DNA of 64,000 nt from Siphonodentalium dalli. Taxonomy: Eukaryota; Mollusca; Scaphopoda; Gadilida; Siphonodentaliidae. Positions within the stretch are counted from its first letter, which is position 1; each line of letters opens with the position of its first letter. Position numbers and translations under genes: made by a program. This document shows positions 1-64,000 of this stretch, in pieces. The stretch spans positions 210,158,151-210,222,150 of the forward strand of contig CP136065.1 in NCBI GenBank assembly GCA_032622095.1, read 5' to 3'. Under the pieces are notes generated by a model, which was not told the origin of the DNA, searched no databases, and saw only the letters and a list, made by a program, of their open reading frames with translations.

Positions 1-519
1 CATAATATCTTTTACACCATTGTGTTCTTATCGGAATTTAATTTTGTTTTTGGCTCACGAGGACCACCCCCCACATGCAAAAATTCAGTTGGCCTTCAGG
101 TGCTGACCTACCATCATGTTTTATAACAATACCATATTTTTGTATTGAATAAAGGTAATAATGTGTTTATTTATATTATTAAGAAGATTTAAAATCAAGT
201 GATAAACAGACCTATACATTTGGGATCAATTTGACTAAAGTTGTAAATTTTGGGATTAATTTGTGAACACAATAGGGTTGTATGATGAGTTCACTAGTTA
301 ATTTAGTTCAACTAATGCTTATTAATGAAGCTAATTCTTATAAAAACACAACAGTATGATACATAAATTTTATTTTAACATAAAGTATCACTATAAAAAT
401 GATGGCCGGCAGTTACAATAACATAATTGTATCTTCTTTCAATATTGTAATAAAAATATATCTCATTTTGTAATTTAATTTAGAGGAAAAGAAGTTTTTT
501 GCCCAATTGTCGGTATCTG
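1..519. other. AT-rich unannotated flank
   Basis: No repeat, open frame or RNA gene is recognisable. The stretch is AT-rich, single-copy in appearance within this window, and ends where the TTAGCG-rich foldback element begins. Confidence 0.5.
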
Positions 520-544
520 CCCTTACCAAAACCGAACGCCATTA

Positions 545-868
545 TTTAGCGTTTGCTTAGCGATTACCCTTAGCGTTTCCTTAGCGTTCAAATGCATAAA
601 ATAACGCTAAGATGAATGGGGCAAACAAATGTTAAGCTTAGCGTTCAAACGCTATCTTAGCGTTTGGTTAGCGTTTGGTTAGCGTGTATATAGGGCGAAA
701 TATTTATGAGCTTAGCGTTCGAACGCTAAGCTTAGCGTTTGAATGCTTACCTCATTTGCATATTGTTGGTATGTTGGCAAATATACTGTTGCAATTCCTA
801 AGCGTTTCCTTATTCCTTAGCGTTTTCTTAGCGTTTCCTTAGTGTTTTCTTAGCGTTTCCTTAGCGTT
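545..868 (+). repeat. Left TTAGCGTTT subrepeat arm
   Basis: There are more than a dozen copies of TTAGCG or CGCTAA, often spaced 10-12 bp apart, as in CTTAGCGTTTCC or GTTAGCGTTTGG. Most run in one direction, but a few inverted copies make local palindromes. The arm mirrors 5010-5372. Confidence 0.8.
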
Positions 869-3209
869 CAAATATAATCATTTAAATGCTAATATTAACC
901 CTCAAGTTACTGAATTGTACAGTCTTCTGGTTATGACTTAAAAGGCTGCTTAGAAATGCCTTGCCGTTTGCTCACACATATTTAGAATATGCATTTTTTT
1001 AAATGTTACAGTACCTTACATTCTTTTCCTAAAGATTCACTAACTCATTCACTGATTGTTGACTCTCCCAAAATATTCCTTCCTCATGGTGGAATTATGA
1101 ACTGTAGGCTACTCCAATTTCAGAATCAATAGAATTTATTCAAATATAATCAAATGATCTTAGCCTGATTTTCCTCTCATCTTCATATGCTATAATTACT
1201 GGGTGAAGGACTGTGAAATTCATCAAAACCTGGTGGTGTGTTATAAAAGATTGAGTGAAACATATATACCAGGGTTTTGAAGTTTTTTAACTCTGTCTTT
1301 CACTCGGTCACAATAACATGTGAAGGCCAGAGGAAATTCAGGCTATAACAAAACAGTAATTAATATATAACATTCTATCCTGATCGAGTTCTTTTCTTTA
1401 CTTTGGTGATTCATTTCTGAAAACAATAAAAGAAAAAATTAAGATTTCCAAGAATCATTGATGAAATTTCCTTCAATTTAACACAATTAAGCAACTTTAC
1501 TCTGCTTTCTTTGTTTTATGCAAAATGGTCCCCCGCAGTTGTATTTGACACACTAATTTTCAAGGACATCCCTTGCGATCAGGCACAATCACCTGCAGGT
1601 CTTCTGATGGAGTTACTTTACACAAAATTATTTGTCTAGCTGTGCGGTCATAAACTTGGCATTAATATATACTTACACAATGTACCAAACAATGTTGCAC
1701 ATTCTTATGACACATGAAAAGGTATGATATCATACATGCTGGACAGTATGACATCCATATGAGACAAGAATAACTTACCCTTCATTAGTCTTGACCTTAA
1801 TTATCATACAAAATCTTCATCCGACTTCTTTCATTTGTACACTTTGAGCATATTTTAGCATTAACGTCATGCAGTCTCCTTCATGATGTCCCACATCTCT
1901 TTTTTGGAGACCGAAATTATGAATTCTGAAAATTGAAGAATTAATATAATGATAACTATTTAAAGGCTTCGTACATGTATCACCTGATTATTGATCAAAT
2001 TCATGATTGGCTTATTTATTACAACTGTAATGCATAGCATGACATATATATTTCCTGATTTGCAGTTTGGAAAGGGTGCAGTGCTGAAAGTTTGAATGGA
2101 TGTTAATTAATGAATGAAATAGTTTGTATGTGGATATCCTTCTTCCCATGCTGGTATATTATTGTCATAGTAGTACCAAAGGACATTACAATCCAATAAT
2201 TGGTACTGAAGCTACATTCATACAATGCAGAATATCTGTACAGGGTTACAGGCTGAGCATATATCTGTTTCCAAAGTCAAACATAGGGCATATGTTCTTC
2301 TTATTAGGTGCACTACAGCCAACTTATAGAATATATGTGGTTTATGTGTATTGTCAAACCATGAAATATTATCTGCTGAGAAAATTTATAACTCATCAAT
2401 TCTGCTGTTAAGTTAATTTTTTTGGTAATACCCAAAATTTAATATGGAGTTCATATTCATTATAAGTAGAAATCCCATTCAACAAAGCATATAAATGACA
2501 GATAAATGTTTAGCACAATGGGAATTCTATATTGAGGGGACCTGATAAGCTATTAATTGTATTGTATTTAAAGTATAAAGCTTAATTACCCTTCTAATAT
2601 TGCTATCTTTACTTTGACAGAGAGATTGTTTTGACTCCTTGCACTGGTACATTTCAAGTAGATTTCCTTAATTTATACTGTAGTCATGCAGTTTCTTCTC
2701 AAATCTTCTGTGACTGTTTCTTTGAAAAAGAAATTGTGATCTCTGAAATTGAAATAGAATAAGTCATAGTTAAAGCTATGCTGGTGTTATTCAAGCCATA
2801 TTTTTATTTCATTTTGATCTTGGGACCATAGAAGAAAAATATATACTTCAGCCATGCGTACATTGAATTATGTTAGTCGAGTAAAAATTGTAGGTAGAAA
2901 TTTAATTAGCACTTCAAAGTTAATTCGCATGCATGGGCATCATGCATATATATATACACCCATAGTAAGTTTCATTTAAATATTGCAATATATCAGGGGT
3001 GGCATCAGCATTTCCCCAATGCAAGGGCTACTTTATAATACAATTGACCCCTCCCCTGATTCCACCCCTACAATATATTAATATGTAGATTAAACCCTGG
3101 ATATGTGAGTCATTTGTTTTTATTCAAATTGGTTTATCCTTATGAGATTGATATATTAAATCCCATTTATACAGGGTTGTGCATGGTTTAAAGGGAATCC
3201 AAAAATCTG

Positions 3210-3275
3210 TGAGAGAGTAGTTGAATTGTGGAGGGCCTAGCTAGCTTGTAATGGTTCGATCCCTGTAGCTAAGAT
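3210..3275 (+). other. Possible tRNA-like relic
   Basis: A perfect B-box-like string, GGTTCGATCC, lies at about 3255, with a weak A-box-like string about 40 bp upstream (TAGTTGAATTG). The cloverleaf stems do not pair convincingly, so this is not a functional tRNA. It may be a degraded SINE head inside the foldback interior, or chance. Confidence 0.25.
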
Positions 3276-4360
3276 TTAATATTGCCTTTGTGTGTGACTG
3301 CATGAAAGATGATCATGCCAATATTAATTGTACTGTACATTAATTCTCTCTATATAAAATATGATATTTTGAAGTTTCATGAGGCCATAAGCAACATAAA
3401 TTAATTTTAATTATGAAAGTACTTACCAGAGACACAAATAATGGTTTAATTCCCATCCAGGTGCTGTGGATTCTGTGAGACTTCATAAATTAATCCATCA
3501 AAAACACAGAAAAATGATCTCTTTTCACATTGCTTTTTAGAACAAAATCTGAGTATAAAGCTGCATAAACATGTACATCATTCATCAGTGAGAGACAAAC
3601 TGGTCAAAACAAAGAGTGGACAACACTGGGCCACACATCTGTTACATATTTTAAGAAGTATCAAATTCCAAGCTTATGGGCCAGTTCTCCCAACTTAACA
3701 ATTTAAATTGCCCCAGGGGATCGTCATGCAGACTCAATGATTGCATAAGGCAGTGATTTAATTTTATGTAAGGCATTATCTGGTTCTAAGAATATTTTAG
3801 GGGATGCAGAGAACTAGCAAGTACAGTGAGACAAATTCATTACATGAATTAGTTAAGCAAATATTCTCTCACTTTAATTTAGAATTGGGGTAGTTTCAAT
3901 TCATATTAATTATACAATTTTAAATGTATCTAAAAATAGCCACATTTTCTGTCCCTATTCAGAGAGAATAATTAAAGAAAAATATTTTCAAGTGATAGAA
4001 ATTCATATTGACTGGTCTGTCTGACTTTAAATATAATTATTATTTTATATATAAAATAAAAAAAAAAACATTAATAATGTTCATAAAATCACTTCTTTTG
4101 ATAATGTATAAAGCACAGATGAGCCAATATTTCTTACAACAATAGATTTTCCCCCCACTTTTTCCTTGAAATAGTTGTTGAACATGGACTTAATTAGTTT
4201 AATTACAAGAGATTCTCTGCTTGCACTGGCTTGCATGAAAGAAACAAAATTCTCTGTATTCTGTGCACTATACGTACATTAAATATTAGTATTTGAAAAA
4301 AATTCCCATAAACATATTACACTTATTTAGTGATTTTTTTTAAAGAAAGGGTATACAGTG

Positions 4361-4897
4361 GTACATGTATGGTACAATGTACAAGTAAAACCTGCCAGAC
4401 ATGTCAAATATTTATCTCTTGTTCAGTTAAATGTGTGGAGTTTTCAAAGTATTTCCAAGACAACACAATGTACTCAATATATGTATTGTAAAAAAAATAT
4501 TTTCAGAATTCTACATCATTGTTCAGTTTAACAAATTCTGGCCATTCTCACAGGTAGATTGTCAAAAACATTAGTCACATATATAGGAGATATGAAAACA
4601 AAAAGAAACAAATTACCAGGTACTTGTTGTTGGAAGATATTAGACAGTAGTACATGTACAGGTACAGGTACATATGTCATACCTGCCAGACTTGTCAAAT
4701 ATTATCGCTTGTTCAGTTAAATGTACATGTCTGGAGTATTCAAATCATTTCCAAGGCAAACTACCAGTACATGAACCTATTAAAATTGTATTTAAAAAAA
4801 TATTTTCAGAATTCTACATCATTTTCTAGTGTAAAGAATTCTGGTCATTCTCGTACGTAGATTGTCAAAAACAAGTCACATATATAGGAGATATGAA
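4361..4897 (+). repeat. Diverged tandem duplication of about 240 bp
   Basis: Segments at about 4361-4597 and 4651-4897 align throughout. Shared blocks include ACCTGCCAGAC, TTGTTCAGTTAAATGT, ATATTTTCAGAATTCTACAT and CACATATATAGGAGATATGA. The second copy opens with GTACAGGTACAGGTAC, a short GGTACA repeat. The duplication lies wholly inside the candidate foldback element. A 68-residue open frame at 4654 spans it but resembles nothing known. Confidence 0.75.
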
Positions 4898-5009
4898 GTT
4901 TTGATAAATTTTTCCATAAAATTTACCTGAACTCGACTTAGTTTATTTCTGAATTGATAATGGTAGCCTCAAATGCACGGTCATGCAAGAAAGACTAATA
5001 ACCATTTAC

Positions 5010-5372
5010 TAGCGTTTATGAAAGGCTGAAAATCGCTAAGGAATACAAAGAAACGTTCAGATCTATCAATGCTTATAATAACAGAGAAGAGATGTTAGCG
5101 TTTTTCTGAGCGTTTAACTTTCTAAAAGCTAAGGAATAATAAAATCGCAAATATATTAACGTTTTTCTTAGCGTTTAACTTTCTAAACGCTAAGGAATTA
5201 AAAAAATCGCTAAGGATCATCAATGCTTAACGTTCAAACGCTAACAGAAGCGTTTTCTTAGCGTTCGAACGCTAAGAAATGTCTTCTCATAACGTTCAAA
5301 CGCTAACAAATTGCCCCAAACGCTAAGGAAACGCTAAGAAAACGCTTAATAAGCGATTATGTTCGGTAAGGG
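5010..5372 (-). repeat. Right TTAGCGTTT subrepeat arm (inverted)
   Basis: Copies of CGCTAAG, AACGCTAAGG and TTAGCG run inward from GTTCGGTAAGGG. They include the same 20-bp palindrome as the left arm at 5257-5276. The outermost 25-30 bp are an imperfect inverted copy of 520-550. Confidence 0.8.
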
Positions 5373-5710
5373 TGCTTACTTTATGTCAATATTTCAGTTC
5401 ATATTGGTTGTATGATGATATGAACTATATATTTATTCCACACCCATTGACATGAGTCACATGTATTCAACGGAATCCCAGCCATTGAATACATATTAGT
5501 GTATACCTCTAGTGGAATACAACTGGAACTATTCTTGTTGACGTTGTCGCCAAGAAAGATGATGTACATTACGTCGATCATCCGCTTCCGGTGATCCCCC
5601 CACAATTACTGGTTATTTGTCAGACTTAAATCACAATAGAGGTAGCTATAGTAACAATGAAGGTGACATTCATGGATTGAACTTATCTGACTGAACGGTG
5701 TAGAATAAAT

Positions 5711-5873
5711 ACAGAACACAACTTGCATCATGATCTCGAATCTATTATCGAACTCGTTGCGGACGGCGCAAAGTTATATTTCGCTCGAGCTACGCTCTCG
5801 CGAAATATAACCTTGCGCCATCCGCAACTCATTCGATAAAAGAGTCTCGATTCAGATGCACGTTGTGTTCTGT
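5711..5873. mobile_element. K1: 163-bp palindromic miniature element
   Basis: The sequence folds end to end. ACAGAACACAAC at the left mirrors GTTGTGTTCTGT at the right, and the inner parts TTGCGGACGGCGCAA and GCGAAATATAAC also pair, leaving a loop of about 15 bp near 5790. It is GC-richer than its surroundings. K2 at 33512 has the same ACAGAAC-type ends but a different centre, so the two may be members of one superfamily. No clear target duplication is visible. Confidence 0.7.
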
Positions 5874-6470
5874 CTATATATTTTAATTTCACATGTATTT
5901 AGCAGGGATGGGTCAATAACTTACCAAAAGTAATTAATTACAATACAATTATTTTGACAATATAACTAATTAGTTTTCAATTACTTTAATAGACATTAGA
6001 CATTCTCCTATGTTTCATTGTGAATGGTTATGTAAATAAAATTTGTGTATAACTCACCTACTAGAACTTAGTATTTCATTATAATCAGTTGGGACTACAT
6101 AATTATTACACATGCATTGTGCAAACATATAAAAACTATAAAATTCAACATTTTTGTTCACATAATATTGATTTGACCAACCTCCTTTCATTATAAAATC
6201 AGTTATTATGTCAACAGGAAACAACCTGGAGCTATATCTGGATGGAGGCCAATCAAGTACACCAAGCTAAAATCACATAAACAACTATTTCTGTAACTTG
6301 GACCAGGTTAGATAAAAAGTATAGACAAAAGCAAACTTAGTTTATCCTAGAACCAACTTCCTGTTGCCACTGTATGTTTCTGTATGACATATTTTCGAAT
6401 GAACTTTCCAAGTTTGCAGTCAGATATATAACTTTTGAGTAATTTAAAATATTAAATTCAGACTTTATAT
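5874..6470. other. Unannotated AT-rich stretch
   Basis: I see no repeat shared with the rest of the window, no credible open frame and no RNA gene here. Confidence 0.4.
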
Positions 6471-6511
6471 CCCTTTCACCATTTGATGACGGGAGCTGTG
6501 CTGGTGCAGCA

Positions 6512-6709
6512 TATAAAATAAGAAAAAATTATTAAAATTGTAAAAAATTGTAAAAAATTATAACAAATGATGGAAAATTGTTTTAGGCCAATGCATTCTC
6601 TTATATATGCGAGGCGACCTATGGACGACTGGCATATATAAGAGAATGCATTGGCACAGGGTATATCGGTTGATACAAAAATCGGACTTGGCACTGAAAG
6701 GGTTAAAGA
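6512..6709 (-). mobile_element. Family B TTAA element, left-truncated, nested in A1
   Basis: One hairpin module (6586-6655) is followed by a B terminus containing ATCGGACTTGGCACTGAAA and GGGTTAA. The opposite terminus seen in other B copies is missing; the sequence starts abruptly at TATAAAATAAG. Confidence 0.65.
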
Positions 6710-6841
6710 TCCTGTGGCAGTGCATTCTCTTATATATGTGAGTCTCCCATAGGGAGCTTCACATATATAGGAGAATGCACTGGCTTACAAAGTGAAGGTA
6801 AATATTGTTAGGTTGATGTATTCTCTTAAAAGCTTATATAT

Positions 6842-7285
6842 GCCCGCCATATCAAATCCAGTTGTAAGTCGGGATTTTTTTTACCCTGTGCCAATCCATT
6901 CTCTTATATATGCGAGTCGACCATAGGTCGCCTCGCATATATAAGAGAATGCATTGGCCTAACAATTTTTTTAAATAAATGTTTCTGACAATTTTTAGGA
7001 CATAAAATAAAAAACATCCATTACCCTGCAGGGAGCCCCACACATATATAGAAGCATATCGAAGAGTGTTGTCTGCTCATGTTTGTCTGGGGCTCTGTAT
7101 GGGTGAAATTATAAAATTGTTAAAGAATACAAGAACAAATTATTAAAATTGTAAAAAATTGTTAGGCCAATGCATTCTCTTATATATGCGAGGCGACCTA
7201 TGGTAGACTCGCATATATAAGAGAATGCATTGGCACAGGGTAAAAAAATCCCGACTTACGACTGGATTTGATATGGCGGGGTCAC
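6842..7285 (-). mobile_element. E0: GTGACCCGCC-type element nested in a hairpin
   Basis: The ends are GCCCGCCATATCAAATCCAG (left, missing GTGA) and its inverse ending GGCGGGGTCAC. There are two hairpin modules, at about 6890-6957 and 7167-7233. The unique middle with GAGCCCCACAC and CTCATGTTTGTCTGGGG is in reverse orientation relative to E1-E3. ATAT flanks both ends (6838-6841 and 7286-7289), consistent with the 4-bp target duplications of E1 and E3. Confidence 0.75.
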
Positions 7286-7374
7286 ATATATGCGAGGATC
7301 CCTATGGCAGACTCGCATATATAAGAGAATGCATTGGCACAGGGTTTTCAATTTTTTTTAGGAAGCTCCAGTCA

Positions 7375-9350
7375 TGGAACGGTTAAGAACAATACTGCTA
7401 CTCTGAAAACTTCGGGAAAATCATACGGGTGACATCTGAGAAATTCATAGTAAACTTCTAGTCACTTATTGTTGAAATTATGAATATTAAACCAGACCTA
7501 TCCCTTTAACTCTTTGAACCCTGGACTATATATGTAAAATGCCCCATTCCCTTGGTTGTATGACAAAATGAGGATGATTAAAATGATATATAAACCGCTT
7601 TACAATAGACTCAAACACATATAATTCAATTTGGATGCATTGAAAAAGAAAACACTAAGATTAAATCATAAATGAGTACATCTCAAGTGGTTGAGCTGTT
7701 ATGTCATGCCCACCAACAATTATCCCCAGGTTTCCCTGTACATAGTAACAGTATATTTATTGACAACATTTGTTAATGACAATTACCTCAGATGTTTCAA
7801 AGGGCATCAGCTGCTCAGTTTTTCGGAGGTTATATATATAACGGCGTTAGTTTTTTAAAATTGATATTTAAATTATTTTTTTTAATTTGAGCAACAAGCT
7901 CAATCTAAAAAAAACATTTTTTTTTAAATCAAACTGTTTTAACGATCAAAATGTGCGCCTCTGTCAAGATCAAAATATGCCTGCAGGCCCCTCCGACGCT
8001 GTTTAGCCTGTTTCACCTAGTATCTTACATGAACGACTCTGAGATATACATGTATTCAGTATTGAACAGTTATCAATTCCCTATGTAACACTGAAATCTA
8101 TATGTAACACACCACAATCCCTCTTTACATGACGTATGTCAGCTGATCAGTTTTCTGGCCAACTGGGTTCAAATCGTTAAACAACCATGTGGCGCTACTC
8201 TGAAAAAGTTTGGGAATTGATTTGGGTGACATCTAAATATGAAACAAGCAGTCGCAGACGACGGTATCCCCCACCGAATTGTGCAGTTGGGGAAGTGCAT
8301 TCTCAATAATGTTTGCGCTCTCAGTATGTGCTAAACAAGAGGTGGGATTTTGTCAAAAAGCCTGGATTGCGAATTCATTTTAGGACTGACATTTGTGGAA
8401 ATTAGCCATGTGACGTCGTCCATTTGCACCAAAAATAATAAACAAAGTCCAATTACTCTGCTGAAAATATCCAGCCGGACCTGGTTTTCAAACTTGTTCT
8501 AGATACTGGTCATGTGAACTCATATACCAAAACATCTTTGAAATCCGTTGACATTTGTGGAAATGAGCCCTGTGACGTCGTCCATTTGCAAGTCCAAAAG
8601 TCCGCTTAAAATATCCGGCCGGACCTGGTTTGCGAACTCGTTCTAGATACTGGTCAAGTGAACCCATATACCAAATATCTTTGAAATCTGTTGACATTTG
8701 TGGAAATGAGCCCTGTGACATCGTCTATTTGCTATTTGGTAAATTCGACAAAAATAATAATCAAAGTCCAATAACTCTGGTAAAAATATCCGGCCGGATC
8801 TGGCTTGCGAACTCATTCAAGATAATGGTCAGGTGAACTCATATACCAAATATCTTTGAAATCCGTTGAGATTTGTGGAAATGAGCCCTGTGACGTCGTC
8901 TATTTGCTATTGGGTAAATTCGACAAAAATAATAAACAAAGTCCAATAACTCTGGTAAAAATAACCGGCCGGACCTGGCTCGCGAACTCATTCTAGGTAA
9001 TATACCACAAATCTTTTAAATCCGTTAACATTTGTTCAAGTTATGACTCTTACAATTTCGGGACAGACGGACAGACCGGACAGACGGACGGACGGAACCC
9101 ATTCCTATATATCCCCCGCAAATTTCAATTTGGCGGGGGATAATTACTAACGTGTCATTTATCGGTTATCCCAAATGAACTTTTCAGCCACATTATGACA
9201 AATATTGCTAAATTCAAATGTTGTCCATCCCCAATATGCACCTAGACCTAACGTTTTAAGAACAATAATGTATACTGCAACTCTGAAAATATTGGGAATT
9301 GATTCCGGTGATATTTGAGAAATTCATAGTAAACGGCCAGTCACTTATCA
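7375..9350 (+). repeat. Three dispersed diverged copies of a short sequence (about 7375, 8175, 9252)
   Basis: Segments at about 7375-7475, 8175-8250 and 9252-9350 share the order: AACGGTTAAGAACAATA or similar, CTACTCTGAAAA, a TTGGGAATTGAT-type block, GTGACATCTGAGAAATTCAT, and CAGTCACTTAT. This suggests old tandem duplications of a unit of 0.8-1.0 kb. One later took in the tandem-core element at 8264. The rest of 7395-8263 is unannotated and contains no credible gene. Confidence 0.5.
8264..9141 (+). mobile_element. Tandem-core element (pearl/Helitron-associated type), copy 1
   Basis: It starts TATCCCCCACC and ends with GCGGGGGATAA. The core has about four tandem units, marked by ATCCGGCCGGACCTGG at 8469, 8613, 8788 and 8963 (spacings 144, 175 and 175 bp). 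After the core is an ACGG/CAGACGG microsatellite (about 9063-9100). Tandem cores plus an ACGG microsatellite and complementary C/G-rich termini match the plan of bivalve pearl-like elements, which have been linked to Helitrons. Assignment rests on architecture, not alignment. Confidence 0.65.
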
Positions 9351-9868
9351 CGATTATTGAGTTAATGTCACTGCACTCTGATGAATGTGTAGTCGGAGTG
9401 GGTCTGATGTCGGATAGCTATGCAGGCGTCTTCACAATGCATTGATCTACACAAGGAATACATCAGTTTTCTTCTGATAAATGTAGCGAGTTAGATGACA
9501 TATTAATAAGATCGTCAGACCGCAATGAACTCTGATCATCCGTGGGGCAGCAGAAACCATAAATCGTCAGTGTTGATATAAAGCTAATTTCACTGCTCGT
9601 CAGTTCCCCGATTATAGCGTCCAAATTCAGCATAATGAGAAATGATTTCGTCACGATTATGTCGTGAATGTCTGATATTGGTTTGGAACTCATTCGTGAT
9701 TATAGGTTGGTCAGAATTCAGTACACATAAATCTTTTTTGCTGACAGAATATTTGACCTGATTCCATGGCAGTATAAGCGCTGGCCCAGATTGTAAGTAC
9801 AAACAGTTCAATATTACAGCACCCAACAGGGAACTTTATCTAAATTGGATTCAAAATAGACATAACAT
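9142..9868. other. Unannotated stretch
   Basis: Two short overlapping minus-strand open frames (9463-9826) have no recognisable domain and lie in different frames. Apart from the third copy of the dispersed repeat near 9252-9350, I see nothing I can name. Confidence 0.4.
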
Positions 9869-10310
9869 TTAAAGATGCATAATCCGATTGAGCGCATCTC
9901 AATTACTCTTTATTTGGATTCGGGGGTAAAGAATTAATATTTGATTCGAGTCGAGGAACCGACCTATCAAAGCTCAGAGTTATTAGATATCGATTATTGA
10001 AATCTATTATTTTTCACCATCGAGAAATATTAGAGGCCCAGTAAACAGTGGACGAGCCGAGCCGATGGTCTCGGACCAAATTGCTGATGAAGATGGATAA
10101 CTCTAAAATCAAGCGGCTTTCTGTTGATAATAAGGCCAAATTTCGTCGAACAATATGTTTATAAATATCACATTTTGGGTAATTTTATACTATAGTTGAC
10201 AGTGGTTAGCATTATTTTTGGGCAATTAATCGATTCTGATAACTGAAGCAGCATTCTAAAATTGTTGTTGTTGGAATCTGATTATATGGGGACCATCGAA
10301 TTCGATTGAG
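9869..10310 (+). mobile_element. M1: 445-bp TTAA-flanked repeat, right end lost
   Basis: Starts TTAA then AGATGCATAATCCGATT. It is colinear with M2 at 49546-49999 over the whole length, with scattered substitutions and short indels. M1 lacks the last 9 bp including the second TTAA; the 68-bp satellite begins immediately at the break. Confidence 0.8.
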
Positions 10311-10311
10311 T

Positions 10312-10830
10312 ACCCATAGGAAATGTTCAGATAATAAGTTTAACCCTTTCTATACTAAGTTAACCCTTTCTATACTAAGCATCATTGATGAGTCGTTATC
10401 CCATAGGAAATGTTCAGATAATAAGTTTAACCCTTTCTATACTAAAGCATCATTGATGAGTAGTTATCCCATAGGAAATGTTCAGATAATAAGTTTAACC
10501 CTTTCTATATTAAAGCATTATTGATGAGTAGTTATCCCATAGGAAATGTTCAGATAATAAGTTTAACCCTTTCTATACTAAAGCATCATTGATGAGTAGT
10601 TATCCCATAGGAAATGTTCAGATAATAAGTTTAACCCTTTCTATATTAAAGCATTATTGATGAGTAGTTATCCCATAGGAAATGTTCAGATAATAAGTTT
10701 AACCCTTTCTATACTAAAACATCATTGATGAGTAGTTATCCCATAGGAAATGTTCAGATAATAAGTTTAACCCTTTCTATACTAAGCATCATTGATGAGT
10801 ATTTATCCCATAGAAAATGTTCAGATAATA
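10312..10830 (+). repeat. 68-bp tandem satellite, eight copies
   Basis: AAATGTTCAGATAATAAG begins at 10321, 10408, 10476, 10544, 10612, 10680 and 10748, and in diverged form at 10815. The period is 68 bp except for the first unit, which has an internal 20-bp duplication of TTAACCCTTTCTATACTAAG. Two variants alternate in the middle (TATACTAAAGCATCATT and TATATTAAAGCATTATT), showing a 136-bp higher-order repeat. The unit matches the terminal part of family C elements (37257-37320). Confidence 0.9.
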
Positions 10831-11024
10831 ATTAAGTTCAACAAACGAGGTCCTTTGTTTATTTTATTATTAAAACATTTCACTCGATAAATAGGTTCCT
10901 TCTGCATTTTTATTTATCTGTTGTCTGCTTTTATCACCTTAACATCCCTCCAAATGAATAATAGATCATTCCAATGTACACTTTTTAACTGACTGGGAGA
11001 ATCCATTAATATAGACCGGGTTAA
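10831..11024 (+). mobile_element. C1: right part of a family C TTAA element
   Basis: After the satellite the sequence continues with CAACAAACGAGG, TCTGTTGTCTGCTTTTAT, ACATCCCTCCA, GAATAATAGA and GGGAGAATCCATT, and ends ACCGGGTTAA. C4 (37257-37736) has the same order. The satellite therefore appears to be an expanded left end of this C copy. Confidence 0.7.
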
Positions 11025-11058
11025 TTAAGACATATATAGTTAGCATGTAGTTAACAGT

Positions 11059-11517
11059 CAAGCCTGATTTTAATGGCCTGTCATTTGCAGATTGAGGTCC
11101 CCAGAGGGTGAATTTATTGATGCTATCCCGCATAGTGGGCTAGAATCACTAAATTCACCCTCTGGGGACCTCATTCTGCTTAGGCCTCATCTTCTCCGGA
11201 ATGTTTCTTTATTATCAAATTTCTACAGAAATTTCTTCACATAGATTCTATTTCTTTTTTAGTTTAGTTTCTCTATATCCCCAAATTGGCAGACACATTG
11301 CATAATCGAGGTTCCCAATGGGTGTATATCACAATACTCACCATTTGGGAACTTCAATCTGAGTCTATGTCTCCCATAGCAGATGAGGCCATGCAGAATG
11401 AGGTCTCCAGAGGGTAAATTTGGAGATGCTAGCCCACTATGCGGGATAGCGTCACTAAATTCACCCTCTGGGAACCTCATTCTGCAAATGACAGGCACAC
11501 TACTAAACTCAGGCTTG
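11059..11517 (+). mobile_element. D1: hAT-like miniature element, two-hairpin form
   Basis: Begins CAAGCCTGA and ends TCAGGCTTG. Each arm carries an internal palindrome built from GGTCCCCAGAGGGTGAATTT and its complement (about 11091-11178 and 11397-11486). The middle contains CTCTATATCCCCAAATTGGC and CTCCCATAGCAGATGAGGCC. This copy has no clear 8-bp target duplication, unlike D5 and D13. The short open frames here are repeat translations. Confidence 0.8.
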
Positions 11518-11665
11518 TTCGGGCTGTCACTTGCCAAATTTGCCAAATGCAAAAATAATTCATTGGCAAGCGACTTTTCATTTCCTAAAGAAGTTGAAAC
11601 TATATTACGTTCATTTCACAAAAGCCTCACAATTAGTGGTGGCCGGTCCATATTTTTAGGAAAAG

Positions 11666-11964
11666 TTAAAGACATATTATGGACTTGTTCTGGTGCGTGA
11701 AACTGAAAATTCAGGCACTATGTCAACTGGAGGAATGTAGCATTCTACTAACATTGCTGAAAATCTCAAGAACATCGACCAAACCACTCCATAGAACACT
11801 TTGTCCGAACTATGATCAATTGTAAATATTTAGTTAATGAATATATAAGAATGATGGCGTGTGTTGTCAATTTGGATATAATATTTGTAAGAATAACTAC
11901 TTTGAGCAAGATTATTCTTCATTTCTAGTTGATCACCCTACCTGAGTGTTTCATATCACTTTAA
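11666..11964 (+). mobile_element. H1: family H TTAA element
   Basis: Runs from TTAAAGACATATTATGGAC to TTTCATATCACTTTAA (299 bp). The same sequence order occurs at 44029-44387 and, inverted, at 57556-58077. The inverted ends are weak (TTAAAG then TGTGGA or TGTGAAA). No coding sequence. Confidence 0.75.
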
Positions 11965-12194
11965 CACCTCTGTCAGGATGTAGTAAACCTGAATGCATGA
12001 GTATCAAGCGGTGGAGGGATTATGCTCAAATGTTGAAAGCTTAGAAAATAGCATGAATACGATAATATTCCAGGTAATGAGATAATGCTGAAAAATCTTT
12101 CGCATTGTCCAAAAAAGTTCAAATTGGTTTCTGTATCTGTAGATATTACAGAGCAGGAACCAATTCTGGTTGTAGACGCACTGGTCCAAGCGCT

Positions 12195-12532
12195 ACCACG
12201 GCCAAGTAACTTTATAACCCTGTGGTGACTCCAGTAGCATTCTTTAACGTGCACACACCGAGGCGTGTACATGGGTCAGCCATTAATGTCCGTGCCGATC
12301 GGACAGCGCACTGCATCCACGACAACATACCTGGACAAGTGTTGTAATGGAGGGGGGAAGTCGGCATTTTGCATTCGGATCTTTATTCAGTGATCTCGAA
12401 TGAGACTTTTCAGCTTGACAAAGTTGGTATCTGACCGAGTTCTGATTTTTGTCAGAATACCCGGACCAGGTTGCGATCCCCGGTCCGCTAGCAACAGAGA
12501 CCAGTAGGCTACCTCTCGGCTACCGACATTTA
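12195..12532 (-). mobile_element. Degraded tRNA-derived SINE (probable)
   Basis: Read on the minus strand, a tRNA-like head near 12525-12469 has an A-box-like GGTAGCCGAGAGGTAG and a degenerate B-box-like GGGGATCGCAACC with flanking pairing GGACCGG/CTGGTCC. The downstream body contains a segment (complement of ACGTGCACACACCGAGG) that I recall as common in molluscan repeats. No poly-A or simple tail is certain and no target duplication is visible. Confidence 0.4.
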
Positions 12533-12928
12533 GTTATGTTTTCCCTTCTGGTTTACGACACAGCCCCTGGCATTGATGCTAACACAAACCAGAGAATCAA
12601 TGGACAGAAAAAAACCCATGTCCAGTTGAAGCTGCAATTTTATCACTTGGTGTTGCCACAGGTAGACTGGTATCATGCACACAAGTGCTGTATCTTTGTG
12701 AATTATTTATTTTCACTGCAATTAGGATCCACAGCTGGCAAAACACTTATTTTAGGCTGATTGTTAGAATAGTATAGGTTAGACCAATAAGCTGGTGTAT
12801 TGGATAATATGAGAATCAACAGAATCAAGTATCCTAATACTGTTTGCCTTACAAGAATTTTTAATTTGATATATGACACTGAATCTGTGTAATAATCTCA
12901 TGTTTATCCTCAAAATAGTTCATCAAAT
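12533..12928. other. Unannotated stretch
   Basis: Contains the latter part of a 103-residue open frame starting at 12449. The frame begins inside the SINE-like repeat and shows no domain. Nothing else is recognisable before E1. Confidence 0.4.
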
Positions 12929-13385
12929 GTGACCCGCCATATCAAATCCAGTCGTAAGTCGGGATTTTTTTTACCCTGTGCCAATGCATTCTCTTATATA
13001 TGCAAGTCGACCATAGGTCGCCTCGCATATATAAGAGAATGCATTGGCCTAACAATTTTTTACAATTTTAATAAATTTTTCTTGTATTCTTTAACAATTT
13101 TATAATTTCACCCATACAGAGCCCCAGACAAACATGAGCAGACGACACTCTTCTATATGCTTCTATATATGTGTTGGGCTCCCTGCAGTGTAATGGATGT
13201 TTTTTATTTTATGTCCTAAAAATTGTAAGAAACATTTATTTAAAAAAAATGATAAAAAATTGTTAGGCCAATGCATTCTCTTATATATGCGAGGCGACCT
13301 ATTGTCGATTCGCATATATAAGAGAATGCATTGGCACAGGGTAAAAAAATCCCGACTTACGACTGGATTTGATATGGCGGGTCAC
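12929..13385 (+). mobile_element. E1: GTGACCCGCC-type miniature element
   Basis: Inverted ends GTGACCCGCCATATCAAATC and the inverse finishing GATATGGCGGGTCAC; 457 bp. The 4-bp AAAT occurs directly outside each end (12925-12928 and 13386-13389). Two inverted hairpin modules lie at 12981-13048 and 13266-13335, with the outer CCCTGTG side facing out. The middle has GAGCCCCAGACAAACATGAG. The transposon superfamily is unknown to me; 4-bp duplications occur in several rare groups. Confidence 0.85.
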
Positions 13386-13802
13386 AAATACAGTTATAAA
13401 TGCTTCATATGGCCATGAGGAATCAGAAGCTTCCCAATCTGGTTGATGTTTCCATTTTATCATTTAGCTGTGTTCAGCAGAAATCGGTACGACCATAAAA
13501 ACACCAATCCGTACCTTGAACTATGACCCTAGCCATAGACTAGTATGATTTTGTCTTCATGATACTCCTAAATCTTGAGGTAACTAACATTTTCCTGAAT
13601 GAATTGAAGACTCTAATGCTAAAGATATGTCTCTAATTTAGAATCTTTAAAGTTTGTCTGATGCCGGTGGCTATTGGCTGTCAGCCTGTCAGAGCTCTAC
13701 TTATAATTGTCACGATCAATACATTTTACAAGCCTAATTGAAATACTTCTTTTTTTCGATAGCCATGGATGAGTTTACTCATGCTGTTTTATACAGAGAA
13801 TT
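13386..13802 (+). repeat. Spacer copy 1 of a tandem duplication with E1-E3
   Basis: 417 bp between E1 and E2, almost identical to 14251-14659. Differences include an extra 8-bp CTGTCAGC-type duplication here and a few substitutions. A transcript is not evident. Confidence 0.9.
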
Positions 13803-14250
13803 GTGACCCGCCATATCAAATCCAGTCGTAAGTCGGGATTTTTTTTAACCCTGTGCCAATGCATTCTCTTATATATGCGAGTCGACCATAGGTCGCCTCG
13901 CATATATAAGAGAATGCATTGGCCTAACAATTTTTTACAATTTTAATAATTTGTTCTTGTATTCTTTAACAATTTTAGAATTTCACCCATACAGAGCCCC
14001 AGACAAACATGAGCAGATGACACTCTTCTATATGCTTCTATATATGTGTGGGGCTCCCTGCAGTGTAATGGATGTTTTTTATTTTATGTCCTAAAAATTG
14101 TAAGAAACATTTATTTTAAAAACTTGTTAGGCCAATGCATTCTCTTATATATGCGAGGCGACCTATGGTCGACACGCATATATAAGAGAATGCATTGGCA
14201 CAGGGTAAAAAAAATCCCGACTTACGACTGGATTTGATATGACGGGTCAC
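13803..14250 (+). mobile_element. E2: middle E copy, probable recombinant
   Basis: Same structure as E1, 448 bp. The left flank is AATT (13799-13802) and the right flank is AAAT (14251-14254), so it lacks matching target duplications. Internal markers are mixed: AATAATTTGTTCTTG on the left matches E3, whereas CTATATGCTTC and GCAGTGTAATGG to the right match E1. The last bases (GACGGGTCAC) match E3 and not E1. Confidence 0.85.
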
Positions 14251-14659
14251 AAATACGGTTATAAATGCTTCATATGGCCATGAGGAATCAGAAGCTTCCC
14301 AATCTGGTTGATGTTTCCATTTTATCATTTAGCTGTGTTCAGCAGAAATCGGTACGACCATAAAAACACCAATCCGTACCTTGAACTATGCCCCTAGCCA
14401 TAGACTAGTATGATTTTGTCTTCATGATACTCCTAAATCTTGAGGTAACTAACATATTCCTGAATGAATTGAAGCCTCTAATGCTAAAGATATGTCTCTA
14501 ATTTAGAATCTTTAAAGTTTGTCTGATGCCTGTGGCTATTGGCTGTCAGAGCTCCACTTATAATTGTCACGATCAATACATTTTACAAGCCTAATTGAAA
14601 TACTTCTTTTTTTCGATAGCCATGGATGAGTTTACTCATGCTGTTTTATACAGAGAATT
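14251..14659 (+). repeat. Spacer copy 2 of the tandem duplication
   Basis: 409 bp, near-identical to 13386-13802. It separates E2 from E3. Confidence 0.9.
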
Positions 14660-15113
14660 GTGACCTGCCATATCAAATCCAGTCGGAAGTTGGGATTTTT
14701 TTACCCTGTGCCAATGCATTGTCTTATATATGCGAGTCGACCATAGATCGCCTCGCATATATAAGAGAATGCATTGGCCTAACAATTTTTTACAATTTTA
14801 ATAATTTGTTCTTGAATTCTTTAACAATTTTATAATTTCACCCATACAGAGCCCCAGACAAACATGAGCAGACGCCACTCTTCTAGGTGCTTCTATATAT
14901 GTGTGGGGCTCCCTGCAGGGTAATGGATGTTTTTTTTATTTTATGTCCTAAAAATTGTAAGAAACATTTATTTAAAAAACATGATAAAAAATTGTTAGGC
15001 CAATGCATTCTCTTATATATGTGAGGCGACCTATGGTCGACTCGTATAAGAGAATGCATTGGCACAGGGTAAAAAAATCCCGATTTTCGACTGGATTTGA
15101 TATGACGGGTCAC
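14660..15113 (+). mobile_element. E3: GTGACCTGCC-type miniature element
   Basis: 454 bp with AATT at both ends (14656-14659 and 15114-15117), a clean 4-bp target duplication. Its second hairpin has a short deletion in one stem (GACTCGTATAAGAG), so that stem pairs less well. Confidence 0.85.
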
Positions 15114-15193
15114 AATTGTGATAATTAGAACACCATCTTTAATCTCATTCCAATTTCTTGTAAACTTATTTGAGAATTTCAATTTAAAACCAA

Positions 15194-15317
15194 TCTCGAG
15201 ATGAGATCGCCAGAGGGTGAATTAAGTGATGCTAGCCCACTATGAGGGATAGCGTCACTAAATTCACCCTCTGGGGACCACATTCTGCAAATTAAAGGCC
15301 CACTAAACTCAGACTTG
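15194..15317 (+). mobile_element. D2: family D, right half only
   Basis: One D hairpin (CCAGAGGGTGAATT to AATTCACCCTCTGGGG) followed by a degraded terminus GGCCCACTAAACTCAGACTTG. The left half is absent. Confidence 0.7.
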
Positions 15318-15624
15318 ACTATTTTAATGAGATTTTAGCTCTTGCTTACATGGCTTACTGGTTAGCAAGGTACTTCCATTCACACTCATAGATCATCAGT
15401 CAACTTACCTGAAAATAGAGAAATATAAAAAGAGATCTATAGATTTGAAATCGCATACATTATATAAACATGATGTTTTCTTTTTCAAAAACAAATTTTT
15501 TCAAAAATGAAGCAACAATGGAAAGCTATATCACTTCTTGGAACAATATTTTCTGGATTATCCAGGATTATCCACCATTGTTATTTTTACCTGAATGCAA
15601 TCATGTGATTTTGTCTGAATTATA

Positions 15625-16022
15625 TCAACTGAAGAAGGCCTAAGTGAATGTTCAGACGACCACAATTTAATCGTAAGTGGAGGAATCGCGCGGGCTTGAC
15701 AAAATCGTGGATAGTTTGTTCACATGAATGAGATGTCGTCGTAGATGATGATATCGTGGGTTGTTCGTAAGCATGTGATTGACTACCTACGCTCTTTCCA
15801 GCTATGATTTTTACGTACACACGACTGTGATTATGTTGCAAGTGGAGGTAACCAATGATATCACAATTTCACATCTAAAATCAAACAGTGCTTGATATTA
15901 TTTTTTTAATTGTGATCTTGACGTGACCATATGCAGTCCAACTTCTGGGTTACTTCCTACGATGGTAAATTTCCAATTACAATTGAATTGTGGTCATCTG
16001 AATGTTCACTAAGGCCGAAAGC
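15625..16022. repeat. Inverted repeat of about 40 bp bracketing the LINE 5' break
   Basis: 15627-15667 is the inverse of about 15980-16020. On the right it reads TTGAATTGTGGTCATCTGAA followed by TGTTCACTAAGGCC, inside the LINE open frame. An inverted fragment of the element upstream of a truncated LINE could come from twin priming, but the 250 bp between them is not recognisably LINE. Confidence 0.55.
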
Positions 16023-16473
16023 TTTTGCAGAGCGACTTATTTTATTTGTCAACCTACAGGGTCCCTCAAATCAGTCAGGTTTAACAAAGGCTGAAATTAG
16101 AAATATAAAATCAGAGCTTATTGAGCGACACACAACAGAACTATTTACTGAAATTCAGAATGCAAACTCATCTAGAGCACGTTTTTATATGAGTATTAAA
16201 ACGAGGCCGGGCATGGGTCGCTATCTAAGTTCCTTACCGGCTCACTTAGCAAACATTTTGCTAAAATTTAGAACCGCAAATATAAAACTGCCTGTCGAAT
16301 ATACAAGATGGAAATCTAAATCTGGTGATAATGGTGACAAAACCTGTGATATTTGCGGTGATGGCACGGGTGATGAATACCATTTTATTATTATTTGCAA
16401 AGAACTACAGATAATTCGAGCAGACTATATCCCGAAATATTACTGGGAGAATCCTACGAAAGAAAATTTTTAA
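15931..16473 (+). pseudogene. C-terminal remnant of a non-LTR retrotransposon reverse transcriptase ORF
   Basis: An open frame of 180 residues, truncated at the N side by an in-frame stop just upstream. The first part (residues about 85-125) contains RYLSSLPAHLANILLKFRTA; this and the Cys/His segment C-x2-C-GDGTGDEYHF-x4-C (about residues 138-156), followed by IPKYYW, are the hallmark tail of jockey/CR1-like LINE ORF2 proteins in molluscs and other animals. The endonuclease and the reverse-transcriptase palm with its YADD motif are missing, so this cannot be active. The annotated ATG is only the first in frame; the true reading frame would have been much longer. It is the only recognisable protein relic in the window. 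Confidence 0.8.
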
Positions 16474-16855
16474 AGACTATTATCGTTGGAAAATCAACTA
16501 TTACTGAAAAAAGTTAGTATTTTTATAAAATTGGCATCAAGAAAATTAAAATATGACTGAGCCGATTATTCCAAATTGAAAAACGTGTGATTAAGTGCAT
16601 TATTTATATCCGTGAATGATTATTTCAGGCAAAATATTATGATAATGATATTATAAAGGATTAAATTATAATATAATATATATAAGATATTATAATACAT
16701 ATTACGATATATCTATACATTTATCATATTATATATTAATATATGTATGATTGTGTAACAATTGTTTTTTGTGACCTATTGTAAATATTGTAAATATTGT
16801 ATATATGTTATAGCATGTTTCGCCTTAATTGACGACTTTGCAATAAACAATCAAT
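15931..16855 (+). mobile_element. 5'-truncated LINE (jockey/CR1-like) with 3' UTR
   Basis: The ORF remnant is followed by an AT-rich 3' UTR with TTGTAAATATTGTAAATATT, then CGACTTTGCAATAAACAATC, which resembles the conserved 3' tails of such LINEs. The end is placed at about 16855, after CAATCAATC. No target duplication is obvious. Confidence 0.65.
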
Positions 16856-17271
16856 CCTGGACCATTTATACACTACCGGTACTATTCTGGATTATGTTCT
16901 ATCAATTGACACTAATATAGTCCAACTTAAAACTTATTGGTCCATACTCTATGAGCTTGATGTTTAATATTCTACAGTCATTACATAAAACAACTGCAGA
17001 AAGAATATGATAAAGTAATAATGAATATGATCAATTAGGAGAAATTTGTTCTTAAACTTATTTTGGATATCACCTCAATTATGTGAATCTGGCCATTTTG
17101 AAGTTTTTTAGTTAAATTTCAGGATTTTGTTAGATATCAGCATTAGTTTACAAACAGTGATCACATAAATTTTAAGTCACTTAATATATGAGAAACTATA
17201 ACAAATAATAAATACAATCAATAACAGTCTGCCTATTCAAAATTGTTTTCTCTGCTCTGCCAGTGAATATT
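16856..17271. other. Unannotated AT-rich stretch
   Basis: Nothing recognisable between the LINE tail and the B2 element. Confidence 0.4.
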
Positions 17272-17522
17272 TTAACCCTTTGAGTGCCAGGTTGATTTTT
17301 GATTCAACCCATATACCCTGTGCCAATGCATTCTCTTATATATGCGAGTCGACCATAGGTCGCCTCGCATATATAAGAGAATGCATTGGCCTAAAAAATG
17401 GGGTTTTTTTAGTTTTTTTTTACAATTTTTTACAATTTTAATAATTTATTCTTATATTCTTTAACAGACTTATTTGTAGGTTTAGGGCCGATAAGATCGG
17501 CCCCTGGCACTCAAAGGGTTAT
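17272..17522 (+). mobile_element. B2: family B TTAA element
   Basis: TTAACCCTTTGAGTGCCAGG at the left and CCTGGCACTCAAAGGGTT at the right, followed by a degenerate TTAT. It holds one hairpin module (about 17319-17391). The right half contains GGTTTAGGGCCGATAAGATC. TTAA targets with a CCCTTT start are the piggyBac signature. Confidence 0.85.
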
Positions 17523-18141
17523 TAAACACATGGCTCTTTAGAACCCCAAATTTATGTATACATAATTTTGTAAGAGATATCTCAATTTATACCTAATGTA
17601 CCCGGAAGATTTCTGTTTTGTTTCTTACATATTTTTGTAAATTTGAGATCATTTTGTTTGTGCCAGTTAAAATTTACAAACTCTTTCGATGTGCGGAAAA
17701 TTTTCCCCATTAGAACATCAAAATGTTCCGAGGTTTTTAACTGGTGGAATATGATTTATACCGGCACAGCCCGAGCAGAGAATCATGGCATGATCTAGGA
17801 GTGCTTGAGAGATGAGGAACTGACATGAGGTTATGTGGCAATGCTGGATGCAGCATAATAAATCATCCGCAGGTTAGAGATACAACATTATAAAACATCA
17901 CACCATGGATACTGACTGACTTGCACAGTTTAATCTCACTGTTTCCGATTACATCATAAATCATCTAAAAATAACTGCAGCTATTTGTGGAAACATCTTC
18001 ACTGCTAAATATATACCATGTAAAAGTACGATATTCAAATTCCATGGAAATGAACTTAATGTTTATAGAAGAGAATGTTAGTTCTCACAGAACAAGTAGA
18101 ATATCAAAACAGGCAAAATAAATTACAATCAATTATGGCAG
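17523..18141. other. Mostly unannotated; contains one arm-related repeat
   Basis: At about 17690-17800 the sequence AACTGGTGGAATATGAT and ATCATGGCATGATC resembles the arm of the hairpin at 18142-18612. Nothing else is identified. Confidence 0.4.
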
Positions 18142-18612
18142 GAATCTCTGCTGTGGCTAACATCCGTAGAGATCATATTCAACCAGTACAAAACCTTGGA
18201 ACTTTTAAAGTTTTGACAGGGAACCTTATATTAAGTCGAAAAAATAATGGGGGGAATATATTTCTTAGTTACTATCTGTTCCTTAATAATGTGCTTCACT
18301 GTAGGTAAATTTCCCAACTCAAAATTGCATGCTTTTCTATGACGTTTGTGAGCCGATATCACATTAAACATCAAATTAATTACCCAGGAGAAATTCCATA
18401 GTTGTAAGCGACGCAAAGCCAACTTGCTCACAAATTCACTTAAATCATGAAATTTCGAGTTGGGACCTTCACCTTCAGTGAAGTACATTATTAAGAAACA
18501 GATAATAACTAAGAAATATATTCCCCGCGTTTTGTTTTTTTGACTTATAAGGTTCCAAGGTTTTGTACTGGTGGAATATGATCTCTACGGGCGTTAGCCA
18601 CAGTAGAGATTC
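18142..18612. repeat. K5: 470-bp inverted repeat, arms of 140-190 bp
   Basis: GAATCTCTGCTGTGGCTAAC at the left is the inverse of the sequence ending GTAGAGATTC at the right. Pairing continues through the AACCTTGGAAC and ATATATTTCTTAGTTA blocks, then CTTCACTG and CCCAACTC, leaving a loop of about 100 bp near 18340-18440. Both arms are mutated, so this is not a recent insertion. Short frames on each strand are arm translations. Confidence 0.75.
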
Positions 18613-18652
18613 ATGGCATGATCGATCTACAATTTGAGATGAGTCTGCTCTG

Positions 18653-18752
18653 GGTATAGACACAATATATTGTGTATTTTATCATAGATTCTGGTAGACA
18701 TGTCGGTATAGACACAATATATTGCGTATTTTATCATAGATTCAGCAAATAT
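18653..18752 (+). repeat. 52-bp tandem duplication
   Basis: GGTATAGACACAATATATTG begins at 18653 and again at 18705. The two copies differ by a few bases. Confidence 0.85.
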
Positions 18753-19132
18753 GCAGTATCACAACCATGTCAGTTTAATTGGTGGATGAAAGACCCCACC
18801 GAGGCTTAATTTCAATGGGAAACCACTCCACTGCTCGTGGAAATCACTGACAGAGCCATCCATCCATCCACCCCCTCTCACTCCCCAAATAAGCAACTGA
18901 AAACTTGATACATGAATCAGGTTACCCATGCTTTTCATCCTTTTGCGTGGATAGCAAATCCAAATTAATTGGTAATGAAACCAGCTTCTTCATTGCTAGA
19001 TGGGTTATGACAGCCAAATGTGCTTTGCACCTTGAGGGGTGATAGGAAGACAGTTAGTCACAACAATATCACTCCTAACAATATACATGTATATTCTATT
19101 ATATCTATTTGTATTTGTACTTTCCATCTGTG
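18753..19132. other. Unannotated stretch
   Basis: No gene, shared repeat or notable structure seen. Confidence 0.4.
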
Positions 19133-19370
19133 TATATCCCTAGAGAAAATGAAAGTGAAATTTCACTGAAATTTTGGTGATATTTTAGTAAATTTCAGTG
19201 AAATCAACAAATTTTGGTGTTATTTGGTGATTTCACTGAAATTTGGCAAAAATTCAGTTGAATTTCAATGAAATTTTGAAATTATTTTGACAAAAATATT
19301 TGTTGTTATTTTGTGAAATCACAGTGAGATTTCACTGAAATTTCGCTCTGTATTTTCTCTAGGGATATAT
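19133..19370. mobile_element. L: 238-bp inverted-repeat element with internal TTTCACTGAAATTT repeats
   Basis: Ends TATATCCCTAGAGAAAAT and the inverse finishing CTCTAGGGATATAT. The inside has repeated GTGAAATTTCACTGAAATTT-like words in both orientations, so many alternative hairpins are possible. TA outside the TCCCTAGAG ends would suit a TA-targeting transposon, but this is uncertain. Confidence 0.65.
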
Positions 19371-19384
19371 ATTGTAAATCAAAA

Positions 19385-19412
19385 TTATCCTATCATATCC
19401 TATCCTATCCTT
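19385..19412 (+). repeat. Short TATCC microsatellite
   Basis: Imperfect TATCCTATCATATCC type repeat, about five units. Confidence 0.7.
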
Positions 19413-19664
19413 ATGACTGAGTAGCTTATTCTCCTTCAAATGCAGCACATGATGTGCATGCAAATGTTACATTTGAAATATGAATTAATTTATTTATTGA
19501 ACAAACCAAAATAAAATGGTATATGCCAGTACAATAATGTAAATATATACATAACACAATGTGCATATGGGACATATTAGTAATTCAGAATACCAGATTA
19601 GGCTGTAGATGCTTTTAGGAAATCGTATATATGTTTTGCCTCACAGGTAGATAGAAATATAGAG
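19413..19664. other. Unannotated stretch
   Basis: No recognisable feature. Confidence 0.35.
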
Positions 19665-19811
19665 GATCTACAACGAGTCCCCAGTTTATAGCGGAATTTA
19701 CAAAACGAGTCCAGTAAATTAGGTCTGGACCGAGCATTTGGCGAGGTCCAGACCTAATTTACTGGACGAGTTTTGTAATTTCCGCTATAAACTTGGGACG
19801 AGTTGTAGATT
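19665..19811. mobile_element. K4: 147-bp palindromic element
   Basis: ATCTACAACGAGTCC at the left mirrors GGGACGAGTTGTAGAT at the right. The inner arms TTTATAGCGGAA and AGTAAATTAGGTCTGGACC pair with their complements, with a loop around 19735. The two arms are nearly identical. Confidence 0.7.
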
Positions 19812-20223
19812 CTATTTATTACATTATCCAAAACATCTACAAAATATACTTAAATCAACAAATAGGACGCGAAAGTAACATCGGCTTCTATAAGGCATGC
19901 GATGACGTTTCACGTAACTATTCGTTGTTTGCCCGCGTAAAGAAATAGTCCCAGATAAATAAAGACTCTTTGGCGCATTTAATGGCGTATAATTGATGAC
20001 ATAACTTTTCAAACTCTTCATTCATGATAGTTTGTTGGAAAAATATAGGAAGCCATAGTATTTTGAGACGTGGCGTACGGAATGTTAACACACGACAAAC
20101 CGGAAGTCAAAGGTCGCCTGGCACTATTTCCTGTTATTAAACGAACGTTTAATATCACAATTTATAGAATGAGTTTATTGAATGGAATAAAGTTAGGATC
20201 ATGTAATAAATGCACATAATGAA
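19812..20223. other. Unannotated stretch
   Basis: A 65-residue minus-strand frame at 19824-20021 has no recognisable domain. Nothing else is seen. Confidence 0.4.
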
Positions 20224-20659
20224 TAAGCCTGATTTAATTATGTCTGTCATTTGCAGAATGAGGTCCCCAAAGGGTGAATTTAGTGACGCTATCCCACATA
20301 GCGGGCTAGAATCACCAAAATTCACCCTTTGGGGACCTCATTCTGCTTAGGCCTCTTCTTCTTGGAATTATCTATAGTCTCAAATTAACATTGGTTTTAG
20401 TTACTTTTCCCCTTCTCTATGTCCCCTAATTTTCAGAAGATAAAATGCATAATCGAGGTGACTAATGGGTGAACATCACCAACTTAAACTGGGGAACTTC
20501 AATCTGATCCTAGGTCTCCCATATCAGTTGAGGCCCTAAGCAGAATGAGGCCCCCAGAGGGTGAATTCAGTGATACTAGCCCGCTATGTGTGATAGCGTA
20601 ACTAAATTCACCCTCTGGGATCTCATTCTGCAATGTCAGACACACTAAACTCAGGCTTG
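20224..20659 (+). mobile_element. D3: hAT-like miniature element, two-hairpin form
   Basis: TAAGCCTGA (one change from CAAGCCTGA) to TCAGGCTTG. The flanking 8-mers ATAATGAA (20216-20223) and ATAATGTA (20660-20667) match at 7 of 8 positions. Both internal D hairpins are present and well paired. Confidence 0.85.
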
Positions 20660-20687
20660 ATAATGTACTGTTATCAGGTTAGACTAG

Positions 20688-20717
20688 AGGTGTGACTGTC
20701 CAAATGGGACTAAGGAT

Positions 20718-20763
<46 letters not shown>

Positions 20764-21460
20764 ACCGTTTTTAAAATACTAAGATGTTTCACATGTCAGT
20801 AAAACATTTAGTAAAATAATAAAATAACAGTTCCCATTGCAGGTGCACAACCCTAACCCTAATCTTAAACCTATTGACCGAAAAATCTAGGAATAAAAGC
20901 TCGGGACAAAATTATGCATGTTGCAAAAATGTTCTAAGTCGAAAAAGGGGGATAACTCCACCAAAAAATGTCAGACAAACGCAGGTGCACAAGTTCCCAT
21001 GGTACTAAATATCTGTGCCAAGATTAATAAACATCGACCTAAAAATGTAGGAATAAAAGCTCGAACAAAATTAGGCATGTTGCAAACAAATATCCAAGTC
21101 GAAAAAGGGGGATAACTCCACCAAAAAATGTCGGACAGATGTCATAATCGCAGGTTCCCATGGTACTAAATATCTGTACCAAGTTAAAAAAAATTGACCT
21201 AAAAATGTAGGAATAAAAGCTCGGACAAAATTATACATGTTGTGAAAATTTTATAAGTCGAAAAAACGGGGAATAACTCCACCAAATCAAGTCCGACAGA
21301 TGTCATAATCACAGGTGCACAGGTTCCCTTGGTGGTTGATGTCTGTGCCAAGTTTCACAGAAATTTATCAAAAAACGACTGAGAAAAACTCAGGACAAAT
21401 TTGTGTCCACGGACGGACGGACGGACGAGCTGACTCCAGTATACCCCCCTAACTTCGTTG

Positions 21461-21496
<36 letters not shown>

Positions 21497-21499
21497 ATA
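20688..21499 (+). mobile_element. Tandem-core element copy 2, bounded by C45 and G34 tracts
   Basis: Left end AGAGGTGTGACTGTCC, then GGATA and 45 consecutive C (20719-20763). The core has a period of exactly 160 bp (AGGAATAAAAGC at 20889, 21049 and 21209). An ACGG microsatellite lies at about 21409-21428, then TATACCCCCC, then 34 consecutive G (21462-21495) and TATAA. The architecture matches pearl-like elements with cores of about 160 bp. Open frames here are repeat translations. Confidence 0.75.
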
Positions 21500-22014
21500 A
21501 TAATATGTTGGATTGAGCCACCAGGAGCCCCTATAAATGTGTATCATATACTGTTTGCTACAACTACATCCATCATATAATGGAATTCACTGCAGCCAGG
21601 GCATATGGGACTTGAAAACTTAGGGGACTATAAAGGTTGTATCTGCCAAAAGGAATTAATACCACTATTTTCACATGTATTACACGCTATAGCTGATATA
21701 TTTTAAGCACACAATAGGATGCTGGCAGCGGCAAAGCTATCCCTTTCGTAAGACACCTATGATTTCCATACCAATAATTTAATTTGTAACCCGGACTGTA
21801 AATTTAATCAGATTGAAGTGCCTTCACCAGCACTAAGTATATTGGTTGTACCAATTCACATCAGCTAAACATTTTTTCCAATGCAATAATTCAATTGAGC
21901 ATGACTAAATTAGAATGGAACATGGTTTATTGTTTGGGGATCTAGATACATTAGATGTGTGGATATATAAAGGTGCACATAGTGTTCATGACTACACCCA
22001 AGATATGAGTATTA
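21500..22014. other. Unannotated stretch
   Basis: No gene or shared repeat seen. Confidence 0.4.
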
Positions 22015-22226
22015 TACAGTACACGTAATGCCCCAAACAACAGCAGAATTATGGGAAACTTTTCAGGATTTAGTCGGAAATATGGCTTGTTGCTATTCAT
22101 CAGAAAGCTAGCTATCACCGAAAGCTTTCCGAAGAATAGCAGCAAGCCATATTTCTGACTAAATCCTGAAAAATTTCCCATAATTCTGCTGTGGTTTAGG
22201 GGTCGATTATTTAGGACATTACTGTA
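22015..22226. mobile_element. F1: TA-flanked palindromic miniature element
   Basis: Same palindrome as F2-F10: GGATTTAGTCGGAAATATGG, GCTTGTTGC, and GAAAGCT in the middle, mirrored on the right. The left end is altered (an extra ACAC before GTAATGCCCC). The right end GGACATTACTGTA fits the family. Confidence 0.8.
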
Positions 22227-22330
22227 ATTTTGAGTGCAATTTTGAAGAGCACAGAAAATAAATCAGAAAAGAATAACTATGTTGTTCTTAAAGATGGTCT
22301 ATCTCTTCCTATAACAAGCACAGCCATACG

Positions 22331-22405
22331 GGCCCCATTTGAACTTTTAAAATGTTTTGGGGGGCCCACCCCCCTCCAAAACATATTAAAAGCTCAAAAT
22401 TTGGG
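22331..22405. repeat. Hairpin with G6/C6 apex
   Basis: TTGAACTTTTAAAATGTTTT and GGGGGG pair with CCCCCC and TCCAAAACATATTAAAAGCT, closing near CCCACC. It lies just upstream of the Helitron-like sequence. Confidence 0.65.
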
Positions 22406-22757
22406 CAAATTGGAGATATTTTATGTGTGTATATGTATGTATTTGTGTATGTATGTGTGTTATAGACTCGAAAACTGTTTGACCGATCTGACTCAAATTT
22501 GGTATGTAGGCCTACTTTGATCCGGGGAACAATATGGGCGGGTCAAATTTCATATGCGACCATGTCCTTGACCTTGACCTCGCTCATATAGGCATGTTTT
22601 TGGACCTCGACCAATTCGACTCAAATTTGGTTTGTAGGCCTACTTTGATTCCGGGAACAATATGGGCGGATCCAATTTCACGTGCGACTGTGTCCTTAAC
22701 ATTGCTCATATATGCATGTTTCTGGACCACCCAGATGAAGTCGGGCACATCAGCTAG
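22406..22757 (+). mobile_element. Tandem repeat-bearing element ending CTAG^T (Helitron-like candidate)
   Basis: Two units of about 125 bp (from about 22478 and 22606) share GACTCAAATTTGG, GTAGGCCTACTTTGAT and GGGAACAATATGGGCGG. They are preceded by a TGTA-rich microsatellite (22424-22461). The sequence ends CACATCAGCTAG followed by T, as a Helitron 3' end would, but the expected stem-loop before CTAG is weak. No Rep or helicase sequence is present. Confidence 0.4.
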
Positions 22758-23574
22758 TAATATTATATTTCTGTGTATACAAGGTATTCTATCTACAAAA
22801 ACTGTTACAACCATAAAATATCATTTAAAAAAATTCAGGCAAAAAGTCTCAGCCCACCTAAATATTTGGGTGCCCATACAGCTACGTAGTTATATTATAT
22901 ATAGTAGGTTATATAGTTTCCTGGGTATGAAATAATAGATACGATTCAAAGACCCTTGTCTGGAAATGGTTCTATCAATTAATATTGATTTTATTTCAAA
23001 TTATCTGGTATAATATACATTACAATATTATATGTGGTGTAAAATTTCCAACTATTGTCATGCCAGGCATGAAATTTCCAACAGGTGAGACATCCACCAA
23101 AGACACCCCTATCACCACATCCTTGATCCTTGAGTGGAGGGTCTCTGTTACAAAACCAATATTGGTGGCTCCATATATAAATATCCCAAACTTATTGTGG
23201 GACTTAAATTGCACCATCTTGCACCAACCATGACCAGGCGCTGTAATAAATACTGCATATCAAGTATGGATTACTGAAGTCTAGAATAGTCACTTCACTC
23301 TGTGCTGCGCACTAAAGAACTCCATTCACACACTTTGCAAACGTTTCAATATTATTTTAAGGAGCATCTCAATTGACTGACTTCACATTTTTTTACAATA
23401 AGTTGTTGTATTTATTGCCTGACATTGTCGTGAAGTCCTCCCACGTAAAGGAAGTTGCATAGGGACAACAATGTAGTATTGACTAGTCTGCAAGTGGATC
23501 GTAAGAAGAACAATCTGCACAAAAAGCTTTGTTATATTATTTCACAACATTTTGGAATCAATCAATGTCTATTT
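22758..23574. other. Unannotated stretch
   Basis: Two opposite short frames near 22985-23233 are not recognisable. No repeat from elsewhere in the window is present. Confidence 0.4.
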
Positions 23575-23934
23575 AGTCCAGGAACATTAGTCCAAAATGA
23601 GCACAGTGAGGAAGTAAACAGCACTGAAGAGGTGACATACAGTAATGCCCTAAATAATCAGCTCCTCAACCACAGCAGAATTATGGGTAACTTGTCAGGA
23701 TTTAGTCGGAAATATGGCTTGTTGCCATTCATCGGAAAGCTCTCACTGAAAAGTTACCCATAAGTGAGAGCTTTCTGATGAATGGCAACAAGCCATATTT
23801 TCGACTAAATCCTGAAAAGTTACCCATAATTCTGCTGTGGTTAAGGAGTCGATTATTTAGGGGTTTGCTGTAGTCCAGGAACATTAGGCCAAAAAGAGCC
23901 CATGCAGTGAGGAAGTAAACAGCACTGAAGAGGG
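23575..23934 (+). repeat. 60-bp direct repeats flanking F2
   Basis: 23575-23632 and 23872-23934 share AGTCCAGGAACATTAG and GTGAGGAAGTAAACAGCACT, with a 5-bp indel. The right copy begins directly at the right TA of F2. Confidence 0.85.
23638..23872. mobile_element. F2: TA-flanked palindromic miniature element
   Basis: TACAGTAATGCCC to a degenerate GGGTTTGCTGTA. It has extra bases at the centre (GAAAAGTTACCCATAAGTGA), making it about 20 bp longer than other F copies. Confidence 0.85.
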
Positions 23935-24163
23935 TTTTTTGTCTGCTGAGGCATTTTATCTTTTATTACTTGATTTACAGATTATTTTGGCTCAAAGGTA
24001 GGGGAGATGGGAGGAAAAAAATAGAAATAAAATCTATATAATTTTTTTTTTAATTTAAATTGACAAAAAATAGGGTCAGGAGAAATAAAATACTTGCTGT
24101 ATAATAATCTCATCTAAAACAAGCATGGGCAAATATATTTTTTGATTTGGATGTTTCTTTAAG

Positions 24164-24304
24164 TTAACCCTTTCAGTTCCAAGTCCGATTTTTGTATAGA
24201 GCTCTTTCCATCAATGTATCATATTATTATAATCAATAAATTTGAAAAATGATCAAGGAAATATGGGTTGCTACAAAAATCGGACTTGGCACTGAAAGGG
24301 TTAA
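24164..24304. mobile_element. B3: short family B TTAA element without the hairpin cassette
   Basis: TTAACCCTTTCAGTTCCAAG and TCCGATTTTTG mirror CAAAAATCGGACTTGGC and ACTGAAAGGGTTAA. The middle (about 70 bp) lacks the hairpin modules seen in B2, B4 and B5. It is either a deletion derivative or the pre-cassette form. Confidence 0.85.
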
Positions 24305-24870
24305 AGCATGATAAGTATGGACAGATGAAAAAATATCGCCAATATCAGTGTCCACCATATTGACGTTGACGTTCAATACCATAAACATAACGGAGAGGCT
24401 TCGCTGTTCAATCGATGTTGTTGTATATTTTACGTAAACTTCTACATTTTTCAAATTTTTTTTATATTCAGGATTAATATTCCCATTGGCAGATATAAAA
24501 AAGAGAAAACTAAAATTAATTTTTATAGTCATACAGCTTTTTTTTGGGTAGGGGATAAATCCACAAACCAAGTAATAAAAAATAAAATGCCTGATGTGAC
24601 ATAACATCACAGGCGCTATACTAAAAGTTCCCAAACATGAGGTGAGCATTTTGAGATATGCGATATTTTTAGTGCCTACACCATTCTACAAAATTTAAGG
24701 CACAAAATAGCGGAGACTCATGAAATATAAGCTTTCTTGTTGTATAGTTCACATAACTAGTATTTCATGTCTTCAAAGATTTGCATTACATTCAATAAAC
24801 ATCTTTTCAGCCTTTGTTTAGTTAAAAACTACTCTGTTCTTATCGGCACATACCATTATAATACAGAACA
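24305..24870. other. Unannotated stretch
   Basis: A 138-residue minus-strand frame (24233-24649) runs from the B3 element into this region and shows no domain; I do not regard it as a gene. Confidence 0.4.
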
Positions 24871-24985
24871 TACAGTAATGCCCTAAATAATTGCTCCTTA
24901 ACCACAGCTGAATTATGGGTAACCTTTCAGGATTTAGTCGGAAATATGGCTTGTTGCCATTCATCGGAAAGCTCTCAGTAAGGGA
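24871..24985 (+). mobile_element. F3: left half of a palindromic F element
   Basis: Starts ACAGTAATGCCCTAAATAAT and stops after GAAAGCTCTCAGT, at the centre of the palindrome. The mirrored half is missing. Confidence 0.85.
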
Positions 24986-25033
24986 TGTGGAAAGAATAAA
25001 TGTTTAAATACCAGAATTCAACTGGAAGAACTA

Positions 25034-26850
25034 GTCGGGGAGCCAATAAGGTCCACCTACACCCCCCCCGATGATTACAAATAACCTTATTTTTATTGTT
25101 CCCTATGGTATCCAGATAAAGAATCCGGAATTCTCCGAAAAATAAAGGTGGCCCTACTAGGTGCTAGAGCCATTTGAATCCAAGATGGCCGCCATTTCCT
25201 CTAATTCCGACCAGCTGTATTTAATCGTTGTAATAGATCGGTTGTTAGCAAAAGACACAGACAAAATATATGCCATTTGTTGGTATGATGTCCTTCTTCA
25301 AAATGACGGCAAAAAATTTCGAAAAAAATTCAAAATGGCCGCCGAAAAATGACGTCATCTGCACGAAAATAGGAAATTTAATTAATATTTCACCATATCT
25401 TCCATTTTTCTTCACATTAATCATTAGTAAATGGCAATGTTTTTGAGACAGTCATCAAGCGTGATATTATAGCGTCATTTTAAGACATTTGCCATTGACG
25501 AGGGTTCCGTAATAGATACAGAAAGAGGATTTGAAAAAGAGGGCTAAAATTTTCGATTTTTTGCAAGACGATTTTGATAGTCATTTTATCGACAAACCAC
25601 ACAGGCTGTTAATAGAATGTCAACAACTATGTGCTTTATTTTATTGGACGGATGTTTTACTTCAATGGGAATGAAATTGGTGTAGAAAATTTCCAAAATG
25701 GCCGCCGAAAATATGAAAAATGGTAAATATTGCCCCAGGGTGTCCTGCAATGGCTTACAAGTTGTGGTTAATATATAAAATTGGCTAATCTGTATTATAT
25801 ACATTGCATACTAACATGTCTGATGCACCATGGATCATTGTTTCTATTGTCACCACTGACATCACCAGAAATATTGGATTTTTCTCTCACAAACTTGACA
25901 TAAATTTCGACAAAAATTCACTTTTCAGGGTTGGACAATTGTTTTAAGTAAAATGCAACTATCATTGGTATCAAAGGTATTTATTGTATTGGTCTATCTT
26001 AAATGTGTCACACTACGGTGTTTATAGACCAAATTGCTCAAGATGGCTTCCAAAATGGCAACCAAATTTGTAAAAAGTTAATTTTTTACATATATCCCGA
26101 ACATTATTCTCTGCGTTATCCGACAAGGTAGTAAATTGTGACTCACTTGGTTATTGTACGTGTTAGTTAATTAACTGATAAATACGTTCTATTATGTTTG
26201 TCCCAGTTCCGTATGGGGCATGACAAATTCATTTTAAAGTTGCAGTATGGAATTTTGCGGAGAACCTCTTTTGTGTTTCTTGCCATATTATTGAAAGGAA
26301 ATGGGCAGAACTTTGAAACGGAACTGAGATGAACCATAATATGTGGCTATTCTGGTCCATTATGATAAAACATATCAACTGGATACACGGTGGATGCCAA
26401 GATGGTAGCCAGGGAGTTACTATATGGTCATAGATGAGGTGAATAGGTATACAGGGAGTTATTGTATGGTCAACGGTGAGATGAGTACATGTATGTATAC
26501 AATTAGTGACTGTATGATCATAAATGTAATGAATAGCTATACAGGGAGTGACTAAATGGTCATGTGTCAGGTGTATGAGTATACCCGGTGTTCCTGCTTG
26601 GTGATGTGGCGGTATGGTCATGTGTAGGTTATACGGGTATACACATGTGTTGCTATATGGTCATGGGCGAGGGGTATGTGTATATAGCGAGCGGCTATAT
26701 GGCCATGGATGATGTGCATATGCATACATGGAGTGAATATACTGACATGGCTGGGGAGTATTAGTATATCTTGAGTGGCTATTCTGCTATGGTGTGACAA
26801 ATAGGGATACGGGGAGTGACATGGCCAAGGGTGAGGTGAATATATATACA
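25034..26850 (+). repeat. Left arm of the giant inverted repeat
   Basis: Non-coding. It includes several AAGATGGCCGCC or AAAATGGCCGCC words (about 25182, 25335, 25697), GACGTCAT-type words, and from about 26400 outward-reading copies of the 42-bp minisatellite. Open frames on either strand are matched by mirrored frames in the right arm and have no known domain. Confidence 0.85.
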
Positions 26851-28930
26851 ATGATTGACCATGATCATGTACGAATGTTTTGAATAGGTACACACGGTGT
26901 GACTATATGGCCATAGGTCAGATGAAGGAGTATACCAGGTGCCATGGGTGAGGGTATGTGTATGAAGCGAGTGGCTATATGACCATTGGTGAGGTGGATA
27001 TGTATACCCGGGGTGACTCTATGGTCATTGTTGTGGTGTTGATGTATATATTGAATGTCTATTTGACCATGTGTGTGTGGAGAATAGGTATACATGGGAT
27101 GACCGTATGGCCAATAGTGAGGTGAATGGGTATACAAGGAGTGACTCTATGGTTATGGGTCATGTTTAGGATTATACCCGGTGTGACTGCATTGTGACTC
27201 ATGGCTGTATGGCCATCCATGGTCATGGGTCAGGTGTACGTTTATACAGTTGGTCACTATATTGTTATGTCTGTAGTGTTTATGTATATATGGAATGACT
27301 GTGTGGTAATGGGTGGCTATCGCTTTTCACGTTTAAAGTTCCCCCATGTACACACACACTATCATGGTGGAGAACTCTTTGATATGACCTCTCTATTGAT
27401 TAACATATCCTTGCGTTATTGTGGAAAGCGATAGCCACCCAAATTACACATGTACAACCCACCATGACCTCATATGTACATAAACACCACACAAATGACA
27501 ATATAGTCACCCACTCTATACACATACACCTGACCATACAGCCATATTTGGTTATACTGGTACATGCCACAAATGACGATACAGCCATGAGTCACCATGC
27601 ATGAACACCAGGTATACTCCTACACCTGACCATATAGTCACTATGTGTATACATATTCACCACATTCACGATCATAAAGTCACTCATTGTATACCTATTC
27701 ACCTCACCGTGGACCATACAGCCACTACATGTATATCTATTCGCCATACCCATGACCATAGAGTCAATCCAGATATACATATACACCTCATCAATGGTGA
27801 GCCCTTCCAAATATACCAATACCCGCACACACGACCACTCATAAGTTTAATACTTGCATATACACCTCGCACATGACAATTCAGCAACTCAATGTATACT
27901 TATACACGCCATCCATGATCATTCATCTACACCCTATACACCACCGATGATAATACATCCACAACATATATCAATATACGACCCACCCGTTACCAAAAGG
28001 GCACTCCCTATATAGCCACAGGTATGCATATAACTTCAATCTTGACCGTACAGGCATACCAGGTGCACCTATACACATTACCCATAACCATAAAATCACT
28101 CCCTATTTATCTACGCACTCCATCCATGATCATACAGACAGCACAAATATACATATACACCCACATGTCACAATACAGCCACACACGGTACACATATACA
28201 TCCCACCACGACATTACAGTCACTCCATATATACATAAACAACTCACAGATGACCATGTAGCTACTCTCGTTATATCTATACACCACAGCAATGCCCATA
28301 CGGTCACAACGGCCACACACAACAATACACCGTACAGTCACTACATGTATACCGATTCACCTCACACATGCCCATACAGCCACTCCTTATATTCATATGC
28401 ATCTCACCATGGACACCCCACTCATAACCATATAGTCACTCCTTGTATACATATTCACACCATTCATGCCCATACAGTAACTCCCTGTATATATATTCAC
28501 CTCACCCTTGGCCATGTCACTCCCCGTATCCATATTGTCACACCATAGCAGAATAGCCACTCAAGATATACTAATACTCCCCAGCCATGTCAGTATATTC
28601 ACTCCATGTATGCATATGCACATCATCCATGCCCATATAGACGCTCGCTATATACACATACCCCTCGCCCATGACCATATAGCAACACATGTGTATACCC
28701 GTATAACCTACACATGACCATACCGCCACATCACCAAGCAGGAACACCGGGTATACTCATACACCTGACACATGACCATTTAGTCACTCCCTGTATAGCT
28801 ATTCATTACATTTATGATCATACAGTCACTAATTGTATACATACATGTACTCATCTCACCGTTGACCATACAATAACTCCCTGTATACCTATTCACCTCA
28901 CCTATGATAATATAGTAAGTCCCTGGCTAC
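26400..28930. repeat. 42-bp degenerate minisatellite, strand-switching at about 27375
   Basis: To the right of about 27430 the unit reads like CATGACCATACAGTCACTCC then GTATACATATTCACCTCAC. For example, AGTCA or its equivalent falls at 27636, 27678, 27720 and 27762, 42 bp apart. To the left of 27316 the same unit is on the opposite strand. At the switch, GGTGGCTATCGCTTTTC (27318) faces GAAAGCGATAGCCACC (27425). Because 42 is divisible by 3, translations show 14-residue repeats rich in His, Thr and Pro; frames are broken and vary between units, so I do not call a protein. Confidence 0.85.
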
Positions 28931-30300
28931 CATCTTGGCATCCACCCTGTATCCAGTTGATATGTTTTATCATAATGGACCAGAATAGCCACATATTATG
29001 GTTCATCTCAGTTCCGTTTCAAAGTTCTGCCCATTTCCTTTCAATAATATGGCAAGAAACACAAAAGAGGTTCTCCGCAAAATTCCATACTGCAACTTTA
29101 AAATGAATTTGTCATGCCCCATACGGAACTGGGACAAACATAATAGAACGTAGTTGTCAGTTAATTAACTAACACGTACAATAACCAAGTGAGTCACAAT
29201 TTACTACCTTGTCGGATAACGCAGAGAATAATGTTCGGGATATATGTAAAAAATTAACTTTTTACAAATTTGGTTGCCATTTTGGAAGCCATCTTGAGCA
29301 ATTTGGTCTATAAACACCGTAGTGTGACACATTTAAGATAGACCAATACAATAAATACCTTTGATACCAATGATAGTTGCATTTTACTTAAAACAATTGT
29401 CCAACCCTGAAAAGTGAATTTTTGTCGAAATTTATGTCAAGTTTGTGAGAGAAAAATCCAATATTTCTGGTGATGTCAGTGGTGACAATAGAAACAATGA
29501 TCCATGGTGCATCAGACATGTTAGTATGCAATGTATATAATACAGATTAACCAATTTTATATATTAGCCACAACTTGTAAGCCATTGCAGGACACCCTGG
29601 GGCAATATTTACCATTTTTCATATTTTCGGCGGCCATTTTGGAAATTTTCTACACCAATTTCATTCCCATTGAAGTAAAACATCCGTGCAATAAAATAAA
29701 GCACATAGTTGTTGACATTCTATTAACAGCCTGTGTGGTTTGTCGATAAAATGACTATCAAAATCGTCTTGCAAAAAATCGAAAATTTTAGCCCTCTTTT
29801 TCAAATCCTCTTTCTGTATCTATTACGGAACCCTCGTCAATGGCAAATGTCTTAAAATGACGCTATAATATCACGCTTGATGACTGTCTCAAAAACATTG
29901 CCATTTACTAATGATTAATGTGAAGAAAAATGGAACATATGGTGAAATATTAATAAAATTTCCTATTTTCGTGCAGATGATGTCATTTTTCGGCGGCCAT
30001 TTTGATTGTTTTTCGAAATTTTTTGCCGTCATTTTGAAGAAGGACATCATACCAACAAATGGCATATATTTTGTCTGTGTCTTTTGCTAACAACCGATCT
30101 ATTACAACGATTAAATACAGCTGGTCGGAATTAGAGGAAATGGCGGCCATCTTGGATTCAAATGGCTCTAGCACCTAGTAGGGCCACCTTTATTTTTCGG
30201 AGAATTCCGGATTCTTTATCTGGATACCATAGGGAACAATAAAAATAAGGCTATTTGTAATCATCGGGGGGGTGCAGGTGGACCTTATTGGCTCCCCGAC
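28486..30300 (-). repeat. Right arm of the giant inverted repeat
   Basis: Inverse of 25034-26850. Few differences are visible, for example one or two substitutions per several hundred bp, and a small cluster at the AAAATGGCCGCC word near 30000. Confidence 0.85.
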
Positions 30301-31621
30301 TAAACCATATGAAGATTGGGATCAATTGGATGTAAAATATTGGCAGTAGTCTGGCCTGTATGGTATGGTGAAGATTTAATCATACAAAGAGTAAAATCCA
30401 AGATGGCCACTGGCAGCCATGATTTTCAACTAAATTCTGAAACATTTGATGGCTCCCATCTGATGGTCACCAAGAGGATCCATATGAAGTTTGGTGACAT
30501 TTGGATGAGGGAATTGGTCTGTATGGCATATCAAAGGATTTATTCATGTAAAGAGTAAAAACAACAAGAGGTTGCACCAGCGGTGCTGGAATATCGATCC
30601 CCACGGTGGCAAATTCAAACCGACAAAGTATGGTTGAGATATCTGCTCGGATGAGAAAAAAAAAATTTCAATGATAAATAACTCTAGAATGGAAAACATG
30701 AACAAAATGACTGAACATTCAATTGATTGCCATCATAGTAGTGAACATACATGGCAAATTTTGTTGATATCTGTCACCCAGTGATGGAGATAAGGACAAA
30801 AAACCAACACTGCCAAATAAACAAAGATGAATAACTCTCGATTGGAAAACCAGAAGAAAACGGTTGAACACTCAATTGATTGCCGTTATAGCATTGAGCG
30901 TCCATTGAGATATTTGAGACAGATGGAAAAACAGAGAGATAAATGTCCAGATGGATGGATAAGGTCAATCCAGTATACCCCCAATCTCTTTGAGGGTGTG
31001 GGCATAAAGATGGCTGCCTTTTGCCATGTTTTTCATAGAAAATATTTCAAATTTGATAGCTCCCACACAGAGGTGACCCAAAACATGCTTATTAATTTTC
31101 AAAGCAATTCTTTGATAAATGCAGGCTGCAGGGCGTTCCAAGATTCAAATTTGAAATCCAAGATGGCTGCTGGTGGCCATGTTTTTTAACAAAATTCGGA
31201 AAAATTTGATGGTTCCAAAAGATCCATATGAAGTTTGGTGATGATCGGAATCATCGGATGAGGGATGCGGTATGTAGGGTGTGCCAAAGGATATAGTCAT
31301 GCAGAGATTAAAATCCAAGATGGTTTCCAGCAGCCATGTTTTCATAGAACATCGTTCAAATTCGATAGCCCCATCTAGAGGTATTCTATTTCTAAACATG
31401 CATGTAAATTTAAAAAACAATTCTCCAATAACTGCAGCCTATAGGCTGTGCCGATGGATTCAAATTTGAAATCCAAGATGGCTGCTGGCAGCCATGTTTT
31501 TAACTAATTTCGGAAAAAATTGATGTCTCCCATCTACACACACCGAAGATCTATATGTAGTTTTGTGATGATCGAATGAGAGATGCAGCCTGTAGGGTGA
31601 GCCAAAGAAAATTATAGCATA
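30301..31621 (+). repeat. Tandem-unit region with CAAGATGGCTGC palindromes
   Basis: AATCCAAGATGGCTGCTGGC and similar (often followed by AGCCATGTTTTT) recur at about 30396, 31009, 31157, 31312 and 31470, with intervening GAAGTTTGGTGATGAT and GATAGCTCCC blocks. Inside, 30555-30990 looks like a separate tandem-core fragment: ATAACTCTAGAATGGAAAAC at about 30679 and its relative near 30834 are about 160 bp apart, and it ends in CAGTATACCCCC. All short open frames share the repeat peptide LKSKMAAG and are not genes. Confidence 0.7.
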
Positions 31622-31804
31622 TTATCTAAACTTTTCCCACAAATGGGAATTAGAAGGAAAACGAATTATACTCCACTTGTATTATCATTTCACCGGTCTG
31701 CGTCTGCTTATATTTCCTTAACATCCCTCTATAATAGAATAATAGACCATTCCAGTATACTGTTATAACTGATGGGAGAATCCATTTAGTAGAGAAATGG
31801 TTAA
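31622..31804 (-). mobile_element. C2: partial family C TTAA element
   Basis: Contains TCTGCGTCTGCTTATATTTC, AACATCCCTCTA, AATAATAGACCATTCC and GGGAGAATCCATTTAG, and ends ATGGTTAA. The terminal TTAA is also the left TTAA of A2. Confidence 0.7.
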
Positions 31805-32299
31805 CACTTTCATGACGGGAGCTGCACTGTTGTAACATTAAAGACCCTGTGCCAAGCATTCTCCTAAAGATGCGAGTTGACAATAGGTCGCCTCGCATAT
31901 ATATGAGAATGCATTGGCCTAACAATTTTTTATCATTTTTTATAAGTTTTACATTCTTTAATAATTTTTATCATTTTTTGTAATTTTATCTTAATTTCTA
32001 TAATAATTATTATCATTTTGTCTTATATTCTTTAACAATTTTATCATTTTTTATAAATTTTTCTTACATTCTTTACCAATTTGTTTTATTTTTTATCATT
32101 ATTTCTTATATTCTTTACCAATTTTTTATCATTTTTTTCTTACATTTTTTAACAATTATAAAAATAATATATTTTTTTTTAGGCCAATGCATTCTCTTAT
32201 ATATGCGAGGCGACCTATGGTCAACACACATTTATAAGAGAATGCATTGGCACAGGGTTTTCGCAAAAATTCAGGAAGCTCCCATCATGAAAGTGTTAA
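31801..32299 (+). mobile_element. A2: family A TTAA element with T-rich spacer
   Basis: TTAACACTTTCATGACGGG to CATGAAAGTGTTAA (499 bp). It has a first hairpin at about 31855-31918, a long ATTTTTTATCATTTTT-type low-complexity spacer, and a second hairpin at about 32183-32250. One stem of the second hairpin is damaged (CAACACACATTTATAAG). Confidence 0.85.
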
Positions 32300-33194
32300 A
32301 ATGAACAAGCTAGACCCCTTTAATTATGAAGCATGACAGAAAAAATAACTAATGTGAAATAAATCTATAAGAAGACTGATGGCAAACTGTGGTGACATTA
32401 ATTAAACATAAGAGTAAGTCCCTACCTTTGAAGTTGTCCGTTACTTATTTAATCACAGATGGTCAAATAGAAAAATGAGCTCTGAATGTTGACAGTGCTA
32501 ACACATTAGCCATCCTGTATTAAACGTCTCCCAGAACAAGAAAAATAGCGTGTCTCACAGATAGGAAATAAGTAATATCGCGAGACACTTAAGTTTCCCT
32601 CCCACACTGCGTGTAGCTCTTGTGTTCTGTATAAGGTTCTTGCACGGAGCCTGCCGTGTATTGGCAGAGATAACTAATGTTACTACACACCAACTTCCCC
32701 AATCAATTTGTAATACCTTTAACAACCAAAAAGCAATTCTGTTAAAGTGGCTTGCCAACCAGTATAGCTATTAAGGTGGCTGCCCCATTCTTGTATCTAT
32801 TGAAGTACATATACCTATTCTTCCCGACACACTTTCTAGAATTGATCAAGTGTATTAAATTGAAGAAACTACTTGTACAACAGGGGTGCTAGTAAAGGGG
32901 CATAGGGGCTAGCTGTATGTCTATGTTCTTACCAAGGGACCCCATTTAATCATTTAAAAAATATATCATTCACAGGGTCATTGACTTGTTTCTGGCTAAA
33001 TTCCTGTAGCCGAAAAAAAACCAGGAAATAATATGATGTCGCAAGTTCCTGGGGGTTGAAACAAGTAAATTCAAAAAGACCCCAGGAAATTTTATATAAA
33101 CATTGAGCCATATACCATATAATAGAAAAATGTTGGCAGGAACTTTTGTCAGTATTCAGTTTCAGTTAAGTCACTGCAGATATATCTGAGCTGT
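32300..33194. other. Unannotated stretch
   Basis: A short GTGTCTC/GAGACAC pairing lies near 32550-32590. No gene or shared repeat is recognised. Confidence 0.4.
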
Positions 33195-33259
33195 TTAACC
33201 CTTTCTGTGACGGGAGCTGGTGCAGTATTAAAGATCAAGTGCCAGTGCATTTTCTTATA

Positions 33260-33512
33260 TTTATTACACGCTTGTTCCTAGAAGTACAGTGTTATTGCCG
33301 TTCCATATTCACAAATCCGTATGCAACGTACGTTCCATACGCATCTCGTTGACGTAAAATGACGTACATGACGTTCGCCTCAACCACGAAACTGGAACTA
33401 TTTAAATAAAAGAATCACCACACATGACAAACACGCCCTGTATGAGCCTAAATAAACCTTCTAATCCTGTATTTTTAATGCACGGATTCTAGGACGCGAA
33501 GCATGTAATAAA
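33260..33512. mobile_element. K0: 253-bp inverted-repeat element inside A3
   Basis: TTTATTACACGCTTGTTCCT at the left mirrors AGGACGCGAAGCATGTAATAAA-like sequence at the right. The inner part is non-palindromic and has three TGACGT words at 33350, 33360 and 33369. No open frame of note. Confidence 0.65.
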
Positions 33513-33669
33513 CACAGAACAACAAGATGTGTAAATGGGTTTGTCGATACGGCACTCGTGCTGTCGCGGAAGGATAGAACTCGAGGCGCAAGCGCCTCTC
33601 GTTCTATCCTTACGCGAAAGTACTCGTGCCGTATTGACAAACCCATTTACGCATCGTGTCGTTCTGTGT
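33512..33669. mobile_element. K2: 158-bp palindromic element
   Basis: ACACAGAACAACAAGATG mirrors CATCGTGTCGTTCTGTGT. The inner arms AAATGGGTTTGTC, GGCACTCGTG and GGATAGAAC pair, with apex GGCGCAAGCGCC. GC-rich, with the same type of ends as K1. Confidence 0.75.
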
Positions 33670-33753
33670 ATATATGTGAGTCTCCCATAGGAGATATATA
33701 AGAGAATGCACTTGCTTACAGATCAAAGCAAATATTGTTAGGCTAATGTATTT

Positions 33754-33908
33754 AAGAAATAGCTCTAAATTGTTTCGATTTAGGTTATGCAGTTATAACC
33801 AAAAAGTTTGAACATAAATTCTATGTGTGGAACGCAGTTATAGAAAATTTATCTTCAAACTTTTCGGTTATAACTGCATAACCGTAATCGAAACAAGAGT
33901 TATTTCTT
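33754..33908. mobile_element. K3: 155-bp palindromic element
   Basis: AAGAAATAGCTC mirrors GAGTTATTTCTT. The inner arms TTATGCAGTTATAACC and AAAGTTTGAA pair, with a loop near 33830. Confidence 0.75.
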
Positions 33909-34537
33909 ATAATTTAATCTGTCATTTGAAAGGAGAACCACAAAAAAGTAGAAGTTGGAAGTATAACGAGTGTATAACATTGAGACTATTTGCGATGAAA
34001 AAGACACGTTAAGTTGAAAGAGACAACTGTCAGTCAAAACTGGTGCTCATCGAGTGATGAAATCCGATGTGTTGTCATCAATGAAGTAATTGTTATAAAC
34101 TGTGGTCAGCAAGTCCTTTACATAAGTTACTGGGCATTCAAAACTATATTAATAGAATTATATTAGCTAATTGGACTGGCGGATCGGACTTTCAGTTCAG
34201 AAAGTTAAAACGCTCTATACATAACCAAATGTTAGATTCCAGAAGACAAACTAACTAGCCAGCAAATAGGCCTCTATTGATTTTATAAGAATCAATCGAA
34301 CTGGGATGAAACCAAATACAAGCCTAAACCCAGAGTCCTCCAAGAAGGCAGTCTGGTTACCGTCTGCCCCTATTGTCTACAAACAAAGTACCTCATCTCA
34401 AAGGGCTCATACATGATACAATACTGAATAGGTTCAATCTGCATCCAATGAAAATGCTGAGAGAAGAAATAGCCTTAGTAGAAGAGAGATGCTTTTAGGA
34501 TAATTATGTGTTCCTTATTAAAGTCACATATAATGAT
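33909..34537. other. Unannotated stretch
   Basis: No gene or shared repeat seen. Confidence 0.4.
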
Positions 34538-34984
34538 CAAGGCTTGAAATATTATGTCTGTCATTTGCAGAATGATGTCCCAAGAGGGTGAATTTAGTGA
34601 TGCTACCCCACACAGCGGGCTAGCATAACCAAATTCACCATCTAGGGACCTCAACCTGCTGAGGCCTCAACTGCTATGGGAGACCTAGGATCAGTTTGAA
34701 ATTCCCCAGTTGAAGTTAGTTATGTTCACCCATTAGTCACCTTGATTATGCATTTTATCTTCTGCAAAATAGGGGATATAGAAACTAAACAGAAGGGAAA
34801 AAGTAACTAAAAACAATGTTAATTTGAGACTATATCTATAGTTCAAGAGGATGAGGCCCAGCAGAATGAGGTTACCACAGCAGGAATTTGGTGATGCTAG
34901 CCTGCCATGCGGGATAGTGTCACTAAATATTCACTCTCTGGTGACCTCATTCTGCAAATGACAGACACACTATTTCAAGGCTTG
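34538..34984 (-). mobile_element. D4: hAT-like miniature element
   Basis: CAAGGCTTGAAATATTATG to TATTTCAAGGCTTG. The flanking 8-mers ATAATGAT and AAAATGAT match at 7 of 8. Two D hairpins; the middle is in reverse orientation relative to D1 (CTGCTATGGGAGACCTAGG). Confidence 0.85.
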
Positions 34985-35012
34985 AAAATGATCAAAACCC
35001 TTTATTATATCA

Positions 35013-35131
35013 ATTCATAGCCTAAAAAACAACTGTCTTATACAGGGGCCCCGTATTAATACCCTACAAAACAACTGTCTTATATAGGACCCCCATATTC
35101 ATAGCCTAAAAAACAACTGTCTTATAAAGGA
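35013..35131 (+). repeat. 42-bp tandem repeat, 2.8 copies
   Basis: ATTCATAGCCTAAAAAACAA and CTGTCTTATA starts at 35013, 35055 and 35097. It sits between D4 and D7 and is unrelated in sequence to the minisatellite at 26.4-28.9 kb. Confidence 0.9.
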
Positions 35132-35210
35132 GGCCAGGAAGCAACCAAGGGCAAGGGGGAAAAGAGAAAGACATGAATGGCAACATTTTTGTAAAAGCAA
35201 TTTCCTGAAC

Positions 35211-35677
35211 CAAGTCTGAGTTTATTGTGCCTGTCATTTGCAGAATGAAGTCCCCAGAGGGTGAATTTAGGGACACTATCCCGTGTAGCTGGCTAGCATC
35301 ACTAAATTCACCCTCTGAGGACCTCATTCTGCTTTAAGACTAATAGGCCTCATCTTCTCTGGAAAGTTTCTTTATGATCAAATTTCAATAGAAACTTCTT
35401 CACATAGATTCTTTTTCTTTTGTTTATTTTCTGTATATCCCCAAATTGGCAGACGACACATTGCATAATCAAGGTTCCCAATTGGTGTCCATCACAATAT
35501 TCACCATTTGGGAACTTCAATCTGAGTCTATGTCTCCCATAGCAGATGAGGCCAAGCAGAATGAGGTTCCCAGAGGTTGAATTTAGTGATGCTAGCCTGC
35601 TATGTGGGATAGCGTCACTATTTTCATCCTCTGGGGACCTCATTTTGTAAATAACAGGCACACTAAACTCAGACTTG
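35211..35677 (+). mobile_element. D7: hAT-like miniature element, CTGAGTTTA subtype
   Basis: CAAGTCTGAGTTTATTGTG to CTAAACTCAGACTTG. The flanking 8-mers TCCTGAAC and TCCTAAAA match at 6 of 8. Two D hairpins and a middle like D1. Confidence 0.8.
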
Positions 35678-35695
35678 TCCTAAAATAAGCTCATA

Positions 35696-36052
35696 TTAAC
35701 ACTTTAATGGCAGGAGCTGCACTTGCACAGCATTAAAGATCCTGTTCCAGTTCAGTTTCTTATATATGCATGTCTCCCATTGGTAGCCTCAAATATAGAA
35801 GAGAATGCACAGTCTTACAAGGTCAAGGTCAATATTGTTAGGCCAATGTATTCTCTTATATATGTGAGGCTCCCTATGGGAACCTCGAATATAAAAGAGA
35901 ATGCACTGGCTTGAAAGATCAAGGTAAATATTGTTAGGCCAATGCATTCTCTTATATATGCGAGGCTTCCTATGGGAGACCCGCAAATATAAGAAATGCA
36001 TTGGCACAGGGTTTTCCCAAATTTTCAGGAAGCTCCAGTTATTGAAAGGTTA
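35696..36052 (+). mobile_element. A4: family A TTAA element with three hairpins
   Basis: TTAACACTTTAATGGCAGGA to TTATTGAAAGGTTAC (terminal TTAC instead of TTAA). Three hairpins of the CTCCCATNGG variety lie at about 35748-35815, 35845-35910 and 35938-36005, separated by AAGGTCAAGGTCAATATTGT-like linkers. This shows the cassette can gain modules. Confidence 0.8.
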
Positions 36053-36237
36053 CTTTTCTATTAAAGCCACATGGCGGTTTTCACTCCAAAATAAACCTAA
36101 TAATATTCACTTTTGAATTTTTCCCAGAATCAAAATAGGTCGAAAAATATTTGAACTACCTTCTACGAGCATATGTCCCAGAAAGATGTATTGAAGTAAT
36201 AATAAATACAACATTGAACACAATTTGTATTTATCAG

Positions 36238-36360
36238 AAAGAGGCTCCCAGAGGGTTAATTTGGTGATGCTAGCTCGCTGTGTGGGACCGCACCACTAAA
36301 TTCATCTCACCCTCTGGGGACCTCATTCTGCATTTGTCAGACAGACTATATCCAGGCTTG
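36238..36360 (+). mobile_element. D8: family D, one hairpin
   Basis: AGGCTCCCAGAGGGTTAATT to CACCCTCTGGGGACCTCATT, ending CCAGGCTTG. The left terminus is missing. Confidence 0.7.
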
Positions 36361-36420
36361 CACAGTACTTCCATTCGTACCCACTACTTCAAGGCTTAAT
36401 CTGATAACCCATGACTGAGA

Positions 36421-36635
36421 TAGTAATGCCCTAAATAATCGCCGCCTTAATCACAGCTGAATTATGGGTAATTATTCAGGATTTAGTCGGAAATATGGCT
36501 TGTTGCCATTCATCGGAAAGCACTCACCAAGAGCTTTCCGATTAATGGCAACAAGTCATATTTTCAACTAAATCCTGAAAAATTTCCCATAATTCTGCTG
36601 TGGTTAAAGGGTCATATACTTCGGGCATTACTGTA
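36421..36635. mobile_element. F4: TA-flanked palindromic miniature element
   Basis: TAGTAATGCCCTAAATAATC to GGGCATTACTGTA, with a complete palindrome and apex near 36530. A few arm mismatches. Confidence 0.85.
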
Positions 36636-36827
36636 TATGCCTAGACAGACAGACATTATGACAGATGGGAAAAGCAAATCCAGTTCACTCCCATTTTTCT
36701 TCGAAAAGGAGAGATATAATTATATATACTCCAGTGGTTGAAGTGTCTTCAAAGCCGCGGATATTTATTACCCGAGAAGTTTACATTCGTCCCTTGAGAC
36801 ATGAATCCAGTCCAGACCACTTTAATA

Positions 36828-37098
36828 TTAAACCCTTTCGATACCAAACAGATTCTCCCATCCAGTTATAAAAGTATACAATAGAATGGTCTATAATTCA
36901 TATGGAGGGGTGTTTCGATATGGAAAGCAGACGATAGACAGAAAAACAGATAACACAAGAGCTGAATGATTCATATTCATTGGTGGGAAATGTTCAGATA
37001 AAATGTTCAACAAACGACCTATGATAGTTGAACTTATTATGTGAACATTTCCTAAGGAAACTACATGTCAATGAGTAATTTAGTAAATATCGGGTTAA
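36828..37098 (+). mobile_element. C3: complete family C TTAA element
   Basis: TTAAACCCTTTCGATACC to TAGTAAATATCGGGTTAA (271 bp). The central palindrome GGGAAATGTTCAGATAA and its inverse lie at about 36987-37055. Confidence 0.8.
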
Positions 37099-37256
37099 TG
37101 CTACTTTATTCAGGGCCGATGTAAAGTCTAAGCTGATAAATTTTGACCTCTTTTTATATTATTGTAAGACTACGCTATGAAGTGAAGTCTATATTCTTAT
37201 TCCTATTTTTGATCAAAATAATACAATAAAATAAGAATCAAAACCAACAAATAGCT

Positions 37257-37736
37257 TTAACCATTTCTATTAATGAGTAGTTATCCCTTAGGAAATGTTC
37301 AGATAATAAGTTAAAATTTTTTACCATAGGTCGTTTTGTAGAACTTATTATCTGAACATTTCCCACGAATAATTATTAACCCTTTGAGTGTCAGGGGCCG
37401 ATCTCATCGGCCCTAAACCTACAAAATAAGTCTGTTAAAGAATATAAGAATAAATTATTAAAATTGTAATAAAAAAAAAATTGTTAGGCCAATGCATTCT
37501 CTTATATATGCGTGGCGACCTATGGTCGACTCGCATATATAAGAGAATGCATTGGCACACGGTATATGGGTTGTTACAAAAATCGACCTGGCACTCAAAG
37601 GGTTAATCCTTCAGCATGTTCTATTATCTGTCGTCTGCTTATATTTCCTGAACATCCCTCCAGATGAATAATAGACTATTCCAATATATACTTTTATAAT
37701 TGAATGGGAGAATCCATTTAGTATAGAAAAGGTTAA
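37257..37736. mobile_element. C4: family C TTAA element carrying a B insertion
   Basis: TTAACCATTTCTATTAATG to AGTATAGAAAAGGTTAA. The left part (TAGTTATCCCTTAGGAAATG and TTCAGATAATAAG) is the source-like sequence of the 68-bp satellite at 10.3 kb. B4 is inserted at an internal TTAA. Confidence 0.8.
37376..37606 (-). mobile_element. B4: family B TTAA element nested in C4
   Basis: TTAACCCTTTGAGTGTCAGG to CCTGGCACTCAAAGGGTTAA. One hairpin module (about 37487-37556) and CCGATCTCATCGGCCCTAAA on the other side. The TTAA is duplicated at both junctions (37376-37379 and 37603-37606). Confidence 0.9.
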
Positions 37737-38009
37737 ATTAAAGTATGGTTCCCACATATCAAACCTAAAGAAATTTAAGGCCGTTTCATGACAATTTTAA
37801 GGCCATCTATTTTGAATTTCAATCCATTCCACTCAAGCCCATTTCTCGGTAATTTAAAAAAAAAATTCCGAAACATTAATGGGGATAAGTAAAATACTAA
37901 AATATCAGCCACGGAGATATAAACGTAGCTGTTATGATAACGCGGGAATCTATAAAATATAGTAATTCGTGCGCCCGTGGCGATCTCAGAGGAATCCGAT
38001 ACTAGGACT

Positions 38010-38268
38010 TTAACCCTTCCATGACCAGATCTTCCTGAAATTGTGGAAAAAGCTGAGCCAATGCATTCTCCCATAGGGAGACTTACATATATAAAAGAAT
38101 GCATTAGCCTAACAATATTTACCTTCACCTTGTGAGCCAGTGCATTCTTATATATATGCGAGTCTCCCATACGGTAAAAATCTATGGAAGACTCGCATAT
38201 ATAAAAGAATGCACAGGCACAGGATCTTTGATGCTGCACCAGCGCATCCCTAGCGATGAAAGAGTTAA
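38010..38268 (-). mobile_element. A5: family A TTAA element
   Basis: TTAACCCTTCCATGACCAG to AGCGATGAAAGAGTTAA. The first hairpin is deleted in one stem (GCATTCTCCCATAGGGAG). The second (about 38137-38217) has an enlarged apex. Confidence 0.8.
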
Positions 38269-38284
38269 TGGTATTTTGTCTGAA

Positions 38285-38686
38285 TTAACCCTTTACCCAA
38301 CAGAAGGGCCATGTGCCAATGCATTCTCTTATATATATGCGAATCGACCATAGGTCGCCTCGCATATATAAGAGAATGCATTGGCTTAACACATTAAAAA
38401 TTATAAAATTGTTAAAGAATGTAAGAAAAAATGGTAAAAAGTGTTAAAAAATTTTTTTTTTTAGGCCAATGCATTCTCTTATATATGCGAGGCGACCTAT
38501 GGTCGACTCGCATATATAAGAGAATGCATTGGCACATGGCATAACTGTAACTATCACAATGTGGTCAAGGAGCCGGTTCCAATGATATCCATATTTGTAT
38601 GGTTCTATTGAGACAGACCGAAGATAATTTAGGCTGTTGAAGCTTTATTTGGCCGGTTTTGGCCAGTTTGTTGGGTAAAGGGTTAA
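38285..38686 (+). mobile_element. J1: family J TTAA element
   Basis: TTAACCCTTTACCCAACAGA to GTTTGTTGGGTAAAGGGTTAA-type end, 402 bp. Two inverted hairpin modules (about 38317-38386 and 38463-38534) are followed by a 150-bp unique tail containing CTATCACAATGTGGTCAAGG and GAGACAGACCGAAGATA. J2-J4 have the same layout. Confidence 0.9.
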
Positions 38687-39036
38687 GGATATTCCAGACT
38701 TTCATGGTCCAGTGGGAACCCAGAGAAATTATCACATGGAAAAATCTTGCAAAAAACAAGTGAGAGGGCATGAAGGGCGTGTGAGATGTAAATCGGGGAA
38801 GCTGAGTAGGTGTGTGATGAATGAAGTGCTAACTGTAATTAGATATCATCGGTACCATCCATAGATCCAACTCGATTGTCCCACACCAGGGGAGCTGGGG
38901 CAATGAATAATTCAGCGCAACCAGTGCCGTGTCCATCTGATGCCACAGATACTACAAAAACACAACACTGATCTATTATCGATTAAAAAATCACATATAG
39001 ACGGGAGCAAACGTGATCAGCATCAACGTTATAACA
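38687..39036. other. Unannotated stretch
   Basis: Nothing recognisable. Confidence 0.35.
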
Positions 39037-39449
39037 CAGGAATGGAAATATTATGTCTGACATAAGCAGAATGAGGTCCCCAGAGGGTGAATTTAGTGAC
39101 GCTATCCCATAAAGTGGGTTACCATCACCAAATTCACCCTCTGGGGACATCATTCTGCTTATGCCTCATCTTTTGGTTACTTTTTCCCTTCTGGGAAGTT
39201 TCTATATCCCTTAATTTGCAGAAGATAAAATGCATAATCGAAGTGACTAATGTGTGAACATCACCAACTTCAACTGGGGAACTTCATTCTGATCCCAGGT
39301 CTCCTATAGCAGTCGAGGCATACAAAGAATGAGGTTCCTAGATGGTGAGGAGTTTGGTGATGCTAGCGCACTGTGCGAGGTAGCATCACTAAATTCACCC
39401 TCTGGGGACCTCATTCTGCAAATGTCAGACACGCTAATTCCAGGATTGA
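39037..39449 (+). mobile_element. D9: hAT-like miniature element, eroded ends
   Basis: Both D hairpins are present (about 39068-39157 and 39327-39419). Ends are degraded (CAGGAATGGAAATATTATG and CTAATTCCAGGATTG), with no clear target duplication. Confidence 0.75.
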
Positions 39450-40126
39450 TGTTAACTCAGGCATTAAGGTGCACATATGCAACCGTCACATTAATCCAAT
39501 GTCGTAAAACATGGCTACAACAACCAAATGCTTCTATCTGAAGATCATCCATTATTGAGTATATTATTGAAACACTAGCAATGAAATGAGCCATAAAACC
39601 TGCGTTGTTGAGGCCTTTTGTTTGAAATGATTTCTGTTGGGGTTTGTTTAATGCCGTTTGATCTGTGATTTTGTTCACATCATTCATTCTTTTGTGAGCA
39701 ATATGGGTCTCCGGGAACAAAAAGGACGATGAACTTAGTTACGTATTGAACTCTGGTAATGACAAATAACAGATAGTACCAGGGGGGATTTTATTTCAAA
39801 ATAAATCACCTAATGAATATTTTTCATATTCATGAGAAAATTTTGGACTTGAAAAATCATCTATTGATTATGATTTTGTACAGTTCCTTTTGTGTACTAT
39901 GTGATGGGTAAACCAGGATTTCACTGATGCTTTGGGATCACTTTCAGAATTAAATGATAACACATATGCAACGTCAGTTCAAAAGTCGTGAGGATTATGG
40001 TAGTTTCTGTTTCTTCTTTTTATATTTCTAGATGTTTCAAAATGTCAATAAAAACTACCAGTATTCACATAGGAATAGGGTGATTTGTGGTCGAACAAAG
40101 AGCACACTGAAGATAATTAAACTCAT
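39450..40126. other. Unannotated stretch with an 87-residue minus-strand frame
   Basis: The frame at 39457-39720 (minus) has a protein-like composition but no domain I recognise. Without splice or homology evidence I do not call it a gene. Confidence 0.35.
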
Positions 40127-40344
40127 ATACAGTAATGCCCTAAATAATCGACTCCTTAACCACAGCAAAATTATTGGTAACTTTTTAGGATTTAGTCGGA
40201 AATATGGCTTGTTGCCATTCATCGGAAAGCGCTCAGTGAGAGCTTTCCGATGAATGGCACCAAGCCATATTTCCGACTAAATCCTGAAAAGTTACCCATA
40301 ATTCTGCTGTGGTTAAGGAGTTGATTATTTAGAGCATTACTGTA
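40127..40344. mobile_element. F5: TA-flanked palindromic miniature element
   Basis: TACAGTAATGCCCTAAATAA to GAGCATTACTGTA, full palindrome with GCGCTCAGTGAGAGC apex. Confidence 0.9.
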
Positions 40345-40546
40345 CCTTGGAATGGTCTATTATTCATCTGGAAGAGTTATCAGGAAAAATAAGCAGATGT
40401 CAGATAATAAAAGTACAGAAATAGTCCTATTTATTGGTGTGAAATGTTTAGATAATAAGTTCAATAAATGACATATAGATGGTCGTTTGTTGAACATATT
40501 ATCTGAACATTTCCTAAGGGAACTATTTGTCAATGAGTTTAATTAG
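40345..40546 (-). mobile_element. C5: partial family C element abutting F5
   Basis: Starts within the family at TTGGAATGGTCTATTATTCA and runs to the palindrome TTCAATAAATGAC/GTCGTTTGTTGAA and AATGAGTTTAATTAGTG. The left terminus is missing at the F5 junction. Confidence 0.7.
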
Positions 40547-40575
40547 TGTTGAAAGCACTTCTGGGGGGGGGGATG

Positions 40576-40910
40576 GGGCTACCTAGATTGATTGATTGAT
40601 TGATTGGGGTTTATTGTCGCTTTAGCTAATAAGGCCATATCACGACATTGCCAGTTTTAGTGGTGGAGGAAATCCGCACACTTGCGACTAATCTAACAGT
40701 GATTTCAATGGCTGATAAACTCGTCAACTGTGTATGGCAAACCACCGGCCATCGGCGAGTAACTGGCGACTCCACCAGATAACGATTTTGAGTTACAAAG
40801 TCCACGATGAAACATGTGGATTTGAACCCTTATCGCCAGCGCTGGAGGGCGAAACGGCTTGGAGTGGTACCCCTAACCGATTGAGCCACCGAGGCCCCGG
40901 GCTACCTAGA
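40576..40910 (-). mobile_element. tRNA-derived SINE with 12-bp target duplication
   Basis: The SINE body is 40588-40898, transcribed on the minus strand from 40898. The A box TGGCTCAATCGGTTA maps to about 40874-40888 and the B box GGGTTCAAATCC to 40818-40829; both fit RNA polymerase III promoters. The 3' end reads ATAAACCCC then four CAAT units (40588-40606). Direct repeats GGGCTACCTAGA flank it at 40576-40587 and 40899-40910. The body contains a translated frame of no meaning. Clean duplication and intact boxes suggest a fairly recent insertion. Confidence 0.9.
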
Positions 40911-41429
40911 AATTGGGCAGACACTGGCCAATAATATTTAGCACGCATATAAGAAAACTGACATTTTATGGCTGTTATCATTGCATTGCAATCAAATTAA
41001 TGTTCGACGCCTAATTATTTTAGTTATATCTACCATACATTCAATGGCATTGGTTCTTCAAAAAACCAACACTTTGTGTTTTCTTGATAAACTTTGCAGT
41101 TCTTGCAAATTCACAGACAATTTTGACTTAGCGAATTTATAGCGTAAATATTTGGCCCTCAACCAGCCTACCCCTTGAATGATATGCTAACTTTTTAACT
41201 GGAGTAATAATTTTTTATGGCGCAATAAATAGGAGCACATTGCTCCTCCTTACTGGTAGTGTTAAACTAATTAGAAAATTAACCATTCTTTTACAGAACT
41301 CAGTCTTTGTTAGAGATATTTTCGATAGATCTGTCTGGTCAATACAATTGAAAAAATATGCCTTCAAGCAGCTGCTTCAAGTGCAGTTATTCAGTGTAAG
41401 TAGTCTGATAACTCTCTTTTATATTTTAT
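40911..41429. other. Unannotated stretch
   Basis: No recognisable feature. Confidence 0.4.
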
Positions 41430-41827
41430 TTAACCCTTTACCCAACAGAAGGGCCCTGTGCCAATGCATTCTCTTATATATGCGAGTCGACCATAGGTCG
41501 CCTCGCATATATAAGAGAATGCATTGGCTTAACACATTAAAAATTATAAAATTGTTAAAGAATGTAAGAAAAAATGTAAAAAGTGTTAAAAAAAGATTTG
41601 TTTAGGCCAATGCATTCTCTTATATATGCGAGGCGACCTATGGTCGACTCGCATATATAAGAGAATGCATTGGCACAGGGCATAACTGTAACTATCACAA
41701 TGTGGTCAAGGAGCCGGTTCCAATGATATCCATATTTGTATGGTTCTATTGAGACAGACCGAAGATATTTTAGGCTGTTGAAGCTTTATTTGGCCGGTTT
41801 TGGCCGGTTTGTTGGGTAAAGGGCTAA
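41430..41827 (+). mobile_element. J2: family J TTAA element
   Basis: Nearly identical to J1 in layout and sequence: hairpins at about 41460-41528 and 41606-41674. The right terminus is CTAA instead of TTAA. Confidence 0.9.
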
Positions 41828-42168
41828 AAGAAGTCTGGTGCTAGAAATTCAATAGTTGGGTTTGTAAATACCTTGCCATCATGACATGCCGAAATATTTT
41901 AAACAATGATTTTCTCGAGCATGGTGACACAAACACATTTTTTTACAAACTCAATTTCCTGGTTGCCACATTTTCCCGGAAGTTGGATCTATATAGGGTG
42001 GAAATGTTAACCTCTGGTAATGGCAGTTCACAGAGGTTTGGATTATTTGCTGCATTGCTGCCTATTCATGCAATGTTGGGCCTTAAAAACTATATAATCA
42101 TTCCACATAGTTCTCTTTTGGTACAAATGAGTAATCCAGTATTACATATTGGGAGAATTTTTTATTGT
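41828..42168. other. Unannotated stretch with a 100-residue frame
   Basis: The plus-strand frame 41881-42183 starts with ATG and has a plausible composition but no recognisable motif, and it runs into the A6 terminus. I see no splice signals that would make it an exon. Confidence 0.35.
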
Positions 42169-42430
42169 TTAAATTTTCCATGACTGGTGCTTCCTGAAAT
42201 TTTTCGAAAATCCTGTGCCAATGCATTTTCTAATATATACAAGTCTCCCATAGGAAGCCTCGCATATGTAAGAGAATAGATTGGCCTAACAATATTTACT
42301 TTACCTTGTAAGCCAGTGAATTGTCTTATGTATGTGAGGCTCCCTATGAGAGACTCGCATATGTAAGAGAATGCACTAGGACAGGGTCTTTAATGCTGCA
42401 TAAGCGAAGCTCCCATCATGAAAGGGTTAA
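42169..42430 (-). mobile_element. A6: family A TTAA element
   Basis: TTAAATTTTCCATGACTGG to CATGAAAGGGTTAA, with two CTCCCATAGG-type hairpins at about 42218-42285 and 42312-42376. Confidence 0.8.
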
Positions 42431-43788
42431 ATATATATCTGTATTGTCTTACGCGAGTCTCCCATAGGGAGCATTGCATATGTAAAAGAATACAGTGGCC
42501 TAAAAAATATTTACCTTGACTGTGCAAGCCAGTGCATTCTCTTATATATGTGAGGCTCCCTATGGGAAACTCACATATCCAAGAGAATATACTGGCGCAG
42601 GGTCTTTAATGCTGCACCAGTGCAGCTCAGGCCTGGAAATCTCAAGGCGGGCTGGCGGGCTGCCCGCCTACAGCCCGCCTAGAATTTTCCAAGGCGGGCT
42701 TTTTATAGCCCGCCTCGTCTACGATAGGACATTTATTATTTAGTTATTTTATTGTATTTAATGAGTAAAATACTGCATCGAAATCGTAATTATATTGTAC
42801 AGTGTGGGGACTGCGCATGCGTGACTTGACGGTAATGTCAAATGGGAATTATAGCGGAATCAGTAAATTCCGGAACGAACTGTTTCGTAAATCTGATCTT
42901 TTGATCGATTCTCACACATTTTATGACCAAAATAAATAATTTCTCTTCATTAAAGATTGAGCTTACAATATATTTCACTGGATAAAATGACACATGTTTG
43001 TGGATAGTGAGAACCAAATGTCACTGTCCCAATTAAGTTCAACCTTTCGTTCCGTTTCCGGTTCCTATCAGTGAAAATTGTATTTAGCTTGCAGCCGTCT
43101 TTTATCGCTTCGATTGACAATATTTTAATATAATTAGCTAAATGTATCCACGTATTCTAGTTTACACTGTTATTCAATTATTAAAGTTCAGAAACTATTT
43201 TCTATGTCCCCAATTGCAAACACCCAGTAAATCTATAGATAGCGACTTGACCGCTGCAAGCAGCAGTCTGCGATCGACAATGGAATATGGATTACTTTGA
43301 GAGAAAAAGCAGTCAATATTCAAGTGCAAATATACTGCATTTAATATTGTTCTTGATTGTGTATTTTACGTAAAATTACACTTTCATGGAGAATGCTTTT
43401 AATGTGGACAAACTCACCCAATTCCGTTGCATGGGTTGGACACCGACTGACAAATTGTTGAGTACAAATACTCTTACATTTTGTTTCTTGTACATATAGA
43501 TTATCACAACATATAAAACCATTTTATTACCATAATTACTGTGGGGGATTTTGACATTCACAACTCTGTGGACACTTTGTTTCCACATGAAGAAAATTAA
43601 TTTAAATGGAGTTATACAACATCAAAAATAGACAAACTAACGGCAGTAGTAACTCAGATAAAATAAATCATAACTTTAAAAGTTGAGGAGGGCTATAGCC
43701 CTCCTAGGCATATCTAGGAGGGCTATTAATAGCCCTCCTGGATTTTCTAGATCGCCAGCCCTGCCAGCTCCGGTCATGAAAGTGTTAA
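42427..43788 (-). mobile_element. A7: family A element split by a 1.1-kb hAT-like insertion
   Basis: Begins at the TTAA shared with A6 and has hairpins at about 42440-42500 and 42532-42600. It then breaks after CACCAGTGCAGCT (about 42620), and resumes with CAGCTCCGGTCATGAAAGTG before TTAA at 43785-43788. Confidence 0.8.
42620..43761. mobile_element. hAT-like non-autonomous element with GC-rich subterminal hairpins
   Basis: Left CAGGCCTGGAAATCT and right (read inward) CAGGGCTGGCGATCT fit hAT-style CAGGG...-type ends. The flanking 8-mers TGCAGCTC and GCCAGCTC match at 6 of 8. Subterminal hairpins GGCGGGCT/AGCCCGCC (about 42645-42715) and GGAGGGCTAT/ATAGCCCTCC (about 43684-43740) lie at the ends. 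About 950 bp of AT-rich interior lacks a transposase; a 70-residue minus frame (43376-43588) is not recognisable. Confidence 0.7.
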
Positions 43789-44028
43789 ATTAGAATATTA
43801 TTATCTAGTCCAAATCGATATTCTGAAATATTAATAAAATAATTTCAAAATATCACTGAAAAATATGCAAAAGTAATGAGATATCATGATAGACTAAAAA
43901 TTCTGTGCCCTCCCCAGAGAAGCGCTCATATTTTTATATTTTATTTCTCTACCAATCCATTTATGCAGTGGGCAACGAGTATATAATGATAAACCTACAC
44001 GTATACAGACCTTGTCTTCCTATTATTA

Positions 44029-44387
44029 TTAAAGACATATTGTGGACTTGTTCGGGTGCGTGGAACTGATAAGTTAGTACTCAGGCGCTATGTCAACTTG
44101 AGGATCTAGCATTCTACTAATATCATCGAAATTTTCAAAGAAATCGACCGTACCAGTCCATAGAAAATATTGTCTGAACTATGCTCAAATATTTACATTT
44201 CAATTCAGAAGGCAACTGTTGGCCATAAACTAACACAAATGATTTCGTCATTGCATTTAATTAATTTAGAAGTATCACGGTGTGTGTTGTCAATTTAGAT
44301 TAATAATCGTAAAAAATAAAAACTTTAAGCAAGAATATTCTCCTTTTCTATTTTATCACCCTATTGGAGTGTTTCACATCACTTTAA
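44029..44387 (+). mobile_element. H2: family H TTAA element
   Basis: TTAAAGACATATTGTGGAC to TTTCACATCACTTTAA, about 60 bp longer than H1 because of extra sequence around CAACTGTTGGCC. Its right TTAA is the left TTAA of B5. Confidence 0.8.
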
Positions 44388-44843
44388 CCCTTTCAGTGCC
44401 AAGTCCGATTTTTGTATCAACACATATACCCTGTGCCAATGCATTCTCTTATATATGCGAGTCGACCATAGGTCGCCTCGCATATATAAGAGAATGCATT
44501 TGGCCTAACAAATTTTCATCATTTGTTATTATTTTTTTTTTTATTTTTTCTTATATTCTACTCTCTTTCATTGCCAGACTTATTTTGTAGGTTTAGTGCC
44601 AGGGAATCTCACGTTTTTCATGGGCATCAAAATTATTACTATGAATACTTGTTGATAGTTTTTAGTTATAACATGCCCCTATGGTTTTATCAAGTTTGTT
44701 TTTAAATACGCTATAGCATGCTTAAGCATACCCAAAAAAAATTAAACCCAAAAATATATAAAAAAATTAAAAAAATTTAGGGCCGATTTTACAGACCGTA
44801 AATTAGGGCCGATGAGATCGGGCCCTGGCACTGAAAGGGTTAA
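44384..44843 (+). mobile_element. B5: long family B TTAA element
   Basis: TTAACCCTTTCAGTGCCAAG to CTGGCACTGAAAGGGTTAA. Hairpin module at about 44435-44507. The right half is extended by about 200 bp containing AACATGCCCCTATGG and a GGGCCGATGAGATCGGGCCC segment. The extra DNA has no recognised origin. Confidence 0.85.
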
Positions 44844-44904
44844 ATGTAAATTCCAGTGGAGATGAGTACATTTACTGATGTATTTTTGCATTTTCAGACA
44901 CAGC

Positions 44905-45120
44905 TACAGTAACGCTCTAATTAATCGACTCCTTAAACACAGAAGAATTATGGGTAACTTTTCAGGATTTAGTCGGAAATATGGCTTGTTGCCATTCATC
45001 GGAAAGCTCTCACCGAGAGCTTTCCGATGAATGCAACAAGCCATATTTCCGACTAAATCCTGAAAAGTTACCCATAATTCTGCTGTCTTTAAGGAGTCGA
45101 TTAATTAGAGCATTACTGTA
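44905..45120. mobile_element. F6: TA-flanked palindromic miniature element
   Basis: TACAGTAACGCTCTAATTAA to GAGCATTACTGTA; a full palindrome. Confidence 0.9.
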
Positions 45121-45514
45121 TGGAGGCACCGAGAATGTGAAATCTGCCTCTAATAGTACAATAAACCCAGCCTGTTAGTCACCCTGCTACGAACTTCAAT
45201 CAAATAGGTGGGAAGATTCAAGGCAAAGAAAACAGTATCCAACAAATGAATGGACTTAAATAGTAGATGTGGGAATGTGATCAAAGTGAACAAACTTTAA
45301 TCAAAGCTTTCAACATGTAGTCAATTAGCATACAAAAAGTCATAGTAGTTCAATATATAGGGTGTACATGATTGTGGAGTGTTGACACATACTGAGGATA
45401 ACTAATCGATTATATTTCCTCATTTCCATGATAAAGGACATTCATGTCAATGATATGCCACAGTAATATGCACAGTAATATGCACATGTAATAACAATTA
45501 ATGCATAATAAGAC

Positions 45515-45765
45515 AATACCTGCTTCATGAGTAAAGTTCCAATACAGGTGGTACGAAAGTCACATTACACCGAATACCTGTGCTATGTTCTTACTTCATA
45601 AGAATTAACCTGACCTAAATTCATTCACCGATACAGGTGTTTATTTATCTTACACATCTCGTTACCTGTCACAGGTAGAATAATACCTACCTGGTATATC
45701 CACAGGTAACCAGAGAACTGAGTGAGGATAATTGCCTACAACTTGAGAGAAAAAAATACCTGAAG
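45515..45765. promoter_or_regulatory. Dense cluster of ACCTG/CAGGT (E-box type) motifs
   Basis: About ten ACCTG or CAGGT words occur in 250 bp (near 45518, 45544, 45576, 45608, 45635, 45664, 45671, 45689, 45703 and 45760), where about 0.5 would be expected by chance. They include the palindromic TACCTGTCACAGGTA. CAGGTA/CAGGTG are binding cores of Snail- and ZEB-type zinc-finger repressors. No promoter or gene lies nearby, and the words could be a decayed simple repeat. Confidence 0.3.
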
Positions 45766-45909
45766 GGAATTTTAAAGTGTTAATATTGTATGTGTTATAA
45801 AGAGGATTAAAGTCATTATAACCTAACAAACAGGGACAATCATGATAGGTAGCAGCACACATGCTGGAGGGTTTCATGTATGGATCGAGCTTGCTATCAT
45901 TTCTATAAA

Positions 45910-46126
45910 TACAGTAATGCCCTAAATAATCGACTCCTTAACTACAGCAGAATTATGGGTAATTTTTCAGGATTTAGTCGGAAATATGGCTTGTTGCCAT
46001 TCATCGGAAAGCTCTCAGTGAGAGCTTTCCAATGAATGGCATCAAGCCATATTTCTGACTAAATCCTGAAAAATTACCCATAATTCAGCTGTGTTTAAGG
46101 AGTCTATTATTTAGGGCATTACTGTA
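45910..46126. mobile_element. F7: TA-flanked palindromic miniature element
   Basis: TACAGTAATGCCCTAAATAA to GGGCATTACTGTA; full palindrome with minor arm mismatches. Confidence 0.9.
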
Positions 46127-46134
46127 TAGCAAAT

Positions 46135-46175
46135 ATAGAGGTGTGACTGTCTCGATGGGACTGCAGATGATGCCC
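46135..46175 (+). repeat. Orphan left end of the tandem-core element
   Basis: ATAGAGGTGTGACTGTC, then ATGGGACTGCAG, matches the left ends of the elements at 20688 and 52492. The tandem core does not follow. Confidence 0.55.
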
Positions 46176-47162
46176 TACCATTACCATATATATGTAATAC
46201 TGGGATGACCAAATTAAATTATTTCTATGTTGAAAAAAGGAAAACTGCGAAAATTGTCTGACCAGCCTCACAATTTATACCTATATTTTCCTTGTAAATT
46301 TTAGTTTTTAACAATTACTGATTTTGAATGTGCATTGTCAATTTCCATAACTCATGTACATGTAGTAGTTTCCCCCCATTAGATAAATATTTTGATATGT
46401 TTTATACAATTTAAAATTAAAACCGCTTTGGGTTAAAGGCTTGATTGGCAGAGTTTCCGCTACTATGGCAGGCCGGCCGTCAAGCGGCCTTATTACCCTC
46501 CCAAATCATGACTTCATATTTGGCAACAAAATAGCCACAGATGGAGCTCAACCACCTGGGGAAGATACTCAGGGGGAAGATATTCTGGTACACCGGTATT
46601 TACGTCATGTATAAATATAAGACGGTAGAATATTTTCCCCGGTCCCTTTTGGACTCAAGCCATGTCAACAATGCCACATGGTATTTGCCACCAAAACATA
46701 TCCATGGAAAGTCTAGCCAGTAATAACAAACACATTTTTATAAAGATCCGATGACAATAGGCCCTATCTTAACTCCTTTGGAACCTCAACCTATGTCAAC
46801 TATGCCACGTACGTGGTCATGCATCTTTCCCACCTTTCAGTGTAATGTTTGAAGCTTGCAGTAATTTGTGTTGAATTTGCGCCAGTTTAGTGTCGGGTTT
46901 AAAGATTTGTGGTTGTAACTTTACCCTCTTTGGGCCTCAATCCACTTAAACAATACCACAGTGTCAGCTTTCCCAGCTAATGTCAGGAAATTTCCTGGCA
47001 CAACAAATTGTTATTTGCTTGACTTTTTGGTCTCAAGATTACCATGCATGCAGAAGTAATAATTAATTCTACTGTGATATTCGGCATTCAAGCAAAAGTT
47101 TCATCGCTGATTTCAACAACCTGCCAGCTGAGTAATAAAAAGCCACTAAGATTTTAAATTAT
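46176..47162. other. Unannotated stretch
   Basis: No gene or shared repeat. A short CTACTATGGCAGGCCGGCC segment near 46470 is locally GC-rich. Confidence 0.4.
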
Positions 47163-47170
47163 GCATTGTG

Positions 47171-47321
47171 CAAGCCTTGAAATAGTGTGCCTGTCATTTG
47201 CAGAATGAGGTCCCCAGAGGGTGAATTTAGTAATGCTACCCCGCATAGCGGGTTAGCATCACCAAATTCACCCTCTGGGGACCTCATTCTGCAAATGACA
47301 GACACACTATTTCAAGGCTTG
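47171..47321. mobile_element. D5: short 151-bp one-hairpin D element with perfect target duplication
   Basis: CAAGCCTTGAAATAGTGTG to ACACTATTTCAAGGCTTG, one long palindrome. GCATTGTG is duplicated exactly at 47163-47170 and 47322-47329. An 8-bp duplication places family D with hAT-type elements. Confidence 0.95.
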
Positions 47322-47590
47322 GCATTGTGTCACTTACATGCTTTAAATTTAGTTCCTTAACTTGAGGTAAAGGAAACAAGCTCTGTTTCAATTTGGTTTC
47401 TGTACGGAGCTTCAATGTTCATGCTTCTTGTCTCATGTGCAAGTAATAGCTACTTTTCAGTGACAAAACTTCAAGTTTACCTTCACATTGTGTGGATCAC
47501 ACAGAACAAATCTTATTCAAATGAGCTGCTCCAGTGCTGAACTGATTATGGCGGCCTGATATGGTATGCACTGTACTGACCGATTCACTG

Positions 47591-47605
47591 CCCCCCCCCC
47601 CCCCC
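47591..47605 (+). repeat. C15 homopolymer
   Basis: Fifteen C, next to GGGGAGG 30 bp downstream. Confidence 0.9.
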
Positions 47606-47642
47606 ACCTTGTTGAGGAAGGGGAGGAATATGCTCTACTTTG

Positions 47643-48300
47643 GAATATGTTTAGTTCAGTGAATTAAGTATCTAGGTACAGTAATGCTCTAAGTAATCGA
47701 CTTCTTAACCACAGCATAATTATGGGTAACTTTTCAGGATTTAGTCGGAAATATGGCTTGTTGCCATTCATCGGAAAGCTCTCAGTGAGAGCTTTCCGAT
47801 GAATGGCAACAAGCCATATTTCCAACTAAATCCTGAAAAGTTACCCATAATTCTGCTGTGGTTAAGAAGTCGATTACTTAGAGCATTACTGTATCTGTCA
47901 CTTGCATAAGAAGAAGTTAATGAAATGAAAGTTAAATGCCATGACCATGTAGTAGAATTTATGAGCCTATTTTTCAATGTAAACATGCAAAGCCGTCAAA
48001 CCATTTTTAAAGCTAAATTTGTGACCAGAAATATTATCACAAGCCTTTTTCTGAATTTTGGGTACAAAATGATTACAGAATTGAATCAGTTTCAAAGATT
48101 TGCTGTGTATTCTTACTTCAAATGATTATGACTCTATTAATCTAGAGATTATAAGATTATGCTATATTCACATATTAAGAATGTTTAGTGTGTCAAAAGA
48201 TTGAATCAGGATCCAGCAACATTAAGATTTACAATGAAATCAGGTAACTTGTTTCAGTTACAAGGCAATAGCTTATCTGGCGCATTCCATGGATATTTGT
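47643..48300 (+). repeat. Tandem duplication copy 1 (with F8 inserted)
   Basis: AATATGTTTAGTTCAGTGAA, CACTTGCATAAG, AATCTAGAGATTATAAGATT, ATGAAATCAGGTAACTTGTT and ACAAGGCAATAGCTTATC occur in the same order in copy 2 (48473-48745). Copy 1 additionally has F8 and about 173 bp (47962-48135) absent from copy 2. Confidence 0.85.
47677..47893. mobile_element. F8: TA-flanked palindromic miniature element with paralogous empty site
   Basis: TACAGTAATGCTCTAAGTAA to GAGCATTACTGTA. Copy 2 of the host duplication has the uninterrupted TATCTAGATATCTTTCAC at about 48493, where copy 1 has TATCTAGG, then the element, then TATCTGTCAC. The comparison supports a single TA duplicated on insertion. Confidence 0.95.
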
Positions 48301-48472
48301 AGAGGAAGGGAGAGAGATTTGATTTGTGTTCCAATTCCAAACTTTTAATTAACCGGTATATTAAAACAGTCAATTTGTATGTCATTTATTGCATATTATT
48401 TCTTAACATGTATTCAGGATTCACCCCCCAAAATTAACTGGTATTCAGGGGGGAGGGGGGTTGATATCCTCA

Positions 48473-48745
48473 AATATGTTTAGTACAGTGAAGTATCTAG
48501 ATATCTTTCACTTGCATAAGGGGAAATAGAAAGTTAAAAGCCATGACCATGTGGTATAGTTTATGTTATGTTAATCTAGAGATTATAAGATTATGCTATA
48601 TATCCACATATTAAGAAATGTTTAGTGTGTAAAAAGATTCAAAGTTCTGGTGACATTAAGATATACAATGAAATCAGGTAACTTGTTTCAGTTACAAGGC
48701 AATAGCTTATCCAGCGCATTCCATGAATATTTTATTATATGAAGG
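48473..48745 (+). repeat. Tandem duplication copy 2 (empty site)
   Basis: See copy 1. It is diverged by several percent and lacks F8. Confidence 0.85.
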
Positions 48746-49545
48746 TCAATTGCTTCAACAGTGCATACCTAAGAAAATAAGAAATAATACATTATCAAAT
48801 TCCTAGCAGGTCTCTTGATCGTTAAATGTTACAAGAAATGACAAAAATGTCAAGAAAATTATAACATTAAATTTGACAAATGGAAGGAATGTGCACTATA
48901 ATGTGTATTTCTGTGTATGCTCACCTGTTTATATTAAACGTCCATTGAAGGGATAACATACATGGCTATGTAAACAGAATAGTCCTTGTTTCTATACGAG
49001 CCAAGAAAGATTGTCAGTATGAATAACACCGAGCACAGGAATCAATGTATAAATACTCAAGATAAAACAGCCGGAGATTATTTAACATTTCAGCGAGTGT
49101 GTGTTTTCATGCATGCTTGAAGGCGAATAGCTGGTTACAGATTGTTATGAATGGGTGTGATAAAGGGTGTTGTACTACAGTGAACTGCCCACGAAAAACC
49201 ACAAAAATTTCAACATTCTCGGGTGGTTTACTCACTGAGTAACTGGAGACATGGGTAATCAATTTAGTTTCAGGTTGGTGGTAGGCTGTGTGAGATCACA
49301 CAGGGATATTTTAGATATCATGTTAAAATAGCTTGTTGATGATGTCTAAACAGATAATATTATAATATATTATATCATGTTGCATTTTTTTCAATGACTC
49401 AAGCATTCCAGGTAAGATTCTCAAATCGCAGATGCTTTCCAAACTTCCAAAAATGGTGGATGCATAATTAAAATCACTCCCTCCCCCTACCTGCATACCC
49501 AGACAGACCTTAAATGGGGTAGTCATAAAAAAAAGTCAACTCATA
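48746..49545. other. Unannotated stretch
   Basis: No recognisable gene or repeat. Confidence 0.4.
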
Positions 49546-49999
49546 TTAAAGATGCATAATCCGATTAAGCGCCCCTCAATTACTCTTTATTTGGATTCGG
49601 GGGTAAAGAATATTTTATTCGAGTCAAAGAACCCACCTATCAAAGCTCAGAGTTAATAGATATCGATTTTTTAAATCTATTATTTTTCACCATCGAGAAT
49701 TATTTAGTGGCCCAGTAAACAGCCGACGAGCCGATGGTCTCAGACCAAATTGCAGATGAAGATGGACAACTCTAAAATCAATGAGGCTTTCTGTTGATAA
49801 TAAGGCCAAATTTCGTCGAACAACATGTTGATAAATTACAGGTTTCGGGCAATTGTATACTATAGTTGACAGTGATTAGCATTATTTTTGGGCAGTTAAT
49901 TGATTCTGATAACTGAAGCAGCATTTCTAAAAATAATGTTGTTGTTGTTGTTGGAATCTGATTATATCGGGAGCATCGAATCGGATTGAGTATCTTTAA
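49546..49999 (+). mobile_element. M2: complete 454-bp TTAA-flanked repeat
   Basis: TTAA-AGATGCATAATCCGATT at the left and AATCGGATTGAGTATCT-TTAA at the right: 17-bp imperfect inverted ends with TTAA duplicated. Colinear with M1 (9869-10310). GTTGTTGTTG near 49940 is expanded relative to M1. No open frame. Confidence 0.85.
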
Positions 50000-51070
50000 G
50001 TAATGGGTACAAAATCATATCTACAGACAATTTAAATAGATTCAGGAATAAAATAATAGATATGAATCCAGCACACATCTCTGCAAAAAGCTTCTATCAA
50101 TTAAATCAAATTTATATAGAATTTCTTATCACATTCTCCGGACAGTTTTAGGAACTATTTTCTAGAAGAGAAATCTCGCAGAGAGTACCTGGGGCGTACC
50201 AAGAAGAGAACTCGTTAGCACCCTCAATCTAGACAAATTTCATTTCTACTTGGAGATTTCACAGGGAATTATGCTCAGCTGCTTCAGAAATAAACCAATG
50301 TTTTATGCCTTTAAAGACAAATAAATATACCAAATATTCAGTTTTATCTGTATCTCATTCACAAAAAAAAATTTAGTTGTAGTCTAGAAATCAGATTTTA
50401 TAACAATTATGTTGTTGTTGTAATTGTGGCCAGGAAGATATACACTATTTTTAAGTTGAAAATAACTCGCCAAGAATATCAATTAGAAAAACATTCACAG
50501 GTTCAAGGAAGTGGTATACATTTTCAAGATATTTCATCTTTAAGAAGTTACTATAAACTTTAAATATAAATAATTGAATAGGAATCTGGATGGAATAATA
50601 CAAAATTGAGGTTATTAACTTAGATAAAGTCACTGAAAATAAGTCTAGCTGATTTCAACAATGCCGATACACAAAGGCATGGCATGTACAGCTCCCACGC
50701 ACCTAGTCAAGCCTTACTCAATTAATGTTTTCTTGCCATTCCATGTTCATATACACCCAAAATAAGTAGTAAAATCTTGAGAAAATTTCTTGCTATAGGT
50801 AGCTTGCAGAGTTGGAAAGGGCAGGGGGTGGGTCACTGTGGGTGCTGATTTGAAAAAAAAATCCTTTTTCTTATCATTTCAGTACAGATTAATTTGGTAT
50901 CATGCATGGTGGGGTGAGATATCCAGGGGAAAATGATGTCCATAAATATCTGAACAGTGCATAATTCTAGAGTTCACACAAAAGTTTAATGTGTCAGTGA
51001 GAATGAATTAAACCCTAGACACAAATCATTTTGTGAATATTTCAAGCCCAGCACAGTACACAATCTGAAT
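50000..51070. other. Unannotated stretch
   Basis: No recognisable gene or shared repeat. Confidence 0.4.
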
Positions 51071-51074
51071 TGCG

Positions 51075-51234
51075 AGATGATAAACTAGCCCTCTGTACAG
51101 CTTAACCCACATCGCACGAGGCATCACCAGTGGGCCTTACTAGTACAGTGAATGTATCGATGATAAACTAGCCCTCTGTCCAGCTGAACACACATTGCAA
51201 GAAGTATCACCAACAGGCCTTTAATACTAATACA
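51075..51234 (+). repeat. 84-bp tandem duplication
   Basis: GATGATAAACTAGCCCTCTG begins at about 51075 and 51159, and both copies contain CAGCT, CACAT and ATCACCA blocks. Diverged by about 20 percent. Confidence 0.75.
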
Positions 51235-51620
51235 GCTATATCTATCCACCAAATTTTCATTATATAAATCAGTATTATCATTTATAATTTCACTATCCAT
51301 TTCCTTTCATGGGCCAACGTATAAATTCTACAATATTTCGGGTTGGGACACAAATTTGTCAGATAGACCATCTCCAGTTCCCAGTAATAATGTAATATTG
51401 ATAAACCCCATTACGGGAGGATTACACGCAATCGACACATTCTTAGTGGCACGGAATCAAGCGTACAGAGGGCAATAACCCACTCAATAAGACAGAGTTC
51501 TAAATATCGATGATGAAAGTGTCAGTGACACTGAAGCCCATGCTGATACCGTCACTCCATTGACAAGCAGGGTTTGCAAACGGACATGAAATTTATTTTA
51601 TGAATTCGGAAGAAAAAAAT
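51235..51620. other. Unannotated stretch
   Basis: Nothing recognisable. Confidence 0.35.
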
Positions 51621-51835
51621 TTATCCCCCCCCCCCCCCCCCCCCCGCAAAAGAGTGGGCTAAAATGATTCCACCAAGCCATTGCCATACCAAAGATCAAT
51701 CAAATCCAAGCTATATGATACTGAGATAGAGAGCTCATGATTATTACAGATGGATGCACAGACAGACAGATGAATAGAAAGAAGCCATATCTTTATCCCT
51801 CACAAAACTTCATTTGCGACGGATATAAAAACTTT
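51621..51835 (+). repeat. Tandem-core-type element remnant with C21 tract
   Basis: TTAT then 21 C (51625-51645), one core-like segment (AAGCCATTGCCATACCAAAG), CAGACAGACAG near 51770, and an end resembling TCCCTCACAAAACTTCATTT. It has the same order of parts as the elements at 8.3, 20.7 and 52.5 kb but only one unit. Confidence 0.45.
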
Positions 51836-51967
51836 TCCCCAAGCCATAAAAGGGGCATACCACTGTTCCAAATCAAATTTTGCATCATTTGATCCTGCAA
51901 AACTTTGTCATGTCAATTACAACCTGACAAAACTTGAATGCTCCGGTAACAAACTGTACGTGGAGTT

Positions 51968-52424
51968 CAAGTCTGAGTTTAGTGTGCCTGTTATTTGCAG
52001 AATGAGGTCCCCAGAGGGTGAATTTAGTGACACTATCCCACATAGCAGACTAGCATCACTAAATTCACCCTCTGGGGACCTCATTCTGCATGGCCCCATC
52101 TGCTATGGGAGACATATATGTAGACTCAGACTAAAGTTCCCAAATGGTGAATAGTGTGATGTAAACCCATTGGGAACCTCAATTATGCAATCTATCATCT
52201 GCCATTTTTGGGATATAGAGAAACTAAACTAAAAAAGAAATAGAATCTATGTGAAGAAGTTTCTATAGAAATTTTATTACAAAGAAACTTTCCAGGGAAG
52301 AGTCATAAGCAGTATGATGTCCCCAGAGGGTAACTTTAGTGATGCTAGCCTAGTGATGCAGGAGAGCGTGAATAAATTCACCCTCTGGGGACCTCATTCT
52401 GCAAATGACAGGCACACATGCTTG
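51968..52424 (-). mobile_element. D6: hAT-like miniature element
   Basis: CAAGTCTGAGTTTAGTGTG to CACACATGCTTG. The flanking 8-mers GTGGAGTT and GAGGAGTT match at 7 of 8. Two hairpins; the middle is reversed relative to D1. Confidence 0.85.
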
Positions 52425-52491
52425 GAGGAGTTGCATACACTGTTATCTGGACACTCAGACACAGAACCAAAGGTGAGGATAACTAGAGGTG

Positions 52492-53238
52492 TGACTGTCC
52501 CAATGGGACTACGGATACCCCCCTGTTTTAAAAATACTAAGATGTTTCACATGTCAGTAAACATTTAGTTAAAATAATAAAATAACAGTTCCCATTGCAG
52601 GTGTACAACCATAACCCTAATCTTAAACCTATTGACCGAAAAATGTAGGAATAAAAACTCGAACAAAATTATGCATTTTTGCAAAAAAGTCGAAAAAGGG
52701 GAATAACTCCACAAAAAAAGTCGGACAGACATCATAATCGCAGGTGCACAGGTTCTCATGGTGCTAAATATCAGTGCCAAGATTAAAAAACATTGACCTA
52801 AAAATGTACAAAATTAGGCATGTTGCAAAAAAATGACAAAATTGAAGCATGTTGCAAAAAAAGGTCTAAGTCAAAAAAGGGGAATAACTCCACCAAAAAA
52901 TGCCGGACAGACGTCATAATCGCAGGTGCACAGGTTCCCATGGTACTAAATGTCTGTGCCAAGTTAAAAACAAATTGACCTAGAAATGTAGGAATAAAAT
53001 CTTGGACAAAATTATACATGTTGCAAAAATTTTCTAAGTCGAAAAATAGTCTGACAGACGTCATAATCGCAGGTGCACAGGTTCCCATGGTGGTTGATGC
53101 CTGTGCCAAGTTTCACGGAAATTGATCAAAAAACAACTGAGAAAAACTCCAGACAAATTTGTGTCCACGGACGGACGGACGACGGACGGACAAGCTGACT
53201 CCAGTATACCCCCCCTAACTTCGTTGCGGGGCGGTATA
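52492..53238 (+). mobile_element. Tandem-core element copy 3
   Basis: ACTAGAGGTGTGACTGTCCC, then ATACCCCCC at the left; core units marked by GTAGGAATAAAA at 52645 and 52988 with internal deletions between; ACGGACGGACG at about 53167-53190; end TATACCCCCCCTAACTTCG, then GCGGGGCGGTATAA. Its termini are not expanded into long homopolymers, unlike copy 2. Confidence 0.75.
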
Positions 53239-53250
53239 ACAATTATTTCT

Positions 53251-53267
53251 GGGGGGGGGGGGGGGGG
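53251..53267 (+). repeat. G17 homopolymer
   Basis: Seventeen G directly after the tandem-core element end. Confidence 0.9.
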
Positions 53268-53386
53268 TGGTGATGAATGGTCAACAGGGGTTATCTTAGG
53301 TATCACCCAGGGCCCCTATCCCAATGCAAAATAGACCTGACTTTTTCCCAATCACTATTTCTTCCAGTTTGTTTCCTGTTGGTTCT

Positions 53387-53539
53387 TTAACCCTTCCATG
53401 ACTGGAGCTTCCTGAAATTTTGCAACAACACTGCTTATATATGTGAGGCTCCCTATGGGAGACTCACATATATAAGAGAATGAACTGGCACAGGGCCTTT
53501 AATGCTGCGCCAGCACAGCTCCCGCCATGAAAGGGTCAA
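53387..53539 (-). mobile_element. A8: short family A TTAA element with one hairpin
   Basis: TTAACCCTTCCATGACTGG to CATGAAAGGGTCAA (153 bp). A single CTCCCTATGGGAG hairpin. One-module counterpart of A4. Confidence 0.85.
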
Positions 53540-53704
53540 ATGAGTTATTACCCTAATTAGCTGGCAAAATTATTCCCACAATGTGGCTTAATTAATTCAA
53601 AAATGTGATGGGCATATTTTATATAAAGGACCATACTTGGGAACTAAATGCATTCACAAAATCTGTTTCCTGCATGCTGCCTCATGAGCATACTAAAGAC
53701 CATT

Positions 53705-53992
53705 CATAATTTACCTGCGGAACAGATCCAAAGTCGGCTGAGACGAATTTTCACTTTTCACACTAAATCCCATGATTTGACAAAAATTTAATGAAACCCA
53801 TTGTACATAAATATCCTTTCCCCATGGCGGTTCATCAGCATACCAACGATCACCGAATCCGATAATGGATGACTGAGTCCAACAACTCATAAGTTCGGAT
53901 GAATGCGGATAGACAGACGGATGTATGCACAAACTCACAGATAGGGAACATTTCTATATCTCCCACCAAACTTCTTTGCAGGGGATAATAAG
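53705..53992 (+). repeat. Tandem-core-type remnant
   Basis: A core-like segment (ACCAACGATCACCGAATCCG), AGACAGACGGATG near 53912, and an end ATATCTCCCACC, then TTTGCAGGGGATAATA. The left boundary is not defined. Confidence 0.4.
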
Positions 53993-54363
53993 TAGACATA
54001 CTAATGCAAGCTTCTATTACTAACCTAATGACATTTGTTGAGATGCTGATGTAGTTCCATCCATGACATGTCCTATAGATTACTGATGGAGTTCCATCCT
54101 GTGCCATCTCCTAAGATTACTTTGCTGGAAGAGATAAGGGCTTCTTTTTACAAGTCTAGCACAGGAATTACCCTAGATAATAGAATATTACTAACAGACA
54201 TGATGCTTTAAGATTACCAGTTTTCAACATAACATGAATGTTCATGAAACATTGAACATTTTTGATGCAATGAACACTGAACTTTGAACACATGGTCTAT
54301 ATACAATAAAAGGCTGCTGGGTCACACATCCCTCGAATAAGGTGGCTTTATTTGAACAGTGGC

Positions 54364-55024
54364 TTAAAGGGGTACTGTACCCCAATTTCAATAAATTCCC
54401 GGTGACAATAGCGATCTAATATCAATATTATATTTTTAAATAACTAATTTGAGTCGACGATGTCTACTGAAAACGTTCCGGTTAACAGGCTATCACAAAA
54501 GTAAAATTGAATTATTTAATATAAATTAATTTATGGCTGGAGTCATAAAATAGAGTATTATGCCAGTACGAGTTACCGTTCTTGAAATCGTATCTGTTGC
54601 GTGTCTTTTATCGACGGCCGTTCGCGAACATTATTGAGTTGCAAACAAAACATCAAACATGTTACCTGCAAAAGAAAGGCCTGCTATAACCGATTCGGGA
54701 AAAAAAAGAGAAAGAAACAAGAGTCATAAAGCGTCAAGTATTTTATAGGGAGTGAGATTGTTCGATGGAAGAGATTGAAGACATCAATTGAAGCTGTGAA
54801 CAATGAACTTCCGGTTCTTCCTGCGATCTGAGTATTCTCCGGTGAAGGTCAAAAACATGGCGCGTACTTTGAAATCGTAATATTTTCGTTTCCAAGATCA
54901 ATATTTTCTTCGGTAAATTAGGTTTATACGAAACTCATATAACACGAACACAATCTAACTTGAAAGTTATTTCAATAGAAGTAAATAAAAAAATTGTCTA
55001 TCCCTGTGTACAGTACCCCTTTAA
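54364..55024. mobile_element. I: 660-bp TTAA-flanked element
   Basis: TTAA-AGGGGTACTGTA at the left and TACAGTACCCCT-TTAA at the right: 12-bp perfect inverted ends with TTAA duplicated. The interior is AT-rich with no credible open frame and no hairpin cassette. Family cannot be named beyond TTAA targeting (piggyBac or Kolobok type). Confidence 0.8.
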
Positions 55025-55059
55025 AAAAAAATTTAAAAAAAATAATTCGGGGAACAATC

Positions 55060-55411
55060 AAAACTTTGCTTCCAACTGTCTATGTCGTTAACACACCTAT
55101 TTTAATTTTTATTAGACAGTAGACACCAGAAAAACAGTAAATTCCAACTCTAATAGGGCTATAACTAAGACAAAACTGAGTGGAATGAACCCAAACTCAG
55201 CTTGACCTGTATTTTCATGTGAGTAATCCATATATCAAATTTGATTACAGTCCGATAACTAATACTAAAATTATCATCAGGAATCCAAAATAGTCTGCAA
55301 ATACTATGTCGATAAGGACCATAACTCTGATAAAAAAAAAATAAGCAGACCTAACCCATAATCGAACTGGACCTGTACCCCTAACCAATAAGTTCACATA
55401 CCAGATATTGT
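55060..55411. repeat. Fragment resembling a tandem-core unit
   Basis: Words such as GGGCTATAACTAAGACAAA, CATATATCAAATTTGATTAC and ACCATAACTCTGATAAA follow the same style as the cores at 8.3-9.1 kb, but no boundaries or microsatellite are visible. Confidence 0.35.
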
Positions 55412-55811
55412 TTAACCCTTTACCCAACAAACCGGCCAAAAACGCCTGAATAAAGCTTCAACAGCCTAAAATATCTTCAGTCTGTCTCAATAGAACCATA
55501 CAAATATGGATATCATTGGAACCGGCTCCTTGACCACATTGTGATAGTTACAGTTATGCCCCGTGCCAATGCATTCTCTTATATATGCGAGTCGACCATA
55601 GGTCGCCTCGCATATATAAGAGAATGCATGGGCCTAAAAAAAAAAAAAATTAACACTTTTTACAATTTTTTCTTACATTCTTTAACAATTTTATAATTTT
55701 ATAATGTGTTAAGCCAATGCACTCTCTTATATATGCGAGGCGACCTATGGTCGACTCGCATATATAAGAGAATGCATTGGCACAGGGCAGTTCTGTTGGG
55801 TAAAGGGTTAA
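55412..55811 (-). mobile_element. J3: family J TTAA element
   Basis: TTAACCCTTTACCCAACAAA to TCTGTTGGGTAAAGGGTTAA-type end, 400 bp, with the unique tail first. Hairpins at about 55565-55633 and 55713-55781. Confidence 0.9.
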
Positions 55812-56416
55812 TTTCATTAATTATTATTGAAGATATTATCATCTGGAACCATCTATGATGGACGAACAAAATTTATGGACATGGTGATTTCTATACTTTA
55901 GTATCCATAATTGTTTTTTCAGTGGACGATAATTTGATAGCAAGATGTCCCAAAAATTAAAAGAACACAGGTTCATGGTTGTATCAACTTCATGGACATA
56001 TTCGTTAATATATGTACAACAGCCCTCGAAATTAACTACGGCAAAACCCAATGCCATAGAAAAAGCCGTAGAAACCAATATAGAATTTCATGCAGTTCTA
56101 AAGAAATGCCATAGAAGAAAAATGCTCAAGTTGAATATTTGTCACTAAACCAAGCATTCTGATTGGTCGAGAGCTGCTTTACATGTAGTTATCAATTCAA
56201 CAGCATCACACGCTGATGGGTGAACAAATTTGAATGGAGTACGTTGCAATTGATGACGCACATCAAATACGTCTCAATGCAGCCAGAAGTGTACCAATAT
56301 AGGGATGGCACGGTATGGGTGTCGGCTGAGACACAACAAGCAACAGCTATGCCACGGGTGACCAGCCATTAACAGAGAAAACAGTAAAGTAATTGTTAAC
56401 CAGGACATATCCTGAC
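55812..56416. other. Unannotated stretch
   Basis: Two overlapping short frames on opposite strands (55839-56148) have no recognisable domain. Confidence 0.4.
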
Positions 56417-56874
56417 TTTAGGTTAGAAGGAACTAAATAAGTAGAATTACGTCCCTTTCGTTTTTACAGGGTATCTCGAATACGAGTTTAAAAAATTCTG
56501 GCGCGCGATTGGCGTATAATATGTCAAATAATTTTACAAATTCAAGAAATATAATACCCATAGCATGTAAAAACGTGGGCGTTTCCTAGTCTGAAATGCG
56601 TTCGTGTCCAAACAATGGCGGGATATTGAGGCCGTGTATTGGCTTTCGTCAGACTGTCATATTCTGTGCAAAAAGTGGGGTAGTGTGGAAAACATATGCT
56701 GGTTTTTTAAAAAGGCGTGGCTCGAAAGATACTCCTATGTGCGAACAGATTCCGAAAGGGTTGGTCTTTACGAATGCATGCATCGTGCACTTCGGAACTC
56801 AAAAATTTAGCGTGGGCGTGGTCAAACGTTAACACTGTGGCCTATGGAAAACATTTAGTTCCTTCTAACCTAAA
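56417..56874. mobile_element. P: 458-bp element with 20-bp inverted ends
   Basis: TTTAGGTTAGAAGGAACTAA at 56417 is mirrored exactly at 56855-56874. The interior is GC-richer than its surroundings and holds frames of up to 78 residues (56596-56832) that I do not recognise. No target duplication is visible. Confidence 0.7.
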
Positions 56875-57356
56875 AGAAGCAAGCCATAACTATGACGAAG
56901 CGTAATAAACAGTCTGATGAGAGTCCTTAGACCGTTCCATCAATGTCGACCCGACAGACATGTTCCATCTGGAGCCAGAGACCCGGACTCTCTTGAGTTG
57001 CAAGCCAGTACCAGCTACCTGTACCACTCAAAAAAATTTTGAAAAACTTCTCTGCCTAAGCTTCTCACTCTCGCTCTCATTGAAGCAAACCCTGAAGCAA
57101 AGACGATGGCACACGTACACACTGTAAGTTGTAACACACATACATGAACATCGGGACGCCCATATAACCCAGTATGAAGACAGAATGAAGTCGACGACAC
57201 GATGCGGAGATCGGACCATGACTATAATGATATCATATAACCATTGATTTATTACATATATATTATCACTTGAAGTCTCTGACGATGTCCCACACCCATC
57301 TTAGCACAGAAGTTGTGTAATTGAGTTCAACTGGAAAGATTTTTACTATAGATACG
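56875..57356. other. Unannotated stretch
   Basis: Short minus-strand frames at 57015-57219 overlap in two phases; neither is recognisable. Confidence 0.4.
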
Positions 57357-57559
57357 TTAACACTTCCATGACCGGAGTTTCCTGAAATTTTGCGTAAACC
57401 CTGTGCCAATGCATTCTCTTATATATGCGAGTCTTCTTTATAGAAGTCTCCCATATATAAGAGAATACATTGGCCCATTTTAATACCTTGACTTTGTAAG
57501 CCAGTGTATTCTCTTATGTATGTGAGGCACCAGCACAGCTCCCTTCATGAAAGAGTTAA
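57357..57559 (-). mobile_element. A9: family A TTAA element
   Basis: TTAACACTTCCATGACCGG to CATGAAAGAGTTAA. The first hairpin is complete; the second has lost one stem (ATGTGAGGCACCAGCACAGC). Its right TTAA is the left TTAA of H3. Confidence 0.8.
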
Positions 57560-58077
57560 AGTGATGTGGAACAGTCTGCTGAGGTATTCAGAACGAATAT
57601 CAAATGATGATGCCAAAACATATTATTTTCATAATTTTGATAACCAAATAGACAGAAAACATTGTCATTGTTATAATGGAAACACTTGAAGTGACTATTG
57701 TTGTCTGAATCATTGCTGTATGTTATCACCCAATAGTTCATTCCAAATAAATAAGAAAATATTTACATTTTGCATAGTTCAAACGTTCTCCGAAATAGTT
57801 TGGTCACCGTCGTTGCAATTTTCGACAATCTTAGTTGATTTCTACATTCTTCAGTTTTTGGATACCAACTTATCAGATTTATTCGTTAACTCTTTCATGA
57901 CTGGAACTTCCTGAAATTTTTCAAAAACCCTGTACCAATGCATTCTCTTATATATGCGAGTCTCCCTATGGGAGACTCACATATATAAGAGAATACATTG
58001 GCCTAACAATATTTACCTTGACACCAGCGCAGCTCCCGTCAAGAAAGGTTTAAACTGACTCCACAATATGTCTTTGA
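57556..58077 (-). mobile_element. H3: family H TTAA element carrying an A insertion
   Basis: TTAAAGTGATGTGGAACAG to CCACAATATGTCTTTGA (terminal TTGA). Inverse orientation to H1 and H2. The middle has diverged and A10 is inserted close to the right end. Confidence 0.65.
57896..58053 (-). mobile_element. A10: one-hairpin family A element nested in H3
   Basis: TTAACTCTTTCATGACTGG to CGTCAAGAAAGGTTTAA; one CTCCCTATGGGAG hairpin at about 57936-58000. Confidence 0.8.
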
Positions 58078-59271
58078 CAGGAAGCTGTTTGGGAGCTGTT
58101 CTGAGTAACCAGATGGAACGTAACTTGAGATTTTATCACCGGAAAAAGGATATCTCACTTCATAACATGTATTATATAATGCCGATAAAAAAGTGTTTTT
58201 CGTGCAGTTATTTTAAATTGTTTGGTGGATTATATTATACAATGGAGATAAACATACCCTGTTTCGTTGGGATATTCAGGAATTTGAGCACAAAAACAAG
58301 TTTGTGAACTAGCTGACATTACTAATGCTCGAATACCCATCTACCTGTATACATCGTATGTTTAACTCACAAGGAATTGTAATGTGCACGAATTGCCCGA
58401 AAAATATCGCCAATGGCCCAAAAATTATCCATGGTATTTTTCTACACACAATGGACTGAATGGAGTACATCTCCAATTACACTGTTGGAGACACGAAAGC
58501 ATCCCGGAAGTATCCAAACTAATTAACAGTACAAACAAACAACTCGCGCATCGCTTGCTGCAGGCTTTGTCATTTTCATAAATGATATTTGTGTTTAATT
58601 AATGTAAGGGTATAATAGATGGTAGGCAAAATGGGTTCGTCAACATGAATCATAAACATAAGTTAAGATTTAGATAACTGAGAGCAGCCGACAAAAGTAA
58701 AAATATAAACAACTTCTTCGCCAACTCTCAAGAAAATCTACCATGCAAAAAAAGTGATATAATTTGTAACAATGATGTGGTTGAAGTCTCAAACTCTAAG
58801 TAAAAAGCAGGCAGTTTCATTCACTGTTAAAACTCCACAAAAAGTGCATCCATTTTCTCAAAAACATGGATTCAGAGAAGAACAGAATATCGGTTGTACA
58901 TGCATGGCTGATATTCAATAAGGACAAAATTGTTTTGTTTCGCGGTTTTTAGCTCTATACATAGTTGTGCATTCCCAAAAAAAATAAAATGGTCCAACAG
59001 ATTTTTAAATGGCACAAAAACAATACTGAGAATGGCATTATTTTCTGGTCCAGCGCAAACACTAATAATAACATTCAGCTTAAAGGTCCATCCCATATGT
59101 ATTGTGGGAATGCAGAGACATCGTATAAATATATAATCATCAGCTATCTCAATTTAGAAGCTTTCGGTCTCTTTGGCCTTATTTAGCATTTGATATCAGG
59201 GAGACAGCTACATCTTCGAAGAAAACAATATTACATAATCAATGATGTAAGTATACTATCAATACGAGTAA
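58078..59271. other. Unannotated stretch
   Basis: A 64-codon frame at about 58384-58581 has protein-like composition but no ATG start and no known domain. Other short frames overlap one another. I see no repeat from elsewhere in the window. Confidence 0.4.
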
Positions 59272-59753
59272 CAAGCCTTGAAATAGTGCGTCTGTCATTT
59301 GCAGAATGAGGTCCCCAGAGGGTGAATTTAGTGATGCTACCCCGCATAGCACGCTAGCATCACCAAATTCACCCTCTGGGGACCTCATTCTGCTTAGACA
59401 TAATATCTTCTCTGCAAAGTTTCTTTATCATCAAATTTATATAGAAACTTCTTCACATAGATTCTATTTCCTTTTTTTTAGTTTAGTTTCTCTATATCCC
59501 CAAATTGGCAGATGACACATTGCATAATCGAGGTTCCCAATGGGTGTACATCACAATATTCACCATTTGGGAGTTTCAATCTGAGTCAAAATCTCCCATA
59601 GCGAAGCCTTGAAATAGTGTGTCTGTCATTTGCAGAATGAGGTCCCCAGAGGGTGAATTTAGTGATGCTACCCCGCATAGCGGGTTAGCATCACCAAATT
59701 CACCCTCAGGGGACCTCAATCTGCAAATGACAGACACACTATTTCAAAGCTTG
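59272..59753 (+). mobile_element. D10: composite D element
   Basis: CAAGCCTTGAAATAGTGCG to ACTATTTCAAAGCTTG, with 8-mers ACGAGTAA and ACTAGTAA matching at 7 of 8 at the outer ends. The right arm is not the usual one: at 59603 a second full terminus (AAGCCTTGAAATAGTGTG) begins, so a 151-bp D5-like unit replaces the right arm. Confidence 0.8.
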
Positions 59754-60550
59754 ACTAGTAATAATATTGTTTACTTCGAAAATTTAGCTGTCTCCCTTCT
59801 ATTAAATGCTGGAGAAGACCAAAGACGCTGAAAGCGATTAAATTGAGCTATCCGTTGATTAAATACTAATGATAGCAATTTATTATGTCAGGTCTTGCGA
59901 TTAGCCAATCAGCGTCGATCAATAAGGATGGTGTATGAACCCATGTTAGGTCAGTGACCCCCATATGAAATCAATATTAGATGCTTACCCACCATCTTGT
60001 TTTTCAATAAAAAATTCTGTCACCTCCAGGATATTATTGGTGTATTTTGGCACCAAGAAAAGGGATATCTGTTGGAAATAATTTTCTGCGAATTTAAAGA
60101 CATCATACCATGTACCAAAACCTGCATGCGATATATTTAGGAATTCTAAAGACTCATAAATTAACTAACAAACTGAATTGTGTTGTCCATGAGTAGTACT
60201 TCTGTTGATCAGCCATTGACTCAATGCGTCGACTTTCAACACCCATGGTGCCTCACTGCGATGTTACTTACATAAGTTAATAGCCATAGATGACACATTT
60301 AACTTACCAAATTAAAATAAATTACAGCGACATTTAATTAAAGGGATATGCTGGATTTTGTCCACTGACACAGCAAGATCAATATTAGGCTCAGCCTCGC
60401 CTAATATTGATCTCACTTCGCCTCACATGACACCATATCTGACCACTAAGCATCCTGTAACTTAATTATAATATTAGGTTGGAAAATCTTTCTCAACCAA
60501 TATTCCAATATCGAAGTGAAGGCCTAAGCCTGATTAATGGTAACAAAATG
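59754..60550. other. Mostly unannotated; one small perfect hairpin
   Basis: AGATCAATATTAGGC and GCCTAATATTGATCT pair at 60389-60425, with a short loop. Otherwise nothing is recognised. Confidence 0.45.
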
Positions 60551-60974
60551 CTGAGTTTGCAAATAGTGTGTCTGTCATTTGCAGAATGAGGTCCCCCAGA
60601 GGGTGAATTTAATGATGCTATCCTGCACAGCAGGCTAGCATCACCAAATTCACCCTCCGAGAAATTCATCTTCTGTAGTCTATAGTCTCAAGTTAACATA
60701 GTTTTTAGTTACTTTTTCCCTTCTGGGAAGTTTCTATATCCCCCAATTTGCAAAAGATAAAATGCATAATCGAGGGGACTAATGGGTGATCATCAACTTC
60801 AACAGGGAACATATCAATCTGATCATAGGTCTCCCACAGCAGTTGAGTCATTAGCAGAATGAGGTCCCCAGAGGTTGAATTTGGTGATGCTAGCCCACAG
60901 TGCAGGATAGCGTCACTAAATTCACCCTATGGGCACCTCATTCTGCAAATGACAGACACACTAGTTCAAGGACT
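60551..60974 (+). mobile_element. D11: hAT-like miniature element, eroded
   Basis: Both hairpins are present, the left one damaged (CACCCTCCGAGAAATTCATC). Ends are degraded (TTTGCAAATAGTGTG, CTAGTTCAAGGACTA). Confidence 0.75.
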
Positions 60975-61132
60975 ACAATATCATTTTACAGGGTCGTGGT
61001 GACAGTATAGATGTTGTGATGCGTCTCCACTGCCAAAAATCTGGACAATATGCTCAACATTTGTCATGCCCCAAAAAAGTATGTGCCAACAGAAATATCA
61101 CGATAGCAATTGTTCTGATGAGTTAACCCTTT

Positions 61133-61501
61133 ACCCAACAAACCGGCCAAACAAAGCTTCAACAGCCTAAAATATCTTCGGTCTGTCTCAATAAAACCAT
61201 ACAAATATGGATATCATTGGAACCGGCTCTTTGACCACATTGTGATGGTTACAGTTATGCCCTGTGCCAATGCATTCTCTTATATATGCGAGTCGACCAT
61301 AGGTCGCCTCGCATATATAAGAGAATGCATTGGCCTAAAAAAATCTTTTTTTACCATTTTTTCTTACATTCTTTAACAATTTTATAATTTTTAATGTGTT
61401 AAGCCAATGCATTCTCTTATATATGCGAGGCGACCTATGGTCGACTCGCATATATAAGAGAATGCATTGGCACAGGGCCCTTCTGTTGGGTAAAGGGTTA
61501 A
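61133..61501 (-). mobile_element. J4: family J TTAA element
   Basis: TTAACCCTTTACCCAACAAA to GTTGGGTAAAGGGTTAA, 369 bp. Hairpins at about 61265-61333 and 61404-61475 are almost perfect, and the unique tail is slightly shortened. Confidence 0.9.
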
Positions 61502-61865
61502 TGTAACAGAATCCTATGCACCCCTCCATGCCACAGCCCTGACAGCTTGTTGTGTATGCATCAGATTCGAAACAGTGAAACTCTAAATTATGTGGATGCT
61601 AACTCGAGTTATGTAGCTATAGGACGTTTGAACCTAACATGGTGACGTGAGTATGTGAGTATGCGATATAGATTCCCAGGTGAAAATATTATTCTTGTGG
61701 TAATACACTAGAGCTGCACTGGTTATGCTGTTACACAATTATAGTTAAGTGATGACTTCTTGACCTCTCGACAACTCAACAATAAAACAAAACCATAATA
61801 TGTCATAATATGGCAATATGCTGTCCAAACTACACCTATAATATTTTGTTATGTCTAACAAATGA
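61502..61865. other. Unannotated stretch
   Basis: Nothing recognisable. Confidence 0.35.
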
Positions 61866-62063
61866 TAATCGAGGTGACTCATGGGTGAACATCACACACT
61901 TCAACTTTTATCTGCAGAGCAGTGATCCTAGGTCTAGGCATAAGCAGAATGACATTCTCAGAGGGTGAATTTTGGTATGCTAGCCTGACGTGTAGATAGC
62001 GTCACTAAATTCAACCTCTGGATCCTCATTTTGTAAATGACAGACACACTATTTGCAGGTTTG
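61866..62063 (+). mobile_element. D12: right half of a D element
   Basis: TAATCGAGGTGACTCATGGG through one eroded hairpin to ACACTATTTGCAGGTTTG. The left arm is missing. Confidence 0.7.
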
Positions 62064-62073
62064 TTCCATCAAC

Positions 62074-62290
62074 TACAGTAATGCTCTAAATAATCGACTC
62101 CTTAACCATAGCAGAATTATGGGTAACTTATCAGGATTTAGTCAGAAATATGGCTTGTTGCCATTCATCGGAAAGCTTTCTCTGAGAGCTTTCCGATAAA
62201 CGGCAAGAAGCCATATTTCCGACTAAATCCTGAAAGGTTACCCATAATTCTGCTATGGTTAAGGAGTCGATTATTTAGAGCATTACTGTA
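62074..62290. mobile_element. F9: TA-flanked palindromic miniature element
   Basis: TACAGTAATGCTCTAAATAA to GAGCATTACTGTA; full palindrome. Confidence 0.9.
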
Positions 62291-62946
62291 CAAAATAATG
62301 ATGACTGCAGCATTTTACATCTGTTAGGCTCCCAGATACATACACCTAAAGAGAACATCAATATTAGGAATTATGCAGGCAGCCAAACTATTTGACAGAG
62401 ACAACATATTGGATATATTAAATCACCTTTATCGTCATCGGATGACAGTTCCATTACGACTGACGAGAAATCAATTGGCATCAATTAACGACTTGTCTAT
62501 GCCTCTCATAAAATGACAGCCGCTTTGATCTTCTCTCTTGTGGGTGTTGAACTGAAATTATAAGACCAATAGGCATGTCAATGACACTGTAGTTCAAACT
62601 TCTTTGATCTCTTCTAGTGCAGGGTGGAATTCAAATATTGAATATAGTCAGTATTCATATAAAATATGTATTGTATTGTGTATGATATAAAAATTCACAA
62701 TATATTTAAGCCATGATTAATATCATTTAGTATACCGGTTGTACAGCTGTTTCAGCCAACCACTTAAACTTCAATTGTTGAATGAATGTATAATCAGTTT
62801 TCCAATCCTCGATCACTCATTTATCAAAAAGATTTGGGTCAAAAAACACATTGTTCGTGATGATCGACACATCCCAGAATGATCGAATCACCCCCAGCTG
62901 AATTAAACAGTCCCCACAGAACCTGAATGTATGCGCTCTGATTTAA
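62291..62946. other. Unannotated stretch
   Basis: No recognisable gene or shared repeat. Confidence 0.4.
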
Positions 62947-62954
62947 AGTCAGAG

Positions 62955-63393
62955 CAAGGCTTGAAATATTGTGTCTGTCATTTGCAGAATGAGGTCCCCA
63001 GAGAGTGAATTTAGTGATGCTACCCTGCACAGCAGGCTAGCATAACCAAATTCACCATCTGGGGACCTCAATCTGCTTAGGCCTCAACTGCTATGGGAGA
63101 CCTAGGATCAGTTTGAAGTTACCCAGTTGAAGTTAGTGATGTTCACCCGTTAGTCACCTCGATTATGCATTTTATCTTCTACAAATTAGGGGATATAGAA
63201 ACTGAACAGAAAAAGTAACTAAAAACAATGTTAATTTGAGAATATAGATAGTTCCAAGAAGATGAAGCCTAGCAGAATGAGGTTACCACAGCAGGAGTTT
63301 GGTGATGCTAGCCTGCCATGTGGGATAGCGTCACTAAATTCACCCTCTGATGACCTCATTCTGCAAATGACAGACACACTATTTCAAGGCTTG
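62955..63393 (-). mobile_element. D13: hAT-like miniature element with perfect target duplication
   Basis: CAAGGCTTGAAATATTGTG to ACACTATTTCAAGGCTTG, 439 bp, two hairpins. AGTCAGAG is duplicated exactly at 62947-62954 and 63394-63401. Confidence 0.95.
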
Positions 63394-63884
63394 AGTCAGA
63401 GCCCCTTCTGTCTCGCTTGCTGATCGTAACCACATGCTCCGCGAATGTGACAATAAATAATCAGGTATCACTCATTGAAGCCTATCGTCACTGTTTTATA
63501 TGTTCATGGGATTGGGCCAATGGGAGTCAGAAAAAGGCATCTGTTAGTTGACATTTTAGGCTTGACCTAGCCTCATGATATATTGAAAAGTTGAAATGGG
63601 TCTCTTGAAACTTAGTCAGAATTGGGTCAATGCGTAGTAAATTACTCCTGTCACATTTGACTCTATGGAACTTGGGACAATAAAGTATAGATTTAGTTTT
63701 CGTAATCGTCATAAGATTTACTGTGAAATTTTCGTTGATTGTTTTCTTCGTTAATTAAAGCGAAAGACTGATTGTTTTCTCACATCAGAATAGAAACATT
63801 TAAGTGGCAATGTGCATGTATACAAATGGATCATTCACACATTCATATAAGAACTTACAGGAATATACAATGAAACCATGCATA
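63394..63884. other. Unannotated stretch
   Basis: Nothing recognisable. Confidence 0.35.
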
Positions 63885-64000
63885 TACAGTAATGCCCTAA
63901 TTAATCGACCCCTAACCACAGCAGAATTATGGGTAACTTTTCAGGATTTAGTCAGAAATATGGCTTGTTGCCATTCATCGGAAAGCTCTCGGGGAGAGCT
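63885..64000 (+). mobile_element. F10: palindromic F element cut by the window end
   Basis: TACAGTAATGCCCTAATTAA through GAAAGCTCTCGGGGAGAGCT, the palindrome centre. The right half lies beyond the window. Confidence 0.9.

Follow-up and report, generated by a model that had tools for sequence, protein, structure and literature searches.

Miniature transposons with differing terminal repeats around one conserved internal region have been described in the coral Acropora (CMITEs; Wang et al. 2010, PMC2872659). These elements are ~100 bp in length, contain a 75-base internal region of unknown origin, and form six families, all of the TTAA/piggyBac type. That paper describes TTAA as the target, ends of the CCCTTT type in most of the families, one copy with the interior of a different family, arrays in tandem, and a composite generated by nested insertion (CMITE-IN); in these respects the elements analysed here are similar. 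Unlike in the CMITEs, however, two near-perfect hairpins and a spacer make up the shared interior in our locus (174–413 bp among the 12 units measured), its edge is base-exact, and one of the carrier families generates 4-bp duplications other than TTAA. In MER6, a conserved internal sequence, the SINE V domain, has reportedly spread inside an unrelated DNA transposon family (PMC6887750), which is comparable, but there a SINE domain resides in a mariner-type element, whereas here a hairpin pair is common to several miniature families. Resemblance to piggyBac/TTAA miniature elements in general extends to TTAA duplications and CC[C/T]T starts (in our families P and R and part of family Q) but not to the shared palindromic interior. 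The coral CMITEs are a published precedent within piggyBac-type elements, of which the hairpin insert is a more extreme form; the pairing of hairpins and their carriage by a second transposition system are new here. Word searches of our literature collection identified no report of this unit, and a literal sequence search returned 0 papers. The 60-base CMITE query printed in PMC2872659 had no above-chance match in our sequence (best nhmmer E-value, 4.2; best blastn match, 11 bases).

The window, i.e. the entire 64-kb stretch of DNA analysed, was subjected to an iterated nhmmer profile search, and the 76 matches obtained were merged into 38 copies of a near-perfect palindrome of ~71 bp (referred to as the module). 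An earlier note on this DNA had claimed that the same palindrome of ~70 bp is carried by four element families, and this was confirmed: all 38 modules are located inside 22 miniature transposons, which were assigned by inspection to families P, Q, R, and E (Table 1). The sequence CCCTGTGCCAATGCATTCTC occurs 30 times in the window at up to 3 mismatches (expected, 0.00), and the predicted fold of the module is strong (DNA, −36.1 kcal/mol; z, −14). The apex CGACCATAGGTCG, previously regarded as common to all modules, occurs 24 times at up to 2 mismatches (expected, 0.33), but most Q modules have TCTCCCATAGGGAG or a near variant instead. Likewise, the proposed arrangement of two opposed modules in most copies holds for P and E (4/4 copies each) but not for R, all four copies of which contain a single module. 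At least two modules are present in 7 of the 10 Q copies (three in one of them), several of these modules being damaged.

Table 1. Miniature elements identified in the window, with the positions of their modules and K units
Element	Position	Strand	Features
P1	38285..38686	-	TTAA element; K unit 38309-38539; outer parts ~133 bp (T6) and 20 bp (T5)
P2	41430..41828	-	TTAA element, right TTAA altered; K unit 41454-41680
P3	55412..55811	+	TTAA element; K unit 55559-55787
P4	61123..61501	+	TTAA element; K unit 61260-61477 (218 bp)
E1	12929..13385	+	GTGACCCGCC-ended; duplication AAAT/AAAT; K unit 12974-13341 (368 bp)
E2	13803..14250	+	Flanks AATT (left) and AAAT (right); middle copy of E-spacer-E-spacer-E array; K unit 13849-14205
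E3	14660..15113	+	Duplication AATT/AATT; K unit 14704-15069
E4	6843..7285	-	Inside a Q1 module; one end damaged; K unit 6884-7240
R1	6504..6706	-	Inserted at TTAA within Q1 T4 end; far end truncated; module 6587-6657
R2	17272..17525	+	Single module 17320-17390 and portion of K spacer
R3	37376..37606	-	Single module 37488-37558 and portion of K spacer
R4	44384..44846	+	Single module 44433-44501; interior longer
R0	24164..24304	-	Module-free; both ends R-type with TTAA
M	31801..32299	+	Q-type ends on both sides of K-type unit 31845-32257 (413 bp)
Q1	6471..7388	+	Carries insertions of R1 (at TTAA) and E4; modules 6715-6784 and 7282-7340
Q3	33195..33760	+	Damaged; T4-side module interrupted (33241-33260, 33669-33715); far end not defined
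Q4	35696..36052	+	Three modules, 96-bp spacing
Q5	38010..38272	-	Two modules, one with deleted arm
Q6	42172..42430	-	Two modules
Q7	42431..42645	-	Damaged element ends; two modules, of which one is truncated
Q8	53387..53538	-	Single truncated module
Q9	57357..57559	-	One full and one half module
Q10	57883..58053	-	Single module (T3 side); T4-side module lost

The families are defined by their ends, namely TTAACCCTTTACCCAACA (P), TTAACCCTTYCATGACNGGAGCT (Q), TTAACCCTTTSAGTGCCARG (R), and GTGACCCGCC (E); the labels P, Q, and R need not match A, B, and J of the earlier note, which gave no terminal sequences. TTAA is the target of P, Q, and R, whose piggyBac-type ends have a common start, TTAA plus CCCTTT (CACTTT or CCCTTC at some Q ends), after which they diverge. 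The earlier description of the ends as unrelated is too strong for P, Q, and R, because they share this piggyBac-type mark. TTAA flanks both sides of P1, P3, P4, R3, R4, R0, M, Q9, and others and is altered on one side of P2, R2, Q4, and Q8 (R1, Q3, and Q7, each with a damaged end, were left out of the scoring). CCCT is present at both ends in all four P copies and at the scored R ends, while the Q terminal motif is mixed, i.e. CCCT at some ends and CACT or CTCT at others. By target duplication and CC[C/T]T motif, P, Q, and R conform to piggyBac/TTAA miniature elements, with the reservation for the Q motif. Family E has neither feature: its ends are GTGACC, and its duplications, noticed earlier as 4 bp in length, are AAAT in E1 and AATT in E3 (the E4 target lies within an AT repeat, so that its duplication length is not fixed). 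Sola- or Chapaev-like groups, with 4-bp duplications, are only candidates for family E.

Setting aside the TTAACCCTTT-type start of P, Q, and R, we detected no clear resemblance of the outer parts of different families by local alignment (lowest shuffle counts, 9 and 11 of 300, among 18 between-family pairs). There are twelve pairs of exact TTAACCCTTT-type ends in which the two ends lie within 950 bp, some of the pairs being nested, and R0 is the only one of these without a module; a lone Q-type end near 43763-43788 also has none. No transposase or autonomous partner was found within the window, where Pfam searches with 10 reading frames (8 of the 14 listed frames of at least 110 aa and 2 shorter ones) gave only below-cut-off matches, Rfam gave 0 matches at the gathering score, and a tRNA search found 0 genes. 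Two module patterns (one exact) and three end patterns had 0 matches in viral_contigs. The exact module pattern matched genome_contigs once, in a Clostridium MAG, which was taken as chance, the palindrome not being continued around the match.

The earlier note had regarded the module as the shared cargo. The module is indeed common to the families, but for P, E, R, and M an AT-rich spacer belongs to the shared unit as well. The complete unit, K, consists of two modules in opposite orientation around this oriented spacer, has the form CCCTGTGCCARTG, and is bounded by CCCTGTG...CACAGGG; R contains only one half of K, and Q contains a diverged relative with the same edges. At 34 junctions representing six flank classes, the switch from family-specific flank to common interior is base-exact and occurs at CCCTGTG. 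Consensus identity among the six classes in the outer flank (bases −40 to −5) averages 0.26 (range, 0.13–0.47; chance, 0.27), and the consensus bases immediately before the edge are TATA, TTTA, AAAA, AAGA, AGGG, and TATG. From CCCT inward, identity is 1.00 at 32 of 34 positions, the other two being differences on the T4 side of Q. Spacer alignments among P, E, R, and M outscored all 400 shuffles in 7/7 comparisons, and the scores fell upon reversal, by a small margin for P-R and R-M. The Q spacers are short and different and did not outscore all shuffles in any of 3 comparisons (24, 399, and 176 of 400 shuffles as good).

Families P, E, and R (8, 8, and 4 modules, respectively) have a module consensus that is identical over 71/71 bp. 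Modules of different families diverge pairwise by 2.1% (P-E), 2.0% (P-R), and 3.0% (E-R), which is in the range found within families (1.1, 3.2, and 2.9% for P, E, and R, respectively), and, as in the CMITEs, conservation across families is higher in the internal region than in the terminal repeats. In a tree of 33 rows, modules of P, E, and R are mixed, and one set of 7 identical rows includes members of all three families; the tree is mostly weak, with 18 of 24 branches open. The AU test rejected a P-only clade (p = 0.0003, at a log-likelihood loss of only 2.8) and an E-only clade (p = 0.028) but not an R-only clade (p = 0.868). Full agreement between module and terminus trees, named earlier as the pattern that would speak for a single ancestor, is therefore not what the P, E, and R modules display.

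Two elements combine ends and interiors in a different manner. M has ordinary Q ends (divergence of T3 ends, 0.225 between M and Q and 0.218 among Q; of T4 ends, 0.252 and 0.281, respectively) and a P/E/R-type interior, with 11/11 diagnostic sites of that type. Its modules differ by 8–9% from those of P/E/R and by 23% from those of Q and group with P/E/R in the tree (support, 98/93); holding Q and M modules as one group was not rejected (p-AU = 0.139), the formal tree test on M alone being weak. R0 is identical to R1 and R4 at 42 of 45 bases up to CCCTG, and beyond this point at 15/40 and 14/40 bases, respectively. M need not be a recombinant and could instead be a remnant of an early stage of Q, whose modules are themselves diverged relatives of K with that CCCTGTG edge, and R0 could derive from an R element after the loss of K. 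The sharing of one unit across different termini, noted earlier, is supported, and in view of M and R0 the unit behaves as an exchangeable interior.

Families that move by at least two different systems carry the same sharply bounded insert, which therefore seems to have been handed from one family to another. K is probably a passenger unit that was captured by and exchanged between non-autonomous elements, and not inherited from one ancestor whose ends diverged. The locus combines an identical interior, a base-exact boundary, two types of target duplication, and ends with two different interiors; the evidence covers one 64-kb window, without outside relatives, in which K is found only inside miniature transposons. 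P, Q, and R would be mobilised by a TTAA (piggyBac-type) transposase acting on TTAACCCTTT-type ends, and family E by another transposase producing 4-bp duplications. K may have entered each family by capture or recombination, such as nested insertion, end-joining capture, or template switching/conversion between elements, and the diverged relative in Q, bounded by the same edges, would be an older form. A direction of transfer, as well as an active source elsewhere in the genome, would be part of this process. The hairpins are most simply viewed as tolerated structural cargo retained in an active lineage. A base-exact edge in all six flank classes is the trace expected of a mobile element in its own right, and illegitimate capture alone does not explain it.

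Accordingly, K may once have been a stand-alone, hairpin-ended miniature transposon that landed in older elements, the composites then spreading by their outer ends, as described for CMITE-IN in PMC2872659; we consider this rather unlikely. The K ends begin with a piggyBac-like CC[C/T]T (chance probability given the base composition, 0.0053 per random edge), family E resembles a palindrome split at its centre (outer arms near-mirror up to the edge; 44–46 bp on the left and 44–45 bp on the right in E1–E3), one E2 junction reads TTAA|CCCTG, and R0 is an R-type element without K. However, that junction is the only one of the 34 with TTAA before CCCT, a scarcity unexpected under TTAA insertion given divergence of only 4–5% in the outer parts of P and in those of E, and insertion of K as a TTAA element at its present sites was rejected on this count. 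No matching duplication surrounds K in P, Q, or M, and a possible TA duplication in family E arises only because the centre is symmetric. By inspection, 0 of the 38 modules in the window are free-standing outside P, Q, R, or E elements. The absence of a free cassette and of a consistent target duplication leaves independent transposition, and with it the earlier proposal that the cassette moved by itself, unsupported.

It is quite unlikely that the hairpin unit was kept as a working subterminal signal (protein binding, a cruciform, or an aid to replication or recombination) that raised the copy number of its carriers, although a benefit to any carrier would lead elements of different systems to acquire it. 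P modules contain 3/568 changed sites, compared with 25/884 in the remainder of the element (p = 0.0014; p = 0.036 against the outer parts alone), but family E exhibits no such slowdown (9/564 versus 24/1154; p = 0.58). The consensus is the same between families, yet the 8–9% divergence of M suggests that the module predates their bursts. Among 28 modules (22 distinct), 92.7% of cells are paired versus 89.8% in shuffles (0/500), and 19 cells are changed on both sides versus 8.0 (0/500); against this, both-side-changed pairs number 4 versus 4.0 in shuffles (356/500 as high). Changes on both sides mostly separate Q from P/E/R and thus represent few events, on which any selection for the hairpin arms would rest. 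The strong fold and the near-absence of module-free end pairs fit such a signal; the variable distance from module to element end (~20 to 133 bp), the single modules of R and of some Q copies, and the module-free Q-type end do not.

That K is its own kind of mobile unit, excised or copied base-exactly, joined without target duplication, and jumping between families that use different transposases while riding on each, is highly improbable; possible routes would be, for example, capture at cruciform tips (family E is split at the dyad centre) or a hairpin-recognising enzyme. Vertical descent of the four families with only the ends diverging is scarcely credible and was rejected, as, despite the same unit at the same edge in all families and the TTAACCCTTT-type ends common to P, Q, and R, it is already contradicted for P, E, and R in this window by 0/71 consensus differences alongside outer parts at chance identity, by two target-duplication types, and by M and R0, whose pairing of ends with differing interiors makes it very unlikely.

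The window contains one interior, with a base-exact edge, in carriers of two transposition systems, and this makes it testable where the interiors of miniature elements come from, a question that the coral paper left open. With ends and interiors regarded as distinct loci, exchanges are countable genome-wide, and the hairpin pair allows one to test directly whether copy number is raised by palindromes.

A putative third module remnant is located in the family E interior at ~14033-14058 (E-value of only 1.8) and is not claimed as a module. Left-right homogenisation of modules within Q copies was rejected on the grounds that modules of the T4 side tend to cluster with one another in different copies, a grouping that involves one change and has support of only 63/73.

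The families that carry the palindromic module are named here P (outer classes T5/T6), Q (T3/T4), R (T1) and E (T2); the letters A, B and J of the earlier note were undefined. The module is present in the window as claimed: its 20-base start has 30 matches with at most 3 mismatches (0.00 expected), the apex has 24 with at most 2 (0.33 expected), and iterated profile searching with nhmmer yields 76 hits, i.e. 38 palindromes, each on both strands. By inspection, all 38 were assigned to P, Q, R or E elements: eight in four P copies, eight in four E copies, four in four R copies and 18 in ten Q copies (several truncated; the Q count includes M, an element with Q-type ends), the assignment in the damaged Q3 and Q7 resting on one recognisable end or adjacent Q sequence. 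Facing pairs, which had been claimed for most copies of families A, E and J, are present in every P and E copy, and at least two modules occur in 7 of 10 Q copies, but R copies have one module apiece. The shared unit, K (two opposed modules around an oriented AT-rich spacer, bounded by CCCTGTG and CACAGGG), is common to P, E, M and R, with only half of it in R.

Alignment of 34 outer junctions (one for each of the 38 modules except four of Q, namely B3.T4p, B4.mid, B7.T3 and B9.T4p, where it is unreadable; B in these labels denotes Q) placed the edge of the shared sequence at CCCT. At bases -40 to -5, the six flank-class consensuses have a mean identity of 0.26 (chance 0.27; single positions 0.13-0.47), the E consensus being blurred there by T-run length variation. 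From CCCT inward, identity is 1.00 at 32 of 34 positions, and the other two are Q T4-side differences; these are consensus values, and individual copies differ (CCAT in P1, CCCC in P3, CCGT in R3, TCCT in several Q copies). In 7/7 comparisons of P, E, R and M, the spacers, placed in one orientation, give alignments that outscore every one of 400 shuffles (two by a small margin), whereas Q spacers do so in 0/3.

The ends, described earlier as unrelated, have no clear local similarity between families beyond the TTAACCCTTT-type start (18 pairs; lowest shuffle counts 9 and 11 of 300), but P, Q and R do share a beginning of TTAA plus CCCTTT (for CCCTTT, some Q copies have CACTTT, CCCTTC or another variant). 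TTAA is kept on both sides in many of these copies and is altered on one side in P2, R2, Q4 and Q8. TTAA and CC[C/T]T mark piggyBac-type elements in a published account (PMC2872659), and P, Q and R resemble such elements in this respect. E elements, with termini GTGACCCGCC...GGCGGGTCAC, are flanked by AAAT/AAAT (E1) or AATT/AATT (E3), and thus use a transposition system different from that of P, Q and R. The left flank of E2 is AATT but its right flank is AAAT, which would fit two independent E insertions ~410-420 bp apart, multiplied by unequal exchange. E4 interrupts a Q module, and the TTAA in the end of that Q element is where R1 stops; E and R therefore appear to have moved, carrying the module, once Q was already in place.

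P, E and R have one and the same consensus module over 71 bp, module divergence between these families is within the range found inside them, and their modules intermingle in a tree of 33 rows (the five short ones omitted), in agreement with a cassette common to families with different termini. The single starred branch unites P, E, R and M (98/93); most others are weak because the rows are short and near-identical. The ends of M are typical of Q, yet its modules are of the P/E/R type at 11/11 diagnostic sites (seven on the T4 side, four on the T3 side), and its spacer matches that type. Ends and interiors are thus combined differently among elements. Because the tree test did not reject keeping the Q and M modules together (p-AU 0.139), M could be left over from an early state of Q and need not be a recombinant. 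R0, with R-type ends, matches R1 and R4 at 42/45 bases up to the edge and at 15/40 and 14/40 beyond it (chance ~11), and a lax profile search listed no module in it; R0 may be older than K, or K may have been lost from it.

That the cassette moved by itself was not borne out: the 64-kb window contains no free K unit, and no matching duplication surrounds K except the symmetric T-run/A-run of E. A former life of K as a piggyBac-type element is nevertheless a live rival, because its edge, exact to the base, has the sequence CCCT (chance 0.0053), although the four bases abutting CCCT are TATA, TTTA, AAAA, AAGA, AGGG and TATG in the six classes, and TTAA occurs at one junction only (E2 left).

The coral CMITEs (PMC2872659) are likewise miniature TTAA/piggyBac-type families with different ends around one common interior; one copy holds another family's interior, and a nested composite also occurs. 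Unlike them, the present elements have paired hairpins, an exact edge and a second transposition system, and the 60-base interior printed there has no above-chance match in the window. Word and sequence searches within the literature library searched found no published report of K.

The K module folds as single-stranded DNA at -36.1 kcal/mol (z -14), and the whole P4 unit folds as RNA into one long hairpin (-150.8 kcal/mol). Changes affect 3/568 module sites in P versus 25/884 elsewhere (p 0.0014; p 0.036 against outer parts alone), and 9/564 versus 24/1154 in E (p 0.58), where E1-E3 are array copies and not independent. Pair counting used 28 of the 38 modules (22 distinct; the other ten are truncated or have insertions/deletions): 92.7% of cells pair, versus 89.8% in shuffles and 29-51% when slid, and 19 cells are changed on both sides versus 8.0, at four pairs only (4.0 in shuffles). 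A function of the module is possible from these site and pair counts.

Coordinates of selected elements and other repeats in the window
Feature	Position	Observation
M	31801-32299	Q-type ends, K-type interior
R0	24164-24304	R-type ends
E array	12929-15113	E-spacer-E-spacer-E; spacers ~410-420 bp, near copies of each other; 4-bp duplications differ between the outermost elements, which suggests unequal exchange between two nearby E insertions
Q4	35746-36007	Three modules, 96-bp spacing, as if hairpin plus short spacer were tandemly duplicated
Internal TTAACACTTT, P1 spacer	38438-38447	
Internal TTAACACTTT, P2 spacer	41580-41589	
Internal TTAACACTTT, P3 spacer	55650-55659	
Lone Q-type end	43763-43788	TTAACACTTTCATGACCGGAGCT; no adjoining module
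Palindrome	47674-47896	Starts TACAGTAATGCTCTAARTAATCGACT
Palindrome	62074-62290	Starts TACAGTAATGCTCTAARTAATCGACT
Palindrome	45909-46127	
Palindrome	40128-40344	
Palindrome	23638-23872	
68-bp tandem array	10331-10831	7.1 copies, 95%
Related single stretch	37240-37375 (near)	Related to the 68-bp unit
143-aa open frame	26229-26660	
143-aa open frame	28675-29106	Nearly the same, opposite strand, ~2 kb apart
Tandem repeats	8464-9001	144 and 175 bp, ~90% alike

The internal TTAACACTTT, absent from P4, means that a one-module half is likewise bounded by TTAA-type ends. The five near-perfect palindromes have ~110-bp arms and 1-15 bp centres; the start common to the two that were read marks another palindromic miniature family. 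The 68-bp unit holds TTAACCCTTTC, a sequence also found at the ends of the TTAA elements, and the paired 143-aa frames mark a large inverted duplication where the DNA is rich in repeats.
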